The notes under the pieces are model-generated. The model worked only from the letters and a program-made list of their open reading frames with translations, made no database searches and was not told the origin of the DNA. This document shows, piece after piece, positions 1 through 64,000 of a stretch of DNA of 64,000 nucleotides (position 1 is the stretch's first letter; every line of letters starts with the position of its first letter). The position numbers were made by a program, and so were the translations under genes. Origin of the DNA: Verrucomicrobiia bacterium. GTDB lineage: Bacteria; Verrucomicrobiota; Verrucomicrobiia; Limisphaerales; JAEYXS01. The stretch covers positions 1 to 64,000 of the forward strand of contig DASWYF010000038.1 of assembly GCA_036405135.1 (NCBI GenBank), read 5' to 3'.

Positions 1-111
1 AACAGCGTCTTCAGCGCCACCCGCCGCAAAGCGCGTGGTTACCGCTCCTCCACCTACCTCATCACCATGCTCTACTTCCTCGCAGGCAAACTCCGCCTGC
101 CCCAGCACTGA
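1..111 (+). CDS. Transposase, C-terminal fragment (5' part outside window)
   Basis: An open frame runs from the first base to a TGA at 109-111 and encodes the last 36 residues of a protein. The fragment holds a basic ATRRKARGYRS stretch followed by TMLYFLAGKLRLP. This resembles the C-terminal end of DDE transposases of the ISL3 (IS204/IS1001/IS1096/IS1165) type, recalled from memory. The catalytic residues lie outside the window, so activity and exact family cannot be judged. The repeat-rich, gene-free DNA that follows fits a mobile-element neighbourhood. It could also be the tail of another basic protein. Confidence 0.5.
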   Translation, partial: NSVFSATRRKARGYRSSTYLITMLYFLAGKLRLPQH

Positions 112-790
112 ACCCATTCCACTGAAAACAGCGAAGAACCATATTTTCGGGTGTAATTTCTTCTGTTCCAATTTGTTGCGTTTGAAGGGTTGTTTGGTGT
201 GATTTTTAAATGGAAAATTGACGGGGATTTGGTAGTCTTTGCAGTGCTGACAACTCGTTGTCGGTAAAGGCGGGGCAAAGCCAGTTTCTGGTTCCTAGTT
301 TAAAGTTTCGAGTTAGGAACGCGAACGGCTGAAATCCCAAGTCATCAAGCATAGCGATGTGATTTATTGCATTGGTGTGTCCTGCGTTGGTGGGGAGGTG
401 ACAGCCTTATGGAGCCATCATGGGATGATGGAGTGGGAAAGTTTTCAGTGTTCAGTTTTCAGCCGGTTGCACCGGTGGCCAAAACGGAAACACGGAAATA
501 GCCCAGTTCATCTCTGGTAGGATCTGTGGGTGTATCGGGTGTTGGATCGGGGCTCGTAAGCTGGAGGGGGAACGGGACGTCGGTGGGCGTAGGATTTTTA
601 TGACTCACTGAGGAATCTCAAAGTACCCACTGCGGAACCAGCCGGGTTTAGAACAGCGCCAGAGTCTGGCCTCCCTGTGAGGAGGAGCCATAGGCCAGAT
701 ACATCAGCAGGGGGCGGATGGTTTCATTGCTCTTTGACATAGTTCCTTAAGGGGAACGCAGAGTTAAGAATGGTGAATGAAGAAATGGGG

Positions 791-850
791 GCACACCCTC
801 ATCCTCAATCCTTCTCCCGTGAGGGAGAAGGAAGATTTGGGAGGGTGCGC
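791..850. repeat. Palindromic (REP-like) element
   Basis: CCTTCTCCC (810-818), loop GTGA and GGGAGAAGG (823-831) form a perfect 9-bp inverted repeat. Outer arms ACCCTC (795-800) and GAGGGT (841-846) extend the symmetry. There is no T-run, so it is more like a dispersed REP-type element than a terminator. Confidence 0.6.
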
Positions 851-930
851 TCGCAAGATTCAAAAGTTCTTTGGCTGCGTTTCTGGCTGAATAGTCGGGT
901 GTTTTGTCGGGGTCGGAGTCACCGATATAA

Positions 931-970
931 AAATCGAGGACGACGACGAGGACGAGAACGACGACGATTG
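931..970. repeat. GACGAGG-type dispersed element, copy 1
   Basis: The element starts AAATCGAGGACG, continues as imperfect GACGAGGAC units and ends ACGACGATTG. The ends AAATCG and CGATTK are inverted copies of each other. Related copies are at 1345-1373 and 6842-6883. Confidence 0.6.
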
Positions 971-1344
971 GTTGTTGGAGTGGCTGGCGAGGGTCGGATC
1001 TGGAAGGTGCAGACTGGTAGCTAGAGTACCGCAGGACAGGATGCTATCGAGAAGAGGGAGCATTGACCGGACGAGATGGGAAGGCCGCTCTGGGGAATGG
1101 ATGAATTATGAAGGATGAAGTATGAGGGGGAAGTTGGGAAACATCGAACATCGAACTCCCAACATCGAACATCGAGAGTGGAAAAGTTAGAGCCTCCTTA
1201 CGTCGGCTGCTACGGTTTAAAGGAAGCCGTACCGCATGCGGGACGGAACTCTTGCGGGAACGTCCAACTTTGGGCGTTCAACGTTCAGAGATGGGGGGAA
1301 TGGGTCTTATGTGTCCGATAGGACTTATGGGGCTTAGGGGAAAT

Positions 1345-1373
1345 GAAATCGACGACGAGGACGAGCACGATTG
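1345..1373. repeat. GACGAGG-type dispersed element, copy 2
   Basis: This is a shorter relative of the element at 931-970. It begins GAAATCGACGACG, has a GACGAGGACGAGCACGA core and ends ACGATTG. Confidence 0.6.
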
Positions 1374-1381
1374 TTGAGACT

Positions 1382-1401
1382 GCGCGAGTGATTACTCGCG
1401 C
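1382..1401 (-). terminator. Hairpin at the phoR stop codon
   Basis: GCGCGAGT (1382-1389), loop GATT and ACTCGCGC (1394-1401) form a perfect 8-bp stem whose loop covers part of the phoR stop codon. In the direction of phoR transcription no U-run follows, so it may be a weak or factor-dependent terminator, or an mRNA 3'-end stabiliser. Confidence 0.35.
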
Positions 1402-2570
1402 GGGAGGGTGAAGGAGAAGGTGCTGCCTTGGCCTAGTTCGCTTTCGATCCAGACTTCGCCGCCGTGGGATTGGACGATGTGTTTCACGATGGAGAGTCCT
1501 AAGCCTGTGCCACCGGCTTCGCGGGAGCGGGCGCGGTCGATGCGGTAGAAGCGTTCGAAGACGCGGTCTTTCGCATCGGCAGGAATACCGGGGCCGTCAT
1601 CGCGGACGGAGACTTCGATGAGTTTATCATCGGAGGCGCGACTGGAGACTTCCACGATGCCATCTTGCTTGCCGTATTTGATGGCGTTGTCGATGAGGTT
1701 GAAGAGGACTTGCTCGATGCGGTCGCCATCGGCGTGGACCATGGTGTCGGCGGCGATGGTGTTGCGGAGAGTGATGTTCTTTTCCGCAGCGCGGGAGGTG
1801 AGGTCATCGAGGACGTGATCGACCAGGGGCGCGAGTTCGAAGGGTTGAAGGTTCATGACGATCTGTCCGGATTCGAGGCGCGAGATGGTCAGGAGGTCTT
1901 CGATCAAGAAGGTGAGGCGATCGGCGTGTTTATCGATGGTCTGGAGGAAACGCAGAGCGACGGCGGGATCGTCTTTCGCACCGTCGATCAAGGTTTCGGT
2001 GTAGCCTTTGATGAGCGAGAGCGGGGTGCGGAGTTCGTGGCTGACATTGGCGACGAAATCGCGCCGGGTGTTCTCAAGCTGGCGCAGGCGGGTGAGATCG
2101 TGGAAGACGAGGAGCATGCCCGCGGGGCGGCCATCGCGGTTTAGCAAGCTGACGATGTTCACTTGCAGACAGCGGAGGTCGATGCCGGGGAGTTCGAGTT
2201 CGCCACCGGTGATCTGGCCTTCCACGGCAGCGCGATTGAGAAGCTCCTGCAGGGCGTGCATGCGGAAGGCTTCCATGACGGTCTGGCCACGGATGTCGTG
2301 ACTGACGCCGAAGACGCGTTCAACGGCTTGATTGACGAGGCGGATCTTGCCATCGCGATCGAGGACGAGGACGCCTTCCACCATGGAGTTGAAGAGGGCT
2401 TGTTGCTGGGCGTGTTCGTCGGCGAGGGCGAGTTGCTGCGTTTCGCGTTGCTTGGTGCTATCGGCTCGCAGACGATCGAGAGCGCCTTCGAGGGCCTTCA
2501 TCTGGCCACGGGACCAGACATAGAGGCCCACGGTGCAGGCAAGGCTCAAGATGGCTAGCGCGATCCACAT
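1392..2570 (-). CDS. phoR: PhoR-type sensor histidine kinase
   Basis: A 392-residue membrane-bound histidine kinase. One N-terminal transmembrane segment (about residues 1-20) is followed by a short coiled linker, a PAS domain (about 58-165) and a HisKA dimerisation domain with the phospho-acceptor His178 in VSHELRTPL. An HATPase_c domain (about 280-388) has an N box (LFNLIDNAIKYG), G1 (DDGPGIP) and G2 (GTGLGLSIV). There is no large periplasmic sensor loop, which fits PhoR-like kinases that sense through the membrane or partner proteins. It lies 21 bp downstream of the response-regulator gene, so the two form an operon. The signal (phosphate or otherwise) cannot be read from sequence; no pst or phoU genes are in the window. 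Confidence 0.85.
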   Translation of the reverse strand: MWIALAILSLACTVGLYVWSRGQMKALEGALDRLRADSTKQRETQQLALADEHAQQQALFNSMVEGVLVLDRDGKIRLVNQAVERVFGVSHDIRGQTVMEAFRMHALQELLNRAAVEGQITGGELELPGIDLRCLQVNIVSLLNRDGRPAGMLLVFHDLTRLRQLENTRRDFVANVSHELRTPLSLIKGYTETLIDGAKDDPAVALRFLQTIDKHADRLTFLIEDLLTISRLESGQIVMNLQPFELAPLVDHVLDDLTSRAAEKNITLRNTIAADTMVHADGDRIEQVLFNLIDNAIKYGKQDGIVEVSSRASDDKLIEVSVRDDGPGIPADAKDRVFERFYRIDRARSREAGGTGLGLSIVKHIVQSHGGEVWIESELGQGSTFSFTLPRE

Positions 2571-2591
2571 GGTTCAGCTAAATGAAGGTGA

Positions 2592-3296
2592 TCAACCTTC
2601 GACAAAGCGGTAACCGACGCCGCGCACGGTGTCGAGATAACGTGCGGCTTTGCCGAGCTTCTCGCGCAGGCGGCGCATGTGGGTATCCACGGTGCGGGTG
2701 TCGATGAGGTTGTCGTATTGCCAGACATCCGCGAGGAGTTTTTCGCGGGATTGCACACGGCCACGACGTTGCGCGAGGACGGTGAGGAGCTTGAATTCCG
2801 TGGCGGTCAGTTCCACGCGCTTGCCACCGACGGTGGCGAGGTGGCGGGGGACATCGATGAAGAGTTCACCGATGTGGAAGAGGTCGTTGTTGCTCTCGTC
2901 ATCCGACTGGGTGCGGCGCATGAGGTTCTTGATGCGCAGGCCGAGTTCACGCGGGCTGAATGGCTTGGTGACGTAGTCATCGGCACCGAGTTCGAGGCCG
3001 AGGATGCGATCGATCTCAGCCGCCTTCGCGGTGAGCATGATGATGGGGATGGCCGCAGTGCTGGCATCGCGACGGAGGATCTTGCAAACCTCCAAGCCAT
3101 CGATCTCCGGGAGCATGAGGTCCAACAAAATCAAATCGGGTGCAACGAGGCGGGCTTTCTTCAAGGCTTCAGCGCCATCAGCCGCGGTGACGACATCGTA
3201 GCCGGCGGCCTTGAGGTTGAACTCGATCAGCTCAAGAGCATCCGGCTCGTCATCCACCACTAAAATCTTAGGTTTCACTCGAGCCTTGGTTAACAT
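2592..3296 (-). CDS. phoB: PhoB/OmpR-family response regulator
   Basis: A 234-residue two-domain regulator. The receiver domain (about 8-125) has the acidic pair D15/D16, the phospho-acceptor D59 in LILLDLMLPEIDG, a conserved T in MLTAK and the KP motif in DYVTKPFSP. The C-terminal winged-helix (Trans_reg_C, about 140-232) shows the ELTATEFKLL and RTVDTHMRRLREKL signatures of the OmpR/PhoB family. It is first in an operon with the histidine kinase. Three GTTAC repeats at 11-bp spacing lie about 30 bp upstream of its start and could be its own binding site. The ATG at 3294-3296 gives the normal length for the family. Confidence 0.88.
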   Translation of the reverse strand: MLTKARVKPKILVVDDEPDALELIEFNLKAAGYDVVTAADGAEALKKARLVAPDLILLDLMLPEIDGLEVCKILRRDASTAAIPIIMLTAKAAEIDRILGLELGADDYVTKPFSPRELGLRIKNLMRRTQSDDESNNDLFHIGELFIDVPRHLATVGGKRVELTATEFKLLTVLAQRRGRVQSREKLLADVWQYDNLIDTRTVDTHMRRLREKLGKAARYLDTVRGVGYRFVEG

Positions 3297-3325
3297 GCGA
3301 CCAGTAGAGCATCAATGACGTGGGG

Positions 3326-3353
3326 GTTACAAGAATGTTACAACGGGGTTACG
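3326..3353 (-). promoter_or_regulatory. Three 11-bp-spaced GTTAC repeats (Pho-box-like operator)
   Basis: GTTAC occurs at 3326, 3337 and 3348, exactly 11 bp apart. Read in the direction of phoB these are TGTAAC-type heptamers separated by 4 bp, the geometry of PhoB/OmpR-family direct-repeat sites. The site starts 30 bp upstream of the phoB ATG and could mediate autoregulation. It also lies about 85 bp upstream of the mdh -35 element on the other strand. Confidence 0.5.
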
Positions 3354-3360
3354 GCGCCTG

Positions 3361-3415
3361 TAGGCGCAATGACGAATGACGAAATCCGAATGACCAAAGA
3401 TGAAATTCGAGGATG
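3361..3415. repeat. AATGACGAATGAC-type dispersed repeat
   Basis: The stretch carries repeated AATGAC/GAATGAC/GAAAT words (AATGACGAATGACGAAATCCG, then AATGACC). It shares the AATGACC and GAATGAC words with the element at 7999-8116, so it is probably a related dispersed intergenic repeat. Confidence 0.4.
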
Positions 3416-3436
3416 AGATGGAGGTTTGATTCCCGC

Positions 3437-3464
3437 TTGCGTAGGGAATGGGCACTTCTATACT
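3437..3464 (+). promoter_or_regulatory. Putative mdh promoter
   Basis: TTGCGT (3437-3442) and TATACT (3459-3464) are separated by 16 bp, a good sigma-70-type match, and end 31 bp upstream of the mdh ATG. Confidence 0.5.
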
Positions 3465-3495
3465 CGGCGCCCACGAATTTCATTGAATTAGAAAT

Positions 3496-4485
3496 ATGAG
3501 CGCTACGCCTATCCGTGTTGCTGTGACCGGTGCTGCCGGTCAAATCGGTTACTCCCTCCTCTTCCGCATCGCGTCCGGTTCCATGTTCGGACCGAACCAG
3601 CCGGTGATCCTGCACCTCATCGAGATCGAACCCGCCCTGCCGACTTTGAACGGCGTGGTGATGGAGCTCGAAGACTGCGCGTTCCCGTTGCTGAAGGGCA
3701 TCGTGCCGACGGCAAGCCTCGACGAAGGTTTCCGAGGTGTGAACTGGGCGTTGCTCGTGGGTAGCGTGCCGCGCAAGCAGGGGATGGAGCGTAAGGACTT
3801 GCTCGGTATCAACGGCAAGATATTCATCGGCCAAGGTCAGGCGATCCAGAAGAACGCGGCGAGCGATGTGCGCATCCATGTGGTGGGCAATCCGTGCAAT
3901 ACGAACTGCCTCATCGCGATGAACAACGCGAAGGACATCCCGGCGAACCGCTTCTTCGCGATGACGCGCCTCGATGAAAACCGTGCGAAATCGCAGCTCG
4001 CCAAGAAGGCGGGCGTGGACACGACGGCGGTGACGAACATGGCGATCTGGGGCAACCATTCCGCCACGCAGTATCCGGACTTTTACAACGCGAAGATCAA
4101 TGGCAAGCCGGTGACGGAAGTGATCTCTGACTCCGCATGGTTGCAGAATGACTTCATCTCCACGGTGCAGCAGCGCGGCGCGGCGATCATCAAGGCGCGC
4201 GGTGCTTCCTCCGCGGCCAGCGCGGCGAACGCGGTGGTGGACAGCGTGAAGTCCATCGTGACGCCGACGGCGCAGGGCAATTGGGCGAGCGTCTGCTTGG
4301 CCTCTGATGGCAGCTACGGCGTGGAGAAGGGCCTCATCAGCTCCTTCCCGGTGCGTTCCAACGGCCAGACGCTGGAGATCGTGCAAGGCGTGCCGGTGAA
4401 TGACTTCAGCCGCTCGAAGATTGATGCGACGGTGAAGGAATTGCAGGAAGAGAAGGCGCTGGTTTCCGAGCTGCTGCCGAAATAA
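3496..4485 (+). CDS. mdh: Malate dehydrogenase
   Basis: A 329-residue NAD-dependent malate dehydrogenase that interconverts malate and oxaloacetate in the TCA cycle in the cytoplasm. The N-terminal Rossmann motif is GAAGQIGY (about residues 12-19). Substrate and catalytic motifs typical of the MDH type 2 family are present: [32 protein letters not shown] and NMAIWGNHS with the catalytic His. Length matches the family (about 325-330). It has its own promoter upstream and a strong terminator downstream, so it appears to be monocistronic. No oddities are seen. Confidence 0.95.
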
Positions 4486-4506
4486 GTGAACAGACAGTGA
4501 TTTCCG

Positions 4507-4545
4507 AAAACGCCCGGAACCGCTGATGGTTCCGGGCGTTTTGTT
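4507..4545 (+). terminator. Rho-independent terminator after mdh
   Basis: AAAACGCCCGGAACC, a 6-nt loop (4522-4527), then GGTTCCGGGCGTTTT and further Ts form a near-perfect stem of about 15 bp with a T tail, 22 bp after the mdh stop codon. Confidence 0.9.
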
Positions 4546-4600
4546 TGGGCCAAATCACGCCCTCGACAGGCTTGCTTCGCTTTGCCACGCTTTGCGCACC

Positions 4601-5656
4601 ATGAAAAGCCGTTCATTAGTCACGGGTGCCGCGGGGTTCATTGGCGCTCACGTCGCGGAGGAGTTGCTCAGTCGCGGGCACGAGGTGATCGCGCTGGATG
4701 ACTTGAGCGGTGGATTCAAGGACAACGTGCCAGCGGGTGCGACGTTCGTGGAAGGCTGCATCAATGATACGGCGCTCATCGACAAGCTGTTCGCGGAGTA
4801 TAAGTTCGATTACGTGTTCCATCTCGCGGCGTATGCGGCGGAGGGGTTGAGCCATTTCATCAAGCGGTTCAATTACACGAACAACTTGCTCGGCAGCGTG
4901 AATCTCATCAACGCCGCGGTGAACACGGGCACGGTGAAGTGCTTTGTGTTCACCTCGTCCATCGCGGTCTATGGGCGCAATCAGGTGCCTATGACGGAAG
5001 ACGCTGTGCCGCAGCCAGAAGATCCGTATGGCATCGCGAAATATGCGGTGGAACTGGACCTGAAGGAAGCGCACGAGATGTTCGGGTTGAATTACGTGGT
5101 GTTCCGTCCGCATAATGTTTACGGGGAGAAACAGAACATCGGTGATCGTTACCGCAATGTGATCGGTATCTTCATGAACCAGATTTTGCAGGGCCAGCCG
5201 ATGACAGTGTTCGGCGATGGCTTGCAGACGCGGGCGTTCAGTTACATCGCGGATGTGGCGCCGGTCATTGCGGAAAGTGTGACGCGTGAGAAGTGTTGGA
5301 ATCAGGTTTTCAATGTCGGTGCGGACACGCCTTACACCGTGAAAGAACTCGCGGAAGAAGTCGCGAAGGCGATGGGCGTGCAGCCCAATATCAAGCATCT
5401 GGAGGCGCGCAATGAAGTGGTCCATGCGTATTCCTCGCACGACAAGGCCAAGGAATGTTTCGGCGACATCATCCAGAACGTTTCGCTGGCAGACGGTGTT
5501 CAACGCATGACGAAATGGGTAAAACAGCACGGTAGTCGTTCGGGGAAAGCGTTTGAGGGGATTGAGGTGTGGAAGAACCTGCCGCCCTCGTGGAAGGCGC
5601 TAGCCTCAGCAGGGGAAGTGAAGAAGACACGGATTTCACAAATTAACACAAATTGA
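4601..5656 (+). CDS. NAD-dependent sugar-nucleotide epimerase (GalE-like)
   Basis: A 351-residue extended SDR protein. The NAD-binding GxxGxxG is GAAGFIG (residues 9-15), the active site is PYGIAK (YxxxK), and a Ser/Thr triad member lies in FTSSIAVYG. Family features point to a UDP-glucose 4-epimerase-like or related NDP-sugar epimerase; substrate specificity cannot be read. I chose the ATG at 4601 because the in-frame ATG at 4526 lies inside the mdh terminator and would add residues before the Rossmann strand. The last nine residues and the stop codon are encoded by a dispersed repeat (5626-5684), so the C-terminus has apparently been remodelled by repeat insertion. It is the first gene of the polysaccharide locus. 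Confidence 0.85.
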   Translation: MKSRSLVTGAAGFIGAHVAEELLSRGHEVIALDDLSGGFKDNVPAGATFVEGCINDTALIDKLFAEYKFDYVFHLAAYAAEGLSHFIKRFNYTNNLLGSVNLINAAVNTGTVKCFVFTSSIAVYGRNQVPMTEDAVPQPEDPYGIAKYAVELDLKEAHEMFGLNYVVFRPHNVYGEKQNIGDRYRNVIGIFMNQILQGQPMTVFGDGLQTRAFSYIADVAPVIAESVTREKCWNQVFNVGADTPYTVKELAEEVAKAMGVQPNIKHLEARNEVVHAYSSHDKAKECFGDIIQNVSLADGVQRMTKWVKQHGSRSGKAFEGIEVWKNLPPSWKALASAGEVKKTRISQINTN

Positions 5657-5684
5657 ATTCGTGAAAATCAGTGCAATTAGTGTC
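5626..5684. repeat. GACAC...GTGTC dispersed palindromic repeat overlapping a gene end
   Basis: This 59-bp imperfect inverted repeat starts GACACGGATTTCACAAATT and ends with AATTAGTGTC; both arms carry TTTCAC/GTGAAAA-like and AATT blocks around a central GAATTC. It resembles the ACACGGATTTCAC-type elements I remember as common between genes in Verrucomicrobia and Planctomycetes. Its first 31 bp are the 3' end of the epimerase coding sequence. Confidence 0.7.
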
Positions 5685-5707
5685 GGTTTGTTCCGTTTTA
5701 GTTTAGC

Positions 5708-6829
5708 ATGAAAATAGCGATTTTGGGCATCCGCGGGTTGCCTTCGAGTTACAGCGGGTATGAGACGTTCATCGGGGAGCTGGCTCCGCGATTGGCGCAT
5801 CGCGGTCATGAGGTGACGATCTATTGCCGGAGCGCATTGTATAAGGAGCGGCCGGAGACGCATCTGGGCATGAAGATGATCTATCTGCCCAGCATCGAGC
5901 ATAAATTTCTCAGCACGCTCTCGCATACGGCGTACGCGACATTGCATGCCAGCTTGGGAAATTATGACATGGTGTTCGTGGTGAATGCGGCGAATGGCAT
6001 GTTCGGTTTCATCCCGCAATTATTGGGCAAAGCGTGCATTCTGAATGTGGACGGCATGGAGTGGTTGCGGCCCAAGTGGAACACCGTGGGCAAGTTTGTA
6101 TTCAAGAATTCGGCGCGGCTCGGTACGTGGTTCTACGATGAGATCGTGACGGATGCGGATGAGATGCATCGCCTGTATGCGCAGGAGTTCGGGATCAATT
6201 CCACCTACATCGCTTACGGTGCGAACATCGAGAATTCCACCATGCCGGAAGTGCTGAAGGAATATGGTCTGGAGCCGCAGAATTATTATCTTATCGCGAG
6301 CCGCTTGGTGCCGGATAACAACGCGGACCTGATCGTGGAAGCATTCGTGAAGAGCGGTTCGCGCAAGTGGCTGGCGATCGCTGGTGGGGCAGATTACAAG
6401 GGCAATACGATCGAGAAAGCCTTCTTGGATAAGTTGAAAGCACTCTCCAATGGTCGTGTGAAGTTCCTTGGTCATGTGGGCAAACCGGGACATGTGAAAG
6501 AGCTGCACTGTAACTGCTACGGTTACATTCACGGTCATCAATTTGGCGGTATCAATCCTTCGCTGCTCAAGGCGTTGGGTTATGGGAATCTGATTTTCGC
6601 TCTAAATACACCATTCAATTCCGAAGTGCTCGCGGCGGGCAAGCATGGGGTGCTTTACGAAAAGAATTCGGACGATTTGGCGGAGAAGATCAAGGCGACG
6701 GAGGCGAATCCTGAACGCGTGGTGGAGTTGCGTCGCACGGCGCCAGAACGCATCAAAGAGCGCTTCACGTGGGAGCAAATCACGGATGAGTATGAGGCGT
6801 TGTTCCGTAAGTGGAGTGATGCAAGATAG
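5708..6829 (+). CDS. Glycosyltransferase with N-terminal DUF1972 (rhamnosyltransferase-like, GT4)
   Basis: A 373-residue GT-B fold glycosyltransferase. The N-terminus (GIRGLPSSYSGYETF, about residues 8-22) is the signature of DUF1972, found in rhamnosyl- and related transferases of O-antigen and capsule synthesis. The C-terminal half (about 190-360) is the group-1 donor-binding domain, with SRLVPDNNADLIVEAF and a Glu-poor HQFGGINPSLLKALG region where many GT4 enzymes have EX7E. It likely adds a sugar to a lipid-linked exopolysaccharide or lipopolysaccharide intermediate at the inner membrane. Donor sugar unknown. It lies between two dispersed repeats within the polysaccharide locus. Confidence 0.8.
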   Translation: MKIAILGIRGLPSSYSGYETFIGELAPRLAHRGHEVTIYCRSALYKERPETHLGMKMIYLPSIEHKFLSTLSHTAYATLHASLGNYDMVFVVNAANGMFGFIPQLLGKACILNVDGMEWLRPKWNTVGKFVFKNSARLGTWFYDEIVTDADEMHRLYAQEFGINSTYIAYGANIENSTMPEVLKEYGLEPQNYYLIASRLVPDNNADLIVEAFVKSGSRKWLAIAGGADYKGNTIEKAFLDKLKALSNGRVKFLGHVGKPGHVKELHCNCYGYIHGHQFGGINPSLLKALGYGNLIFALNTPFNSEVLAAGKHGVLYEKNSDDLAEKIKATEANPERVVELRRTAPERIKERFTWEQITDEYEALFRKWSDAR

Positions 6830-6841
6830 GTCGGTAAAAGT

Positions 6842-6883
6842 AAATTGAGGACGAAGGGTATGACGAGCACGAGGACGATTTAG
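6842..6883. repeat. GACGAGG-type dispersed element, copy 3
   Basis: AAATTGAGGACGAAGG, then GACGAGCACGAGGACGATTT: the same ends and core as the elements at 931-970 and 1345-1373. It nearly fills the 58-bp gap between two glycosyltransferase genes. Confidence 0.6.
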
Positions 6884-6887
6884 ACGC

Positions 6888-8003
6888 ATGAAACCAGTGT
6901 TGCTGATATTTGAGCAGAGGATGATGGGGGACGCCATCATGAGCCTGCCATTTGTACGTGCGGCGCTGGAGGGATATGATGTCTATGTGACGTGCACGCC
7001 CGCCACGGCGCCAGTTTTTGAGATGGTTTTACCGGCAGACCGTATCATCCCGTGGACACCACCGTGGCTGGCGGATGAAGGCCGCTACGACAAGAAGCGT
7101 TGGGCGGAGAGCGGGGTGAAAGAATACACCCGGAAGCTCAAGCAATTGCGCCCGCAGGTGGCCGTTTCTGTGTGGGCGGATACGCGGGTGCATTGGCTCA
7201 TGGCGATGTCCGGGGCGAAGAAGCGCGTGGGTTTTCCAATGGTGAAGCAGAATTATTATGCGAACCATCTGGCGTGGAGGCAGCGGCAATTACGTTTGGG
7301 GAAAGTGCTGTATTATGCCGGTTCACTGGCGATGTTTCGTCCGCTGCTGAACGTCTCCATTGAGCGTCGTAATGAGCAGCAACATCATGTGGTATGCTGG
7401 CAACAGATTGCGCAATCGTTGTTGTTGCCTTGGAGTGATGCTGCACCGTGGCTTACACCTCCCGTCGCGACATTTCCCGATGAAGTACAAAGCGCCATCG
7501 ATGAAGCAAGGACGAATCGCCAGCCGATCTGGATGGTGCATGCGGGTGCTCGTGTAGAGGCGCATCGTTGGCCAGTGGAGAATTTTGACCGCGTGTTGAG
7601 AGAGGAGTTGCAAGCCGCCGGTGCGAAGGTGATTTTACTGGAATCGCCCGAAGTATCTTGGCCGGGGACATTGAAGCATACGTTCCCCAGTTGCCGGACG
7701 AGAGATATTTTCAGCCTGTTTGCGACCATGGCGCAGGCGGATGCGCTCTTGTGCAATGACACGGGGGTGGCACATGTGGCGGCAGCTTTAGGCAAGCCTG
7801 TAGTGGCGGTATTCACGGCGAGCAATCCGGATTGGTTTGCACCATGGGGCAGTCGTCAACGCGTAGTGCGGAGACAGGTGTGTGAATTCCATCCGTGTTT
7901 CGGACACTGCCAGCAGCCGAATTTCATCTGTCGTGATGGTGTGACGGTGGAGATGGTGAGCAAGTCGGTAAGGCAGTTGCAGGGAGAGCTTATTGCTAAA
8001 TGA
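6888..8003 (+). CDS. Glycosyltransferase family 9 (heptosyltransferase-like)
   Basis: A 371-residue GT9 protein resembling ADP-heptose:LPS heptosyltransferases. The N-terminal strand VLLIFEQRMMGDAIMSLPFV (about 4-23) corresponds to the family's RxxxGDxxxxxP motif. The C-terminal domain has WMVHAGARVEAHRWP and LLCNDTGVAHVAAALGKPVVAVF, the conserved D/N-TGVAH-AAALGKPV sugar-nucleotide binding region. It probably transfers a heptose or other sugar to the lipopolysaccharide core at the inner membrane. A Cys-rich tail (CEFHPCFGHCQQPNFICRDG) near the C-terminus is also common in the family. Its TGA stop lies in a dispersed repeat. Confidence 0.83.
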   Translation: MKPVLLIFEQRMMGDAIMSLPFVRAALEGYDVYVTCTPATAPVFEMVLPADRIIPWTPPWLADEGRYDKKRWAESGVKEYTRKLKQLRPQVAVSVWADTRVHWLMAMSGAKKRVGFPMVKQNYYANHLAWRQRQLRLGKVLYYAGSLAMFRPLLNVSIERRNEQQHHVVCWQQIAQSLLLPWSDAAPWLTPPVATFPDEVQSAIDEARTNRQPIWMVHAGARVEAHRWPVENFDRVLREELQAAGAKVILLESPEVSWPGTLKHTFPSCRTRDIFSLFATMAQADALLCNDTGVAHVAAALGKPVVAVFTASNPDWFAPWGSRQRVVRRQVCEFHPCFGHCQQPNFICRDGVTVEMVSKSVRQLQGELIAK

Positions 8004-8116
8004 CCAATGGCTAAGCCCGAATGACAAAGGAATGACAAATGGCCAAATCCTAATTGGTCATTGGACATTGATTCATTCCTTGGGCATTCAGATTTCGTCA
8101 TTTTGTCATTTCGTTA
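7999..8116. repeat. AATGACCAATGG-type dispersed repeat with inverted arms
   Basis: AATGACCAAT (7999-8008) is an exact inverted copy of ATTGGTCATT (8053-8062). Between and after them lie GAATGACAAAGGAATGACAAATGG and its inverted counterparts in CATTTTGTCATTTCG near 8098-8113. It supplies the stop codon of the upstream glycosyltransferase and the apparent N-terminal extension of the exosortase frame. Confidence 0.6.
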
Positions 8117-8147
8117 CGAGGGGTGCCTTGTGGAATGCAGAGGAATC

Positions 8148-9149
8148 ATGCATCTTGGCCGCAACTGTATGGCCGCAGCTGATCTAGCGACGGAGCCTGA
8201 GCAGCCGAAAGCGGCTGCTGGTCCGTCATTTTTAGAAGAGTTAAAGGATTGCTGGCACCAATTTCCTGAGAAGGGGCTGTTCTTTGGGTTGATTATTCCC
8301 TGGCTCTTGTTGTTTCAGTTCTTAGGGAATTCCACATTCGGGTATGTGAATTCACCCTCGCTCTATCTGTGGCTTGAAGGGGCTTACAATTCTCCATTTC
8401 AAGACGACGATCACGGACCATATATCCCGTTTTTGGTGCTCGGGCTGTGCTGGTGGAAGAGGAAAGAGCTGCTTGCAGCTCCTAAACGATTGTGGTGGCC
8501 AGGGTTGATCATTTTAGGAGCAGCCTGTCTTTTGCATGTCTTGGGTTACATCGTGCAACAACCGCGTCTTTCGGTGGCCGCTTTGTTCATGGGGATTTAC
8601 GGATTGATCGGGGTGACGTGGGGACCGGCATTTTTGCGGGCGATCTTTTTTCCTTACTTTCTCTTTATGTTCAGCGTGCCCATTGGCTCCCTGAGCGGGA
8701 TGGTCACATTTCCGCTCCGCATGGTGGTAACAAAGGTTGCAGTGGGCATCGCGCAATTTTTGGGGGTGGGCGTGATTCAGGATGGTTCGCGCATCCTGGA
8801 TGAAGCCGGGAAATTTAACTATGATGTGGCGCCTGCCTGCAGCGGTATACGCAGTCTCGTGGCCATGTTTTTGCTGGCGACGGTATATGCCTTCGTGATC
8901 TTCAAGCAATGGTGGCCAAGGCTGATCGTGATCGGCATGGCGATGCCGCTGGCGGTCCTGGGCAATGTGGTGCGGCTGACCACGATCATTTTGGTGGGCA
9001 AAGCCTTCGGGCACGATGCCGGTGTGATGATTGAGCAGAAGTTTGGGTTTGTGACTTTTGCCGTCGCTTTGGCCGGGATGTACGGGATCTCCACGGTTTT
9101 GGAGAGAGTCGTGTTCAGGAAAAAGAAAACCAAGGAGACTCCTGTATGA
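8148..9149 (+). CDS. Exosortase (EpsH/XrtA-like transpeptidase)
   Basis: A 333-residue polytopic membrane protein with about eight hydrophobic segments. The exosortase/archaeosortase catalytic triad is visible: Cys231 in APACSGIRS, Arg276 in GNVVRLTTI and His289 in FGHDAG. Exosortases cleave and transfer proteins carrying a PEP-CTERM-type C-terminal signal and are often encoded with exopolysaccharide genes, as here. Start choice: the frame is open back to 8061, but that part lies in a dispersed repeat; ATG 8148 follows GAGG, and ATG 8169 is an alternative. The stop overlaps the epsI start by 4 bp (ATGA). No clear PEP-CTERM substrate is in the window. Confidence 0.88.
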   Translation: MHLGRNCMAAADLATEPEQPKAAAGPSFLEELKDCWHQFPEKGLFFGLIIPWLLLFQFLGNSTFGYVNSPSLYLWLEGAYNSPFQDDDHGPYIPFLVLGLCWWKRKELLAAPKRLWWPGLIILGAACLLHVLGYIVQQPRLSVAALFMGIYGLIGVTWGPAFLRAIFFPYFLFMFSVPIGSLSGMVTFPLRMVVTKVAVGIAQFLGVGVIQDGSRILDEAGKFNYDVAPACSGIRSLVAMFLLATVYAFVIFKQWWPRLIVIGMAMPLAVLGNVVRLTTIILVGKAFGHDAGVMIEQKFGFVTFAVALAGMYGISTVLERVVFRKKKTKETPV

Positions 9150-9934
9150 TGCGCCAGCACATGATCATGGGGGGGGCAGCCTTGGGCCTCATGCTTTTAA
9201 CTGCGGGATTGATCCATCGTCTGCAAGGCAAACAGCAACTGGGTGAACCCGGGGTCACAGTGGTCAAGGCCAATACGGGCAGCGGCCTGGAGGTGGTATT
9301 GCCGGAGCGGGTTCTCGACTTCGAGAGCGAAAAGCACGGGCCATTGCCAGAAGAATTGGGCATGCTGCCCAAGGACACCACCTATGGAAGGCGGATTTAC
9401 AAGGCCCCGGACGGGTTCATGATCGCCGTCAGTGTGGTGATGATGGGGACGGACCGGACGAGCATACATCGCCCGGAATTCTGCCTGACGGGACAGGGGT
9501 GGAAGATTGATCAAACCGCCACTGGCGTGGAAAGCGTCAAACTGAAGGAAGGCCACATTCTGGAATATAACCGGATGCTCTTGGACAAGGCATTGCCCAC
9601 AGCAAGCGGGGATACGCTCCAAGCGCGGGGCCTCTACCTCTACTGGTTTGTGGCGGATGGCCGTCAAACCCCGGGGCAGGCACAGCGTATGTGGTGGATG
9701 GCCGAAGACCTCTTGCGGGCAGGCAAACTGCAACGCTGGGCCTATGTAGCCTATTTCACCTATTGCTCGCCGGAACAGGAGCCGCAGGCATTGGAGCGGT
9801 TAAGACGGTTCATCACCGCTTCCTCACCGGAGTTTCAGATATCTGCCGGAGCGGCGAAGACCAGGGCGGATGACTTGCGTAACAACGTACTTTCAACGAT
9901 GCTAACGCATAGCGAAATGCAAGGTCAGCCGTAA
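9146..9934 (+). CDS. EpsI-like exosortase-associated protein
   Basis: A 262-residue protein with a single N-terminal membrane anchor (about 5-25) and a periplasmic domain carrying IHRPEFCLTGQGW (about 108-120), the conserved HxPxxCxxxxGW motif of the EpsI family. EpsI domains are either a separate gene or the C-terminal part of exosortases; here the gene is separate and translationally coupled to the exosortase by a 4-bp overlap. The precise activity of EpsI is not established; it is linked to exosortase function and polysaccharide export. Confidence 0.85.
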   Translation: MMRQHMIMGGAALGLMLLTAGLIHRLQGKQQLGEPGVTVVKANTGSGLEVVLPERVLDFESEKHGPLPEELGMLPKDTTYGRRIYKAPDGFMIAVSVVMMGTDRTSIHRPEFCLTGQGWKIDQTATGVESVKLKEGHILEYNRMLLDKALPTASGDTLQARGLYLYWFVADGRQTPGQAQRMWWMAEDLLRAGKLQRWAYVAYFTYCSPEQEPQALERLRRFITASSPEFQISAGAAKTRADDLRNNVLSTMLTHSEMQGQP

Positions 9935-9939
9935 ACGCC

Positions 9940-11334
9940 ATGTTCAGACGCCAACACCAACTGCGCTCCTCCGTCCACCTCGTCTTGGATGCGGGACTGT
10001 TTGCGATCGGATTCTGGCTGGCGCATTTCATCCGTGCTCACGTGCCCATTGAAGTGTTCGGTGGCGCGGCAGAGATCCAGTCTTTTGAGCATTATTTCAC
10101 GGTATTCTGCCTTTCCGCGGTGATCGGCGCGGTATTGCTGGAGGGGCAGGGGTTCTATGGGCGGAATGATCTTGCTTCACGGGTGGAAAAATACTGGAAA
10201 CTCTTCAAGACCTGTGTGCTGGCGGTTGTGGCTTTGGTTTTGGTGCTGTTCCTGCTCAAAGCTCAGCTGGCGCGTTCCGTGATCATCCTTTTCGGGGTCA
10301 CCAGCTTTGCCTTGATCTGTTTGAAGGAGGAAGTGGTTCGTTGGTGGGCTTTGTCAGAATATGGGCGGGCACAAACCGCGCGGCGCATCATTTTGGTGGG
10401 TGGTCGTGAAGATGCCACCAAGCTGGAAGCCGAATTTGGCAATCAGTTGCCCGGCGGCATTGAGATCGTGGCCCGGCTTTATCTGGACGAGCGGCCGGTC
10501 GAGGATTTGATCCCCTTATTGCATGAGCATTCGGCCAATGGCGTGATCCTGAGCGCCAAACATACGGTTTTCGGCGAAGTGGAGAAAGCCATCCAGCTGT
10601 GCGAATTGGAAGGCGTGGAAGTGTGTTTGCTGGCGGATTTCTTTAAAACGACCATTTCCCAGACGGCCTTGGATGATTTTATGGGCCGCCCGGTGATGGT
10701 GTTCCGCTCGGTGCCGGAGACATCCTGGCAGGTGTTGGCCAAGCAAGTGCTGGATTTCGTGCTGGCAAGTGTGGGATTGCTTGTGCTTCTGCCCCTGCTT
10801 TTTCTGCCCTTGGCTGTGATCATCAAGTTTACCTCCAAAGGACCGGTGTTCTTCCGTCAACGTCGTTGCGGCCTCAATGGCCGTCCGTTCATGATGTGGA
10901 AGTTCCGTTCCATGGTGAGCGACGCGGAGGCGAAACAGGCGGCTTTGACCGCCCAAAATGAGATGTCAGGCCCGGTCTTCAAGCTCACCAATGACCCGCG
11001 CGTGACACCTGTGGGACGGTTTATCCGGAAATGGAGCATTGATGAGCTGCCGCAGCTTTTTAACGTGCTGGTCGGGGAAATGAGCATCGTGGGGCCGCGT
11101 CCTTTGCCGGTGGATGAGGTGAAGAGATTCGATGACCTGGCCCACCGCCGTCGTTTAAGCGTGAAGCCTGGGCTGACCTGCCTGTGGCAGATCAGCGGGC
11201 GCAATAACATCAATGATTTCAAAGATTGGGTTAGGCTTGACCTCGAATACATCGATAACTGGTCATTATGGCTTGATTTCAAGATTCTCTGCCTGACCAT
11301 TCCCGCCGTGTTGTCGGGCAACGGGGCGAAGTAA
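9940..11334 (+). CDS. Polyprenyl glycosylphosphotransferase (WbaP/EpsZ-type)
   Basis: A 464-residue initiating sugar transferase that moves a sugar-1-phosphate from a nucleotide sugar onto undecaprenyl phosphate. The N-terminal region has four or five membrane segments (about 5-125), followed by a CoA-binding-like cytoplasmic domain with [12 protein letters not shown]. The C-terminal catalytic domain starts with a membrane segment (about 268-292) and shows [47 protein letters not shown] and [14 protein letters not shown], the hallmark motifs of the bacterial sugar transferase family. It starts 5 bp after the EpsI gene, so exosortase, EpsI and this enzyme are one transcription unit. It likely starts synthesis of the exopolysaccharide repeat unit. 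Confidence 0.92.
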
Positions 11335-11380
11335 AAAAGTCGTATCCTCAAACGCTGCTCAACTCAGAAGCATATTCTTT

Positions 11381-12349
11381 ATGGCAAAAGCTAAGAAAGC
11401 GGTTCAACGCACCAAAATTCCGGTATCTGTGGTAACGGGTGGTGCAGGGTTTTTAGGCTCTCACTTGGTGGATTTGCTGCTCAGCAAGGGGCATAAAGTC
11501 ATCGCCATTGATAATTTGGTGACCGGCTCGGTGGACAACATCGACCACTTGGCGGGCAATTCTAATTTCCGCTTCATCCAGCAGGATGTGACCGAGTTCC
11601 TGTTCCTTGACAGTCCGGTGGACTACGTCTGGCACTTCGCTTCACCCGCCAGCCCTATCGACTATTTGGAACTGCCCATCCAGACCTTGAAGGTCGGTTC
11701 ATTGGGCACACACAAGGCGTTGGGTTTGGCGAAAGAGAAAGGAGCCCGCTTCCTTATCGCTTCCACTTCTGAGACCTACGGTGATCCCTTGGTGCATCCT
11801 CAGCCGGAAGAGTATTGGGGTAATGTAAATACCATTGGGCCAAGAGGTTGCTACGATGAGGCGAAGCGTTTTGCCGAAGCCATGACCATGGCCTATCACC
11901 GCCAGCATAAGATGGAGACACGCATTGTGCGCATCTTCAATACTTATGGCCCGCGCATGCGTTTGCGGGATGGCCGGGTGGTGCCTGCCTTCATTAGCCA
12001 GGCTTTGGGGAACAAGCCCGTGACGGTCTTCGGAGAGGGTAAACAGACGCGGAGCTTCTGCTATTGCGCGGACCTCATTGAAGGTATCTACCGGCTCATG
12101 ATGAGCGATTATCCGTTGCCGGTGAACATTGGCAACCCGCACGAGATGACGATGCTCGAATTCGCCCAGCAGATCATCAAGATTACCGGTTCCAAAAGCC
12201 GGATAGTTTTCAAGCCCTTGCCGCAGGATGATCCGAAGCAACGTCGCCCGGACATCACGAAGGCAAAACAACTCCTGAAATGGGAACCCAAAGTGCCGTT
12301 CGCCGAAGGTATGCAGCGGACGATCGAATATTTTAAACCGAGAGTATGA
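11381..12349 (+). CDS. UDP-glucuronate decarboxylase (UDP-xylose synthase)-like SDR
   Basis: A 322-residue extended SDR enzyme. It has [10 protein letters not shown] (NAD binding, about residues 20-29), [24 protein letters not shown] and YDEAKRFAE (YxxxK active site), and [16 protein letters not shown]. This set matches UDP-xylose synthases (UXS), which decarboxylate UDP-glucuronate to UDP-xylose. It would supply a pentose donor for the polysaccharide locus. It lies 46 bp after the sugar transferase in the same direction. Other NDP-sugar epimerases share the fold, but the ASPASP motif favours UXS. Confidence 0.87.
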
Positions 12350-12464
12350 GGAAAATGGAAAAAATAAGGCTTTTTAGGGGATTTTTTGTAACGTGTGAGC
12401 TGTTCTAATAGACAGGTTCAACCAGTATGAGACGGATTTGGACGGCTAAAGGTTCAAAATTATT

Positions 12465-12488
12465 CAAACGAAACAGATTTTTCGTTTG
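12465..12488. repeat. Inverted repeat upstream of the secretin operon
   Basis: CAAACGAA (12465-12472) and TTCGTTTG (12481-12488) form a perfect 8-bp inverted repeat with an 8-nt loop in the 254-bp gap between the UXS-like gene and the PilM-PilN gene. There is no T-run, so it may be an operator or leader hairpin. Nothing else clear is seen in this gap. Confidence 0.35.
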
Positions 12489-12603
12489 ACCCCCTAGTTG
12501 CTTTCCAGTTACCACCACTCTCGAATTTCGCAACCCCTCAGATGCAATAGGGATACATATTGTGCCGGGTTGTATTGTCGGCGGAAACAGCAGTGCGAAC
12601 TAA

Positions 12604-14409
12604 ATGCTGAAAACGAAGTCATTTTTGTGCGGTGATTTTGGGGCGGGAACCCTCAAACTTGCCGAGTTCGAGCCAAACGAAACGGGGACACTGCGCCTCC
12701 TGCGCTACGCGGTCAAACCGCTGGGCTTGGAGGGGTCGCAAGACTCAACGCGTGCGGCCGCGCTTATCCAGGCACTTCAAACACTGCTGAAGGAAAAAGG
12801 TTTCGTCTCCCGCCAGATCAACGTCTGCGCCGCCGGCTACAACGTTTTCTCCAAATTCGTCAAACTGCCGCCGGTCGATGCCGCCAAAGTCACCCAGATC
12901 ATCCAATACGAGGCGCAGCAGAACGTTCCCTTCCCCTTGGAGGAAGTAGTCTGGGACTACCAGATTTTAGGAGCTAACGCCACGGGTGAACTGGAAGTGT
13001 TGCTCGTCGCGATCAAGAGCGACACCGTGGAGGGCCTCTTCAACATCGCCGAGACCTCCGGGCTGCAGATGAACCTGGTGGATGTCTCCCCGGCTGCCCT
13101 GTGCAATGCCTACCGCTTCAACTACGGCGAGCAGGAAGGCTGCACGATGCTCTTGGACATCGGTGCCAAGACCAGCAACGTCCTCTTCTTCGAGAAGGGC
13201 AAGGTTTTCTCCCGCAGCATCAATATCGGTGCCAACGCCATCACGCAGGATTTCGCCAATGAGGCGCGCTTGCAGTTCGATGAGGCGGACCGCATCAAGA
13301 TCGAGCAAGGCTTCGTGAGTCTCGGTGGTGCTTACGAGGAACCGGATAATCCTCATCAGGCCGCGATCTCCAAGATCGCACGGCAGGTGATGACCCGCCT
13401 GCACATCCAGATGAACCAGACCATCCAGTTCTACCGCAACAACCAGGGTGGCTCCGCCCCGGCGCGGCTTTATCTGGCGGGTGGTGCTTCCATGATGCCG
13501 TATGCCGCGCAATTTTTCGCGGAAAAGCTCAACATCCCGGTGGATTACTTCAATCCGCTGCAGAACGTGGAGTACGATCCGAGCATCTCGCTGGAGGAAC
13601 TGGCGACGGTCGCGCACTCCTTCGGTGAAGTCGTCGGCTTGGGTGTCCGTAATCTGGCGCAATGCCCGGTGGAACTCAACCTGATGCCCAAGAGCCACCT
13701 GAAGCGCAAGGCCTTTGACCAAAAGAAGCCTTGGTTGATGGCGGCGTTGTTCAGCCTTGTGCTCGTGGTTTTCTCTTACGGCCTTTTCTACAAACAGCAG
13801 GCCGGATTGAAGAATGCGGAGATCAAGAAGCTCAACGAGCGCATCAATCCTTTGCGGAACATGAAGGGGCAGCTTGACGCCCAGTTTGGTACGTTGAAGA
13901 CACAGTACCAATTGGCCAATGAACACGCCATGTTGCTTGACGACCGTTATTACACACCACAACTGATGAACAGCCTGCAGTCCATGCTGTTGCAGTATGA
14001 AGCATCTTCCTCCAACGCATTTGGAAAAGATACGGGTGTCTGGATTGAAAAATTCACACCCTTGTTGCCTACGGGAGCGGCTCCTGTGGGTGGTGGTGGC
14101 CGTTTTGGTCCGGCGGGCGGTGCTCCCGCTGCACCCGGTCAGCCGGTAGCCACCCCGCTGCCGACACCCGCCGCTCCAGTGGTGGTCGGTTACTATGCAG
14201 TCACTTTCCGGGCGGCCAACCTCAACAGCCTGGCGCCTGATGCCAACCGCCGTTTCGCTTTCGCCCTGCAAGAAGTCGTGAAGACCAACACGCTGTTCCT
14301 GCCGGATTACACCAAACTGGATGACAAGATGGAGGAGGTCGATCCTGCCGCCAAGTCATTCTCTTTCTCAATGACCCTGCAACTTAAGCGCCCTGTCCGC
14401 CTCCACTGA
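12604..14409 (+). CDS. PilM-PilN fusion protein (type IV pilus-like assembly, Amuc_1101-like position)
   Basis: A 601-residue protein. Residues about 1-350 are an actin/FtsA-fold PilM domain: GDFGAGTLKLAEF near the N-terminus, LLDIGAKTSNVLFF as the second phosphate loop, and YLAGGASMMPY. Residues about 357-365 (VELNLMPKS) match the cytoplasmic motif that PilN uses to dock in the PilM groove. Then come a transmembrane segment (about 374-396), a coiled coil (to about 440), a Gly/Ala/Pro-rich linker (about 495-530) and a C-terminal ferredoxin-like part. PilM and PilN are normally separate proteins. It is first of four genes; the next starts 7 bp downstream. It probably forms the inner-membrane platform of the secretin complex. 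Confidence 0.83.
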   Translation: MLKTKSFLCGDFGAGTLKLAEFEPNETGTLRLLRYAVKPLGLEGSQDSTRAAALIQALQTLLKEKGFVSRQINVCAAGYNVFSKFVKLPPVDAAKVTQIIQYEAQQNVPFPLEEVVWDYQILGANATGELEVLLVAIKSDTVEGLFNIAETSGLQMNLVDVSPAALCNAYRFNYGEQEGCTMLLDIGAKTSNVLFFEKGKVFSRSINIGANAITQDFANEARLQFDEADRIKIEQGFVSLGGAYEEPDNPHQAAISKIARQVMTRLHIQMNQTIQFYRNNQGGSAPARLYLAGGASMMPYAAQFFAEKLNIPVDYFNPLQNVEYDPSISLEELATVAHSFGEVVGLGVRNLAQCPVELNLMPKSHLKRKAFDQKKPWLMAALFSLVLVVFSYGLFYKQQAGLKNAEIKKLNERINPLRNMKGQLDAQFGTLKTQYQLANEHAMLLDDRYYTPQLMNSLQSMLLQYEASSSNAFGKDTGVWIEKFTPLLPTGAAPVGGGGRFGPAGGAPAAPGQPVATPLPTPAAPVVVGYYAVTFRAANLNSLAPDANRRFAFALQEVVKTNTLFLPDYTKLDDKMEEVDPAAKSFSFSMTLQLKRPVRLH

Positions 14410-14416
14410 TACGTTT

Positions 14417-15337
14417 ATGCGCTGGATTAAGAGAAATATTTTTCTGCTGATAGGGATTGTGCTGGCGCTGGGCCTGATGGCAGGCGCGATCGTGTTTCTG
14501 GTTTCGACGATCCAAGCTGATGTCAAAGCATCCAAGTCCCTCAAGTCGGCCCAAAGTGAATTGATTTCATTGATGCAGTCCCAGCCGTTCCCGGATCAGG
14601 CCAACCTGACTCTGGCTCAGCAGGAGACGCAACGGCTGGTCCAGTTCATGGCTGGCGTGCAGACCAACATCACCTATCCGCCAGTCCCGAAGATGACGAG
14701 CCAAGAGTTCTCCTCTTATCTATTGAACACCGTGGCGGACCTGCAAAAGGGAGCTGAGCAGGCGGGCGTGCAGTTGCCGGCTCCGCGTTATGCCTTTTCC
14801 TTCGAGCCGTTGGTGCAGCAGGTCAATTTTGATGCGGCCAGCATCGAACCGCTCACCCGCCAGCTCATGGAGGTGAGAGAGCTTTGCACCAATCTTTTCC
14901 AAAGCCAGATCCACAAGCTGGAATCCTTGCGCCGCGTCCGTGTTTCCACACTGGATCCGGCCCAAGGTCCGCACTATCTGGACAAGGCGGTGAATCCGGC
15001 AGCCTATAACAACCTCGCCTCGGTCACTCCTTATGAGATCGTTTTCACCGGTTTTTCCACGGAACTGGCCGGAGTGCTGGAGCGCCTGCAACGCTCGCCC
15101 ATCTTTTTCTCGGTCAAGCTGATCAACATGGAGACCATGAAATCAGCCGCACCGGTGGCCGCTCCGGTCCCGACGGCAGCCGCACCCGCTCCAGCTGTGG
15201 GAGCTGCGGCCAAGGGCAAAGCCAAGGCCGCTGACTCGACGCCGGTGAAAGACGAGATTTATCTGTTTGAACAGCCTTTGAAGATACACCTCTTCATCGA
15301 AGTGGTCCGCCTGAACCAAGCTCAAGCCGCAAAATAA
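14417..15337 (+). CDS. Amuc_1100-like PilO-related membrane-anchored protein
   Basis: A 306-residue protein with one N-terminal membrane anchor (about 8-32), a coiled coil (about 35-80), two small alpha/beta parts and an Ala/Pro-rich linker (about 240-275) before a last strand ending VVRLNQAQAAK. Length, layout, the middle stretch with RELCTNL, the block TPYEIVFTGF and the linker followed by a final LNQ-A strand closely parallel Akkermansia Amuc_1100 (317 aa) as I remember it. It occupies the same place between a PilM-type gene and a small protein plus secretin. Likely a PilO/GspM-like periplasmic alignment subunit. The assignment comes from memory, without alignment. Confidence 0.7.
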   Translation: MRWIKRNIFLLIGIVLALGLMAGAIVFLVSTIQADVKASKSLKSAQSELISLMQSQPFPDQANLTLAQQETQRLVQFMAGVQTNITYPPVPKMTSQEFSSYLLNTVADLQKGAEQAGVQLPAPRYAFSFEPLVQQVNFDAASIEPLTRQLMEVRELCTNLFQSQIHKLESLRRVRVSTLDPAQGPHYLDKAVNPAAYNNLASVTPYEIVFTGFSTELAGVLERLQRSPIFFSVKLINMETMKSAAPVAAPVPTAAAPAPAVGAAAKGKAKAADSTPVKDEIYLFEQPLKIHLFIEVVRLNQAQAAK

Positions 15338-15340
15338 ACC

Positions 15341-16144
15341 ATGCAGTTCCTGAAAAAACATTACGAGAAGATCATTCTCTGCATCGTTTTGCTCGCACTC
15401 GCAGTCGCGGCGGTCATGTTGAGCATCAAGGTGAGCAATGTGAAGCGCAGCTTGGTCAAGGCTGGCAAGACAATTGACAGCTACCCGCGAGTTCCCCTGA
15501 AAGCGGTGGATTTGACGGCATTTCAAAATTCTCTGGCCGTCCACACGAATGCTCCGGCGCTGAGCATGACCAACCGGCACCTGCTGTTCAATCCGGTGCG
15601 CTGGTATAAGAAGCCGGACGGCAACATCATCAAGGTTTCCACCGGCTCGGAAATCGGCATCGGTGCGCTGCAGGCAAGTTCCATCCGTCCGTTGAAGCGC
15701 ATCGTCAGTCTTGAGAGCGCTTCCGGGACCGGCGAGAAAGCCCGTTACAACATCGGCATAGTCAAGCAGGCGGGTGCCACACCGGCTGACCGGCGCAAGA
15801 TCACTCAATTCGCCTCGTTGAACGAAAAGAACAAATATTTCATGCTTAAGGAAGTGCGTGGGGATGTGCCGATCGAGGCCACCCTGGTCCTCGTGTGGCT
15901 GGAGGATGAAACAAACGATGAACTGCTGGTATCAAAAGCGATGCCCAGTGAGAAGACGACCGATTACGTGGTGGACATGGCTTACCCGCCGGACAACCAG
16001 GAGTTCAAGGGCAAGCGGGTCAATGAAAGCATAACCATCGCAGGAGAAAATTACATTATCATTGCTATCACGGAGACGCAGGTAGTAATGTCCGCCGAAC
16101 GCAACCAAAAACGAACGATTGTCCCGTTACGCGCGACACCATAA
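15341..16144 (+). CDS. Small membrane-anchored component (Amuc_1099-like position)
   Basis: A 267-residue protein with an N-terminal basic patch and transmembrane segment (about 8-28) followed by a periplasmic domain. It contains NRHLLFNPVRWYKKPDGNIIK, a middle domain with KYFMLKEVRGD, and a C-terminal beta-rich stretch ending SAERNQKRTIVPLRA. I do not recognise a named family. By position (3 bp after the Amuc_1100-like gene and 24 bp before the secretin) it is probably the PilP/GspC-like linker between inner-membrane platform and secretin, matching the place of Amuc_1099 in Akkermansia. That role is inferred from gene order. Confidence 0.6.
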   Translation: MQFLKKHYEKIILCIVLLALAVAAVMLSIKVSNVKRSLVKAGKTIDSYPRVPLKAVDLTAFQNSLAVHTNAPALSMTNRHLLFNPVRWYKKPDGNIIKVSTGSEIGIGALQASSIRPLKRIVSLESASGTGEKARYNIGIVKQAGATPADRRKITQFASLNEKNKYFMLKEVRGDVPIEATLVLVWLEDETNDELLVSKAMPSEKTTDYVVDMAYPPDNQEFKGKRVNESITIAGENYIIIAITETQVVMSAERNQKRTIVPLRATP

Positions 16145-16168
16145 CGCAGATTCCTTGTCTTTATTGGT

Positions 16169-19048
16169 ATGAAACTCAGTACAATCCGGATCACCAAGTT
16201 CGCCTCATGTGTGGCGTTTCTCGGCGTATTTTTGGCGATGGCACCCATCCACGCCCAAGTCGACCCTGCGCAGGTGGCAGCCGAAGAGGCGGCCAAGCGT
16301 CAGGCCACTTTGACGCTGCTGGAGGAAACCTTGAAGCGCGCGGCCGCACTGCAAAAGGAGGGCAATCTGGCAGATGCAGCCTCGCTATATGAGGAATGCC
16401 TGAAGCTCGTGCATCGTTTGGGCGGCACCGATGTCGATGCGCAAAAGCGGCAGGCTTTGGCGGGCCTCACGACCACGCGTTTGGGCATTGCGCGCAAACA
16501 TTTCGAGAACCAAGAGTTCGTTGAAGCGGACAAACAGGCATCCGAGCTGTTGAAGTTTGATCCCCAAAACAGCCAGGCCAAGGAATTCAAGGCATATAAT
16601 GCCGAAGTGGCCGCCAAGACCCGGCCCTTCATGCCCAGCAAGGAAACTTTGGCCAAGGTGCCAGTGGTAAAGGCGGAGAAGGAAGAAGTGTCCATCATGG
16701 TTCAGGACGCCAAGCTGCTTTACGAACTGCGCCGTCTGGAAGAGGCGGAAGCTAAATTGCGCGAGGCGATCAAGCGGGATCCGGCCAACCATGCGGCCTT
16801 CTACTATCTGAACCTGATCCAAGAAGCCCGTTACAGCGACATGGCCCGCAAACGCGACTATGAACAGCGCGTGCGCATCGTGGACGTGGAGAGAGCTTGG
16901 GAAATCCCCACCAGCCGGGATGCCCTTCCGGTGCCCAATCCCTATGTCCGCACCAATGTGGCCCAGACCGGCACCAAGAACCGTCAACGCGTTCTGGCCA
17001 AGCTGGATCAAATGGTGATCAAGGAAGTGTTTTTCGACGGATTGCCGCTCTCCGAAGTGGTGCGATTCCTGCAAGAGGAATCAGTAAAGCAGGACCCGGA
17101 AAAACTAGGTATCAATTTCATCATCAACTCCAACCTTGACGACCAACCCTCCAGCCGTGGCGCTCCCGCGGGATTGCCGGGTGAATTCGGTGGTGCTCCT
17201 GGGTTGGATCCTCTGGGCCAGCCGCTGGCTCCTTTGCCCGCCGCCCCGGCGGAAGCAGTGGATCTGGAAACGATGCTGGTCAAAATCAACCCTCCGTTGA
17301 AAAACCTCCGCATGATTGATGCGTTGGATGCCATCACCAAAGTGGCCACTCCGATCGCAGGTCGTGGCTTGAGTTTCATGGTCGAGGATTATGCAGTTGT
17401 CTTCCGTCAGCGCGTGGTAGATCCGCCGCAGATGTTCACCCGCATCTTCAAGATTGATCCGAACACGTTCCGTCAAGGTTTGGAGAGCGTCACCGGTCTG
17501 ACGGTTGATACCCTGTCCAGTTCAGGCGGTGGCGGTGGTGGCGGCGGTGGCGGTCGTGGCGGCGGCGGTGGTGGCCGCGGCGGTGGTGGTGGCGGTCAGG
17601 GTGGTGGTCAGGGCGGCCAGAATGGTGGTGCTGATCCGTTGGCTATCCCGCGTGTAGCTGTCACCACAGGCGGCCAAGGCGGCCAAGGCGGTCAGGGTGG
17701 CGGTGGTCAAGCCGGTGGTGGCTTGGGTGGTCAAGGTGGCGCTGGTGGTGCAGGCGGCCAAGGCGGCGCTGGTATCACAGGTGTGACTACGATTGTTCTC
17801 ACGGAACAGATTCAGGCACTCGCCCGTCAGTTCTTCGCGGCTGCCGGTGTGAACCTTGCTTCCAACGCTGCCGGTGGTGCATCCACCCAGATTTTCTTCA
17901 ATGACCGTACGGGTGTCCTCATGGTACGCGCCTCATTGCAGGACTTGGAGATCATCCAAAGTGCTATCGAAGTATTGAACATCATCCCGCCGCAAGTGCA
18001 AGTGGAGGCCAAATTCGCGGAAGTCACACAAAATGACACGCGCGGTTTGGGCTTCGACTGGTTCCTTGGACCTACTCTGATCGGTAGCGGACGCGTCGTA
18101 GCGCAGCCGGGCACACAACCTACTTTGACGGGTGCCCCCAGCACGGCTAATCCCACCGGAACGTTCCCGGGCAATCCTTTGTTTGGCACAGCAACGGCAC
18201 CTTCCGCAACGGATGGGTTCCTGACAGGCGGATTGCGCCAGCAGATCGGTATCGGCAGCCAGCAGGCTACCATCCCGACACTGGCCTCCTTCACCGGTAT
18301 TTTGACCGATCCGCAGTTCAAGGCAGTGATCCGTGCCTTGGAACAGCGTGATGGTGTTGACCTGCTGGCGGCACCGCGGGTGACTACGGTCAGCGGTCGG
18401 CAGGCCCAAATATCCGTGGTGGACAATGTCACGTTGGTTTCCGACGTATCGCTCCAGCAAACGGGTGGTCAGCAAACTGGCGGCTTGGTTGGTGGTGGTA
18501 CCGGTGCGATTGGCTCTACGGTCACTTATACCTTGGCCAACTTCCCCACCGGTCCCGTGCTGGATGTGATTCCGTATGTTTCTGCGGATGGTTACACCAT
18601 TCAGATGACCGTAATCCCGACGATCACCGAATTCATCGGTTACGACAATCCGGGTGGTTTCATTCCGCAGGCGCAATCAGTCGGTGGTGCCACGGTGGGC
18701 ATCCCGCTCACCGCCTTGCTGCCTTTGCCTCGCACACGTCAACGCGTCGTGGTGACATCCACCGTGGTTTGGGATGGTCAGACGATGGTGTTGGGTGGCT
18801 TGATTTCCGAGGACGTGCGCAACGTCAAAGACAAGGTGCCGGTCTTGGGTGACCTGCCGTTCCTTGGCAAACTCTTCCGCAGTGAATCCAAATCCACTTC
18901 GAAGAAGAATCTGATCATCTTTGTCACGCCGACGATTATCGATCCTTCGGGTAATCGCGTGAACAGCGACCGCGAAATGCCTTTTGCGAGAAACTCGGTG
19001 CCTCCGCAGCCGGCTTGGAGCGTGCGCGACAAGAACTATCAATACTAA
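16169..19048 (+). CDS. Secretin (GspD/PilQ-type, Amuc_1098-like) with TPR N-terminus and Gly-rich insert
   Basis: A 959-residue outer-membrane secretin. Signal peptide about 1-30 (cleavage after IHAQ). The N-terminal part (about 35-235) is alpha-helical with TPR-like repeats. An N-domain follows (KEVFFDGLPLSEVVRFLQ, about 287-305) with a further N-domain. Residues about 452-535 are an extreme Gly/Gln-rich stretch. The C-terminal secretin domain (about 590-930) has the signature VPVLGDLPFLGKLFRS and ends LIIFVTPTIID. It would form the outer-membrane ring of a type IV pilus or type II secretion-like machine together with the three upstream genes. No pilotin, ATPase or platform protein is in the window. 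Confidence 0.9.
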   Translation: MKLSTIRITKFASCVAFLGVFLAMAPIHAQVDPAQVAAEEAAKRQATLTLLEETLKRAAALQKEGNLADAASLYEECLKLVHRLGGTDVDAQKRQALAGLTTTRLGIARKHFENQEFVEADKQASELLKFDPQNSQAKEFKAYNAEVAAKTRPFMPSKETLAKVPVVKAEKEEVSIMVQDAKLLYELRRLEEAEAKLREAIKRDPANHAAFYYLNLIQEARYSDMARKRDYEQRVRIVDVERAWEIPTSRDALPVPNPYVRTNVAQTGTKNRQRVLAKLDQMVIKEVFFDGLPLSEVVRFLQEESVKQDPEKLGINFIINSNLDDQPSSRGAPAGLPGEFGGAPGLDPLGQPLAPLPAAPAEAVDLETMLVKINPPLKNLRMIDALDAITKVATPIAGRGLSFMVEDYAVVFRQRVVDPPQMFTRIFKIDPNTFRQGLESVTGLTVDTLSSSGGGGGGGGGGRGGGGGGRGGGGGGQGGGQGGQNGGADPLAIPRVAVTTGGQGGQGGQGGGGQAGGGLGGQGGAGGAGGQGGAGITGVTTIVLTEQIQALARQFFAAAGVNLASNAAGGASTQIFFNDRTGVLMVRASLQDLEIIQSAIEVLNIIPPQVQVEAKFAEVTQNDTRGLGFDWFLGPTLIGSGRVVAQPGTQPTLTGAPSTANPTGTFPGNPLFGTATAPSATDGFLTGGLRQQIGIGSQQATIPTLASFTGILTDPQFKAVIRALEQRDGVDLLAAPRVTTVSGRQAQISVVDNVTLVSDVSLQQTGGQQTGGLVGGGTGAIGSTVTYTLANFPTGPVLDVIPYVSADGYTIQMTVIPTITEFIGYDNPGGFIPQAQSVGGATVGIPLTALLPLPRTRQRVVVTSTVVWDGQTMVLGGLISEDVRNVKDKVPVLGDLPFLGKLFRSESKSTSKKNLIIFVTPTIIDPSGNRVNSDREMPFARNSVPPQPAWSVRDKNYQY
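17524..17775 (+). repeat. Gly-rich coding repeat inside the secretin gene
   Basis: GGT/GGC-rich tandem codons encode runs of Gly interspersed with Arg, Gln and Ala (residues about 452-535) between the N-domains and the secretin core. The DNA is internally repetitive, with GGCCAAGGCGG units near 17671-17690 and 17755-17768, and so is prone to length variation. Confidence 0.8.
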
Positions 19049-19075
19049 GCCCGGTTCACGGTCCAATCTGGGAAC

Positions 19076-19993
19076 ATGCAGGCGAACGTGAATAATAAAG
19101 CGTCAGAAAAGCCGGTGCTCTTGCTGGTCGATGGCCATGCATATGCCTACCGTGCTTTTTACGCCATCCGTTCGCTCTCATCTCCCGACGGTTCACCTAC
19201 GAACGCCATCTATGGTTTCGTGAAGATGCTCCAAAAAATCCTGCTCCAAAGCGGTGCTACTTGCGCTGCTGTGGTTTGGGATGGGGGATTGGCCGAAGGC
19301 CGCAGGACGGCTTTGCCAGACTATAAGGCAAACCGTCCCGAGATGCCTGGTGACCTTGCTGTGCAACTGGATGAGATCACACAGTATCTGGATGCTGCTG
19401 GGATTGCCAGCCTGTGTCAGGACGGCTTGGAGGCAGACGATTGGATCGCCCGGCTGGCTCAAGATGCTTTGGTGAGCGGGCATCGGGTGATCATCGCCAG
19501 TGCAGACAAAGACTTCTTCCAACTGATTGGACCCGACTTGGGCATGATCAATCCCAACGACAAAGAAGAGCGCCTGTGGTCTGCGGCTGAAGTGATTGCC
19601 AAGACCGGGGTAAGCCCCCATCAGATAGTGGACTGGCTCAGTCTCTTGGGTGATGCAGTGGATAATATCCCTGGAGTCCCGGGCATCGGCCCCAAGACGG
19701 CGGCGGATTTGTTGAACAAGTTCGGCTCCTTGGATCAAATCTATGCGGGCTTGGATAAGGTGGCCTCAGAACGCCAGAGAAAGGCCCTGACAGATGCGCG
19801 AGAAGCGGTATTTCGTAACCGGGAGATGGTGCGGCTGTGGGTTGAAGCCGCACCGACAAGCGACTTTGGGGCTTTGCAGTTCAAAGCACCCAAAAATGAC
19901 AAACTCAGTGAGTTGTACCGGAAGTGGGGTTTTAAGACGTTATTGCGGGAATTAGAGCAGACTCAAGCAGCCGGGGAATTGCTGCTTTGTTAA
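19076..19993 (+). CDS. Stand-alone 5'-3' exonuclease (PolA N-terminal domain / FEN-like)
   Basis: A 305-residue protein equivalent to the 5'-3' exonuclease domain of DNA polymerase I. It has LLLVDGHAYAYRAFYA at the N-terminus, FVKMLQ, VWDGG, YKANRPEMP (the KxxR helical arch), GLEADDWIA, SADKDFFQL and the helix-hairpin-helix DNA-binding region GDAVDNIPGVPGIGPKTAADLL. The metal-binding acidic residues are all visible. Such enzymes remove RNA primers and DNA flaps. There is no polymerase domain. It starts 27 bp after the secretin stop in the same direction, though a functional link to secretion is unlikely. It could complement a PolA elsewhere. Confidence 0.9.
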   Translation: MQANVNNKASEKPVLLLVDGHAYAYRAFYAIRSLSSPDGSPTNAIYGFVKMLQKILLQSGATCAAVVWDGGLAEGRRTALPDYKANRPEMPGDLAVQLDEITQYLDAAGIASLCQDGLEADDWIARLAQDALVSGHRVIIASADKDFFQLIGPDLGMINPNDKEERLWSAAEVIAKTGVSPHQIVDWLSLLGDAVDNIPGVPGIGPKTAADLLNKFGSLDQIYAGLDKVASERQRKALTDAREAVFRNREMVRLWVEAAPTSDFGALQFKAPKNDKLSELYRKWGFKTLLRELEQTQAAGELLLC

Positions 19994-20031
19994 ATAAAGT
20001 TTTGATAAGCAAAAAACGAACGTTGATTGAG

Positions 20032-20061
20032 TTGACATAAAAATGCCGATGTGTGTAAATA
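20032..20061 (+). promoter_or_regulatory. Putative promoter of the giant surface-protein operon
   Basis: TTGACA (20032-20037) and TAAATA (20056-20061) are separated by 18 bp, about 80 bp upstream of the first gene of the four-gene operon. The -35 is a perfect consensus. Confidence 0.55.
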
Positions 20062-20074
20062 CAATGTATTCACA
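20052..20074. promoter_or_regulatory. Palindromic operator candidate over the -10
   Basis: TGTGTAAATACA (20052-20063) and TGTATTCACA (20065-20074) form an inverted repeat (TGTG..AATACA / TGTATT..CACA) overlapping the -10 element. The position would suit repressor binding. The TGTG...CACA symmetry also faintly resembles Crp/Fnr-family sites. Confidence 0.4.
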
Positions 20075-20141
20075 TTGCGTGCACAAAGAATAGACAACTA
20101 AGCTCAAGGCGACTGTTTTCATCTCCAAGCGTTTTATTTCG

Positions 20142-22142
20142 ATGAATATGTTAACTGCCAAGCTGAATTCGCGTCAGCGCCCTAGCGGCCTGCCGGATTG
20201 TGGCACCATGGACCGTGCGAAAAAAGCCGGTGGGAAATCTGCCCTGCGTTGGTGGAGTGGTTTGCTGTTGCTCTCGCAGGTCGCTTGGGCGGGAGCGGCG
20301 AATTTCATGCCCTTTGGCGCAGAGTACGCCATCATCGGGAATAAGAAGGGAGCTCAGGAAGAGTCATCAGTGGCTCTGGGGGCGAACAAGGGAGCAGTCG
20401 TCTGGCATGATAATCAAGTGGACGCAGACGGACTGGGGATTGGCATGCAGTGGCTGGATCAATCTGTATCCGGCAGCTTTGGCAGTTTCCGGGTGAACAC
20501 GACCGAGACCGGCAATCAGGAAAAGCCGAAGGTTGCGATGCTGAATGATGGGGGGGCAGTGGTGGTCTGGCAGGGGGGAAGTGAAGTGGATAAGGATGTA
20601 TTTATCCGGTTCATGAGTGGTGAAGGCACTTTCTCCACGGGCGAAATCAAAGTGAACACTTTCACTGAGTTGCTGCAAATCGATCCAGATGTGGCCGTAT
20701 TGGCGGATGGCAGCGTGATAGTCGTTTGGTCCAGCTTCCATCAGGATGGCAGTTACCAGGGAGTGTATGGCCAGCGGTTTACCGCTTCCGGCGGCAAGAT
20801 CGGCAATGAATTTCAAATCAACCAATATACTCCCAATAACCAGCGCAATGCGACGGTGACAGCACTTTCAGGTGGTGGATTTGTAGTGGGCTGGGTTTCT
20901 GAAAAACCCACGCAAACGGTGACGAATCCGAACCTGACACCTGCTGAAGGCGGCCAATGGGTGCAACAGGTAATCAGCCGGATTGAGATATTGGCCCGTC
21001 GCTATGATGCGCAGGGACTTGCGTTGGGTAACGAGTTTCAGGTCGATGCCGGAAACACCGTGGCTTCCCTTCCCAATGCTTGCGCTCGCGGGGATGGCGG
21101 CTTCAGCTTTGTGTGGAATCAACACGTTGCCGGCGAAGATTGGGATATCTACTCGCGCAGCTACAATTCTGCCGGGCAGGCTTTGTCGGAGCCTTTCCGG
21201 GTCAATGTGGTGAATGATGGCAAGCAATCCTCGCCGCGTGCAGTTGCCTCCGGTGACCAGCTGTTCGTCGTTTGGAACAGCATCCAGACCACGAGTTTCT
21301 GGGATGATGTCAAAGGCCGGTTCATAGGGCTCGCCTCAGCGGGCTCCGAGATCGAGTTCCGGGTGAATTTCGAGGAATACAGCATTCAAAACCAGCCCGC
21401 TTTGGCCATCAACAAATCAGGCCAGGCTGTAGTGGTGTGGACAACTTTTGTCGGCGGGGAGAACAGTGGCGACATCCACGCCCAACGTTATAACTCAGTA
21501 GTACCGTTGCCAGCGGGACCCACACCAGTCGTCTCCGGACGTGACAGCTCATCCATCGTAGTCAGCTGGTCCCCATTAGTTGGTATGGGGGTAGCCAGTT
21601 ATTATGTATATGTGGATGGCAATCCCAGCCCGATGGTCGTTGATGCGAACACCACGCAAGTGACGATCAACGGCCTGCAACCGTCGACAACCTATTCCTG
21701 GCGGATTGCCTACCGGTTGAACGATAACCGTGTCTCACCGCAATCAGTGGCCGCGACCGGACGCACTTGGGGTGTGGACAGCAATGCGGATGGCATCCCC
21801 GATGAGTGGCAGATTGCGAACTGGGGAGCTACTGCTTCCAAGTGGGGCGCACCGGGCGAAGACAGTGATGGTGATGGTCTGAGCAACTACCAGGAATTTT
21901 TGGCCGGAACAGACCCGCGTGACGAGAACAGCGCCTTGAGGACACAGGTTCAGGTCGTGGAAGGGGCTTTCTACTTCAAGTGGAACACCACTCCGGGCAA
22001 AGTTTACCAGATCCAACATTCATCTGATTTCCAGACGTGGACTGACGTGGGAGCACAACGTATGGCAGTGTCTGGTGAAGACAGCGTGTTTGTGGATCAA
22101 TCCGCAGGCATTGGCTTTTATCGCATCATCTTGGTCCGTTAG
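20142..22142 (+). CDS. Secreted protein: 7-repeat beta-propeller, Fn3, Ca-binding segment, FYR tail
   Basis: A 666-residue secreted protein. A signal-peptide-like segment lies at about 36-53 (GLLLLSQVAWAGA), so the true start may be the ATG at 20208. Residues about 65-440 contain seven repeats of about 55 residues, each with a GG-x-VVVW core and ending in a (R/Q/K)(V/I)N motif, consistent with one seven-bladed propeller. A fibronectin type III domain follows (about 455-545), then a Ca-binding-type segment (DSNADGIPDEWQ ... DSDGDGLSNYQEFLAGTDP), then a tail of about 60 residues ending GFYRIILVR, shared with three other proteins downstream. First gene of the operon; the next begins 8 bp later. 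Function unknown; surface location is inferred. Confidence 0.75.
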   Translation: MNMLTAKLNSRQRPSGLPDCGTMDRAKKAGGKSALRWWSGLLLLSQVAWAGAANFMPFGAEYAIIGNKKGAQEESSVALGANKGAVVWHDNQVDADGLGIGMQWLDQSVSGSFGSFRVNTTETGNQEKPKVAMLNDGGAVVVWQGGSEVDKDVFIRFMSGEGTFSTGEIKVNTFTELLQIDPDVAVLADGSVIVVWSSFHQDGSYQGVYGQRFTASGGKIGNEFQINQYTPNNQRNATVTALSGGGFVVGWVSEKPTQTVTNPNLTPAEGGQWVQQVISRIEILARRYDAQGLALGNEFQVDAGNTVASLPNACARGDGGFSFVWNQHVAGEDWDIYSRSYNSAGQALSEPFRVNVVNDGKQSSPRAVASGDQLFVVWNSIQTTSFWDDVKGRFIGLASAGSEIEFRVNFEEYSIQNQPALAINKSGQAVVVWTTFVGGENSGDIHAQRYNSVVPLPAGPTPVVSGRDSSSIVVSWSPLVGMGVASYYVYVDGNPSPMVVDANTTQVTINGLQPSTTYSWRIAYRLNDNRVSPQSVAATGRTWGVDSNADGIPDEWQIANWGATASKWGAPGEDSDGDGLSNYQEFLAGTDPRDENSALRTQVQVVEGAFYFKWNTTPGKVYQIQHSSDFQTWTDVGAQRMAVSGEDSVFVDQSAGIGFYRIILVR

Positions 22143-22150
22143 AGGTAGCT

Positions 22151-24769
22151 ATGTTGAAACGTTTTACGCTGTATTTGGTGGCGCTGGCCAGCCTTCTGGT
22201 GACACAGAATGCTGCCCGGGCCTTTTCTCTGCTGGGGCCGATCACAGGGAATCCTGCGATATCCACATGGCAGATCTTCGCAAACGGTTACAATTTCGGC
22301 ACCGACATTGGCGGTGTCATGAACCGCGGTGAGGGCTATCGCTGGAATGTGCCCGTCTTGTACGTGGCGTTTGATGATTCCTTCATAGAATATTTCGGCA
22401 ACCGTGGCGTCTCCGAGGTGGAATCGGCATTGTACACGTTCAATACGATGACCAATTTTTCCTTGATGAGCAGCAATCTGAACGAATTCCCGCTGCGCAC
22501 CACCCGGGTGAACTTCCGTGCGCAGGCTCTCGGATTGCAGGACCTCAAATCGACCACTATGAGGGCGATGGTGGAGGAACTCGGCCTGACTCAGCCGGAA
22601 CGATATGCCTTCACACTTCGTGACCGAAATGTGACGACGTTCAACGGAGTGACCTATACCAACTATCTGGTCATCATGCGTAATTTCGATCCCGTAAGCC
22701 ATCAGCCGACCGCTTTCGTGAACGGGACGCTCTACACCTATGACTTGAGGGAGGACTATACCCTCATCGGCGCACACGAAGCGGCCGAACGCCCGGTTGA
22801 TACGTCAGCCTTTACTTTCACTTCCGTGGCTTACTCAGCACCCTTGATTGGGCACTTTTTTACCGGTTTGACCCGTGATGATGTGGGGGGCCTTCGCTAT
22901 CTGTATGGCACGAACAATATCGCGGGTGAACGGTTGCTGACAGATACGCAAATCGTGGTCACCAACAGCAATCAGTTGGTGGTCAGAACGGGGGATTTGG
23001 GCCTGCTGACCCGCCAATCCACCAATACCATCCTGACTCCGCCACAGATGCAACTGGCGTTTCCTGGCATCCAGTTTGCCGCCATCACGACCAATGTCGG
23101 GTTGGTCAATCTCACGAGCGTTGTCAGTGGCAATATAGTTATCACCCCGACGGTCACAAACATCTACAGCTACATATATGGCAATGTGGTGACGAACTTC
23201 ATCACCAACCAGGCCCGTGCAAGCGTTCAGACCATTCTGGTCACTTCCAATCAGGTGGGATTTGTAACGAATGTGCTGGACCGGGTGGAGTTCGTGACCA
23301 ACGAGGTTGCTGGTACTTTCTACATCATCACCAATGGTGCGTTCGCTTATGATATTCTGGAGCAGATCAATATCGTGACCAATGAGCAGCGGACGATTGT
23401 TGTCACAAACATCAGCACAACAGCTTATTTCACGAACACCGCACCGGGCGCCCGTGTGTTGGTGGAGGCGACCAATGACTTGCACGAATTGATCCAGTTC
23501 TCCTCCACGAATGCACCGGCTGCGGTGATTGCGAGGTATCCTGGCATCTTGCTCACCAGCACAAACATCTATCTCACCAATCTGGTGCAGGAGACATACT
23601 TCTCCTATATCACCAACTTTTATACGGACCCGGCATTTCTCCTTGGTCGCGTCGTGGTCGGCACCAACATGGTCACGAATGTCATTGCTGCTTACAGTTA
23701 CACCTTCGGCAATGTGGTAACGAACCAGTATTATACCAACGGTTTCATCACCTCGCGCACCATCAACATCGGTTTCAACGGCGTTTCATCGCCGTATAAC
23801 CCGGCTTTTGGTGTGACGAATATCACCACCAACATCATCACCTCTACCACCTTCCAGTCACACACGAACGGAACCTTCTACATCGTGCCGACGAATCTGG
23901 TCGGATACAATGTGCTCGCTACGATGTACGAAAGTCCGACGGCCATCACCAACACGCTGGTCTCCGCCGGCTTCACGTTCGGTGGCCAGACTTTGAGCAA
24001 TATCATCCAGCAGATCCGTTATCGCACGAATTCAGTGCTGCTGGCTGAGCCGATTCTCCTGCAGAATCCGACGAACATCGTCATTTCCCAGCTTGGCATC
24101 CGGCAGGAGTTGGTACGCGAAGTCCTGACGGTTAACTATCGTGTTTTGCCGTTGTATCTTTCCAACTCGGCTGCCATGGGGCCGCACGTTCGGCGTGGCA
24201 CAGACCGCATCCAGTTCCGCCGGCTCCCTTATGATTCGGTTCTGGCTCGCGTCATCAATCCGGTGACCAATTGGTTCCTCAGCAGCATGACTGTGACTAA
24301 CGGCACCAACATCCTGACATTGGGCCTGAACGGCATCACAAATGTCTACAGCACTTCGGGATATACAGTCAGCGGCACAAACTATAATCAAATCGAGGTC
24401 AGGGCCGTGACCCAACCGGACTTCCTCTACGAAGCGGGAGATTTGGGATTTTTCAGCTCGGATGTGACGGGCATACGCGTCCCCGTTCTCTTCAGGCGCG
24501 AGAATACCGCCAACTGGATCAATAATGATACCATCAACGGCACCTCGCAACTGGCCGGCCCCGGTGTGATCACCGGTCCGATCACCATCAGCTACAACAA
24601 TGTGGGTCCCGCGGTTTCGCACCAGACGCCACGGACACTGGGCCAGACCAGCCCCATCCTGATTCACTTCACATGGGGTACCTATGACGGGTCAGGTGCC
24701 GAACCGGTTGTCTACCCAATCGGAACCGGCATTGATACATTGGAAAGCCAAATCTTGAACGGACCGTGA
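22151..24769 (+). CDS. Secreted Thr/Asn-rich protein with a metzincin-like but zinc-site-less N-terminus
   Basis: An 872-residue protein with a signal peptide (about 1-24, ending AARA). Residues about 45-255 have the layout of matrixin-type metallopeptidases, including the closing FFTGLTRDDVGGLRYLYG typical of that fold. The stretch aligned with HExxHxxGxxH reads MRAMVEELGLTQP and lacks all three zinc ligands. From about 260 to 760 the protein is dominated by TN-rich beta-like repeats (VVTN, TNQ, ITN). It lacks the tail shared by its neighbours. It sits 8 bp after the propeller gene and its stop overlaps the next start. Function unknown; a catalytically dead protease-like surface protein is possible. 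Confidence 0.6.
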   Translation: MLKRFTLYLVALASLLVTQNAARAFSLLGPITGNPAISTWQIFANGYNFGTDIGGVMNRGEGYRWNVPVLYVAFDDSFIEYFGNRGVSEVESALYTFNTMTNFSLMSSNLNEFPLRTTRVNFRAQALGLQDLKSTTMRAMVEELGLTQPERYAFTLRDRNVTTFNGVTYTNYLVIMRNFDPVSHQPTAFVNGTLYTYDLREDYTLIGAHEAAERPVDTSAFTFTSVAYSAPLIGHFFTGLTRDDVGGLRYLYGTNNIAGERLLTDTQIVVTNSNQLVVRTGDLGLLTRQSTNTILTPPQMQLAFPGIQFAAITTNVGLVNLTSVVSGNIVITPTVTNIYSYIYGNVVTNFITNQARASVQTILVTSNQVGFVTNVLDRVEFVTNEVAGTFYIITNGAFAYDILEQINIVTNEQRTIVVTNISTTAYFTNTAPGARVLVEATNDLHELIQFSSTNAPAAVIARYPGILLTSTNIYLTNLVQETYFSYITNFYTDPAFLLGRVVVGTNMVTNVIAAYSYTFGNVVTNQYYTNGFITSRTINIGFNGVSSPYNPAFGVTNITTNIITSTTFQSHTNGTFYIVPTNLVGYNVLATMYESPTAITNTLVSAGFTFGGQTLSNIIQQIRYRTNSVLLAEPILLQNPTNIVISQLGIRQELVREVLTVNYRVLPLYLSNSAAMGPHVRRGTDRIQFRRLPYDSVLARVINPVTNWFLSSMTVTNGTNILTLGLNGITNVYSTSGYTVSGTNYNQIEVRAVTQPDFLYEAGDLGFFSSDVTGIRVPVLFRRENTANWINNDTINGTSQLAGPGVITGPITISYNNVGPAVSHQTPRTLGQTSPILIHFTWGTYDGSGAEPVVYPIGTGIDTLESQILNGP

Positions 24770-27700
24770 TGAATTCGATACCGGAAAAAACTCATCTGAG
24801 TCGTATGAAACAGTTTTACCTTACTGTATTGTTGATGCTGGGGGTGGCGGCACCGCTCAAGGCGCAGCAATCCTATTATCTGATCTCCGGCACCGTGTCC
24901 AATCCGCCGCCCATCAATGCGACGACGGTTGAGAACATGGGGAACATCACAGCGGTCAACAGCAACTACTTTTATGGTGCTGTTTTCGATTTCCTCAATC
25001 TGGAGAACTTCATCAACCGGGGAAACATTTACGCCAGCCCCGGCATTGATTTCAGCAAGATCACCCTCTCTCCGGACGCCCGGGCGGCGAGCACGAGTTT
25101 CATCAACGAGCAGAATGTCTATGCAGACTTCCGCCTGCTGATCAATGCGAACACTGTGGAAAACCGCAACGGAGCACTCCTGGCCACTCCGCGCATCGGT
25201 TTGCTGGATATCAACGCGCAGTCGGTGGACCTGTTCGGCGGTCGAATTACGGCGGGTGATGGTACGACCTTCGGGAATGTGACAGAAGGCAGCATCTCGA
25301 TCCGCCGCAATAATAATTTCTTTTACCTGAATCCTGCCAATATCCGCGACGAATATTGGGGCTCGACCAATGGCGGCAACATCAGCCTTCCATTCATGAG
25401 CTTCGGCGGTGTCACACCATCGCACCGGACGTTTTTCCGGGGCACACCGCAAGGAAACACTTTCTTCCAATCGCTAGACGTTAATCCGTTCTTTAGCGGC
25501 GGTTCTTTCTTCCTGACCAACACGTTTCCCACGAACGGCTACCTCTTCTACGCCTCGACGAATAATTTCAATTTCATCAATAACACGACCATCCGGAACA
25601 CCATTCAGCTGGTCTTCATACGCACGAATGAATTCAGTCCGGACATCCAGGTCGCGTTCCCCTTCAGCACCAACAGTGCCGGGTTCGATGTCAACGACAT
25701 CGTGGTCCAGTTCGGAACCTCGGACGTAGATCCTGTCACCGGCCAGACCTTTCAGCGTTATCTGACGCTGCTTGATGAAAGCATGTTCCGGGCGCGCATG
25801 GGAACAGGTGGGGCCACAGACACACTCAATCTGCAGGCGAATGATGATCGCCCTGGCTACTTCCGCCCCTTGGCATATACTCTGGTGAGGAGTGATTTTG
25901 CCAGCGTTATACCTGCCCCGGTGGGTTTCCCTGTCTTTCCGGGCAGTTCCTTCGCAGTGCCTCCCATTCCCTATGTGGATGTGCTTTTCCCTGGATCCGG
26001 TAATTTCGACGACCGCTTTATCACCAATCAGGTCTCCCATGAATATTCTGCTTGGGGATTCGTTGTCAGTCCGCGTGATTTCGGAGGGGACTTGGGCATC
26101 GACCCGACCCTGTCTGATGCCACCAATTCACCCGGACGCATCAACATCAGCGGATCATCCTCAGACCTTTCCTACTCGACTCTTGTGGCTGACAACATGA
26201 TCTCCCTCAGCCTGACGAATGGTGTGGACCTGACAGGGGCAACGCTCTCAGCACCCAACATCAGAATCAAAGTGGCGGGCAACTCCAACACGATCATTTC
26301 GAACAACTTCCCGGATAACGTCACCCGCCTGAATGGTCAGGTGGCGGTATGGACTGGTGTATGGCAGATCGACCAACGGGTTACGAACACCTATATCGGC
26401 GGCTTTACCGGCTTGGTGGAGCATGCTTATCAGGTGATGATTTTGGACAATACGCTCAGCACCAATGCACCAGTCGTGCTGCGGGATTTCAATGTCCAGT
26501 CAACAGAGGTGACATTGGATGATACTCTGACTTTCGGAGGTAACCTGTTGATAGGCGGCAACTGCCTGCACATCCCGGCGACCGGATCGTTCAACTTGAA
26601 TTCCGAGAACACGGATTTCAACTCGACTGACGCTCCCAATCTCCGCTGCCTCATCAACGAGGGGACTTTCAATGTGCCGCTGTTGATCAACTTGGGGGTG
26701 GACCGCAGTCTGCCCTATTCAAACATCGTGAACCGGGGTTCGATGCTTTCTGGCTCTATCCTGATCCGCAGCGAGACCATCACCAACTCCGGCACTCTCT
26801 TTGCCGTTGCCGGTTCCTTGGGAATCACTGCCGGATCGAATTACCTGGAAGGCGGTATTTTGGGTGCATTCGGGGGTAACATCAATCTGGCTGGGGACCA
26901 TCTTTCCATGAGCAACGCCGTTATTTCGGCACCGCAGCAGTTGACAATGCGGTTTACGAACTTCTTCGGTGACAATGGGATCACCAATAACATTTTTGTC
27001 GGCAGCGGGTTCAGCCTGTTGACGCATCCAAACAAGGGTGACTTGATGGCAACGCGTCTGGAGACCACCGCCTCCACGACAGTTCCCCGTTTCCATGTCT
27101 GGAGGGGCGAAAACCGGGGGGCAACTCCCAGCGGCTATGCGAACAATACGGCCATCCAGCATTTGGTTTTGAATGGTGTGACGAATTGCCAGTTCCACTT
27201 CCAAGGCGCGGTTGCCAATTCGGCCCTGTATGTGAACTACTTGGAATTCCAAGGAGGCACGACGAATACCAACGGTCTGCACATCGCCAGCACCTTGGTG
27301 GTCAACCCGAACCTGACGATTTACTTCGCCGATTCAAATGTTCCGGAAGATAAACTGACCAATGCCTTCCCCGGTCGTCTTGTCTGGGTAGATCCGGCGA
27401 TCACAGCCGGACCAATGGTGGCTGTGCCACTCGTGGGCGGACAGTATATGCAACTCACCACGCGTGAATTCCAGACGATGCTCGCCCCAGGTGGCGACTA
27501 TGATGGCGATGGTGTGGCCAATGATCGTGACGATTCTCCGATGAGCGGCTTCACAGTGTCCAATGTCACATTGGTGAACGTCCCGCAGTTGACGGCTTTC
27601 ATCAAATGGCAGGCGGTGAAGGGGGTCACTTACACAATCGAGTACAGGGATGGCTTGGGCCAAGGGAATTGGCAGAGCCTCTATTCAATCACAGCGGTTG

Positions 27701-27780
27701 AAAACAGAGAGATCACAGCCGTGGACCTGCCGCCAGCGGGCGGTCAAAGGTTCTATCGGGTAAGGTTTACGGCTCAATGA
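24769..27780 (+). CDS. Secreted beta-helix-like surface protein with FYR tail
   Basis: A secreted protein of about 1,003 residues. A signal peptide begins at an internal Met (ATG 24805, FYLTVLLMLGVAAPLKAQ); the ATG at 24769 overlaps the previous stop and suggests translational coupling. The body is rich in short beta-strand turns with N-G/N-R corners (VENRNGALLATPR, ESITN-type strands), like the beta-helices of filamentous adhesins. Near the end come a Ca-binding-type DYDGDGVANDRDDSP and the shared tail (GVTYTIEYRDGLGQGNW ... QRFYRVRFTAQ). Residues about 640-760 alternate ITNSGTLFA and GGNINLAG-like motifs. Third gene of the operon. No enzymatic motif seen; an adhesin or matrix role is inferred. 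Confidence 0.65.
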   Translation: MNSIPEKTHLSRMKQFYLTVLLMLGVAAPLKAQQSYYLISGTVSNPPPINATTVENMGNITAVNSNYFYGAVFDFLNLENFINRGNIYASPGIDFSKITLSPDARAASTSFINEQNVYADFRLLINANTVENRNGALLATPRIGLLDINAQSVDLFGGRITAGDGTTFGNVTEGSISIRRNNNFFYLNPANIRDEYWGSTNGGNISLPFMSFGGVTPSHRTFFRGTPQGNTFFQSLDVNPFFSGGSFFLTNTFPTNGYLFYASTNNFNFINNTTIRNTIQLVFIRTNEFSPDIQVAFPFSTNSAGFDVNDIVVQFGTSDVDPVTGQTFQRYLTLLDESMFRARMGTGGATDTLNLQANDDRPGYFRPLAYTLVRSDFASVIPAPVGFPVFPGSSFAVPPIPYVDVLFPGSGNFDDRFITNQVSHEYSAWGFVVSPRDFGGDLGIDPTLSDATNSPGRINISGSSSDLSYSTLVADNMISLSLTNGVDLTGATLSAPNIRIKVAGNSNTIISNNFPDNVTRLNGQVAVWTGVWQIDQRVTNTYIGGFTGLVEHAYQVMILDNTLSTNAPVVLRDFNVQSTEVTLDDTLTFGGNLLIGGNCLHIPATGSFNLNSENTDFNSTDAPNLRCLINEGTFNVPLLINLGVDRSLPYSNIVNRGSMLSGSILIRSETITNSGTLFAVAGSLGITAGSNYLEGGILGAFGGNINLAGDHLSMSNAVISAPQQLTMRFTNFFGDNGITNNIFVGSGFSLLTHPNKGDLMATRLETTASTTVPRFHVWRGENRGATPSGYANNTAIQHLVLNGVTNCQFHFQGAVANSALYVNYLEFQGGTTNTNGLHIASTLVVNPNLTIYFADSNVPEDKLTNAFPGRLVWVDPAITAGPMVAVPLVGGQYMQLTTREFQTMLAPGGDYDGDGVANDRDDSPMSGFTVSNVTLVNVPQLTAFIKWQAVKGVTYTIEYRDGLGQGNWQSLYSITAVENREITAVDLPPAGGQRFYRVRFTAQ

Positions 27781-27821
27781 TTGAAACTGCTGACCGGAAG
27801 AAAAATTGCAATCGCCCAGAG

Positions 27822-27836
27822 GCCGCCAAAGGCGGC
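27822..27836 (+). repeat. Small hairpin before the giant gene
   Basis: GCCGCC, AAA, GGCGGC form a perfect 6-bp stem directly after the preceding gene. It lies between a possible TTG start (27781) and the more likely ATG start (27850) of the giant gene and could affect processing or translation. Confidence 0.4.
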
Positions 27837-27849
27837 AGGCAAAACAAAC

Positions 27850-30800
27850 ATGTTGTTTAAAAAGTTTATGTCACCACGTAGTTGTCAGTCCCAACCTTTG
27901 GCGGCTGGATGGCAGGGATGGATGCTGTTCCTCTGCTTTCTGACAGCGGTGTTGCCGGTTTCCACGGCCCGCGCCCAGACGAGTGTTAACAATAACATTT
28001 CTGGAGCCATCGAACTCGAAGGTAATTTTGGAACAACCACAGGGTCTATCCAGACAGGCGACAATAGGGAAGGTGGCCCGATGCCTCCAGTCGAACCGAA
28101 CCATGCAGGTGTCGGCGGCAATAAATCGGTATGGTATTACTGGCGTGCGCCTTTCACCGGCAGTGTTACATTCACCACGCACAGCTCAGGAACCACTTTC
28201 AATTCGGTTCTGGCTGTTTATGTTTCCAGCGCCGTTCCGGCATCTGTACCGTATTTTCCACCTAATGGTCCTTTGACGGCCACCGTGGCTTCCAATGATG
28301 ACGTAGTCGCTACCGGTCCTGCTCCGGGCAGTTATGTTCGTTTCAATGCAACGGTTGGCGTCAACTACTTCATTGCCGTTGATATCAACACTTTGGATGC
28401 CAGCTCACCCCGAAATTTTACGCTCTCGTGGGGACCTACTCCATCGAATGATGACTTCGCCACTCCGCAAAATCTGGGGAGCGCAGGCTCCGGATTCGTG
28501 CAGGGTACCAATACCCTGTATTCTTTCGAGGCGAACGAACCGTCGAACGGCAACGTGACTACGCCCCGCCATTCGGCTTGGTATCTTTGGACGGCACCCG
28601 CCAATGGCCCGGTCACTTTCTCCACGGATGCCGGTTCCGCGCTTACCACCTTCAATACCACGCTCGCTGTGTTCACCGGTGTAGACTTTACTTCGCCTTT
28701 GGCGGTGGTGGATCAAGATGATAATACTGGTCTTAACAACAGCAGCGTCGTCAACTTCAATGCGACAGCGGGAACGCAATATCGCATCGTGGTGGATGGT
28801 GCCAACAATTCGACCGGATTGTTTGCGATGTATTGGTCGCAAGGAACGGCGGCCACGCCAAACAATGACAATTTTGCGAACGCACAGTTGTTGACCGGGG
28901 CAGGTGGCACCCGATTCAGCAACAACTTCAATTCTACTGTGGAAGCTGGGGAACCGGCCCATGCCGGTTTAGCTCCCGCTACCACTGTGTGGTATCGCTG
29001 GCTGGCACCAAGTTCCGGCAAAGTGGTATTCTCCACCTTCACCCCCAGTGCGGAAACGACGTTTGATACGGTGCTGGCGGTATATCAAGGGACGACTCTG
29101 AGTGGCTTGCGCACAATCGTTTCCAATAACGATTATGCCGCCCAGTTGAGTCCCCAAAGTTTCTTGGAGTTTGAGGCGACCGCCGGACAGCTCTATTATA
29201 TCGCCGTGGGCGGACGCACCTCCAGTTCCACCGGCTTTTTCCGGCTGAACTACAGCTTGGGTGGTTATGCCGGTACCTTTGGCTTCACGCAAAGTGTCTA
29301 TGAAGCGAACGAGAACGAAGGAACGGCGGCGGCGAACAGCAACATGCGCCCGCACGATATTCCGGGTGCGCGCATTACGATCACGCGCCGGGATGGCTAC
29401 AGCGGCAGGATGATTGTCAAATACCGGGTGTTGGACACGGCCACGGCAACGAACGGTCTGCATTATTCCTTCCCGGCAACCGATCCGACCTCGGAGGATA
29501 CGGCTGGCGGCTTTGCCTTCAGGACCTACACCAATTCCGTGATTTTCGATGACTGGCAGACCAGCGCAAGTTTTCTGGTGGTCCCGGCAAACAATGGAAG
29601 CCCGAGCGGCCAAGATTTTAATCAGGGAGTTGACCCTACGGTGGGTTTTGCCATTGTCAGTGTCACCCCTGCACCAGGTGAATCCCCCCTGATCATTCCG
29701 CCCTCCGTGGATGTGTTCCGTAATACTTCCCGCCTGGAGATCTACGATGATGATACCTTGGCGAACATTGAAAAAGTTCACCTTCAGGTGAGTGAGTCTC
29801 AGACCCAGGCTACGGTGCGCGTGTTCCGCCGGACTAACCCAGCGGGAAATGCTACCCGATATCAGATCAACGGTAATCACCATACCTACCGCAACAGTCC
29901 AAACAACGCTGCTGCTCCGGCGAACAACGCCTTTTCTTTGTCTGCCGGTTCTGATTACGCGAAACCCAGCACTCCTAACACCATCCCTGATATCGATTTC
30001 ACCACGACCGCCGGCGTCATCGACTGGCAAGCTGTAGGCGTTCAAACAGATATCAATATTCCCCTCAATAACGATTTGTTGGTCGAGTTCAACGAGGATT
30101 TCCGTTTCGACCTTTGGAATAATACGGCTGGTGGTGAGGCCCGCACATGGGGGCAAACGGATCATTGCTATGTCACCATCGTGACGGATGACAGCATTAC
30201 GGCTGAACAGGCGGCTGGCGCAGTAGATCCCTCCTACAACCGGGATTACTTCAACCTGACCACGCCTCCTTTCAACCCGACTCCGGGTGCCAATGACATG
30301 GTGCATGCCGTGGCTGTTGACAGCAATCAACAGGCGATCGTCGGTGGTGACTTTACCGCTGTCAATTCAGATACCCGGTTCCCTCGCTTGGCGCGCATGA
30401 CGGCTGCTGGCGTGGTTGATCCGGCTTTTAACGTTGGCACGGGCCCTAATTCATCGGTTTTGGCGATCAAGACGTCTGGAACCTCCGTGTTCATCGCCGG
30501 TAAATTCACGTCTTACAATTCCATCCAGCGCAAAGGCGTCGCCAAGATTCTGCCTTCAGGTGCCATTGACGGTTCATTCAATCCTCAAGCTGCGGTAGCC
30601 GATCCGTTTGCCACGCCGATCCGGGCTATCGATGCCTATCCGGCCGGCACCAATACGGACAGCGGCAAGCTGATCGTGGCCGGTGATTTCACTGAATTCA
30701 ACGGCGAACAATTGAACCGGATCGCCCGCTTGAATGCCAACGGCACGCTGGATACCGCCTCGTTTAATCCGAATGGCGGCGCCAACGGCCCTATTTATGC

Positions 30801-33800
30801 GGTGAAAATCATCACCGGAATCAATCCTGCCTTGGAAGGGAAGATACTCGTAGGCGGTGACTTCACCACTTTCGGTGGATTGCCCCGCCGTGGTATTGTC
30901 CGTTTGAATTCCAATGGTTCAGTGGACGTGAACTTCAATCCTGGCAACGGTGCCGATGGTATCGTTTACGCGGTCGATTATACTGCGGATGGTGGCGTGA
31001 TCATCGGCGGTGCCTTCGGCACGGTTGATCTCCGGAGCCGTTCGCGCGTGGCTCGTTTCACCTCCACTGGTGCCTTGGATCAGAACTTTGACATCGGCAG
31101 TGGTGCGGATGACACTGTTTACAGCGTGGTGGTGGAACCAGTATCCGATCGCATCCTTTTGGGCGGTCTATTCCGTTCGTTCAACCAAGTGCGTCGTGCG
31201 GGCATGGCACGCTTGCTGCCAAATGGCTATCTGGACACCGAATTCATGGAGATCGCTTACAACCACTATGCTGGTTTGCACATGCGCTTTAGTCCCTATG
31301 CGGAGGCTAAACCATTCGTCCGTAGCATGGCGTTGCAAGCGGATGGGAATATCATGATCGGTGGTTCCTTCCAGCGGGTGGGTGGCGGTAATCGCAATAC
31401 GGTGGCAGAGACGCAAAGCCCCACACCTTCGTTGCTTTCTCCTTGGCGCGCGATCCGGGCTGGTGTGGAAGTGCCCATCGTCACGCCCACATGGATTCAC
31501 CGCGATGACGTCCGTAATCGTTACAACTTTGCACGAGTCATGGGTGGAAACACTCCTGGACCGGGTAACATCGGCTTTACCCAGACGAACTACGCTGCAG
31601 ATGAAAAGGGTGGCCAATTTTTCATCACCCTCTCCCGTGAAAACACGGCTCCTAATGCACTGAGCGAAGGTTTCGTGTCCTTCAGCACGTTTGATCTGGC
31701 ACCTGGGCCGGGAGTTGCTGTGGGCGGTTCAGACTACGGAACGACCAACAGCCTGCCACGCTGGCAGAATACTTGGCCGGGAAGTGCGATTGTACGCATG
31801 GTGTCTGAATCCCAAACCGGGCCGAATAATAACGTTTTGCAAGCCACCCGTGTTTACGTGGGTATAGTAGATGATGCGGCCATCGAAGGTGATGAGTCAT
31901 TCCAGGTTCAACTGACCAACCCCAAACCTGATCTGTTGCTGGGCGGCACGATTGGTGGCCGGTCACCTTTCTATTGGTCTTCTTCCGGCATCCTTGAAGG
32001 TGAAAACATACCTATCGGTGTAGCATTGGGCCGGACCACGGCCTTGGTGGATGTGATTGATGATGATTTTGAACCGAGCTTCATCGCATTCAAACAGACC
32101 AAATACAGCGTCACGGAAAATGGTACGCAAGCAGTCATTGAAGTAGTGCGTTCGGGTAGCACTGCCCGTTCGATCTCGGTGGACTATCTGGCAACCGAGC
32201 ATCTGGGTGCTGCTTCTCCCGCTCCCTATTTTGAGTATGAGCAAGCTGCCTCCGCCGGTCTGGACTTTACGGGTGTCTCTGGTCGTCTGACCTTCGGGCC
32301 AGGCCAGACTTCGGCGACCTTTACGGTCCCGATTTTCAACGATGTCACGGCGGAAGGTGATGAAAGCATCAACCTTTACCTCTTGAACATCAGCCAAGGA
32401 AGCAGTTTTGCCACCAGCGCACAGACATTGGATAATACTGTCGATACGGGTACAGAGACCCTGACGGCGATCGCTCACGGATTATACAATGATTCCTTGG
32501 TGCGTTTCAGCACTTCAGGCGGTGCTTTGCCGGGAGGTTTGTCTCCCAATATCGATTACTACGTCATCGTGAAGACCCGTGACACGTTCCAAGTCTCCAC
32601 TTCTCCTGGTGGCACGCCCGTCAATTTGACCTCCAACGGCAACAATGCCCAAGTAAATACCATCCTCAGTTTGGCGCGTTTGGACATTTACGACAATGAC
32701 TTCTCTGCTGGCGCTTTTCGTTTCAGCACCACTACCCGGTATACGACCTCCGAGAATGGCGGCTCTGTGGTGGTCACGGTGGAACGAACCGGTGGTAACG
32801 TCGGTCAGGTGGCGGTTGATTTCCGCACTTTGAACAACACTGCCATCGCCGGGATGGATTATGTGACGAACTTCACCACCCTCACATGGAACAGTCTGGA
32901 TTCCACCCCCAAGACGATAACCTTGACCATTCTGGACGACTCTGCTGCGGATGGGGTAGACAAGTCGTTCTTGTTGCAGTTGTCCAATGCCCGTCGTCTT
33001 TCTGGCTCTGGTGTGGCCCCGCAACTCGCGGGTGTGAATCCGGTTCCAGTGCTGATCCAGGAGAATGACCGGTTTGGCGTCATCGGTTTTGCGCTTAACC
33101 AGTTCAATGTGAGCGAAGGTGGTGGCAAGGCATTGATCACGGTGACTCGAAGCAATGGTGTAGCGGGGCAGCAAGCCGTGACGTACACAACTGTGCCTTC
33201 TGGTACGGCTCGTCCGGTTTACCGGATGGATGCCTCACTCGCCACGTCAGTGAATGCAGCGGGCAACCGATTGCTCATCACCCGTCATGGGTTGGCCAAT
33301 GGAACTTTGGTGCGGTTCACTTCCGGCACGCCTCCAGATGGTACGCTTGTGAATGAAGATTATCTCGTGGCCAATGCCACGACGGATGACTTCCAACTGT
33401 TGGATGCGGATACAGGTGTCATACTCGACATCGGACTGGCGGCGACCAGTGATACAGCGCAACTGAATGCCTATTACGCGTTTGATGCCAAGAATGCCGC
33501 GGTCGTTGTGGATGCTGCAGATGAAATCGTCTATCCGGGACATCCGTTCCAAAATGGTGACCAGATTGAATTCAGCACCGTGATCGTCAATGGTCTCCCG
33601 GTGGGCGTGAATTCTGGACAGACATATTATGTTGTCGGCCGTGACAATAACAGTTTTCAGGTGAGCTTCATACCGAATGGAAGCCCGGTTTCCATTGCGC
33701 CGTCCACCGCTGTAACGGTATCCGGCACGGCTTACACCGTCATACATGTAAACGATCACTACTATGTCCATACGACTGGGACACTGCTCTTGGATCCGTT

Positions 33801-36800
33801 GGTGACCAGCACGAACTTCACCGTTGATCTGGTGGACAATCTGGTCCAAAACCCGAACATCAACAGCACATTCAACCGCACGGTCGTGCTACAATTGACG
33901 GATTCGGGAGATGCGGGCGGCATCGATGCATCTATTTTGCGCATAGTCGATGACGAGAACATCAATGAACCTGCCGGCGCAGTGGATACCACTTACAATT
34001 CGGATGCTGGTCCTGATGGTTTTGTGTATGCCATGGCCCTGTTGAGTGATGAGCGCCTGATCATTGGCGGTGATTTCACCTCTGTGAATGGGTTGGCAAG
34101 CGGCCGTCTGGCCCGCCTTAAGACGGATGGCAATCTGGACTCGGGCTTCAATGTAGGCACCGGTGCCAATGATTCGATCCGGTCCATCATCATTCAAGAT
34201 GACAGCCGGATGCTCATCAGCGGTCTTTTCACCGATTATAACGGTTTGAGCCGGGCGCATGTGGCCCGTGTGAACATTGACGGCACCTTGGATACTTCAT
34301 TTGATCCGGGTTCAGGGGCCAACAATCCGATTTATGCGTTGGGTCTGGTTCGTTCCGGAAGTCTCAAGGGCAAGGTGATAGTTGGCGGCAGCTTCTCTAC
34401 GATGGGCGGATTTGCCCGTCCGTATGTGGCCCGTCTGGACACTAACGGTGTGGTGGATCAGACATTCAACACTGGCAGCGGCCCGAATGGGACGGTTTTT
34501 GCCACGCTCGTGCAGGATGACGGCAAGGTGATCATCGGCGGCGATTTCACCACGGTTAATCTGAAGCCGGCTCCTTATTTGGCCCGCTTGAACACGGATG
34601 GTTCGCTGGATACGAACTTTACGGCGAATATCAATTTCAATGCATCGGTCCGCTCTCTGGCACTGCAGAGCGACGGCAAGATGGTGGTGGGCGGTTACTT
34701 CACCGTGACCAACCTGCTCGGTGAAACGAACAGATACATCACCCGTATCAACACAGATGGCAGCAATGACTTCAGCTTTAATCCCGAAGGCGGCGGTGAT
34801 GCTCCGGTCTTGGCGCTGGCGTTGCAATTGGACGGTAAGATATTGGTGGGTGGCGATTTTCAGAAGTTTTCCAATGTTACACGTCGTCGTCTCACCCGTC
34901 TTAACCCGGATGGCACCAAGGACGTGAATATCAATTTCGGCACCGGTGCGAACAATTTCGTTTCCGCACTGCAAGTGCAGCCTTCGGACGGTCGCCTCAT
35001 CGTGGGCGGCGGTTTCACCCGGTTCAATGATGAGGACAAGAACTATCTTGCCCGCATTTATGGTGGCGTTTTGGGCGGCCGTGGGGCGCTTGAATTCGCT
35101 GTGGCGGCCATGACAATCTCCGAGAGTCAGACAAATACTTTGGTGACTGTTCGCCGCACAGGCGGCACGGAAGGAACTGTTCGGGCCAATTATTACAGCC
35201 GGACCGGCACCGCCACTGAGGATATAGATTACCTGGCCTTGTCGGTGACGAATGTGGTTGAGTTCGCACCAGGTGAGACAGAGAAGCAAATCTCAGTGGT
35301 ATTGCTGCCAGACAGTTTGCCTGAGGGCTTGGAAACCCTTGATCTGGTGTTGTCGGCCTTGGATCCGATGGATCCCTTCTATGCTCCTTTGGGCAATCAG
35401 CCTGAAACGACTTTGAGCATCGCTGATAATGATAGCGAGATCGCGTTCGGACAGTTGCAGATGAGCGTGTCTGAGAGCGATGCGACGGGCCAGTTGCTTG
35501 TGCCTATCATCCGTTCATTTGCGCTTGATGGCACGGTCACCATCCGTTTGGTTTCCAGCAATTTCACGGCCACGGCGGGGACAGACTTTGTGGGGATTAA
35601 CCAACTGGTCACGTTCCAACCCGGTGAAACCATCAAGAATGTGGCTGTAAATATCCTGCCGGACATCATTGAGGAGGGTAATGAAATCTTCTATCTGCGG
35701 CTGGAGAAGAACCCGCTGGATCCCGATGGCCGCATCTCCACGACTGCATTTGAAACGGAGATCACCATCATAGATGATGATTTCTTCCCCGGAACTATCC
35801 AGTTCTCGAGCGCCTTGTTCAATGTGGATGAAAACGCCGGTTTCGCATTCCTTACCGTCGTCCGCACTAACGGCAGTTCCGGTCTGGTCACGGTGAACTA
35901 TACCACCGGTGATGTGAATGACGCCGTGGGCGGTTCGAGTACCAACCCGCCGAACGATTTCCTGCATACCAATGGCTCGATAGCGTTTGCTGATGGCGAA
36001 ATCATCAAGACGATCCGGGTGCCGATTCTGCCGGACAGCAATACCCAGGAGACCAATGAAATCTTCCAGGTGACTTTGTCCGGCGCCACCGGCGGAGCCT
36101 CATTGGGATTCCCCAATCCGACCACGGTTTCCATCGCCAACAACAACTCTGCCGTGTTCGGCACCTTCGTCTTGCAGATCAACCCGACCATCAATGAAGG
36201 CGATCCGGCATTGTTGGTTTCCGTGCTGCTGAACAACCGCATTACGAATGCGACCGTGATGGTGGACTATGATACCTTGCCTGGAACGGCGGGAACCAAT
36301 GATTTCACACCGACGACTGGCCAACTGACCTTCGTGGACGGTGTAAGCAGCAATGGGTTCTTGGTGCCGATCCTGAATGACGGACTGGTGGAATCCAACG
36401 AAGTGTTCCAAATCGTGTTACGGAATGCGCAACCTTCAGGGGGACCTTCCATCGGAACACTTTCCAGCAACGTGACCATCGTCAGCACCAACATGCTGGC
36501 TGGCACAGTGGTATTTACCCAAGCCCAATATACGGCTGATGAAGGTGCGGGTGTGCTGCAAGTAGTTCTCGCGCGCACAAACGGCTACACTGGCTTGATT
36601 GCTGTGGATATCACTTTGAGCGATCTGCAGGCCAAGGGGTACATCAGTGGCTCGCCGGTTGGTTTTGACTACACCAATACCACCACAGTTACACCTATCA
36701 TCGTGACTTGGAATGACGGGGACATTGACGACAAGACGGTCAACATCCCGTTGATCAATGACAGTGTGGTGGAGGCCGATGAGGGCTTCCGCATCGTATT

Positions 36801-39800
36801 GAGCAATCCTATCAATGCGATTCTCTCGGATGTTACCAATGCCTTGGGATTCATCTTGGATGATGAGCTGAAATCAGGCGCCGTGGATCCCGTATTCACT
36901 GCATCGGCCAATGGTCCGGTTCTCAGCTTGAGCATCCGTCCAGGTGCCAGTCTGGGAGATATCACCCTTGGCGGTGATTTCACCAGACTTGATGCCTTGG
37001 CCCGCACGAATGTGGCCCAAGTATCGATTGATGGCACCGCTTACACCGGATTTGATGCCGGCAGTATCACCTTGGGAGGAACTGGTGCGGTGGTGCGTGC
37101 CGTATCGGTTTACACCAACGGTAATGATGTGGGGAAAGTTTTGATCGTTGGCCGTTTTGATTCCATTAATGGTGTGCCGCGTAACAACATCGCGCGTTTG
37201 AACAATGACGGATCCTTGGACACCACCTTTGACCCGGGCTTGGGTGCCAATGCTCCCATCAACGCCTTGGTGGTCCAAGCGGATGGCCGAATCCTCATCG
37301 CCGGTGACTTCAACCGTTATGATACATCCGACCGTAACTTTGTGGCCCGTATCCTGAGCACGGGTGCCATTGATCCGGCATTTGATCCTGTGGCCGGAGC
37401 CAATGGGCCGGTCAACGCGCTGGCATTGCAGAGTGATGGGCGGATTGTAGTGGGTGGCGACTTCTCGAAGTTCAATGGCTCGGACAGTCCCCGACTGGCG
37501 CGCCTCCTGACATCGGGAGCGATGGACACGGCATTCTCAACGGCATTGGGTAGCGGTTTTGATGGGGCGGTATTCGCGCTGGCCATGCAATCGGATGAGC
37601 GCATCTTGGTGGGTGGTGCTTTCACCGTGTTCAATGGTGGCAGTGCACCACGCTTGGCCCGCTTGAACAGCAATGGCACGGCGGATACGGTTGGCTTTAC
37701 CGGCATCGGAACCGGCTTCAATGATTCTGTGTTTGCCATCACCCTGCAGAATGACCGCAAGATATTGGTGGGTGGCAATTTCACCAGCTTCCAGGGTGTT
37801 CCGCAGAACCGTATCATCCGCTTAACGGCAACGGGTGCTCGGGATACGACCATGAACTTCGGCAGCGGGGCCGACAGCTTTGTAAGCAGCATGGTCATCC
37901 AGCCCGATGGCAAAGTTGTTATCGGCGGCGGATTCCAGACGTTTGATGGCCAGGTCAGGCCTTACATAGCCCGGGTAAACAACGGCACCAATACGGGGGC
38001 GGGCGTGTTGCAGTTCTCGGCGACGGACTTCCCGGTCTACGAGAACGGAGGTTCCGTCACGCTTACAGTGAAGCGCATCCTTGGCTTGGAGAATTCCCTT
38101 TCAGTCGAGGTGGCGTTCATTGATGGCACCGCTTATCAAGGCACCAACTACCTGCTGCCTTCCATCCGCACGCTGGACTTCGCGGAAGGTGAAGCGGTGA
38201 AGACACTGGTGGTGAACATCCCTGATGACCCGGAGGGTGCCGTGGTCAACCCGGTGCGCCAGTTCACGGTCCGGTTGATTAATGCGACCAACCATGTGAC
38301 GCATGCCACGGCTGATATCGTCTCCAGTCGTGACTCGGCCACGGTCAGCATCATCGACAACGAAACGGTGATCGGTTTCCAGACCAGCAGTTTTGTGGTG
38401 GCTGAGAACGGTTTGAATGCAGTGATCAATTTAGTCCGCACTGGTGGCAGCAATGATCCTGTCACTTTGACGTTCGAGACAGCCTTGGGAACGGCCACAG
38501 AGGTTTTGGATTACCTCGCCGTTACCAACACGGTGGTCTGGCTGGCGAACGACATGACGCCTAAGACAATCCTCATACCAGTGGTCGAAGATGCCTTGGT
38601 GGAAGGGATAGAAACAGTAAATCTTCAGATATCAGGGTATGGCGGACCGGTGTTGGCGGGCCTCACTAACGCGGTCCTGAGCATTCTGGATAATGATTTC
38701 AGTTCCGGTATCATCGCCTTTGAGTCTGCGGCTTACCGCACAATCGAAGGCCAGACTGCTCAGATATCGGTTGTCCGCACAAACGGCAGTTCTGGAATCG
38801 TTTCCGCCATGTTGACTGTCAGTAATGCAACGGCACTGGCCGGGTCAGATTATCTCACAACCAATATCCTCGTCACCTTCGCCAATGGTGAAAGCCGCAA
38901 GGTGGTGGAAATCAATACGAAGGATGATGCTTTGCAGGATGACGGTGAACACTTCCTCATCCACTTGGGCAATGCCAGCGGCGGAGCTGTCTTGGGACTT
39001 TCTGATGCTACGGTCTTCATTGATGACAATGACGTGACCATCGGGTTCACCCAAGCAGCACTGAATGTCACTGAAAGTGATACGACACTGTCCCTCACGG
39101 TCACCCGTTCGGGGCTGGACGCGCGGACCTTCATCGTGGATTACACCACGGCGAACATATCGGCCCAAGCTGGTCTGGACTATGTGCAGACTAATGGTGT
39201 GGTTGTTTTCGGCCCGAATGAATACAGCAAGGTTCTGGAAGTGCAGGTGAAGGATGACTATATCATCGAAGGACCGGAAAGTTTCCGTGTGCTGTTGAGC
39301 GGAACGAACCTGAGCCTGCTGGGCTTCACCCAAACCACGATCAATATCGATGACAATGATCTGGCGACGGATTTGGAGGTGCTGGTCAAGGTCAACAACC
39401 CGGTGAAGACCAATACCACCGTGCGTTATTCGTTGCTTGTCACCAACTATGGTCCGAGTGACATCAGCGGTGTGACGCTGACCAATATCCTGCCTGCCTC
39501 ATTGCAACTCAGCTCGATCAGTGTGACCAATGTGACAACGAACGGCAATGCCTTGATCTTTGACCTGCCCGTGTTGCCCAAGGCATCCGGATATCTGGTT
39601 GAAATCGAGGCATTGGACACAAACGGTATCATCCGTTCTGTGACGAACATCGCGGCCATTGGCCTGCCTGCCCTAACCAACGATCTCGATCTGGCAAACA
39701 ATACTGTGACCAACGTCACGGGATTGCGCGGCCCTGGGCCTTATCTGGCGATTGAATCCCTGAGCATCACCTCGGAGACGCCAGGACCGGCCAACGGTGC

Positions 39801-42800
39801 GTTTGATCTCAACGAACAGGTGAGCGTGAACGTGACGTTCCGCAACTTGGGCGATGTCGCAAGCACCGCTGCCGCAGTATCTCTCGCGGGCACTGGTGGT
39901 GTGGTGACCAATGTGGGACCGCAAAATGCCACCTTGGGCAGTCTGGCTCCGAATGCCTCGGCGGTTCGCAGCTTTACCTTCAACTCCACAGGAACCAATG
40001 GCGGTCTGCTCACGCTGACCTTCAACCTGACTGATACGGGTGGCATCAACTACGATCCGGGCATCCTGCGCTACCGCTTGGGCAGCTCGGTTCTGACCGG
40101 CTCCACCAACCAGATCGTCATCAATGCGATGGGACCCGCCACACCATATCCTGACCAGGTTGTGGTGTCCGGCATGGTCGGAATTCTCGACAAAATCTCG
40201 CTGACTCTCAGCAATCTGTCGCATGACTTCCCGGCGGATATAGACATGTTGCTGGTGAGTCCGATGGGGCAAGGTGTCATCGTGATGTCAGATGCGGGCC
40301 AAGGTTTCCGTCTGACGAACGTGACCTTCTCCATCAGTGATCAAGCCACCTTGGTCTTGCCGCAAAGTGCCCGTATCACGAACGGGTTCTCCTATCGTCC
40401 GGCTGATTATGATGTTTCGGGTGATTTGGATGACTTCGGTCCTCTCGCACCAGCAGGTCCGCACTTCTCGACGTTGTCCGCCTTCCGTGGCATCGACCCA
40501 AATGGTGTATGGCGCCTCTACGTGTATGATGATACGACGGGTGATGCCGGTGTCATATCCAACGGATGGTCCTTGAACATCACCACCGTGTTCCCGGCGA
40601 ACCCGAGCGCGAATTTGATTGTTACGGGTACGCAGACAGCGGGACCATTGCTGGTGGGGGCTGATCAAACCTACACCTTGTTGGTGACCAACCGCGGTCC
40701 GGCCACGGTGAACAGTGTGATGCTCACGAATACCTTCAGCAGCGGCTTCACATTTATCACGGCCAGCAACACAGTTAACGGCACGGTCACGCTGCCGAGC
40801 AGCCGCGTGGTCCTCAACCTTGGCACCATGACCAACGGCCAGGTGATCACGAATTATGTGACGGTGCGCCCGACGGCCTCTGGTTCGTTCACGAACATCG
40901 CTGTGGTGGGTATCGCCAGCACAGAAACGGATCCGTTCTTGGGCGACAATGCCTTGGTGTTCGCCCAAACGGTGGGTGCCAACGCGGACTTGGCGGTTGG
41001 TGTCACTACTACGCCGGTCGGCACTGTGGCTTTGGGTAACAATCTTACCTACAGCGTCACATTGACGAACCTTGGACCTTCTACGGCGACGGGGGTGACA
41101 CTGACCAATGTGTTGCCTGCTGGTGTCAACTATGTGTCTGGCTCCGCCTCTCAAGGTGTTGTCACCCGTTCCGGCAGTTTGGTCACGGCAACGCTCGGAA
41201 ATGTCGCCGTGAATGCTACTGTCCAGCTGACCATCGTTGTGACGCCTACGGCAGCAGGCAGCCTGACCAATACGGTCACTGCCGCTTCTACGGTGTCGGA
41301 CAGCAATGCCGTCAACAATGTTGCGGTGACAACTACTACGGCTGTAACTGATTCGGCCGATCTGGCCATCTCGCTGATTGGCACCCCAAATCCGGTGACG
41401 CAGGGCAACAACATCACTTATACCATTGCGCTGACGAACCGCGGTCCGTCTACCGCGACGGGTGTGGTGATCACGAACCCGGTGCCTGCCTCGGTGACGC
41501 TGCAATCCTTCACCACGCCGCAAGGCACGGTGGCGAACGTGGGCGGTGCCGTAGTCTTCACCTTGGGCTCCGTGCCCACGGGAACAAACGTGACGATGCA
41601 AGTCATAGTGACGGCAAACACGGCGGGCGCGGTGAATAGCACGGCGTTTGTAACCGCCGGGGGCACATTTGATCCGGTGACGGCGAACAATTCATCCACG
41701 ATTACTATCGCGGTTCAGAATCCTTCGGCGGACATCGACTTGGGAGCCTCCACCTTGCTGAGCGAAAGCATCACTCCCGTGAACGGTGCCATCGATCCGG
41801 GTGAGACGGTGACGGTGAGCTTGGAACTGGTGAACAAGGGTGCTCTGTCTACGGGGAATTTGGTGGCCACTTTGTTGCCAACTGGCGGTGTGGTGACCAA
41901 CAGTCCTCAAGTGCAGACCTACGGTGCCATCGCCTCGGGTGCTGGTGTCGCCCGCAACTTCACCTTCACCGCCAATGGCAACTTGGGTGATACGCTCAGT
42001 GTCACGCTGCAGTTGCAAGATGGCGCATCGAATCTGGGAACAGTGACTTTCACCTTCCAATTGGGTGAGACGGAGCGTGTTGGCTCTGCCACGCTTATCG
42101 CTGGCGTGGACGTCGGCCCGGCTGTCACCTATCCGTCCGTTATCACTGTGAGCGGTGTTTCAGGGACTATCCTGAAGGCGACGATTACATTGAGCAATGT
42201 GTCGCATACCTTCCCGGATGACTTCGACTTGTTGCTGGTCAGCCCGACTGGCCGCAAGGTCTTGCTGATGTCCGATGCGGGCGGTGGCTTCGCGATCAAC
42301 GGGGTGAATATCACGCTGGATGACAGTGCCGCCGCATCACTGCCAGATTCTGGTACGATCACGGATGGCGTTTACAAGCCGTCCAACTACCTGAACTCGC
42401 CAGTGGATCAGGCATCAACCAATGATGTATTTGCCGCTCCGGCACCGGCTGGTCCGTATGCGGCGAGCTTGGCCGACTTGGTTGGCAGCAACCCGAACGG
42501 CCAGTGGAGCCTGTATGTGGTCGATGACCAAACCGGCAATATCGGCAGCATCGGTGGCTGGAGCCTGAGCATTGTCACGGTGTCGACGCTGACACCTTCA
42601 GCGGATGTTGCTTTGACGGTGATTCGCTCCCCGGAACCGGTCACAGCCCGCTCGAACCTGACCTATACGGTCACTGTGACCAACAGCGGCCCGAACGGAG
42701 TTTCCGGTGTGTTGGTCAGCAATTCGCTGCCAGCGGGAGCGCAAGTCGTTTCTTTGGCTACGACCCAAGGCACCATCATCACGAATGGTGCGGGTGCAGT

Positions 42801-43182
42801 TCTCTGGACGATTGGTTCAATGCCGGCCAATGCCCAGTATCAGGCGGCCATTGTGATCACTCCGGATCTGCCGGGCAGTATCACGAATGTTACCACGGTG
42901 ACGCATGCCGATCTCGAACTCAATAACGCGAACAATACGGTCACAACGATCTCCACAGTGCAGGGCGTGGCCCTTTCTGGTGGTTCGATCAGCGTGACTC
43001 CTGGAAATGTGTCCCTGATGCTGGTCGGCCAGCCGAATGTCACTTACATCGTCGAGGCAACGAGCGACTTTGTGACGTGGGTGGAAGTCAGCCGTCAATC
43101 AAGTCCGGATGGCATCATTGTGATCAATGATCCGGCGGGCAGCAGTGGCGGGCTGCGGTTCTACCGCGCGCGCCAGCAGTAA
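27850..43182 (+). CDS. Giant secreted protein: PPC-like, Calx-beta, three delta-60 propellers, DUF11, P domains, FYR tail
   Basis: About 5,110 residues from ATG 27850 (5,133 if TTG 27781 is used). Signal peptide ends about AVLPVSTARAQ. In order (nt): three PPC-like beta domains (27985-29270); two degenerate Calx-beta-like regions; propeller 1 (30217-31420); about four Calx-beta domains with three inserted HGL-type modules (31560-33960); propeller 2 (33972-35070); five Calx-beta (35086-36870); propeller 3 (36874-37990); four Calx-beta (38005-39370); DUF11; a CARDB-like plus P-domain pair (39740-40600); three DUF11; a second CARDB-like plus P pair (41725-42590); DUF11; and the shared tail ending RFYRARQQ. 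Each propeller has seven repeats of the (I/V)GG(D/N)F ... ARL...G type. No catalytic motif is seen. The Calx-beta domains suggest Ca2+ binding. Probably a cell-surface or matrix protein; last gene of the operon, followed by a terminator. Confidence 0.85.
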   Translation: MLFKKFMSPRSCQSQPLAAGWQGWMLFLCFLTAVLPVSTARAQTSVNNNISGAIELEGNFGTTTGSIQTGDNREGGPMPPVEPNHAGVGGNKSVWYYWRAPFTGSVTFTTHSSGTTFNSVLAVYVSSAVPASVPYFPPNGPLTATVASNDDVVATGPAPGSYVRFNATVGVNYFIAVDINTLDASSPRNFTLSWGPTPSNDDFATPQNLGSAGSGFVQGTNTLYSFEANEPSNGNVTTPRHSAWYLWTAPANGPVTFSTDAGSALTTFNTTLAVFTGVDFTSPLAVVDQDDNTGLNNSSVVNFNATAGTQYRIVVDGANNSTGLFAMYWSQGTAATPNNDNFANAQLLTGAGGTRFSNNFNSTVEAGEPAHAGLAPATTVWYRWLAPSSGKVVFSTFTPSAETTFDTVLAVYQGTTLSGLRTIVSNNDYAAQLSPQSFLEFEATAGQLYYIAVGGRTSSSTGFFRLNYSLGGYAGTFGFTQSVYEANENEGTAAANSNMRPHDIPGARITITRRDGYSGRMIVKYRVLDTATATNGLHYSFPATDPTSEDTAGGFAFRTYTNSVIFDDWQTSASFLVVPANNGSPSGQDFNQGVDPTVGFAIVSVTPAPGESPLIIPPSVDVFRNTSRLEIYDDDTLANIEKVHLQVSESQTQATVRVFRRTNPAGNATRYQINGNHHTYRNSPNNAAAPANNAFSLSAGSDYAKPSTPNTIPDIDFTTTAGVIDWQAVGVQTDINIPLNNDLLVEFNEDFRFDLWNNTAGGEARTWGQTDHCYVTIVTDDSITAEQAAGAVDPSYNRDYFNLTTPPFNPTPGANDMVHAVAVDSNQQAIVGGDFTAVNSDTRFPRLARMTAAGVVDPAFNVGTGPNSSVLAIKTSGTSVFIAGKFTSYNSIQRKGVAKILPSGAIDGSFNPQAAVADPFATPIRAIDAYPAGTNTDSGKLIVAGDFTEFNGEQLNRIARLNANGTLDTASFNPNGGANGPIYAVKIITGINPALEGKILVGGDFTTFGGLPRRGIVRLNSNGSVDVNFNPGNGADGIVYAVDYTADGGVIIGGAFGTVDLRSRSRVARFTSTGALDQNFDIGSGADDTVYSVVVEPVSDRILLGGLFRSFNQVRRAGMARLLPNGYLDTEFMEIAYNHYAGLHMRFSPYAEAKPFVRSMALQADGNIMIGGSFQRVGGGNRNTVAETQSPTPSLLSPWRAIRAGVEVPIVTPTWIHRDDVRNRYNFARVMGGNTPGPGNIGFTQTNYAADEKGGQFFITLSRENTAPNALSEGFVSFSTFDLAPGPGVAVGGSDYGTTNSLPRWQNTWPGSAIVRMVSESQTGPNNNVLQATRVYVGIVDDAAIEGDESFQVQLTNPKPDLLLGGTIGGRSPFYWSSSGILEGENIPIGVALGRTTALVDVIDDDFEPSFIAFKQTKYSVTENGTQAVIEVVRSGSTARSISVDYLATEHLGAASPAPYFEYEQAASAGLDFTGVSGRLTFGPGQTSATFTVPIFNDVTAEGDESINLYLLNISQGSSFATSAQTLDNTVDTGTETLTAIAHGLYNDSLVRFSTSGGALPGGLSPNIDYYVIVKTRDTFQVSTSPGGTPVNLTSNGNNAQVNTILSLARLDIYDNDFSAGAFRFSTTTRYTTSENGGSVVVTVERTGGNVGQVAVDFRTLNNTAIAGMDYVTNFTTLTWNSLDSTPKTITLTILDDSAADGVDKSFLLQLSNARRLSGSGVAPQLAGVNPVPVLIQENDRFGVIGFALNQFNVSEGGGKALITVTRSNGVAGQQAVTYTTVPSGTARPVYRMDASLATSVNAAGNRLLITRHGLANGTLVRFTSGTPPDGTLVNEDYLVANATTDDFQLLDADTGVILDIGLAATSDTAQLNAYYAFDAKNAAVVVDAADEIVYPGHPFQNGDQIEFSTVIVNGLPVGVNSGQTYYVVGRDNNSFQVSFIPNGSPVSIAPSTAVTVSGTAYTVIHVNDHYYVHTTGTLLLDPLVTSTNFTVDLVDNLVQNPNINSTFNRTVVLQLTDSGDAGGIDASILRIVDDENINEPAGAVDTTYNSDAGPDGFVYAMALLSDERLIIGGDFTSVNGLASGRLARLKTDGNLDSGFNVGTGANDSIRSIIIQDDSRMLISGLFTDYNGLSRAHVARVNIDGTLDTSFDPGSGANNPIYALGLVRSGSLKGKVIVGGSFSTMGGFARPYVARLDTNGVVDQTFNTGSGPNGTVFATLVQDDGKVIIGGDFTTVNLKPAPYLARLNTDGSLDTNFTANINFNASVRSLALQSDGKMVVGGYFTVTNLLGETNRYITRINTDGSNDFSFNPEGGGDAPVLALALQLDGKILVGGDFQKFSNVTRRRLTRLNPDGTKDVNINFGTGANNFVSALQVQPSDGRLIVGGGFTRFNDEDKNYLARIYGGVLGGRGALEFAVAAMTISESQTNTLVTVRRTGGTEGTVRANYYSRTGTATEDIDYLALSVTNVVEFAPGETEKQISVVLLPDSLPEGLETLDLVLSALDPMDPFYAPLGNQPETTLSIADNDSEIAFGQLQMSVSESDATGQLLVPIIRSFALDGTVTIRLVSSNFTATAGTDFVGINQLVTFQPGETIKNVAVNILPDIIEEGNEIFYLRLEKNPLDPDGRISTTAFETEITIIDDDFFPGTIQFSSALFNVDENAGFAFLTVVRTNGSSGLVTVNYTTGDVNDAVGGSSTNPPNDFLHTNGSIAFADGEIIKTIRVPILPDSNTQETNEIFQVTLSGATGGASLGFPNPTTVSIANNNSAVFGTFVLQINPTINEGDPALLVSVLLNNRITNATVMVDYDTLPGTAGTNDFTPTTGQLTFVDGVSSNGFLVPILNDGLVESNEVFQIVLRNAQPSGGPSIGTLSSNVTIVSTNMLAGTVVFTQAQYTADEGAGVLQVVLARTNGYTGLIAVDITLSDLQAKGYISGSPVGFDYTNTTTVTPIIVTWNDGDIDDKTVNIPLINDSVVEADEGFRIVLSNPINAILSDVTNALGFILDDELKSGAVDPVFTASANGPVLSLSIRPGASLGDITLGGDFTRLDALARTNVAQVSIDGTAYTGFDAGSITLGGTGAVVRAVSVYTNGNDVGKVLIVGRFDSINGVPRNNIARLNNDGSLDTTFDPGLGANAPINALVVQADGRILIAGDFNRYDTSDRNFVARILSTGAIDPAFDPVAGANGPVNALALQSDGRIVVGGDFSKFNGSDSPRLARLLTSGAMDTAFSTALGSGFDGAVFALAMQSDERILVGGAFTVFNGGSAPRLARLNSNGTADTVGFTGIGTGFNDSVFAITLQNDRKILVGGNFTSFQGVPQNRIIRLTATGARDTTMNFGSGADSFVSSMVIQPDGKVVIGGGFQTFDGQVRPYIARVNNGTNTGAGVLQFSATDFPVYENGGSVTLTVKRILGLENSLSVEVAFIDGTAYQGTNYLLPSIRTLDFAEGEAVKTLVVNIPDDPEGAVVNPVRQFTVRLINATNHVTHATADIVSSRDSATVSIIDNETVIGFQTSSFVVAENGLNAVINLVRTGGSNDPVTLTFETALGTATEVLDYLAVTNTVVWLANDMTPKTILIPVVEDALVEGIETVNLQISGYGGPVLAGLTNAVLSILDNDFSSGIIAFESAAYRTIEGQTAQISVVRTNGSSGIVSAMLTVSNATALAGSDYLTTNILVTFANGESRKVVEINTKDDALQDDGEHFLIHLGNASGGAVLGLSDATVFIDDNDVTIGFTQAALNVTESDTTLSLTVTRSGLDARTFIVDYTTANISAQAGLDYVQTNGVVVFGPNEYSKVLEVQVKDDYIIEGPESFRVLLSGTNLSLLGFTQTTINIDDNDLATDLEVLVKVNNPVKTNTTVRYSLLVTNYGPSDISGVTLTNILPASLQLSSISVTNVTTNGNALIFDLPVLPKASGYLVEIEALDTNGIIRSVTNIAAIGLPALTNDLDLANNTVTNVTGLRGPGPYLAIESLSITSETPGPANGAFDLNEQVSVNVTFRNLGDVASTAAAVSLAGTGGVVTNVGPQNATLGSLAPNASAVRSFTFNSTGTNGGLLTLTFNLTDTGGINYDPGILRYRLGSSVLTGSTNQIVINAMGPATPYPDQVVVSGMVGILDKISLTLSNLSHDFPADIDMLLVSPMGQGVIVMSDAGQGFRLTNVTFSISDQATLVLPQSARITNGFSYRPADYDVSGDLDDFGPLAPAGPHFSTLSAFRGIDPNGVWRLYVYDDTTGDAGVISNGWSLNITTVFPANPSANLIVTGTQTAGPLLVGADQTYTLLVTNRGPATVNSVMLTNTFSSGFTFITASNTVNGTVTLPSSRVVLNLGTMTNGQVITNYVTVRPTASGSFTNIAVVGIASTETDPFLGDNALVFAQTVGANADLAVGVTTTPVGTVALGNNLTYSVTLTNLGPSTATGVTLTNVLPAGVNYVSGSASQGVVTRSGSLVTATLGNVAVNATVQLTIVVTPTAAGSLTNTVTAASTVSDSNAVNNVAVTTTTAVTDSADLAISLIGTPNPVTQGNNITYTIALTNRGPSTATGVVITNPVPASVTLQSFTTPQGTVANVGGAVVFTLGSVPTGTNVTMQVIVTANTAGAVNSTAFVTAGGTFDPVTANNSSTITIAVQNPSADIDLGASTLLSESITPVNGAIDPGETVTVSLELVNKGALSTGNLVATLLPTGGVVTNSPQVQTYGAIASGAGVARNFTFTANGNLGDTLSVTLQLQDGASNLGTVTFTFQLGETERVGSATLIAGVDVGPAVTYPSVITVSGVSGTILKATITLSNVSHTFPDDFDLLLVSPTGRKVLLMSDAGGGFAINGVNITLDDSAAASLPDSGTITDGVYKPSNYLNSPVDQASTNDVFAAPAPAGPYAASLADLVGSNPNGQWSLYVVDDQTGNIGSIGGWSLSIVTVSTLTPSADVALTVIRSPEPVTARSNLTYTVTVTNSGPNGVSGVLVSNSLPAGAQVVSLATTQGTIITNGAGAVLWTIGSMPANAQYQAAIVITPDLPGSITNVTTVTHADLELNNANNTVTTISTVQGVALSGGSISVTPGNVSLMLVGQPNVTYIVEATSDFVTWVEVSRQSSPDGIIVINDPAGSSGGLRFYRARQQ
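30217..31420 (+). repeat. Delta-60 repeat block 1 (seven repeats)
   Basis: Seven repeats of about 50-60 residues begin at AGAVDPSYN. Each has an IVGGDF-like strand and an ARL..NG turn before the next (L/V)D..F. The count fits one closed seven-bladed beta-propeller. Confidence 0.75.
32461..33735 (+). repeat. Three HGL-type modules inserted in Calx-beta domains
   Basis: Three related modules of 60-75 residues (about 32461-32660, 33265-33440 and 33500-33735) share HGL/HPF-xNG-xxVRF/IEF, then YYVI/YLVA/YYVV, then TFQVS/DFQLL/SFQVS. The first interrupts the end of one Calx-beta domain and the other two the middle of another. Confidence 0.65.
33972..35070 (+). repeat. Delta-60 repeat block 2 (seven repeats)
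   Basis: It begins AGAVDTTYN and has seven repeats with motifs such as LIIGGDF, VIVGGSF, VIIGGDF and ILVGGDF, each followed by an ARL-type strand. Same count and entry motif as blocks 1 and 3. Confidence 0.78.
36874..37990 (+). repeat. Delta-60 repeat block 3 (seven repeats)
   Basis: It begins SGAVDPVFT and has seven repeats with ITLGGDF, VLIVGRF, ILIAGDF, IVVGGDF, ILVGGAF, ILVGGNF and VVIGGGF strands. Each is followed by an ARL/ARI-type strand. Confidence 0.78.
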
Positions 43183-43193
43183 GGCCGATTCTC

Positions 43194-43226
43194 AACGCCG
43201 CCGTGGATACCACGGCGGCGTTTTTG
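43194..43226 (+). terminator. Terminator after the giant gene
   Basis: CGCCGCCGTGG (43196-43206), a 3-nt loop, CCACGGCGGCG (43210-43220) and then TTTTTG: an 11-bp perfect stem with a T-run, 14 bp beyond the stop codon. It ends the four-gene operon. Confidence 0.92.
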
Positions 43227-43307
43227 TTTAATGGCATCAGTTTATGCTTGGAGTTCCTTTGGCAATCATTACTTTTGCCGCTGTTCCACATCGAAATTTT
43301 TTAAGCG

Positions 43308-46300
43308 ATGCGCTGTCTTTCCATGAAAACATTGCGTAACCGTGCGACCGGATTTTCCCTGGGTTCCTGCCTTGCTTGTTTGCTTGTGCTTGGCCTCGGA
43401 CTCCATGTTAACGCTCAAGCGGAGGGTGTTCCAAGTGCGGGCTATGCCAGCAAGTGGCAGGACCACAGCTCTCCGGCGCCGATGACTTCATTCAAAAATT
43501 GGGCAGAACAATATTCAACGGCCGCTCCGGCAGTGCAGGGGGGGATGGAGAATCAAGGTGTGAATCTGGCCCGCCAGCGCCGTGCATTGTTGGAGTCAAT
43601 GATCAAAACAAATCCGGCATTGGCGATCTCATTGAGTGTTCCTGTGAGCGTGCGAGACCGTCTTCCGGCCAACGTGCAGGCAGAGCTGGAAACGAAGGTA
43701 TCCGGGCAGGGCGATCTCCAAGTGCTTTGCGCGCTTCCTTCCCGGTTGACCCGAATCCCTCAGCAGGGCGTTTTTACCACGGTGACGTTGAACGGCACCG
43801 TTTACAACGCGTATACCTATGGACGGCGTTCCGGCCAGACTACCAAGATCGGCGTGCCGCTTCACGGTATCGCGGTTGGCTCCCTGCTTGCCTTGCATGA
43901 AAGCCCTGTTCGTGAATTGGAACCGGGTGAGTTTCAGGTGTTGAATCTGCCAGCGGTCAATCTGGCGGACGGTGCCGCCAGTGGAGTGACGGCGGTGATC
44001 GGTGATCAGGTCTATACCTTTGCCAGCAGGGGGCAACTTCAGGAAGCCGCCCGTCAACTGGAAGAGGCTGAAACAGGTTTCAGCCCCGCGCCCAAGCAAT
44101 CAGCCGCTTCAATTCTTCAGCCTGGCACGACTGCAGCCGCCGTTCCCAATCTGGGCAGTCCATGGACTGAGGGCCTGAAAAACGTTTTGATCATCCGGGT
44201 TGATTTTTCTGATGTGCCGGGAGACCCGCGGAGCCGCGGGGCATCGCCGACAATTTACACCGCAGCCTACGTCAAGAATCTGGCGGATACGGAGGTGAAT
44301 CCATACTACATCACCAGTTCCTACGGAAAGACCAGTCTGACCAACACGGTGACCAGCCAGCTCTATCGCATGCCCAATCCGGCGTCATTTTACGCGACGA
44401 ATTTCAACGTGGATGCGATGCATCTGCATGCGCGCACTCTGGCTTCGTCCAACTACAATATCGCGAGTTACGACCGTATCGTGGTCTTGTTTTCCCCATT
44501 GGAAAATCTAGCCAATTCGACGATCACCTTTGGCGGCCTCGCTCAGCTTGGCGCTACGAATCTGTGGGTCAATGGGGAATGGGATTTCCGCATCTACTCG
44601 CATGAGCTGGGGCATACATACGGCTTGATTCACGGTAATCTGTGGCAGGTGACGGGTGCCAACCCGGCCAACTTGGGTGGCACCAGCGTGGAGTACGGTG
44701 ATGATTTTGAGACCCAAGGTGCGAACTTTGCGGACACGCCGCTGGTGGATTTCAACCCGTGGTTCAAGAACATGCTGGATTGGATTCCGAACACGAACAT
44801 CATCACGGTGACTTCCAACGGCACCTATCGTGTCAGCCGCTTCGACCATTCGCCGGGCACTGGTATCTTGGCGCTGAGAATCCCGAAGGACGGCACCCGC
44901 AATTACTGGGTGGCTTGCAAACGCTCTTTCACGAACAACACCTCGATGAACACAGGCGCGTATATTTTTTGGGGTTACAATGTCAATGCCAACAGTGACC
45001 TGCTGGATATGACCACACCCGGAGTGGGAGTGCAGGATGCTGCGTTGGGGCTGTCGCGCTCCTTCGTGGATACTAACGCGAACATCACCATCACGCCGGT
45101 GGCCAACGGCATTGTGGGCGGTGTTCAATATCTGGATGTGCAGGTTCTGCTCGGCCCCAATACCAACGTGGTGACCATCGATGCCGACAATCCTCAAGTG
45201 GTTGAAAACGACACGGGGACGACCAACATCACCTTCAATATCGGTCTTTCTGGCCCGACCACCTCACCTGTGACTGTCAATTATCTCTTGAGTTCGGTGA
45301 CTGCGGTGGTGGGAACGGATGTCGTAGCAACGAATGGCACGGTCACCTTCAATGCCGGTCAAACCAATGTTACAGTGACGGCGCAGGTGATCGGTGATTT
45401 GGAGGTCGAGGTGAATGAGTATTTCCGCCTGACGCTAACGAATGCTTCCATCAACGCGAGCATCTTCCAGACGGGCGGCATCGGCACAATCATAGACGAC
45501 GATCTGGAAGGCGTGGTTGACTTGATTGTGAATCCAAATACCAACGCGCTGCAACTGGTCTCCGCGTTGATCAACACGAACAGCGGGCTGATCGTGCGTG
45601 GGGTCCAGTTGAAAGCACACGGCACAGGCAGCAGCCTGAGCGCTGGCACTTATCAGCTGGTAGGGCCGACAACGCCACATACATATGGGCTCACACGTCC
45701 GGGCATTGTCCTGTCATCCGGTGATGTTGATGACTATGAAACCGGTCCCAATTACATAAACGGTCTTACGACAGCCTTTAATGTTCCTGCGGATTCGGCC
45801 CAAGAAACTCTCTTGGACAAAATCACCGGTGGTGGTTGGGATCATTATGATGCCACCCAGCTGGATGTGTATTTCGACGTAGCACCTGGCTCGAACAATG
45901 TGACGTTCCAGATCGTCTTCGGTTCAGAGGAGTATCCGGACTTCGTCAACTCCCCGTTTGTGGACGGGTTCGGCATCTTCCTGAACGGGACCAACATCGC
46001 CTTTGAGAATCTACGACCAGTGAACATCAATCATCCTTCCTTCACCCCAGTGGCGGGAACCGAGCTTAATGGATTGTTGGCACCCGGTGGACAGGCTGTG
46101 CTGACTTTCTCGACCTTGGTTGTGCCCAATTCCGTCAGCAACCGCCTGACATTTATCGTGGCAGATACTACGGACGCGTCTTTGGACACGACGGTCTACA
46201 TATCATCTCTGGCAGCGGTCGAGCCGCCGCCATTGCCGATCGCAACAGTATTTGATGCTTTGCCGGTGATCGAAGGCAACTCCTTCACCAACATCGCATT

Positions 46301-49300
46301 TGAAGTGCGGTTGTCGTTAGTGTCCACCCAAAAGGTGACGATGTCTTATTTTGCTGCGAACGGCAGCGCCAAGCGCGGAGAGGATTTCTTGAACACCTCT
46401 GGAACGCTCACCTTCCTGCCGGGTGTGACAAATGCCTTCATCAATGTCCCGATCGTGGGCGATCTGTATGATGAACCTGACGAGGGGTTCTCAGTGGTCA
46501 TTTTCTCGCCAACGAATGCCTACATCGGACGTGCCCAAGCCTTTTCATCCATCTTGGATGATGATTTGCAAGCGGCGAAGATCAGCGTTGCGGATGGCAC
46601 TATCACAGAAGGCGATTCGGGCACCATTGATTTTTCATTCACCGTGAAGCTGTCTGAGCCAAGCGGGCATGTGGTGAAGGTGAATTATGGAACGGCCCCG
46701 GGAACGGCTGCGGTGGGGCTGGATTATATCCCAGTGTCGGGGACGCTGGCTTTTGAGCCGGGACAGACGAATCAGACGATCACTGTCAAGGTGGTCGGGG
46801 ATACAATCTTTGAAAACAGTGAAACGTTCTTCCTTAACATATCCAGTCCTGTTTTCGCCACGATTGACGACAACCAAGGACAGGCGACTATAACGGACAA
46901 TGACGTGGCACCGGCGGTCAATGTGGCGGATGCCTCGGTGGCTGAGGGAGATGCCGGCACGGCGAGCCTTACCTTTAATGTGACGCTCTCCAATCCGTCT
47001 GCATCGGCGGTGACGGTGAATTATGCGACGGCCAATGGGACTGCTACCACGGCCGATTCAGATTATGCTGCCACTTCAGGTGTGTTGACATTTACGCCGG
47101 GCGAAGTGCAGGCGAGCGTGACCGTGCTGGTGAATGGAGATCTGGCGGAAGAAGCGAACGAAACGTTCACGTTGAGTCTGAGCGGTGCAGTAAATGCCAC
47201 TGCGGGAGATATGTCTGCCACTGGCACGATCCTTAATGATGATGGACCACATCTGTCCATCGCCTCCGTCAGCGTGCGCGAAGGGGCTGCGGCCACGACG
47301 ACCAACGCGGTCTTCACGGTGACGTTGATCAAGCCGGATGCGGATACAGTATCGGTGGAATATGAGGTCATCGCTGGTACTGCCACTGCGGGAGCGGATT
47401 ATGTCACCACCAGCGGCAGCCTGTCGTTCCCGAGCGGAATCACCAGTCGCGAGATCACGGTGGTGGTAAACGGGGATGATGGCGGTGAAAACAATGAAAC
47501 CTTCACGGTCCGGTTGAAGAATGTGGTGAATGGAACAATTGCCAATAGTGATGCGACGGGGACTATCATTGATGACGATACCATTGCAAACCTGACAGCA
47601 GGACTGCATCTGCCCTCCACCAATATCTATGTGGCCCATCCTTTCACGGTGACATTGACCGTCACCAATCTAGGGACGTTCGGCGCGACCAATGTCGTGC
47701 TCGAGCATCCGTTGCCAGCCGGTTTCCAATTGCTTTCCTCGACCTTTGCTGCCGGGGCCGGCACAGTCAGCCAGACGGGTGGCACAGTTCGCGGTGTGGT
47801 GCCATTCTTGTTGGTCGGCCAATCAGCCCAGCTTTCATTACAGGTCGTTGGCAACACGGCTGGCAGCACGGAGTTTGTGGCGAATGTCAGTTCCACGCAA
47901 TTTGACGAGGATCAGAGTGATAACTCTGTGAGCCTCGATAAGGAATTGCTTGTGCCGACGGTTGCCATCCAGTCCGCCGGGAGCCTGCTGGTCGCTGAAA
48001 GTCTGACGCCAGCCAATCGTGGTCTGGATTCCGGTGAGACGGTGACGATGACCTTCTCATTGAGGAACGTGGGTAATATCGGCACCACCAATCTGGTGGC
48101 TGTATTGCGAAATGAATCTGGTGTCACCACTGGTGAACCCGCCAAGGTGTATGGCTCTATCTCAGCGGATGGGACGGTTGTAGGAAGGGACTTTGTGTTC
48201 TCTGTACAAGGTGCAGGCGGTTCCACTGTTTCTGCGGTGTTGGATATTTATGACCTGACGGGAGGAAATACTAATTCGTTGGGCAGTATCACTTACAATT
48301 ACCAGCTGGCCGAGAGCGTTACAGCTACCGGTGGTGCGGTGACGATCCCGGCGGTTGGCCAGGCAGAGACCTACCCGACCACGGTGAACATTGCCGGTTT
48401 ACAGGGGCGTGTTTCGAAGGTGACTGTGCAGCTTGCCGGCATCACACATGGGTTCCCGGATGACTTGGACATTCTGCTGGTGGCACCGAATGGCAAGGGA
48501 GTGGTGCTTATGTCGGATGCGGGCGCGGGATTGGATTTGGTGAATGTCAACCTGACCATTACGGACAGCGCGACGGCCAGCCTCCCTGATTCGGCCAAGA
48601 TCAACAGCGGTGTATACAAACCCACGAACCATGGCGGCAGTGATACTTTCCCTCTGGCACCGAGCGGGCCTTACGGTACGAATCTCGCCTCCTTTACTGG
48701 CATTGTGCCGAATGGCGACTGGCAGTTATACATCGTGGACGATGGTGCCGGAGATGGCGGTTCCATCACGGGTTGGAGTTTGATTATTGAGACGACCATA
48801 CCGGCTGATCCGGTGGCGGAACTGGTGGTCAGCGGCATCGTTTCTCCGAATCCGTCATACGTGGGGCAGAACTTCACCTACACCGTGGCAGTCGCCAACA
48901 TGGGGCCGGCAGCGGCCACCAATTTGCGTTTGACGAGCATGCTGCCGACGGGTGTCACGTTTGTGAACGGAGTGCCTGCGCCAGCATTGGTTTCGGGTAG
49001 CGAGGTGAGGTTTGACTTGGGCGCCCTTGCGGTCGGTAACACAGCGACGGTGACGATTGAAGCGGTCAGCAGCGGAGCTGGCACGCCCACGAATATCGTG
49101 AGTGTGGTTGCAAATGAGATCGATCTGCAGCCGGGCAATAACACAGCGGCGATCGGTCTCCGCGTGAACCGGGTGACGACTCTCTCTCCAGATGCCGGTT
49201 CAAGTTCTGGTGGCAATTTCACCTTGAATCTGGCCGGCCAGCCTGGCTTGACATATGTAATCGAAGTTTCTACGAACTTGGTGAACTGGACCCCGATCTT

Positions 49301-49391
49301 CACCAACACTACGTTGAATGGTGCGGTCAGCTTTACCGACACCAACTCGATTGGTAAAGGTCTGCGGTTCTACCGTGCCTTGGAGCAATAG
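43308..49391 (+). CDS. Secreted M11-like zinc metallopeptidase with Calx-beta, choice-of-anchor L, DUF11, P domain and FYR tail
   Basis: A 2,027-residue protein; signal peptide from about Met6 to VNAQA. The peptidase region (about 285-600) has HELGHTYGLIH (His432, Glu433, His436, His442), the HExxHxxGxxH metzincin zinc site, then a YGDDFETQG...W segment as in gametolysin-type (M11) peptidases. Next come a Calx-beta domain (about 620-735), a choice-of-anchor L-type domain (GSEEYPDFVN, FGIFLNG, about 871-895), four Calx-beta domains (46225-47590), DUF11, CARDB-like, P domain (48310-48810), DUF11 and the shared tail RFYRALEQ. The last five units repeat the order at the end of the giant protein upstream. 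It has its own 125-bp upstream gap and a terminator. Substrate unknown. Confidence 0.82.
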   Translation: MRCLSMKTLRNRATGFSLGSCLACLLVLGLGLHVNAQAEGVPSAGYASKWQDHSSPAPMTSFKNWAEQYSTAAPAVQGGMENQGVNLARQRRALLESMIKTNPALAISLSVPVSVRDRLPANVQAELETKVSGQGDLQVLCALPSRLTRIPQQGVFTTVTLNGTVYNAYTYGRRSGQTTKIGVPLHGIAVGSLLALHESPVRELEPGEFQVLNLPAVNLADGAASGVTAVIGDQVYTFASRGQLQEAARQLEEAETGFSPAPKQSAASILQPGTTAAAVPNLGSPWTEGLKNVLIIRVDFSDVPGDPRSRGASPTIYTAAYVKNLADTEVNPYYITSSYGKTSLTNTVTSQLYRMPNPASFYATNFNVDAMHLHARTLASSNYNIASYDRIVVLFSPLENLANSTITFGGLAQLGATNLWVNGEWDFRIYSHELGHTYGLIHGNLWQVTGANPANLGGTSVEYGDDFETQGANFADTPLVDFNPWFKNMLDWIPNTNIITVTSNGTYRVSRFDHSPGTGILALRIPKDGTRNYWVACKRSFTNNTSMNTGAYIFWGYNVNANSDLLDMTTPGVGVQDAALGLSRSFVDTNANITITPVANGIVGGVQYLDVQVLLGPNTNVVTIDADNPQVVENDTGTTNITFNIGLSGPTTSPVTVNYLLSSVTAVVGTDVVATNGTVTFNAGQTNVTVTAQVIGDLEVEVNEYFRLTLTNASINASIFQTGGIGTIIDDDLEGVVDLIVNPNTNALQLVSALINTNSGLIVRGVQLKAHGTGSSLSAGTYQLVGPTTPHTYGLTRPGIVLSSGDVDDYETGPNYINGLTTAFNVPADSAQETLLDKITGGGWDHYDATQLDVYFDVAPGSNNVTFQIVFGSEEYPDFVNSPFVDGFGIFLNGTNIAFENLRPVNINHPSFTPVAGTELNGLLAPGGQAVLTFSTLVVPNSVSNRLTFIVADTTDASLDTTVYISSLAAVEPPPLPIATVFDALPVIEGNSFTNIAFEVRLSLVSTQKVTMSYFAANGSAKRGEDFLNTSGTLTFLPGVTNAFINVPIVGDLYDEPDEGFSVVIFSPTNAYIGRAQAFSSILDDDLQAAKISVADGTITEGDSGTIDFSFTVKLSEPSGHVVKVNYGTAPGTAAVGLDYIPVSGTLAFEPGQTNQTITVKVVGDTIFENSETFFLNISSPVFATIDDNQGQATITDNDVAPAVNVADASVAEGDAGTASLTFNVTLSNPSASAVTVNYATANGTATTADSDYAATSGVLTFTPGEVQASVTVLVNGDLAEEANETFTLSLSGAVNATAGDMSATGTILNDDGPHLSIASVSVREGAAATTTNAVFTVTLIKPDADTVSVEYEVIAGTATAGADYVTTSGSLSFPSGITSREITVVVNGDDGGENNETFTVRLKNVVNGTIANSDATGTIIDDDTIANLTAGLHLPSTNIYVAHPFTVTLTVTNLGTFGATNVVLEHPLPAGFQLLSSTFAAGAGTVSQTGGTVRGVVPFLLVGQSAQLSLQVVGNTAGSTEFVANVSSTQFDEDQSDNSVSLDKELLVPTVAIQSAGSLLVAESLTPANRGLDSGETVTMTFSLRNVGNIGTTNLVAVLRNESGVTTGEPAKVYGSISADGTVVGRDFVFSVQGAGGSTVSAVLDIYDLTGGNTNSLGSITYNYQLAESVTATGGAVTIPAVGQAETYPTTVNIAGLQGRVSKVTVQLAGITHGFPDDLDILLVAPNGKGVVLMSDAGAGLDLVNVNLTITDSATASLPDSAKINSGVYKPTNHGGSDTFPLAPSGPYGTNLASFTGIVPNGDWQLYIVDDGAGDGGSITGWSLIIETTIPADPVAELVVSGIVSPNPSYVGQNFTYTVAVANMGPAAATNLRLTSMLPTGVTFVNGVPAPALVSGSEVRFDLGALAVGNTATVTIEAVSSGAGTPTNIVSVVANEIDLQPGNNTAAIGLRVNRVTTLSPDAGSSSGGNFTLNLAGQPGLTYVIEVSTNLVNWTPIFTNTTLNGAVSFTDTNSIGKGLRFYRALEQ

Positions 49392-49420
49392 TCTGCAGTT
49401 CAGGATAATCTTAAAAAATC

Positions 49421-49450
49421 AAAAGGCCGCTCCAAGGAGCGGCCTTTTTG
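49421..49450. terminator. Bidirectional terminator between convergent genes
   Basis: AAAAGGCCGCTCC, loop AA, GGAGCGGCCTTTTT: a stem flanked by an A-run and a T-run. It can end both the metallopeptidase gene (plus) and the lipoprotein gene (minus). Confidence 0.9.
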
Positions 49451-49472
49451 CTTTTGAAATGATTCAAACTGA

Positions 49473-49856
49473 CTATTCCACGATCTTCAACTGATAGGGC
49501 GGGGATACTTTACTGTCGTTCAGCCGGGTGGGAACGGTTGTGTATTTGAAGTCGAATTTGTAATGGTAATTCAGGAACTTGCCGTCATTCGCGACGGGGA
49601 CCAAGGCTTCCCATCGGTTGGTGAGGAGCTGGGTTTGCCGCATGGCGTATTCGTTGGTACCTACGATGACCTTTGGGGCGATGGTATCATAGCGTATGCT
49701 GCGCTGGTTGCTTCGCCATTCAGCCTCGATGAGGTACAGGCCGGAATTATTGCGCGGTTGCTGTTTCGGCGTGAGGTTGACGATGGAACTGGAGGTGCAA
49801 CCGGTCAGGCCCAAGGCCAGCAGCCCCAACGTCAATGCTTTGCTAGTGAAACCCAT
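49473..49856 (-). CDS. Small hypothetical lipoprotein
   Basis: A 127-residue protein with a lipoprotein signal peptide: a hydrophobic run ending in the lipobox LTGC, giving lipidated Cys20. The remaining 107 residues (for example YLIEAEWRSNQRSIRY and FDFKYTTVPTRLNDSKVSP) look like a single beta-rich domain. I do not recognise a family. It is alone on its strand, convergent with the metallopeptidase gene and divergent from the chaperone gene, so probably a single-gene unit anchored in the outer or inner membrane. Confidence 0.65.
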   Translation of the reverse strand: MGFTSKALTLGLLALGLTGCTSSSIVNLTPKQQPRNNSGLYLIEAEWRSNQRSIRYDTIAPKVIVGTNEYAMRQTQLLTNRWEALVPVANDGKFLNYHYKFDFKYTTVPTRLNDSKVSPPYQLKIVE

Positions 49857-50011
49857 ATTTCAGCCAAGCCTGTCATATGGGGCGAAGTATTGTAAAGGTG
49901 GATTTGGCCTTAGAGGGTTGGGAATGTTAAAATTACCCAAAAGGGATGGAAAAACCGGTTGACCATGATCGCCGCTGGCCGATACCTTTCCCGCTCAATT
50001 TTTGGTCATAT

Positions 50012-51667
50012 ATGTTTTCATTTATTAGACGGCATCAGTATCTGGCGATGGTTTTTATCCTGCTGGTCATCGCCAGTTTCGTGATATTCTTCACCGACCG
50101 CTCGCACTTGGGTGGTGGAGAAAGCGCTTCGTTTGGATCTATCGACGGTCGCCCGGTCACCCGGTCTGAGTATATGAATGCGCGTAATGAGGCGATGCTG
50201 ACGCATTTCTTCCGTTTCCGTGACTGGCCGAGGGCAGGTTCCATGGCGGAGCAAATGGGCTGGAAATTGGAGCAGCAAACCATGGAGCGCATCATGCTCG
50301 CCCGACGCCTGAAAGAGGGTAATATGATTGTGGGCGAGGAAGCGGTGGCCAAACAGGTGGCGCAGCTTTTTCGCGGAGACGGTCAAACCAGCATCCGGGA
50401 TGCTTACAACAACTTTATCGAGCAACGCCTCAAGCCGCAGGGATTGACAGATGCGGATTTCCGCCGCTTTTTGCAGCACGAACTGGGCGGAGCGCAATTA
50501 GGTGCTTTGCACAGTTCAGGGGGACGCTTGGTGACGCCTGCGATGGCGGAGGCTGCCTATCGTTTTGAAAACCAGCGGGTGGAAACCAAAACTGTATCCT
50601 TTCAGGCTACCAATTATGTGGCCAAGGCCAAGGTAGGCATCGACCCGGCAGCGTTGACCCAGTATTACAGCAACCAAGTGGCAAATTACAATTTGCCCAC
50701 GCGGGTGCAGGTTTCCTATGTGACTTTCGAATCGATAAATTATCTGGCCGAGGCCGCATCACTCATGGTCAAGAACACCAATCTGAACGCGATCGTGGAG
50801 CAGATTTACAAGCAGCGCGGCAGTAATTCCTTCACCGATGAGAAGGGCGTGATTTTGTCTGCAGACAAGGCGAAGGAAAAGATCCGCGATGAAGCACGCA
50901 CAGAGGAGGCATCCCGTATCGCCCAGCAAAAAGCCTATGAATTTGCGGCTGAACTGCAGGAGATGGAGCCATTGTCCGCTGGCAACCTGGCCGGTCTGGC
51001 CGGGAGGAAAGGTTTCAAGGTTTTCGAGACGGAACCGTTTTCCGCCTTGGACGGCCCCAAAGGCATCAAGGAGTCTTCGCAGTTTTCCCAGCAGGCGTTT
51101 GCGCTGAACAACCAGCAGCCGTTTGCGCCGGAGCCGGTCCGTTCAGGGGATGATTTTTATGTAATCGCCTTCAAGAACCGGTTGCCTTCCATGCCACAGC
51201 CGTTTGAAGTGGTGAAGGCAAAGGTGGAGGCGGATTATGTCCAGCATCGCGCGATGCAGCTTGCCCGTGAGGCAGGAATCAATTTTGGCCAGGCGGTGAC
51301 AAATGGACTGGCTGCCGGGAAAAAATTCACTGATATCGCCAAAGAGCATAAAGCATCGGTTGTGAATGTGGCTCCGTTTGGTCGTCAAAGCGGTGCGGTC
51401 CCGGAGCTGGAATCGCTGCGTATTTCGCCGTTCCAGTACCGTTCGTCAGCCTTTGCGCACAAAGCCGGTGAGAGCAGCGGTTTTGTTTCATCCGGAGACG
51501 GGGGGTTTGTGTTGTTGGTGGAGAAGTTTCTGCCGGCGGATGAGACCAAGATGAAGTCGGAATTCAAAGAGTATCTTACCACGCTTCGCTCCCGGCAGGC
51601 CAGCCTTGTTTACAACGAATGGATGACCGGCCAGTTGCTGAACGCTGGCGTGGGTTCGGAAAAGTAG
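50012..51667 (+). CDS. PpiD/SurA-like periplasmic folding factor
   Basis: A 551-residue protein from ATG 50012 (upstream in-frame ATG 49946 gives an unlikely pre-sequence). A single N-terminal transmembrane segment (about 10-30, YLAMVFILLVIASFVIFF) is followed by a SurA_N_3-type chaperone domain (IDGRPVTRSEYMNARNE ... LKPQGLTDADFRRFLQHEL), long helical regions and a C-terminal half that repeats the folding-factor layout. The general arrangement matches PpiD, an inner-membrane-anchored periplasmic chaperone. The parvulin catalytic domain is not clearly recognisable, so PPIase activity is doubtful. Followed 20 bp later by the pseudouridine synthase gene. Confidence 0.72.
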   Translation: MFSFIRRHQYLAMVFILLVIASFVIFFTDRSHLGGGESASFGSIDGRPVTRSEYMNARNEAMLTHFFRFRDWPRAGSMAEQMGWKLEQQTMERIMLARRLKEGNMIVGEEAVAKQVAQLFRGDGQTSIRDAYNNFIEQRLKPQGLTDADFRRFLQHELGGAQLGALHSSGGRLVTPAMAEAAYRFENQRVETKTVSFQATNYVAKAKVGIDPAALTQYYSNQVANYNLPTRVQVSYVTFESINYLAEAASLMVKNTNLNAIVEQIYKQRGSNSFTDEKGVILSADKAKEKIRDEARTEEASRIAQQKAYEFAAELQEMEPLSAGNLAGLAGRKGFKVFETEPFSALDGPKGIKESSQFSQQAFALNNQQPFAPEPVRSGDDFYVIAFKNRLPSMPQPFEVVKAKVEADYVQHRAMQLAREAGINFGQAVTNGLAAGKKFTDIAKEHKASVVNVAPFGRQSGAVPELESLRISPFQYRSSAFAHKAGESSGFVSSGDGGFVLLVEKFLPADETKMKSEFKEYLTTLRSRQASLVYNEWMTGQLLNAGVGSEK

Positions 51668-51687
51668 CCTGAACCAGTGCAAAGTTT

Positions 51688-52590
51688 ATGAGCAATCCGG
51701 CGATTCGATTGAGTGCGCCGGAGTTGCGCCTCTCGTGGGAGATCCCAGTTGTTTACGAAGATGAACATCTGCTGGCGGTGGACAAGCCCGCCCAGTTGCT
51801 GAGTTCTCCGGACCGCTACGATCCGAATCGCCCCAACTTGATGCGTCTTCTGCATCAGGGGATTGAACGTCAGGCACCTTGGGCCAGGGAACGCGGTCTC
51901 ACCTACCTGTCTAACGCCCATCGTCTTGATTTTGAGACCAGCGGCGTGATCTTGCTGGCCAAGAACAAGCCGGCGCTGGTCGATCTGGCCAATCAGTTCG
52001 GTTCTGAGAAAACCGGCAAAGTCTATGTGGCACTAGTCCATGGCACGCCATATGAGCGCGAGTTTCAGGTGGATCAGAAACTGGCTCCGGATGACCGGCG
52101 TCCCGGCTTGATGCGGGTGGCTCCAAGGCAGGGAAAGAAGAGCCTCACTAAGTTCGAGGTCCGGGAATTGTATCGCGGCTACACGCTGATGCGTTGCCTG
52201 CCGAAAACGGGGAGAACTCACCAGATCCGCGTGCATCTTTGCTGGGCACGAATGCCTATCGTGGCGGATACAGTGTATAGCGGACAGCCGCTTTATCTCT
52301 CGCAGATCAAGCGTGCTTATCGGCCAGGGAAGGGGACTCAGGAGAAGCCTTTGATGGGGCGTGTAGCATTGCACGCCGAGTCTTTGACATTTACCCATCC
52401 CGTCACCAAGACGGAGGTGACAGTGGAAGCGGAGTGGCCGAAGGACCTGAAGGTGGCGGTGAAATATCTCCGTCAATTCGTCGGTGGTGCGTCACTGATG
52501 GTGCGCCCGCCAGAGAAGAAGAACAAGTTTGTAGGCGATGATGACGGCCATGCCGAGCATGAAGACGCCGGAGACGTGGGAGAGGCGTAG
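51688..52590 (+). CDS. RluA-family RNA pseudouridine synthase
   Basis: A 300-residue pseudouridine synthase. The catalytic Asp81 is in NAHRLDFETSGVILLAK, preceded by the family's VYEDEHLLAVDKPAQLL and followed by KTGRTHQIRVHL and RVALHAESLTF. No S4 domain is visible, as in RluA/RluC/RluD variants without it. The target uridine in rRNA or tRNA cannot be told. Its last 33 codons (52492-52590) are antisense to the convergent LysE-family gene; the tail after MVRPPEKKNKF is very acidic and His-rich, unlike the family, so the normal protein core probably ends near residue 270. Confidence 0.88.
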   Translation: MSNPAIRLSAPELRLSWEIPVVYEDEHLLAVDKPAQLLSSPDRYDPNRPNLMRLLHQGIERQAPWARERGLTYLSNAHRLDFETSGVILLAKNKPALVDLANQFGSEKTGKVYVALVHGTPYEREFQVDQKLAPDDRRPGLMRVAPRQGKKSLTKFEVRELYRGYTLMRCLPKTGRTHQIRVHLCWARMPIVADTVYSGQPLYLSQIKRAYRPGKGTQEKPLMGRVALHAESLTFTHPVTKTEVTVEAEWPKDLKVAVKYLRQFVGGASLMVRPPEKKNKFVGDDDGHAEHEDAGDVGEA

Positions 52591-53184
52591 CAGGGTGCGG
52601 TCGGAGAATTTGCCGTGTCCCAGCGATACACCGTAGCTAAGGATGGTGAACCAGGAAAGCGCGCCGCACGCCACGCCCAAGACACAGGAAGCCTTGCTGC
52701 GCAGAGTCGGAGCCACCAGTTCATGGGAGATGAATGAGGCGGAGATGGTGATCCAGAAGAGGAGGATGGCAGGGTTGGCCAGTACGCGGATAAATCCCGT
52801 CAAGAACGCTGTGGGGTGATGGATTTTTCTTTCGATGCGTTCTTCCAGACGTTCCACTGATTCTGGATTTACGCTTAATTTTTTTGCCCTTAAAAACTGG
52901 ATGCCCAGATAAAGCACCAGGATAAAGCTCACCAGTTCCAAGCAGGAACGGAGGAGTTTGGAGGTGAAGAGTTCTGAAAAGCCAGTGAAGCCCACGAAAC
53001 TATAGATGCTTTCCATCACCACGGCACCAAGTCCGATGAAAAATGCCCACCGGAAACCGCGCTGAGCACCTTCCTGAACAATGGTGACATTGATCGGGCC
53101 CACGGGGATCGAACTGATAAATCCCGTGGCAAATCCTGTGACGAACGCCAGTAACATTGGCGGTATGCGCAACCAGTCCATCAT
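52492..53184 (-). CDS. LysE/RhtB-family amino-acid exporter
   Basis: A 230-residue polytopic membrane protein with about six transmembrane segments. The N-terminal FISSIPVGPINVTIVQEGAQRG corresponds to the conserved G-x-x-PGP region of LysE/RhtB exporters, and the mid-protein NPAILLFWITI to the conserved NPK/NPAxxLF segment. It would export an amino acid or similar small solute across the inner membrane; substrate unknown. It lies 26 bp after the phosphatidylserine synthase gene on the same strand, and its 3' end overlaps the convergent pseudouridine synthase gene by 99 bp. Confidence 0.83.
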   Translation of the reverse strand: MMDWLRIPPMLLAFVTGFATGFISSIPVGPINVTIVQEGAQRGFRWAFFIGLGAVVMESIYSFVGFTGFSELFTSKLLRSCLELVSFILVLYLGIQFLRAKKLSVNPESVERLEERIERKIHHPTAFLTGFIRVLANPAILLFWITISASFISHELVAPTLRSKASCVLGVACGALSWFTILSYGVSLGHGKFSDRTLLRLSHVSGVFMLGMAVIIAYKLVLLLWRAHHQ

Positions 53185-53210
53185 TTGAAATCAAAATCCC
53201 GGCCTGTCCT

Positions 53211-54065
53211 TCAAGCTGATTTCTCAGGGCCGGTATCCTCATCCTCCTCATCTTCAATATCACGGCGCATCTGTTTGGAGATGCGCGGGCGAATGAATCC
53301 GTAAAGCAGATACAACACAAAAAACAGCGGTAGCACCACCGGCAAAAGTTTATCCCATAAGAAGACAAAAAATGCGATGATCAAGATGATGGCGACCATT
53401 TTGTGGAAGGGCCGTTTGGTGCGCCAGTTGATTTTCTTAAACGAAGGGTAACGGACTTCGCTCACCATCATCAGTGAGAGGAAAACCAGGATGAACGGCA
53501 TCACATAGCGCCAGTTGCCGCCGATGAAGGCCTTTTCATCGATCCACATGATGAACAGCGTCAAGGAGGCGACCACGCCAGCAGCAGCAGGTATGGGAAA
53601 ACCGGTGAAATCATCGGAAGCGGGCCGGTTGGGCATTACTGCCAGACAGTTGAAACGGGCCAGCCGCAAAGCACCACATATGAGATACATGGCGGCGATA
53701 AACCAGCCGATCTGGGCATTGTTCACAAACACATCGTGCAACACGATGCGATGCACCAGAAAGGCAGGTGCCACGCCGAACGAGACCACATCGGCCAGCG
53801 AATCGAACTCGCGTCCAAAAGGACTTTCATGCCCACCCATGCGGGCTACTCGGCCGTCCAGCAAGTCGAAGATGCACGCGAGCAGAATGAAAAAAAGTGC
53901 CTGACGGATATTGTCATATGGGGCGGTGAGATCCGCCTCGACGATGCGTGTGATGGCCAAGAAACCGCAGAAAAGATTGCCTGCCGTCATCAGGTTGGGC
54001 AGGAAATAAATCTTCAGTTTCTCCGGATCCTCCGTCGGCTCTTTTTTTACATCAGGCGCAGACAT
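53211..54065 (-). CDS. pssA: CDP-diacylglycerol-serine O-phosphatidyltransferase
   Basis: A 284-residue membrane enzyme that makes phosphatidylserine from CDP-diacylglycerol and serine. The CDP-alcohol phosphatidyltransferase motif DGxxAR...G...D...D is visible as DGRVARMGGHESPFGREFDS plus LAD. The N-terminus has NLMTAGNLFCGFLAI, typical of type II PssA, and the body has about eight hydrophobic segments. A charged C-terminal tail (IEDEEDEDTGPEKSA) follows the last one. First gene of a two-gene unit with the LysE-family exporter, divergent from the exonuclease-like gene. Confidence 0.92.
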   Translation of the reverse strand: MSAPDVKKEPTEDPEKLKIYFLPNLMTAGNLFCGFLAITRIVEADLTAPYDNIRQALFFILLACIFDLLDGRVARMGGHESPFGREFDSLADVVSFGVAPAFLVHRIVLHDVFVNNAQIGWFIAAMYLICGALRLARFNCLAVMPNRPASDDFTGFPIPAAAGVVASLTLFIMWIDEKAFIGGNWRYVMPFILVFLSLMMVSEVRYPSFKKINWRTKRPFHKMVAIILIIAFFVFLWDKLLPVVLPLFFVLYLLYGFIRPRISKQMRRDIEDEEDEDTGPEKSA

Positions 54066-54212
54066 ATCTGGGGAGGAGCTTCATGAGAGGCTCCAGCCGT
54101 GTTACAAGTTCAAGATATGCGCGGTTCATGCGCTATGCAAAGACGTATTTTCCATTGCTTTTTCTTTTCGTCTGTCAAACAGCCGCTAGATTGGGCGCGA
54201 TTTGCAGCCGTC

Positions 54213-54746
54213 ATGAAGAACATCGTTTATTTCGATCTCGAAACACAGAAGTCTGCCGAAGAAGTCGGCGGCTGGAACAACATCCGCGACATGCGGATGA
54301 GTGTGGGTGTCACTTACAGCACGGCACGTGGTGATTACCGCATTTACGGTGAGAAGGAAGTGAACGAGTTGATCAAGGAATTGATGCGCGCTGACCTTGT
54401 CGTGGGCTTCAACAATCTGCGTTTCGATTACGAAGTGTTGCACGGCTACACGGTGATGGATCTGAAGCAGATCCCCACACTGGATATGCTGGTGGATCTG
54501 CAGAAGGCATTGCAGCACCGTCTGTCCCTAGATTCAGTCGCACACGCTTCATTGGGTGTGGAGAAGACTGCTGAAGGCTTGCAGGCCATCAAGTGGTTCC
54601 GTGAGGGCAAGATGATGGAGATCGCGGAATATTGCTGCTACGACGTGAAGATCACGAAGCTCGTGCACGAATACGGTGCTTCAAACAAACAGGTGTTTTA
54701 CAACAACAAGTTCGGCACCAAGATGTCCGTCGGCGTGGGCTGGTAA
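54213..54746 (+). CDS. DEDD-type 3'-5' exonuclease / RNase H-like protein
   Basis: A 177-residue protein starting at ATG 54213; the frame is open upstream to 54099 but the exonuclease fold begins at this Met. Motif I is VYFDLETQ (Asp8, Glu10), motif II is VVGFNNLRFDYEVL, and motif III is YCCYDVKIT (YxxxD, the DEDDy pattern). It resembles ribonuclease-H-like exonuclease domains found in YprB-like proteins and at the front of some helicases, but stands alone. Likely nuclease activity on DNA or RNA; target unknown. It is on its own on the plus strand, convergent with the GNAT/CNB gene. Confidence 0.75.
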   Translation: MKNIVYFDLETQKSAEEVGGWNNIRDMRMSVGVTYSTARGDYRIYGEKEVNELIKELMRADLVVGFNNLRFDYEVLHGYTVMDLKQIPTLDMLVDLQKALQHRLSLDSVAHASLGVEKTAEGLQAIKWFREGKMMEIAEYCCYDVKITKLVHEYGASNKQVFYNNKFGTKMSVGVGW

Positions 54747-54759
54747 AAGCCGCCGACTG

Positions 54760-56361
54760 TTAGCGACGGGGTGACAGAGCTGTATTGGCGCGGCGCAGCT
54801 TGTTAGAGAGGTCCATGGCCACATTGCGCATGACCACCATGCCCAAGTGTGGCTCGCGCTGGACCAGTTCGCTGAACGCACTGCGCTGAATCACCAGGAG
54901 AATGCTCGCCTGGCTCGCCACGGCGTGAGCGCCGCGGGCAGCACCATCAAGGAAGGCGAGTTCGCCGAAGATCTGGCCGCTGGTCACTGAAGCGATCGGG
55001 GCGGAATTTTCTTCCAATACGATGTCCACCTGGCCGCGCATGACGATGAACGCTTCCTTGCCGGAATCACCCTTGCTGAAAACGCGCTCTGCCGGTCGGT
55101 AGAGTTTTTGAGTGAAGAGGCGGGCGATCTTGCGCAATTCGCCATCACCCAGACCTTCGAAGATGGGCAGGCCGCGCAGCAGATTGATGATGGCGACGCC
55201 GATCTTCTGGTCTTGGAAGTTGTAATCGACGATCTTGACGATGCCTTGGGCGTGTGTGGTCAGAGAGGTGTTCTCGAGCGCGTAACCCATGTTCAGTTTC
55301 ACGAGCTTGACCACGTCTGCATAACGTTCCGCCTTGGAATAAAAGGCCGGCAGATAGGCGATGGGGACGAAGCCGAGCTGTTCGGCGCTCTTCAAGAGGC
55401 GGGGTGCGGACATCAGGATGTCCACTTCAATATAGACGGCGCTAAGCTGGTCTTGAGCCACTTTGACCACGTGATGGAGCATGGAGCCCATCGAGAGATC
55501 GTCTGAGGAGAAGGAATCTGTGATGCGGACGCACCGATCCTGTTCATCCAGATAGAAAGCGATGCCAGCGACCACTTTTTCATCCCTCTGACCCAAGTAG
55601 GTCCGAAGCTGGGAAGGATTGGCCATGCGTAGGTAGCCAAGACCGCGGTTGTATGATCCCGAGATTTCAGGCGAAGGATTGGCCGATTCGGCCTGCATGC
55701 GCCAGAGATCGAAATCATCCGCAGTCGATTCGTGGAAGGTAAGTTCCGTCTTGAGCGGATAACCTGTGACACCATCACGTACGGAGATGGGGGTGCTGGA
55801 CTGGATGCGGTCCAAGACTGCTTGGGCCAATTCGCTGATCTGTGGCAGTGAATCGGACAAGGGCAGACGCGTGGAGAGGACTTCACCGAAGAAATGGACG
55901 TAGAACAGCACGCCTTCACGGGAGCGATGCAGGTGCTTGAACGGTTGGTAACCGACGCAAACGTAACCCTGCTTCTCGAAAAGGATCTGCTGGCTGTTAT
56001 CCGAGGCCAGAACGCGAACGACGATCAGATGCTTCTCTTTGGCGCTGAGGTCTTCGATATGGCGCAGGAGGCCTTCAGCGGCACCGTTATGATGGCTTTC
56101 CGGGCGGAAAAGATTGCGACCCAGATTGGTGACGGGATTACCGGTCGCACCTGAAGGTCCGAGAGTGGAGATGGCTGCCTGGATTTTACCATCCAATACG
56201 GCGACGTAGGTGCGGTTCTCGCTACCGGGTTGAAGCTGACTGGTGACCCAATTGATGTCGTAGACCTCGGCAGCGGGGAAGTCTCCCCCGAGCGCAGAGC
56301 GCAGCAAATCAAGCCATTGTGGTGCGTCTTGAGGGGTTGCTTCTCGGATGTTTAATCCCAT
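54760..56361 (-). CDS. GNAT acetyltransferase region fused to a cyclic-nucleotide-binding domain
   Basis: A 533-residue cytoplasmic protein. The N-terminal third (about 1-165) is a GNAT-like acetyltransferase domain (LNIREATPQDAPQWLDLL; LIVVRVLASDNSQQILFEKQGYV). The middle (about 180-375) looks like a second GNAT-like domain (VVAGIAFYLDE, SAPRLLKSAEQLGFVPIAYL). Residues about 398-530 are a Crp-type cyclic-nucleotide-binding domain (LPIFEGLGDGELRKIARL; phosphate-binding cassette FGELAFLDGAARGAHAV). No HTH domain follows. This suggests nucleotide-gated protein acetylation, as in mycobacterial PatA, but with the domain order reversed and no obvious relation beyond that. Probably transcribed alone. 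Confidence 0.8.
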   Translation of the reverse strand: MGLNIREATPQDAPQWLDLLRSALGGDFPAAEVYDINWVTSQLQPGSENRTYVAVLDGKIQAAISTLGPSGATGNPVTNLGRNLFRPESHHNGAAEGLLRHIEDLSAKEKHLIVVRVLASDNSQQILFEKQGYVCVGYQPFKHLHRSREGVLFYVHFFGEVLSTRLPLSDSLPQISELAQAVLDRIQSSTPISVRDGVTGYPLKTELTFHESTADDFDLWRMQAESANPSPEISGSYNRGLGYLRMANPSQLRTYLGQRDEKVVAGIAFYLDEQDRCVRITDSFSSDDLSMGSMLHHVVKVAQDQLSAVYIEVDILMSAPRLLKSAEQLGFVPIAYLPAFYSKAERYADVVKLVKLNMGYALENTSLTTHAQGIVKIVDYNFQDQKIGVAIINLLRGLPIFEGLGDGELRKIARLFTQKLYRPAERVFSKGDSGKEAFIVMRGQVDIVLEENSAPIASVTSGQIFGELAFLDGAARGAHAVASQASILLVIQRSAFSELVQREPHLGMVVMRNVAMDLSNKLRRANTALSPRR

Positions 56362-56417
56362 GGGAAAGAAAAAGGTTAACCAGCGCTGTATCCGTTTAAA
56401 CGGCGCATGAAAATTAG

Positions 56418-56504
56418 TGGTGCCCGCGACAGGACTTGAACCTGTACGATGTTACTCACTAGAACCTGAATCTAGCGCGTCTGCCAATTCCGCCACGCGG
56501 GCAC
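56418..56504 (-). tRNA. tRNA-Leu (anticodon CAG)
   Basis: On the minus strand, 87 nt fold as a class II tRNA. The acceptor arm GTGCCCGC pairs with GCGGGCAC, the anticodon stem CTAGA/TCTAG carries loop TTCAGGT (anticodon CAG), a variable arm is long, and the T-loop is GTTCAAGTC. The CCA end is encoded. Confidence 0.95.
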
Positions 56505-56749
56505 ATTCCGTAATCTGTCGCCGAGCTTTCTTACGAGTCCGGTCTCAAATGACGTGCGGGTAATTATGAGAATGAGCGGCTTTGGAGCAAGTGAAATTCA
56601 TACGTTTTTATTGTCAGGGCCTTTCGACCCTGAAAATTGTTGTGAGCCGTTTTTTTGTGCAGGTGATGCTTGGGGCGAGTTTCACGCGCGATGTGTGAAA
56701 CTCCCGCTTCTTTTGGATTGGTACGCGTGGAAAAGGCCGTTTTTCGGGG

Positions 56750-56765
56750 TGGCACAGACGCTGCT
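56750..56765 (+). promoter_or_regulatory. Sigma-54-like promoter upstream of the prepilin
   Basis: TGGCACAGACGCTGCT has the GG-N10-GC spacing of -24/-12 promoters and matches TGGCAC at -24. The start codon of the prepilin is about 73 bp downstream. Pilin genes in several bacteria are sigma-54 dependent, which fits. Confidence 0.45.
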
Positions 56766-56785
56766 AATAATTTTTCAAATGAATG

Positions 56786-56818
56786 TTGACACTGTCTGTT
56801 AAGTACACAAATAGTGTC
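56786..56818 (+). promoter_or_regulatory. TTGACA with flanking inverted repeat upstream of the prepilin
   Basis: TTGACA at 56786-56791 lacks a good -10 (best AAATAG at 56809-56814). The arms GACACT (56788-56793) and AGTGTC (56813-56818) form a 6-bp inverted repeat across the spacer, so a regulator site is possible. Confidence 0.3.
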
Positions 56819-56838
56819 GCTCGCAACCCAGTAAAACC

Positions 56839-57606
56839 ATGAACCAACCTATGTATACTCGTCGTAATCGGGCATTCACGCTGATTGAGTTGCTGGTGGT
56901 GATCGCGATCATCGCGATTCTCGCCGGTATGCTCCTGCCTGCGCTCGCCAAGGCCAAAGCCAAAGCCCAACGTATCAAGTGCTCCAGCAACCTGAAGCAG
57001 GTCGCCCTGTCCTTCAAGATGTTTGCTGGTGACAATGAACAGCAATTCCCGGGCAAGCTGGACGTGAACAAGTTCGCCCAGTCCAACCGCATGGCCTACC
57101 GTCACTTCCTCATGATCTCCAACGAGCTCGGCTCGACCAAGATCCTGATCTGCCCTGGTGACGTGATCCGTCAGCCGAACGTTTCTCAGATCTTCGGTGT
57201 TGATGATTCTCCGAACAACCTCTTGGGTCTCGCCAGCCAGTCGAACAAGTCGGTGAGCTATTTCGTGGGTGTTGAAGCTGACGAAACCAAGCCGAACATG
57301 TTGCTGACCGGTGACCGTAACTTGGGCACGAACAACCTGATGGTGTTCGCTTCCGGCACTAACTATTACACGGTGCTGACCTCGGTTGACGCTGCTGCGA
57401 ATCCGGAAGCTCAGTGGTCTGAGCTCGCGACCAACAACATCGCGCCTCACCACGACAACGCTGGTAACTATGCTCTCGCTGACGGTTCCGTTCAGCAGGC
57501 CAGCTCTGATCGTTTGAAGGAAGCTCTGCGTCTCTCCCGCCAGTCATACGGCGCGAACGCGAACCGCATCAACTTCCCGCATAGCGATACGACTGGTGCG
57601 CCCTAA
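56839..57606 (+). CDS. Type IV prepilin / pseudopilin-like protein
   Basis: A 255-residue class III-signal protein. A basic leader (RRNRA) precedes [20 protein letters not shown], with cleavage expected before Phe13 and the conserved Glu at +5 (Glu17). The residue at -1 is Ala12 rather than the usual Gly. After the N-terminal helix (about 13-45) the globular part includes a C-terminal [16 protein letters not shown], the H-X9-DG-type motif common in abundant prepilins of Planctomycetes and Verrucomicrobia. Codon use is strongly biased (AAC, GGT, CGT, CTG), suggesting high expression. It stands alone between a sigma-54-like promoter and a strong terminator and may be the major subunit used with the secretin operon at 12604-19048. 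Confidence 0.85.
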
Positions 57607-57631
57607 TCGGCCCTTATCAGTCTGATTCTTC

Positions 57632-57660
57632 AAGAGGCACTCGCAAGAGTGCCTCTTTTT
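57632..57660 (+). terminator. Terminator after the prepilin gene
   Basis: AAGAGGCACTC (57632-57642), loop GCAA and GAGTGCCTCTT (57647-57657), then more Ts: an 11-bp perfect stem with a GNRA-type loop and a T-run. Confidence 0.92.
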
Positions 57661-57670
57661 TTGTCTTATT

Positions 57671-57698
57671 TTGAAATCGAAAAAACGGACTTTATAAT
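57671..57698 (+). promoter_or_regulatory. Orphan promoter-like site
   Basis: TTGAAA (57671-57676) and a perfect TATAAT (57693-57698) are 16 bp apart. No plus-strand gene follows; a transcript would run antisense into the 3' end of the minus-strand epimerase gene. Confidence 0.3.
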
Positions 57699-57743
57699 GG
57701 GATGGTGATGCGTTTTCCCAAACGTTCTGGATCCAGCAGCCTG

Positions 57744-58712
57744 TCAAAGTGAAAGGGAGGTCGCTTCAATGATTTTAGACAGGGGAGTAAGCGGGCGAAA
57801 TCCTGTTAGCCGTTCGAGTTTATTTACGGATGGTTTGCGGCGCAGCATGTCCTCGAAACCTGCGGGATACACTTCATTATAAGCTTTAAGAACGATCTTA
57901 GATCTGGATCCGAGCATGGATATGATCCGGTCCGCCAGTGCGTAAATGGAGATTTCTTCCGTGCTGCCGATGTTGACTACTTCGCCGATGGCAGATGGTG
58001 TGCGGGCGAGGCGCCACAGCGCTTCTACAGTGTCGCCTACATAGCAAAAGCAGCGCGTTTGCTCGCCATTGCCATAGACTTCTATCGGGGTTCCAGCCTT
58101 TGCCGAGGTGATGAATCGTGGCAGCACCATGCCATACCGGCCGGTCTGGCGAGGCCCGACGGTATTGAAAAGCCGGACTACTGTGGATGGCAGATGCTTC
58201 TCTTTGTGATGAGCCAGCGCGAGGAATTCATCCATCAGTTTGGAGCAGGCATAGGACCAGCGTCCCAAATGAGGAGGGCCGATAGTCAGATCATCATCTT
58301 CTGAAAATTCTGGTTTGCTGCTTTTGCCGTAGACTTCAGATGTAGATGCGATGAGCACTGGAGTGTTGTGCTTGCTGGCGGCAGTGAGGATGGCTTCCGT
58401 TTCGCGCAGATTGTTTTCAATCGTATAGATGGGGGAGCGGACGACCAGTTCAACCCCTACAGCGGCGGCCAGATGAAATACTTGCCTGCTGTCAGCCACG
58501 TGATCTTCCAAGTCTCCCAGTTCAGATACCCGGGATTGGATAGTTTTGAGGTTTGGATGGTCGCGGAGTGTTGAGAGATTTTCCCATCGCCCGGTGGAAA
58601 TATCATCGATCACCAACACTTTTTCGCCCTCCGCCAAAAGTCGATGCACCAAATGGGAGCCGATAAATCCCGCTCCACCCGTTACCACTATGTGTCCTGC
58701 CCTATTGTTCAT
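57744..58712 (-). CDS. NAD-dependent nucleoside-diphosphate-sugar epimerase/dehydratase
   Basis: A 322-residue extended SDR enzyme. The Rossmann motif is GGAGFIGSHLV (about residues 11-21), the catalytic region SYACSK (YxxxK), with STSEVYGKSSKPEF and RLFNTVGPRQTGRYGMVLP as substrate-domain motifs. It is related to UDP-glucose epimerases, dTDP-glucose dehydratases and UDP-glucuronate decarboxylases; the exact reaction is not clear. It is separated from the main polysaccharide locus by 45 kb. It is divergent from the nuo operon and convergent with the prepilin gene. Confidence 0.85.
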   Translation of the reverse strand: MNNRAGHIVVTGGAGFIGSHLVHRLLAEGEKVLVIDDISTGRWENLSTLRDHPNLKTIQSRVSELGDLEDHVADSRQVFHLAAAVGVELVVRSPIYTIENNLRETEAILTAASKHNTPVLIASTSEVYGKSSKPEFSEDDDLTIGPPHLGRWSYACSKLMDEFLALAHHKEKHLPSTVVRLFNTVGPRQTGRYGMVLPRFITSAKAGTPIEVYGNGEQTRCFCYVGDTVEALWRLARTPSAIGEVVNIGSTEEISIYALADRIISMLGSRSKIVLKAYNEVYPAGFEDMLRRKPSVNKLERLTGFRPLTPLSKIIEATSLSL

Positions 58713-58908
58713 TGGTGCTGCTGGTCGAGGCAGTTCCGGCAGGTGAGCCGTAAACCGCCGAGATATTTCAGTTATGTGGATTCAGGTTGCCCCAAGACTT
58801 GGCGGGGTGCCAGTGCGTTTTCTGGCGAAAAATGCCTATTCAAAGCGGAAGAGTATCCAAGGATGGGTTTAAGTTGAACCAATGCTTGTGAAAAAAATCA
58901 CAAACTTC

Positions 58909-58936
58909 TTGCGTCCAAGTTGTGCGGCGGCATAGT
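58909..58936 (+). promoter_or_regulatory. Putative nuo operon promoter
   Basis: TTGCGT (58909-58914) and CATAGT (58931-58936), 16 bp apart, end 32 bp before the nuoB start. The -35 and spacing are the same as in the proposed mdh promoter. A GTGA-A6-TCAC palindrome (58888-58901) lies just upstream. Confidence 0.4.
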
Positions 58937-58968
58937 GGAACGCCTACCGGACATGCCGGTGATGTTTG

Positions 58969-59496
58969 ATGCAAACGAACACGGAAATTGGCTATAATTC
59001 GAAGGTTGAAGGCGAAGTGATCGTCACTCGCGTGGATGCCGCGCTGAACTGGTTCCGCAAGAACTCGGTTTGGCCCATGCCCATGGGGTTGGCCTGCTGC
59101 GCCATCGAATTGATGGCCGCCGGTGCCAGCCGCTTCGATATTTCGCGTTTTGGCGCGGAAGTGATGCGTTTTTCGCCCCGTCAATCGGACGTGATGATTG
59201 TTGCGGGCACGGTGACTTACAAGATGGCCTTGGCCGTGCGTCGTATCTATGACCAAATGCCGGAGCCTAAGTGGGTGATCGCAATGGGGGCCTGCGCCTC
59301 CACAGGCGGCATGTATCGCAGCTATGCGGTACTGCAAGGTGTGGATAACATCGTGCCGGTGGATGTCTATGTGGCCGGTTGCCCGCCGCGCCCTGAAGCT
59401 TTGCTCGACGCTTTGATGAAGCTGCAAAAGAAGATTGAGACGCAGCCCGTGGTGAAGGATTTGGTCATCACGACTTCCGGTAAACAGGCCGCATAA
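58969..59496 (+). CDS. nuoB: NADH-quinone oxidoreductase subunit B
   Basis: A 175-residue subunit carrying the N2 [4Fe-4S] cluster of respiratory complex I. The cluster ligands are visible: the adjacent Cys pair in [10 protein letters not shown], Cys in GACASTGG and Cys in [15 protein letters not shown] 58969 is preferred; an in-frame TTG directly before it adds only one residue. First gene of the operon nuoB-C-D-E-F-G, 29 bp before nuoC. nuoA, which usually precedes nuoB, is not present upstream. Confidence 0.95.
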
Positions 59497-59525
59497 GCGC
59501 CTGATAATCAACAAGTTTTCTTACC

Positions 59526-60107
59526 ATGTCCGCATTGGATTTGGCACAAAAGTTAAAAGCGCAATTTGGTGATTTGCTCACCATAGCCGCTGAATTCCGT
59601 GGTGAAATCACGGTGCAAGTGGCTGATGCTGAAAAGATTGCCGAAGTCTGCGCCTTCGCTAAGAAGGAATTGGGCTTCGATTATCTCATTGATATCAGCA
59701 GCTTGGACCATTACGGCGATGACCCGCGCTTCACGGTGGTCTATGAGCTGTCTGGTATCGGACATAACCAGCACATCCGCCTCAAAACCAACGTCAGTGA
59801 AGAGAAGTCCGAACTGCCGACGGTCACGACGGTCTGGCGCACGGCCAACTGGCATGAGCGTGAAATTTACGACATGATGGGTATCCGGTTCACCGGTCAC
59901 CCTGATTTGCGCCGTATCTTGATGTGGGATGGTTATCCGTATTTCCCTCTGCGCAAGGACTTTCCGTTGGCAGGCAAGCCGAGTGATCTGCCGACGGTGG
60001 CCTTCACCAAGCCCGCTCCGCTGGAAGGCGGCCCGTTCGTCACGGTGGCGGGTGGCAAGGACTCCATCGCCCGCGAGCCGCGTGCACGGATTCCAGAACA
60101 GAATTAG
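59526..60107 (+). CDS. nuoC: NADH-quinone oxidoreductase subunit C
   Basis: A 193-residue peripheral-arm subunit of complex I (30-kDa subunit family). It has the family's LGFDYLIDISSLDHYG, TVWRTANWHEREIYDMMGI and GHPDLRRILMWDGYPYFPLRKDFPL. It contacts NuoD and NuoB near the quinone site. It is a separate gene, not fused to nuoD. The gap to nuoD is 21 bp. Confidence 0.94.
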   Translation: MSALDLAQKLKAQFGDLLTIAAEFRGEITVQVADAEKIAEVCAFAKKELGFDYLIDISSLDHYGDDPRFTVVYELSGIGHNQHIRLKTNVSEEKSELPTVTTVWRTANWHEREIYDMMGIRFTGHPDLRRILMWDGYPYFPLRKDFPLAGKPSDLPTVAFTKPAPLEGGPFVTVAGGKDSIAREPRARIPEQN

Positions 60108-60128
60108 CCGATTTTTTAGCCGAAGCGA

Positions 60129-61397
60129 ATGAGCACGGTTCAAGACATAGAATTTAAGGACGCAAGCGCCCGCGCTGCTGAAGCGCTGGCGAACTCGCCG
60201 ACATTGACGGAAGACGGCGAGATGGTGGGCGAGAAGATGGTCCTGAACATGGGCCCGTCTCACCCGGCCACGCACGGCGTGCTGCGCATCCTGCTGGAGC
60301 TGGACGGCGAGATCATTTCCAAGGCGGTTCCCGATGTCGGTTATCTGCATCGCGGTGACGAGAAGATCGCGGAGAACATGACGTTCAACCAGTTCATCCC
60401 GTACACGGATCGACTGGACTACCTTGCTCCTTTGGCGAACAACGTCGCCTACGTGATGGCGGTGGAGAAGCTCTTGGGCATCGAAAAACAGATCCCCGAG
60501 CGTTGCCAATATATCCGTGTGATCTGCTGCGAGTTGGGCCGTATCCAGGCGCATTTGCTGGGCTTGGGCGCCTTCGCGATGGATGTCGGTGCGCTGACGG
60601 TGTTCCTCCATACATTCACGGAACGTGAAAAAATTTATAACATTTGTGAAGCGCTGACCGGTGCGCGTTTTACGACGAGCTACACGCGTGTCGGTGGTCT
60701 TTCGCGTGATATTCCTCCGGGCTGGGTGGATATGGTCCGCCAGTTCTGCGATGAAGTCGTGGTGAACTTCGATGAGAGCGAGCAATTGCTCACGCGCAAT
60801 CCAATCTTCATCGATCGTACGAAGGGTTTGGGCGTCATCTCGAAGGAGATGGCCATCGATTACGGTCTGTCCGGCCCGAACCTGCGCGGTAGCGGTGTGA
60901 ATCACGATTTGCGCAAGGCTTCGCCGTATCTGGTTTACGATCGTCTGAAGTTCGAGGTGCCGATTGGTTCCGTGGGTGATTGCTTTGACCGTTACTTGGT
61001 CCGCATGGAAGAGATGCGTCAGAGCGTGAGCATCATCCGCCAGTGCTTGGATCAATTGCCCGGTGGTCCGATCAATGTCCCGGATGGCAAGGTCGTTTTG
61101 CCGCCGAAGGACAAGGTCATGACCAAGATGGAAGAGCTGATCCATCAGTTCATGCTGGTGACGCAAGGCCAGAACGCGCCCGCTGGTGAAGTCTATTTCG
61201 GTGCGGAAAATCCGAAGGGTGAGCTGGGCTTTTACATTTGCAGCAAGGGCGGCGGTACGCCGTTCCGCCTGAAGATCCGCGCTCCATCATTTGTGAACCT
61301 CAGCGTGGTGGCCGAGTTGATGCCCGGCCACATGATGAGTGATACGGTCGCGATCTTGGGTTCGCTCGATTTCGTGATGGGTGAGTGTGACCGCTAG
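60129..61397 (+). CDS. nuoD: NADH-quinone oxidoreductase subunit D
   Basis: A 422-residue 49-kDa-type subunit that forms the quinone-binding pocket of complex I with NuoB. It has GPSHPATHGVLR near residue 40, DVGYLHRGDEKIAE, RVICCELGRIQAHLLGLGAFAMDVGA and the closing LPGHMMSDTVAILGSLDFVMGECDR-type sequence with Met in place of Leu (LMPGHMM). Length fits the family. A long opposite-strand reading frame under this gene is not a gene. Confidence 0.95.
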   Translation: MSTVQDIEFKDASARAAEALANSPTLTEDGEMVGEKMVLNMGPSHPATHGVLRILLELDGEIISKAVPDVGYLHRGDEKIAENMTFNQFIPYTDRLDYLAPLANNVAYVMAVEKLLGIEKQIPERCQYIRVICCELGRIQAHLLGLGAFAMDVGALTVFLHTFTEREKIYNICEALTGARFTTSYTRVGGLSRDIPPGWVDMVRQFCDEVVVNFDESEQLLTRNPIFIDRTKGLGVISKEMAIDYGLSGPNLRGSGVNHDLRKASPYLVYDRLKFEVPIGSVGDCFDRYLVRMEEMRQSVSIIRQCLDQLPGGPINVPDGKVVLPPKDKVMTKMEELIHQFMLVTQGQNAPAGEVYFGAENPKGELGFYICSKGGGTPFRLKIRAPSFVNLSVVAELMPGHMMSDTVAILGSLDFVMGECDR

Positions 61398-61418
61398 TTT
61401 TTGCAGAGGAAACTGAAC

Positions 61419-61907
61419 ATGAGTTTTACGGTTACAGCCAGTTTTGAAGCCGAGATCGATGAGTTGATCTCGCACTATCCCGTGAACAAACGGAGTGCGT
61501 CGCTCATGCTTTTGCACGCCACGCAGGAGCAGTATGGCTACATCTCGAAGGAAGCCATCGAGTGGATTGCCGGCAAGCTCGGGCTTCAGCCGATCAACGT
61601 GTATGAACTCGTCACGTTCTACCCGATGTTCCGTCAGGAACAGCCGGGCAAGTACGTGTTGAAGGTCTGCCGCACGCTGAGCTGCGCGCTCGGTGGTTCG
61701 CACAAGCTGCACGATCACTTGTGCAGCAAGTTCGGCATGGACCCGCACAAGCATGGTTTGCAGACGTCGAAGGACGGCAAGTTTTCCGTGGAATTCGTGG
61801 AGTGTCTCGCCAGTTGCGGAACCGCACCGGTCATGATGTGCAACGAAGACTTTTACGAGAGTGTCAGCAACGAAAAGGCTGAGGAAATTTTGAAGAAGTG
61901 CTCATGA
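61419..61907 (+). CDS. nuoE: NADH-quinone oxidoreductase subunit E
   Basis: A 162-residue thioredoxin-like [2Fe-2S] (N1a) subunit of the NADH-dehydrogenase module. The four Cys ligands are in CRTLSCALGG and VECLASCGTAPVM. The ATG at 61419 follows AGAGGA (61405-61410) at good spacing, so it is preferred over the in-frame TTG at 61401. A tRNA gene lies on the opposite strand immediately downstream, 1 bp after the stop. Confidence 0.93.
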   Translation: MSFTVTASFEAEIDELISHYPVNKRSASLMLLHATQEQYGYISKEAIEWIAGKLGLQPINVYELVTFYPMFRQEQPGKYVLKVCRTLSCALGGSHKLHDHLCSKFGMDPHKHGLQTSKDGKFSVEFVECLASCGTAPVMMCNEDFYESVSNEKAEEILKKCS

Positions 61908-61908
61908 A

Positions 61909-61983
61909 TGGCTGCCCGACATGGATTCGAACCATGACAAACAGATTCAGAATCTGTTGTGCTACCGTTACACCATCAGGCAA
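61909..61983 (-). tRNA. tRNA-Gln (anticodon CTG)
   Basis: On the minus strand, 75 nt fold as a tRNA. The acceptor arm TTGCCTG pairs imperfectly with CGGGCAG (a G-U at the end), the anticodon stem ACAGA/TCTGT carries loop TTCTGAA (anticodon CTG), and the T-loop is GTTCGAATC. CCA is encoded. It lies antisense to the nuo transcript between nuoE and nuoF. Confidence 0.93.
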
Positions 61984-62034
61984 TCCAGAGCGCGAAGAAA
62001 CGTAGTGGTTTTCAGTTTTTAGTCAAGCTGTTGT

Positions 62035-63462
62035 ATGCCGCAGGAATATAAATTAATTTTGAAGAACGCCGACTCGCCGGGTTACACCCCGGATATCGAG
62101 TGCTACCTGCGTCACGGCGGTTACGAGGAGTTGAAGAAGGCGCTCGCCCTGCCAGTCAAGGACTTGGCCGACGGCAAGAAGATGACCGCCCAGGAGCAGA
62201 TCCGCGACGAGGTGCTGAAGTCCGGTCTGCGCGGTCGTGGTGGTGCCGGTTTCTCGGCGGGCCTGAAATGGTCCTTCGTGGACCGCAAGAGCGGCAAGCC
62301 TATCTACCTGATCTGCAACGCTGACGAATCGGAACCGGGTACTTTCAAGGACCGTCAGATCCTGCATAAAGATCCGCATCAATTGATCGAAGGCATGGTG
62401 ATGTCCTGCTTTGCCAATGATGTGAAGCTGGCCTACATCTACATCCGCGGCGAGTTCCCGAAGGGTGCCAAGATTTTGAATCAGGCACTGAAGGAAGCCC
62501 GGGAAAAAGGTTTCCTCGGTAAGAACATCCTCGGCACGGGCGTGGAGTGCGAGATTTACGTGCATCGCGGTGCGGGTGCTTACATCTGTGGTGAGGAAAC
62601 GGGCTTGATCGAATCGCTGGAAGGCAAGCGTGCCTATCCGCGCATCAAGCCGCCTTACTTCCCGGCAGTGCTCGGTCTCTACATGTGCCCGACCATCGTG
62701 AACAACGTGGAGACGTTGTGCCATGTGAAGCACATCATGAAGATGGGCGCGGGCGAATACGCCAAGCTCGGCACGCCGAACAATACCGGCACGCGTATCG
62801 TGAGCTTGAGCGGTCTGGTGAACAAGCCCGGCTATTACGAAGTGGAAGTCGGCAAGGCCACCATCGGCGAACTGATTTTCGATCCGCAATTCGGCAACGG
62901 TTTGCGTCCGGGGCGTTCTTTGAAGGCCATCATTCCTGGTGGTTCTTCCTCCAAGATTTTGAAGGCGGGCGAGAAGTATAAGCTCAAGAAAAAGGGCGCG
63001 GATGGCCAGATGGTCACCGTGGAAACCGATCTGCTCGATCTGCCTTACGATTTCGATTCGCTCATGCAGGCGGGCACCATGTCCGGTTCCGGTGCTATCA
63101 TCGTGATGGATGATTCCGTGGACATCGTGGAAGCGCTCGCGAACCTCTCCGAATTCTACGCGCACGAGAGCTGCGGCCAATGCACGCCGTGCCGTGAAGG
63201 TTCCCTGTGGATGAGCAAGGCCCTGCACCGCATGACCCACGGTCATGGCCGGAAGCAGGATGCGGATTACCTCCTGAACATCGCCCAGAACATCCAGGGC
63301 CGTACGATCTGCGCCTTCGGCGAAGCGTGCGCCTGGCCGGTGCTGAGCTTTGTGAAGAAGTTCAAAGATGATTTTGAAGCGAAGGGTGCGGCGGATGAGG
63401 CGAAACACGGTGGAGCCGGTCCGTCGAAGGAAATGAAAATCGCCGCCAGCCCGAATCACTGA
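62035..63462 (+). CDS. nuoF: NADH-quinone oxidoreductase subunit F
   Basis: A 475-residue NADH- and FMN-binding subunit of complex I. It has GLRGRGGAGFSAGLKWSF (NADH/FMN binding, about residues 63-80), CNADESEPGTFKDR, GAYICGEETGLIESLEGKR and the N3 [4Fe-4S] ligands in ESCGQCTPCREG. The C-terminus ends in a short hydrophilic extension (GAADEAKHGGAGPSKEMK). It starts 127 bp after nuoE because the antisense tRNA-Gln gene lies between. The nuoG start is 2 bp beyond its stop. Confidence 0.95.
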   Translation: MPQEYKLILKNADSPGYTPDIECYLRHGGYEELKKALALPVKDLADGKKMTAQEQIRDEVLKSGLRGRGGAGFSAGLKWSFVDRKSGKPIYLICNADESEPGTFKDRQILHKDPHQLIEGMVMSCFANDVKLAYIYIRGEFPKGAKILNQALKEAREKGFLGKNILGTGVECEIYVHRGAGAYICGEETGLIESLEGKRAYPRIKPPYFPAVLGLYMCPTIVNNVETLCHVKHIMKMGAGEYAKLGTPNNTGTRIVSLSGLVNKPGYYEVEVGKATIGELIFDPQFGNGLRPGRSLKAIIPGGSSSKILKAGEKYKLKKKGADGQMVTVETDLLDLPYDFDSLMQAGTMSGSGAIIVMDDSVDIVEALANLSEFYAHESCGQCTPCREGSLWMSKALHRMTHGHGRKQDADYLLNIAQNIQGRTICAFGEACAWPVLSFVKKFKDDFEAKGAADEAKHGGAGPSKEMKIAASPNH

Positions 63463-63464
63463 CC

Positions 63465-64000
63465 ATGTCTAACGCTGCGACAACGGAAACGAAACCAGCC
63501 GCTCCTGCGCCGCCGCCGGATACGATTCGTATCAAGGTGGATGGCAAGGACATCGATGTGCCGAAGATGCTGCCTGATTGGCAGGGCAAGATGGTGCCGA
63601 CCACCATGCTGCAAGCCTGCCAGATCGCTGGCGGTGAAGTGCCGCATTATTGCTACCATCCGAAGCTGCCCATCGCCGGTAATTGCCGCATGTGCCTCGT
63701 CGAGTTCGGCACGCCGATGATCGGTCCAGATCGCAAGCCCGTGCTGAACGAAGACGGCTCGCCGAAGATCGCGAAGTCCGTTCTGCCTTACGAGCCCAGC
63801 ACACCGCGTGGTGCGATCGCCTGTGCGACGCCCATCTCGCCGGGCATGGAGATTTATCCGAGTTCCGCCGCTACGAAGCAGATGCGCGAGGCGGTCTTGG
63901 AATCGCTGCTCATCAATCACCCGCTAGACTGCCCGATCTGCGATCAGGCCGGTGAGTGCAAGCTGCAGGAATATTCTGTCGAACACGGTCAGGCTGCGAG
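63465..64000 (+). CDS. nuoG: NADH-quinone oxidoreductase subunit G, N-terminal part (cut by window end)
   Basis: The reading frame starts at ATG 63465 and is open to the last base (178 complete codons). A short Ala/Pro-rich leader is followed by the [2Fe-2S] ferredoxin domain (CQIAGGEVPHYCYHPKLP, GNCRMCLVEFG, IACATPISPGM) and the start of the next cluster-binding region (HPLDCPICDQAGECKLQ). This is the NuoG iron-sulfur subunit of the complex I peripheral arm. The rest lies outside the window. Confidence 0.94.
   Translation, partial: MSNAATTETKPAAPAPPPDTIRIKVDGKDIDVPKMLPDWQGKMVPTTMLQACQIAGGEVPHYCYHPKLPIAGNCRMCLVEFGTPMIGPDRKPVLNEDGSPKIAKSVLPYEPSTPRGAIACATPISPGMEIYPSSAATKQMREAVLESLLINHPLDCPICDQAGECKLQEYSVEHGQAA

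Follow-up and report, generated by a model that had tools for sequence, protein, structure and literature searches.

A secretin locus of Verrucomicrobiota with an order-specific set of three secreted proteins, a variable fourth gene and a shared C-terminal domain

To our knowledge, the route by which large adhesins and enzymes reach the surface of Verrucomicrobiota is poorly known, and the abundant secretin of the Amuc_1098 type has so far been presumed to have a pilus function. The window analyzed here, a stretch of 64,000 nucleotides (contig C38; genome size 5.8 Mb), carries a row of genes for secreted proteins behind such a secretin, which raises the question of which genes belong together and what they do at this position. 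A preliminary description had proposed a four-gene operon, here P1 to P4, that ends in a giant protein. All four open reading frames proved to be real and to lie on the plus strand, and N-termini of the Sec type were recognized by inspection on all four proteins. Pfam and NCBIfam matches also confirmed that secretin genes and one nuclease gene directly precede the set. The features of the region are:

12604..14409, plus strand: PilM-like ATP-binding protein of the Amuc_1101 kind, with which the conserved locus begins (Pfam PilM_2, E 1.6e-36)
14417..15337, plus strand: Amuc_1100-like envelope protein, position conserved (NCBIfam Amuc_1100, 92.7 bits, below the cut-off of 180)
15341..16144, plus strand: Amuc_1099-like protein, position conserved (weak NCBIfam Amuc_1099 match, residues 4-99 only)
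16169..19048, plus strand: outer-membrane secretin of the Amuc_1098 kind (Pfam Secretin, E 4.3e-32)
19076..19993, plus strand: 5'-3' exonuclease (Pfam), an optional neighbour not counted in the system
20142..22142, plus strand: P1, 666 aa
22151..24769, plus strand: P2, 872 aa
24766..27780, plus strand: P3, 1004 aa, probable start at ATG 24805
27781..43182, plus strand: P4, 5133 aa, or 5110 aa from the probable start at ATG 27850
43194..43222, plus strand: intrinsic terminator-like hairpin (13 pairs, 10 of them G-C, T-rich tail) that ends the unit after P4

The roughly 5,110 residues given earlier for the giant match P4 counted from ATG 27850, and the choice of the P4 start sets its distance from P3 at 0 or 69 bp, as described. 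The spacing of 8 bp between P1 and P2 was likewise reproduced, and the hairpin agrees with the strong terminator that had been claimed. The overlap of P2 and P3 amounts to 4 bp if GTG 24766 is the start; however, the position of the P3 signal peptide suggests ATG 24805. The consensus-like promoter could not be upheld: no plus-strand sigma-70-like site of at least 9/12 was detected 5' of P1, and the number of sites was not above that in shuffled sequences. A perfect TTGACA occurs before P1 at 20032-20037, with TACAAT only 22 nt further on; a promoter upstream of P1 would thus appear weak, and the consensus reading is not convincing.

The PilM-, Amuc_1100- and Amuc_1099-like genes and the secretin gene adjoin each other between 12604 and 19048. 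Judged by their sequences, these four genes are related to Amuc_1098-1101 without being equivalogs by the NCBIfam cut-offs, as the PilM-like protein reached 462.6 bits against Amuc_1101 (cut-off 650), the Amuc_1099-like protein 16.4 bits (cut-off 50) and the secretin 339 bits against Amuc_1098 (cut-off 750). TSP3 repeats are absent from the Amuc_1099-like protein of the window and present in P1, and Amuc_1099-like proteins from other orders bear them (loci L138, L146, L147 and L149). The Pfam and NCBIfam matches of the window's locus included no pilins, PilB/PilT or secretion ATPase. Neither the Pfam matches at the locus nor a T2SSE-family search of the genome placed GspE/F/G beside the secretin; all twelve T2SSE-family matches of the genome lie on other contigs. 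The same genome contains four secretin matches. A GGT/GGC repeat coding for glycine was observed within the secretin gene (17525-17630).

Comparison with relatives in the order, most of them from different families, moved the boundary of the unit away from the four genes first proposed. The conserved unit comprises seven genes (12604-27780), encoding PilM, the Amuc_1100-like and Amuc_1099-like proteins, the secretin, P1, P2 and P3, with the exonuclease as an optional member between the secretin and P1. As far as the contigs extend, this order was found throughout, apart from a gene call that is now and then missing or split. According to the listed coordinates, P3 lies directly 3' of P2 on the same strand in 112/112 contigs of the order that hold both, so that P2 and P3 are not scattered; PilM lies 6.2-9.6 kb upstream of P2 on the same strand in 100/100 contigs of the order. 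P1 precedes P2 in all 25 neighbourhoods that carry it, and its 5' neighbour is either the secretin or the exonuclease gene. The linkage is thus real and strong, and the refuting condition set with the earlier proposal that the four genes act together (homologues scattered and never together) did not occur; the linked set, however, includes the genes from PilM to the secretin and needs no giant. Among 144 sampled genomes of the order, P2 was detected in 133, P3 in 120 and PilM in 137. Most neighbouring genes of the locus overlap or are less than 50 bp apart; the exception is the space before P1. The exonuclease is missing from about ten of the 25 loci and is therefore regarded as a passenger. 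Median pairwise identities of 29-41% for P1-P3 indicate that the order had time to decay.

A sample of 240 genomes from outside the order contained PilM in 199 cases and P2 in no case, and 20 loci from outside the order showed no P2 or P3 homologue 3' of the secretin. Where the genes after the secretin were read in these loci, they were housekeeping genes, coaE- and rho-like as identified from their sequences; in seven loci of the order itself, a coaE-like gene is found behind P3 or P4. These positions of coaE point to a cassette placed behind the secretin. P1-P3 is an order-specific cassette, and the secretin system before it, of the kind known from Akkermansia Amuc_1098-1101, is phylum-wide; the simplest history is that the ancestor of the order acquired P1-P3 between secretin and coaE. 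Open reading frames of ~195 and ~740 residues located 3' in relatives were considered as regulators and dropped; their sequences look like coaE and glgB. Distance matrices correlated at 0.64-0.77 within the PilM/1100/1099/secretin block and at 0.59-0.63 within P1-P3. Across the two blocks, correlations were only 0.32-0.52, no higher than with the neighbouring exonuclease, and this mirror-tree test gave no sign that P1-P3 and the secretin coevolve specifically.

P1 consists of a signal peptide, a beta-propeller, fn3, TSP3 repeats of the calcium-binding type and a C-terminal domain (CTD), with fn3 and TSP3_bac recognized by Pfam. The propeller assigned to it earlier is supported by an AF2 model with pLDDT 70-88 over most blades, whose best Foldseek matches are propeller lyases and sialidases (E 1.6e-10). 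A proposed equivalence of the P1 C-terminus with Amuc_1099 was cut down to the TSP3 repeats in common. P2 is secreted and has conserved N- and C-terminal parts, with a VTN-rich insert of ~400 residues in the window copy; it lacks the CTD. The label of a degenerate protease was not supported for P2: family and profile searches returned no match, and HExxH was found in none of the window P2 and its 25 homologues. A matrixin-type zinc protease, suggested by a matrixin-like pattern seen by eye, found no support on the same grounds. The AF2 model of P2 from a single sequence reached pLDDT 30. P3 is secreted, has ~1000 residues with the CTD at its end, and is probably beta-helical, a fold plausible by eye. 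Profiles of P2 and P3 gave nothing significant against the PDB.

P4 contains three N-terminal repeats, three delta-60/DUF5122 propeller blocks, about ten Calx-beta domains, DUF11, two P-domains and the CTD, based on Pfam and a motif map. Across genomes, the slot after P3 holds a subtilase with InlB-type repeats, a fungalysin, a DUF11 protein or a Calx-beta/delta-60 giant of 3148-5133 residues, or no such gene. P4 is one occupant of a variable slot and not part of the core, and the giant was rejected as a defining component because this slot varies among neighbourhoods. Giants are common in the order, as CTD matches lie in frames of 8856 and 10068 codons. In the window, a separate unit follows the terminator:

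43308..49391, plus strand: P5, 2027 residues, CTD at 49194-49388

P5 combines an M6-peptidase-like N-terminus (below the curated cut-off) with Calx-beta, choice-of-anchor L, DUF11, a P-domain and the CTD. Two giants in succession after P3 were also observed in G010 and G024.

The CTD has ~72 residues, terminates P1, P3, P4 and P5 and follows the approximate motif W..xPG..Y.V...d...W.........FYRv. With profile A4, for which P1, P3 and P4 were training sequences, it was located at:

21939..22136, plus strand: CTD of P1 (E 5.8e-23)
27565..27771, plus strand: CTD of P3 (E 3.2e-21)
42982..43179, plus strand: CTD of P4 (E 3.9e-18)

The family had no Pfam or NCBIfam match, and its structural likeness to fn3/discoidin-like domains is faint. 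In 684 kb sampled from the window's own genome, six occurrences were found, each at most 6 residues from the C-terminus, and among proteins of the neighbourhoods other than P1 and P3 the CTD was terminal in 9/10 matches. A more sensitive scan placed it at the end of 10/10 slot-four proteins examined (E 1.3e-4 or better, with 15 sequences in the database), and the N-termini of these proteins are unrelated (subtilase, fungalysin, DUF11, giants). The whole genome contains 31 CTD matches; relatives contain 21-84, with none in G009, and most CTD genes lie away from the secretin locus. Distant genomes sampled mostly contain none. In families f8 and f25, P2 is kept beside P1-like CTD genes and P3 is absent; their CTD proteins number 0-2, and several of these lie next to P2, whereas six genomes with P3 contain 8-43. 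The f8/f25 genomes G026, G303 and G296, which lack P3, have several P2 paralogues at dispersed positions, of which some reach ~1300 residues. A second locus with PilM, short envelope proteins and a secretin lies at C35:84962-92592 of the same genome (L130), and 30 bp behind it a 1040-residue protein of propeller type is encoded, with dockerin-like, TSP3 and CTD regions; this is a paralogous arrangement.

We propose, with a rough probability of 0.4, that the locus encodes a surface assembly tied to the secretin, with variable CTD-tagged cargo. PilM, the Amuc_1100- and Amuc_1099-like proteins and the secretin would together span the envelope as a channel of the kind encoded by Akkermansia Amuc_1098-1101. 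P1-P3, carrying Sec-type signal peptides, would be one functional set, most likely the outer, surface-exposed part of the apparatus or its first substrates, and the gene order together with the shared CTD suggests that the channel exports or displays P1-P3 and the protein of the fourth gene. The fourth gene, P4 in the window, would provide variable cargo, either large adhesin-like proteins or proteases, with the same CTD as P1 and P3. We infer the surface location, the passage through the secretin and the role of the CTD as a tag by which the apparatus recognizes a protein and displays or releases it. This reading draws on the fixed order from PilM to P3 while the exonuclease and downstream genes change, and on the CTD, which forms the very end of P1, P3 and all ten slot-four proteins examined, whose N-termini are unrelated. 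It also draws on the restriction of the cassette to the order, on the second secretin locus with its TSP3/CTD propeller-type protein and on the small number of CTD proteins in f8/f25. Counting against it is that the locus contains neither a pilin nor a secretion ATPase, T2SSE-type ATPases lying elsewhere in the genome. The mirror-tree result, which showed no specific P1-P3/secretin coevolution, the lack of the CTD in P2 and the dispersal of CTD genes weigh in the same direction, as do the many CTD proteins in some genomes without detected P3 (39 in G280), for which fragmented assemblies may account. The CTD could also be a plain binding domain, given its faint fn3/discoidin likeness.

That likeness is part of a rather unlikely alternative. 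Here P1-P3 (and P4) would form a module for adhesion or matrix building that leaves the cell through a general T2SS, a Bam-type or another route; co-expression would be the sole reason for their place behind the secretin, and the CTD would be an fn3-like domain of the ordinary kind that binds carbohydrates or surfaces. The four secretin and dozen T2SSE-family matches in the genome speak for it, and both the evolution of P1-P3 as a block apart from the machine genes and the position of CTD genes mostly elsewhere are compatible with it; the invariant order over many families despite neighbour turnover, the similar arrangement at the second secretin locus and the strictly C-terminal CTD, unlike usual binding modules, argue the other way. 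It is improbable that P1-P3, instead of being parts or substrates of a secretion system, build a pilus-like or cap structure on the secretin, in which P1 would be the functional counterpart of PilY1 and P4-type proteins would be attached adhesins. The machine genes are indeed PilM/PilO/PilQ-like, the Akkermansia cluster has been linked to pili-like structures (PMC5332112), P1 is predicted to be a beta-propeller with calcium-type TSP3, and TSP3 is common to P1 and the Amuc_1099-like proteins of other orders. However, the locus has no pilin or PilB/PilT, and the CTD reaches tens of dispersed genes. Simple shared ancestry, with neighbours that were never separated and no functional link between the secretin and P1-P3, appears very unlikely. 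In its favour, all the genomes come from a single order and the correlation of distance matrices between the two blocks is only moderate, yet the exonuclease and downstream genes were repeatedly gained and lost while the order from PilM to P3 was kept.

PilY1 of type IV pili is a propeller protein encoded near pilus genes. P1 can be set beside it by general features alone, as both are propeller proteins; P1 adds fn3, TSP3 and the CTD, and pilins are missing here. The type IX CTD of Bacteroidota is about 70-80 residues long and forms the very end of large secreted proteins that are otherwise unrelated. The CTD of the window is alike in size, terminal position and unrelated bearers, whereas its linked neighbour is a secretin and no sequence relation is shown; under the surface-assembly reading it would work like a type IX signal and not be one. 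The SprA translocon was matched in 0/20 genomes by a search that had no positive control giving a match. Verrucomicrobiota may possess a new CTD-dependent pathway for export and display, with a logic like that of type IX; it would be built on a secretin with a PilM/PilO-like platform and P1-P3 as dedicated surface subunits, and would recognize the CTD on large secreted proteins, of which each genome encodes tens. We consider this wider proposal unlikely. An invariant secreted set behind the secretin, together with the CTD on tens of other proteins, offers a direct handle on the role of this secretin.

The preliminary description knew of no described system with this composition. For P1-P3 and the CTD this stands, as neither a description nor a family was found, and the open-access literature yielded no published account of a Verrucomicrobia secretin-linked set, of the CTD or of the Calx-beta proteins. 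The secretin half, in contrast, is of a described kind, namely the pili-like/secretin cluster Amuc_1098-1102 of Akkermansia (PMC5332112, PMC4960237). Both clusters unite secretin, Amuc_1099-, Amuc_1100- and PilM-like genes; the loci described here add P1-P3 and, in many cases, a variable CTD protein, the Amuc_1099-like protein is without TSP3, and scores stay below the equivalog cut-offs. C-terminal tagging is also the idea behind the exosortase/PEP-CTERM system, and an exosortase gene (8061-9149) lies in the same neighbourhood; however, the C-termini of P1-P5, read directly from their sequences, have no PEP motif, hydrophobic helix or basic tail. Together with genes for an EpsI-type protein, a sugar transferase and an epimerase, the exosortase gene occupies 8061-12349, 5' of PilM, and genes of these kinds also lie before the locus in several relatives (G018, G022, G023 and G037).
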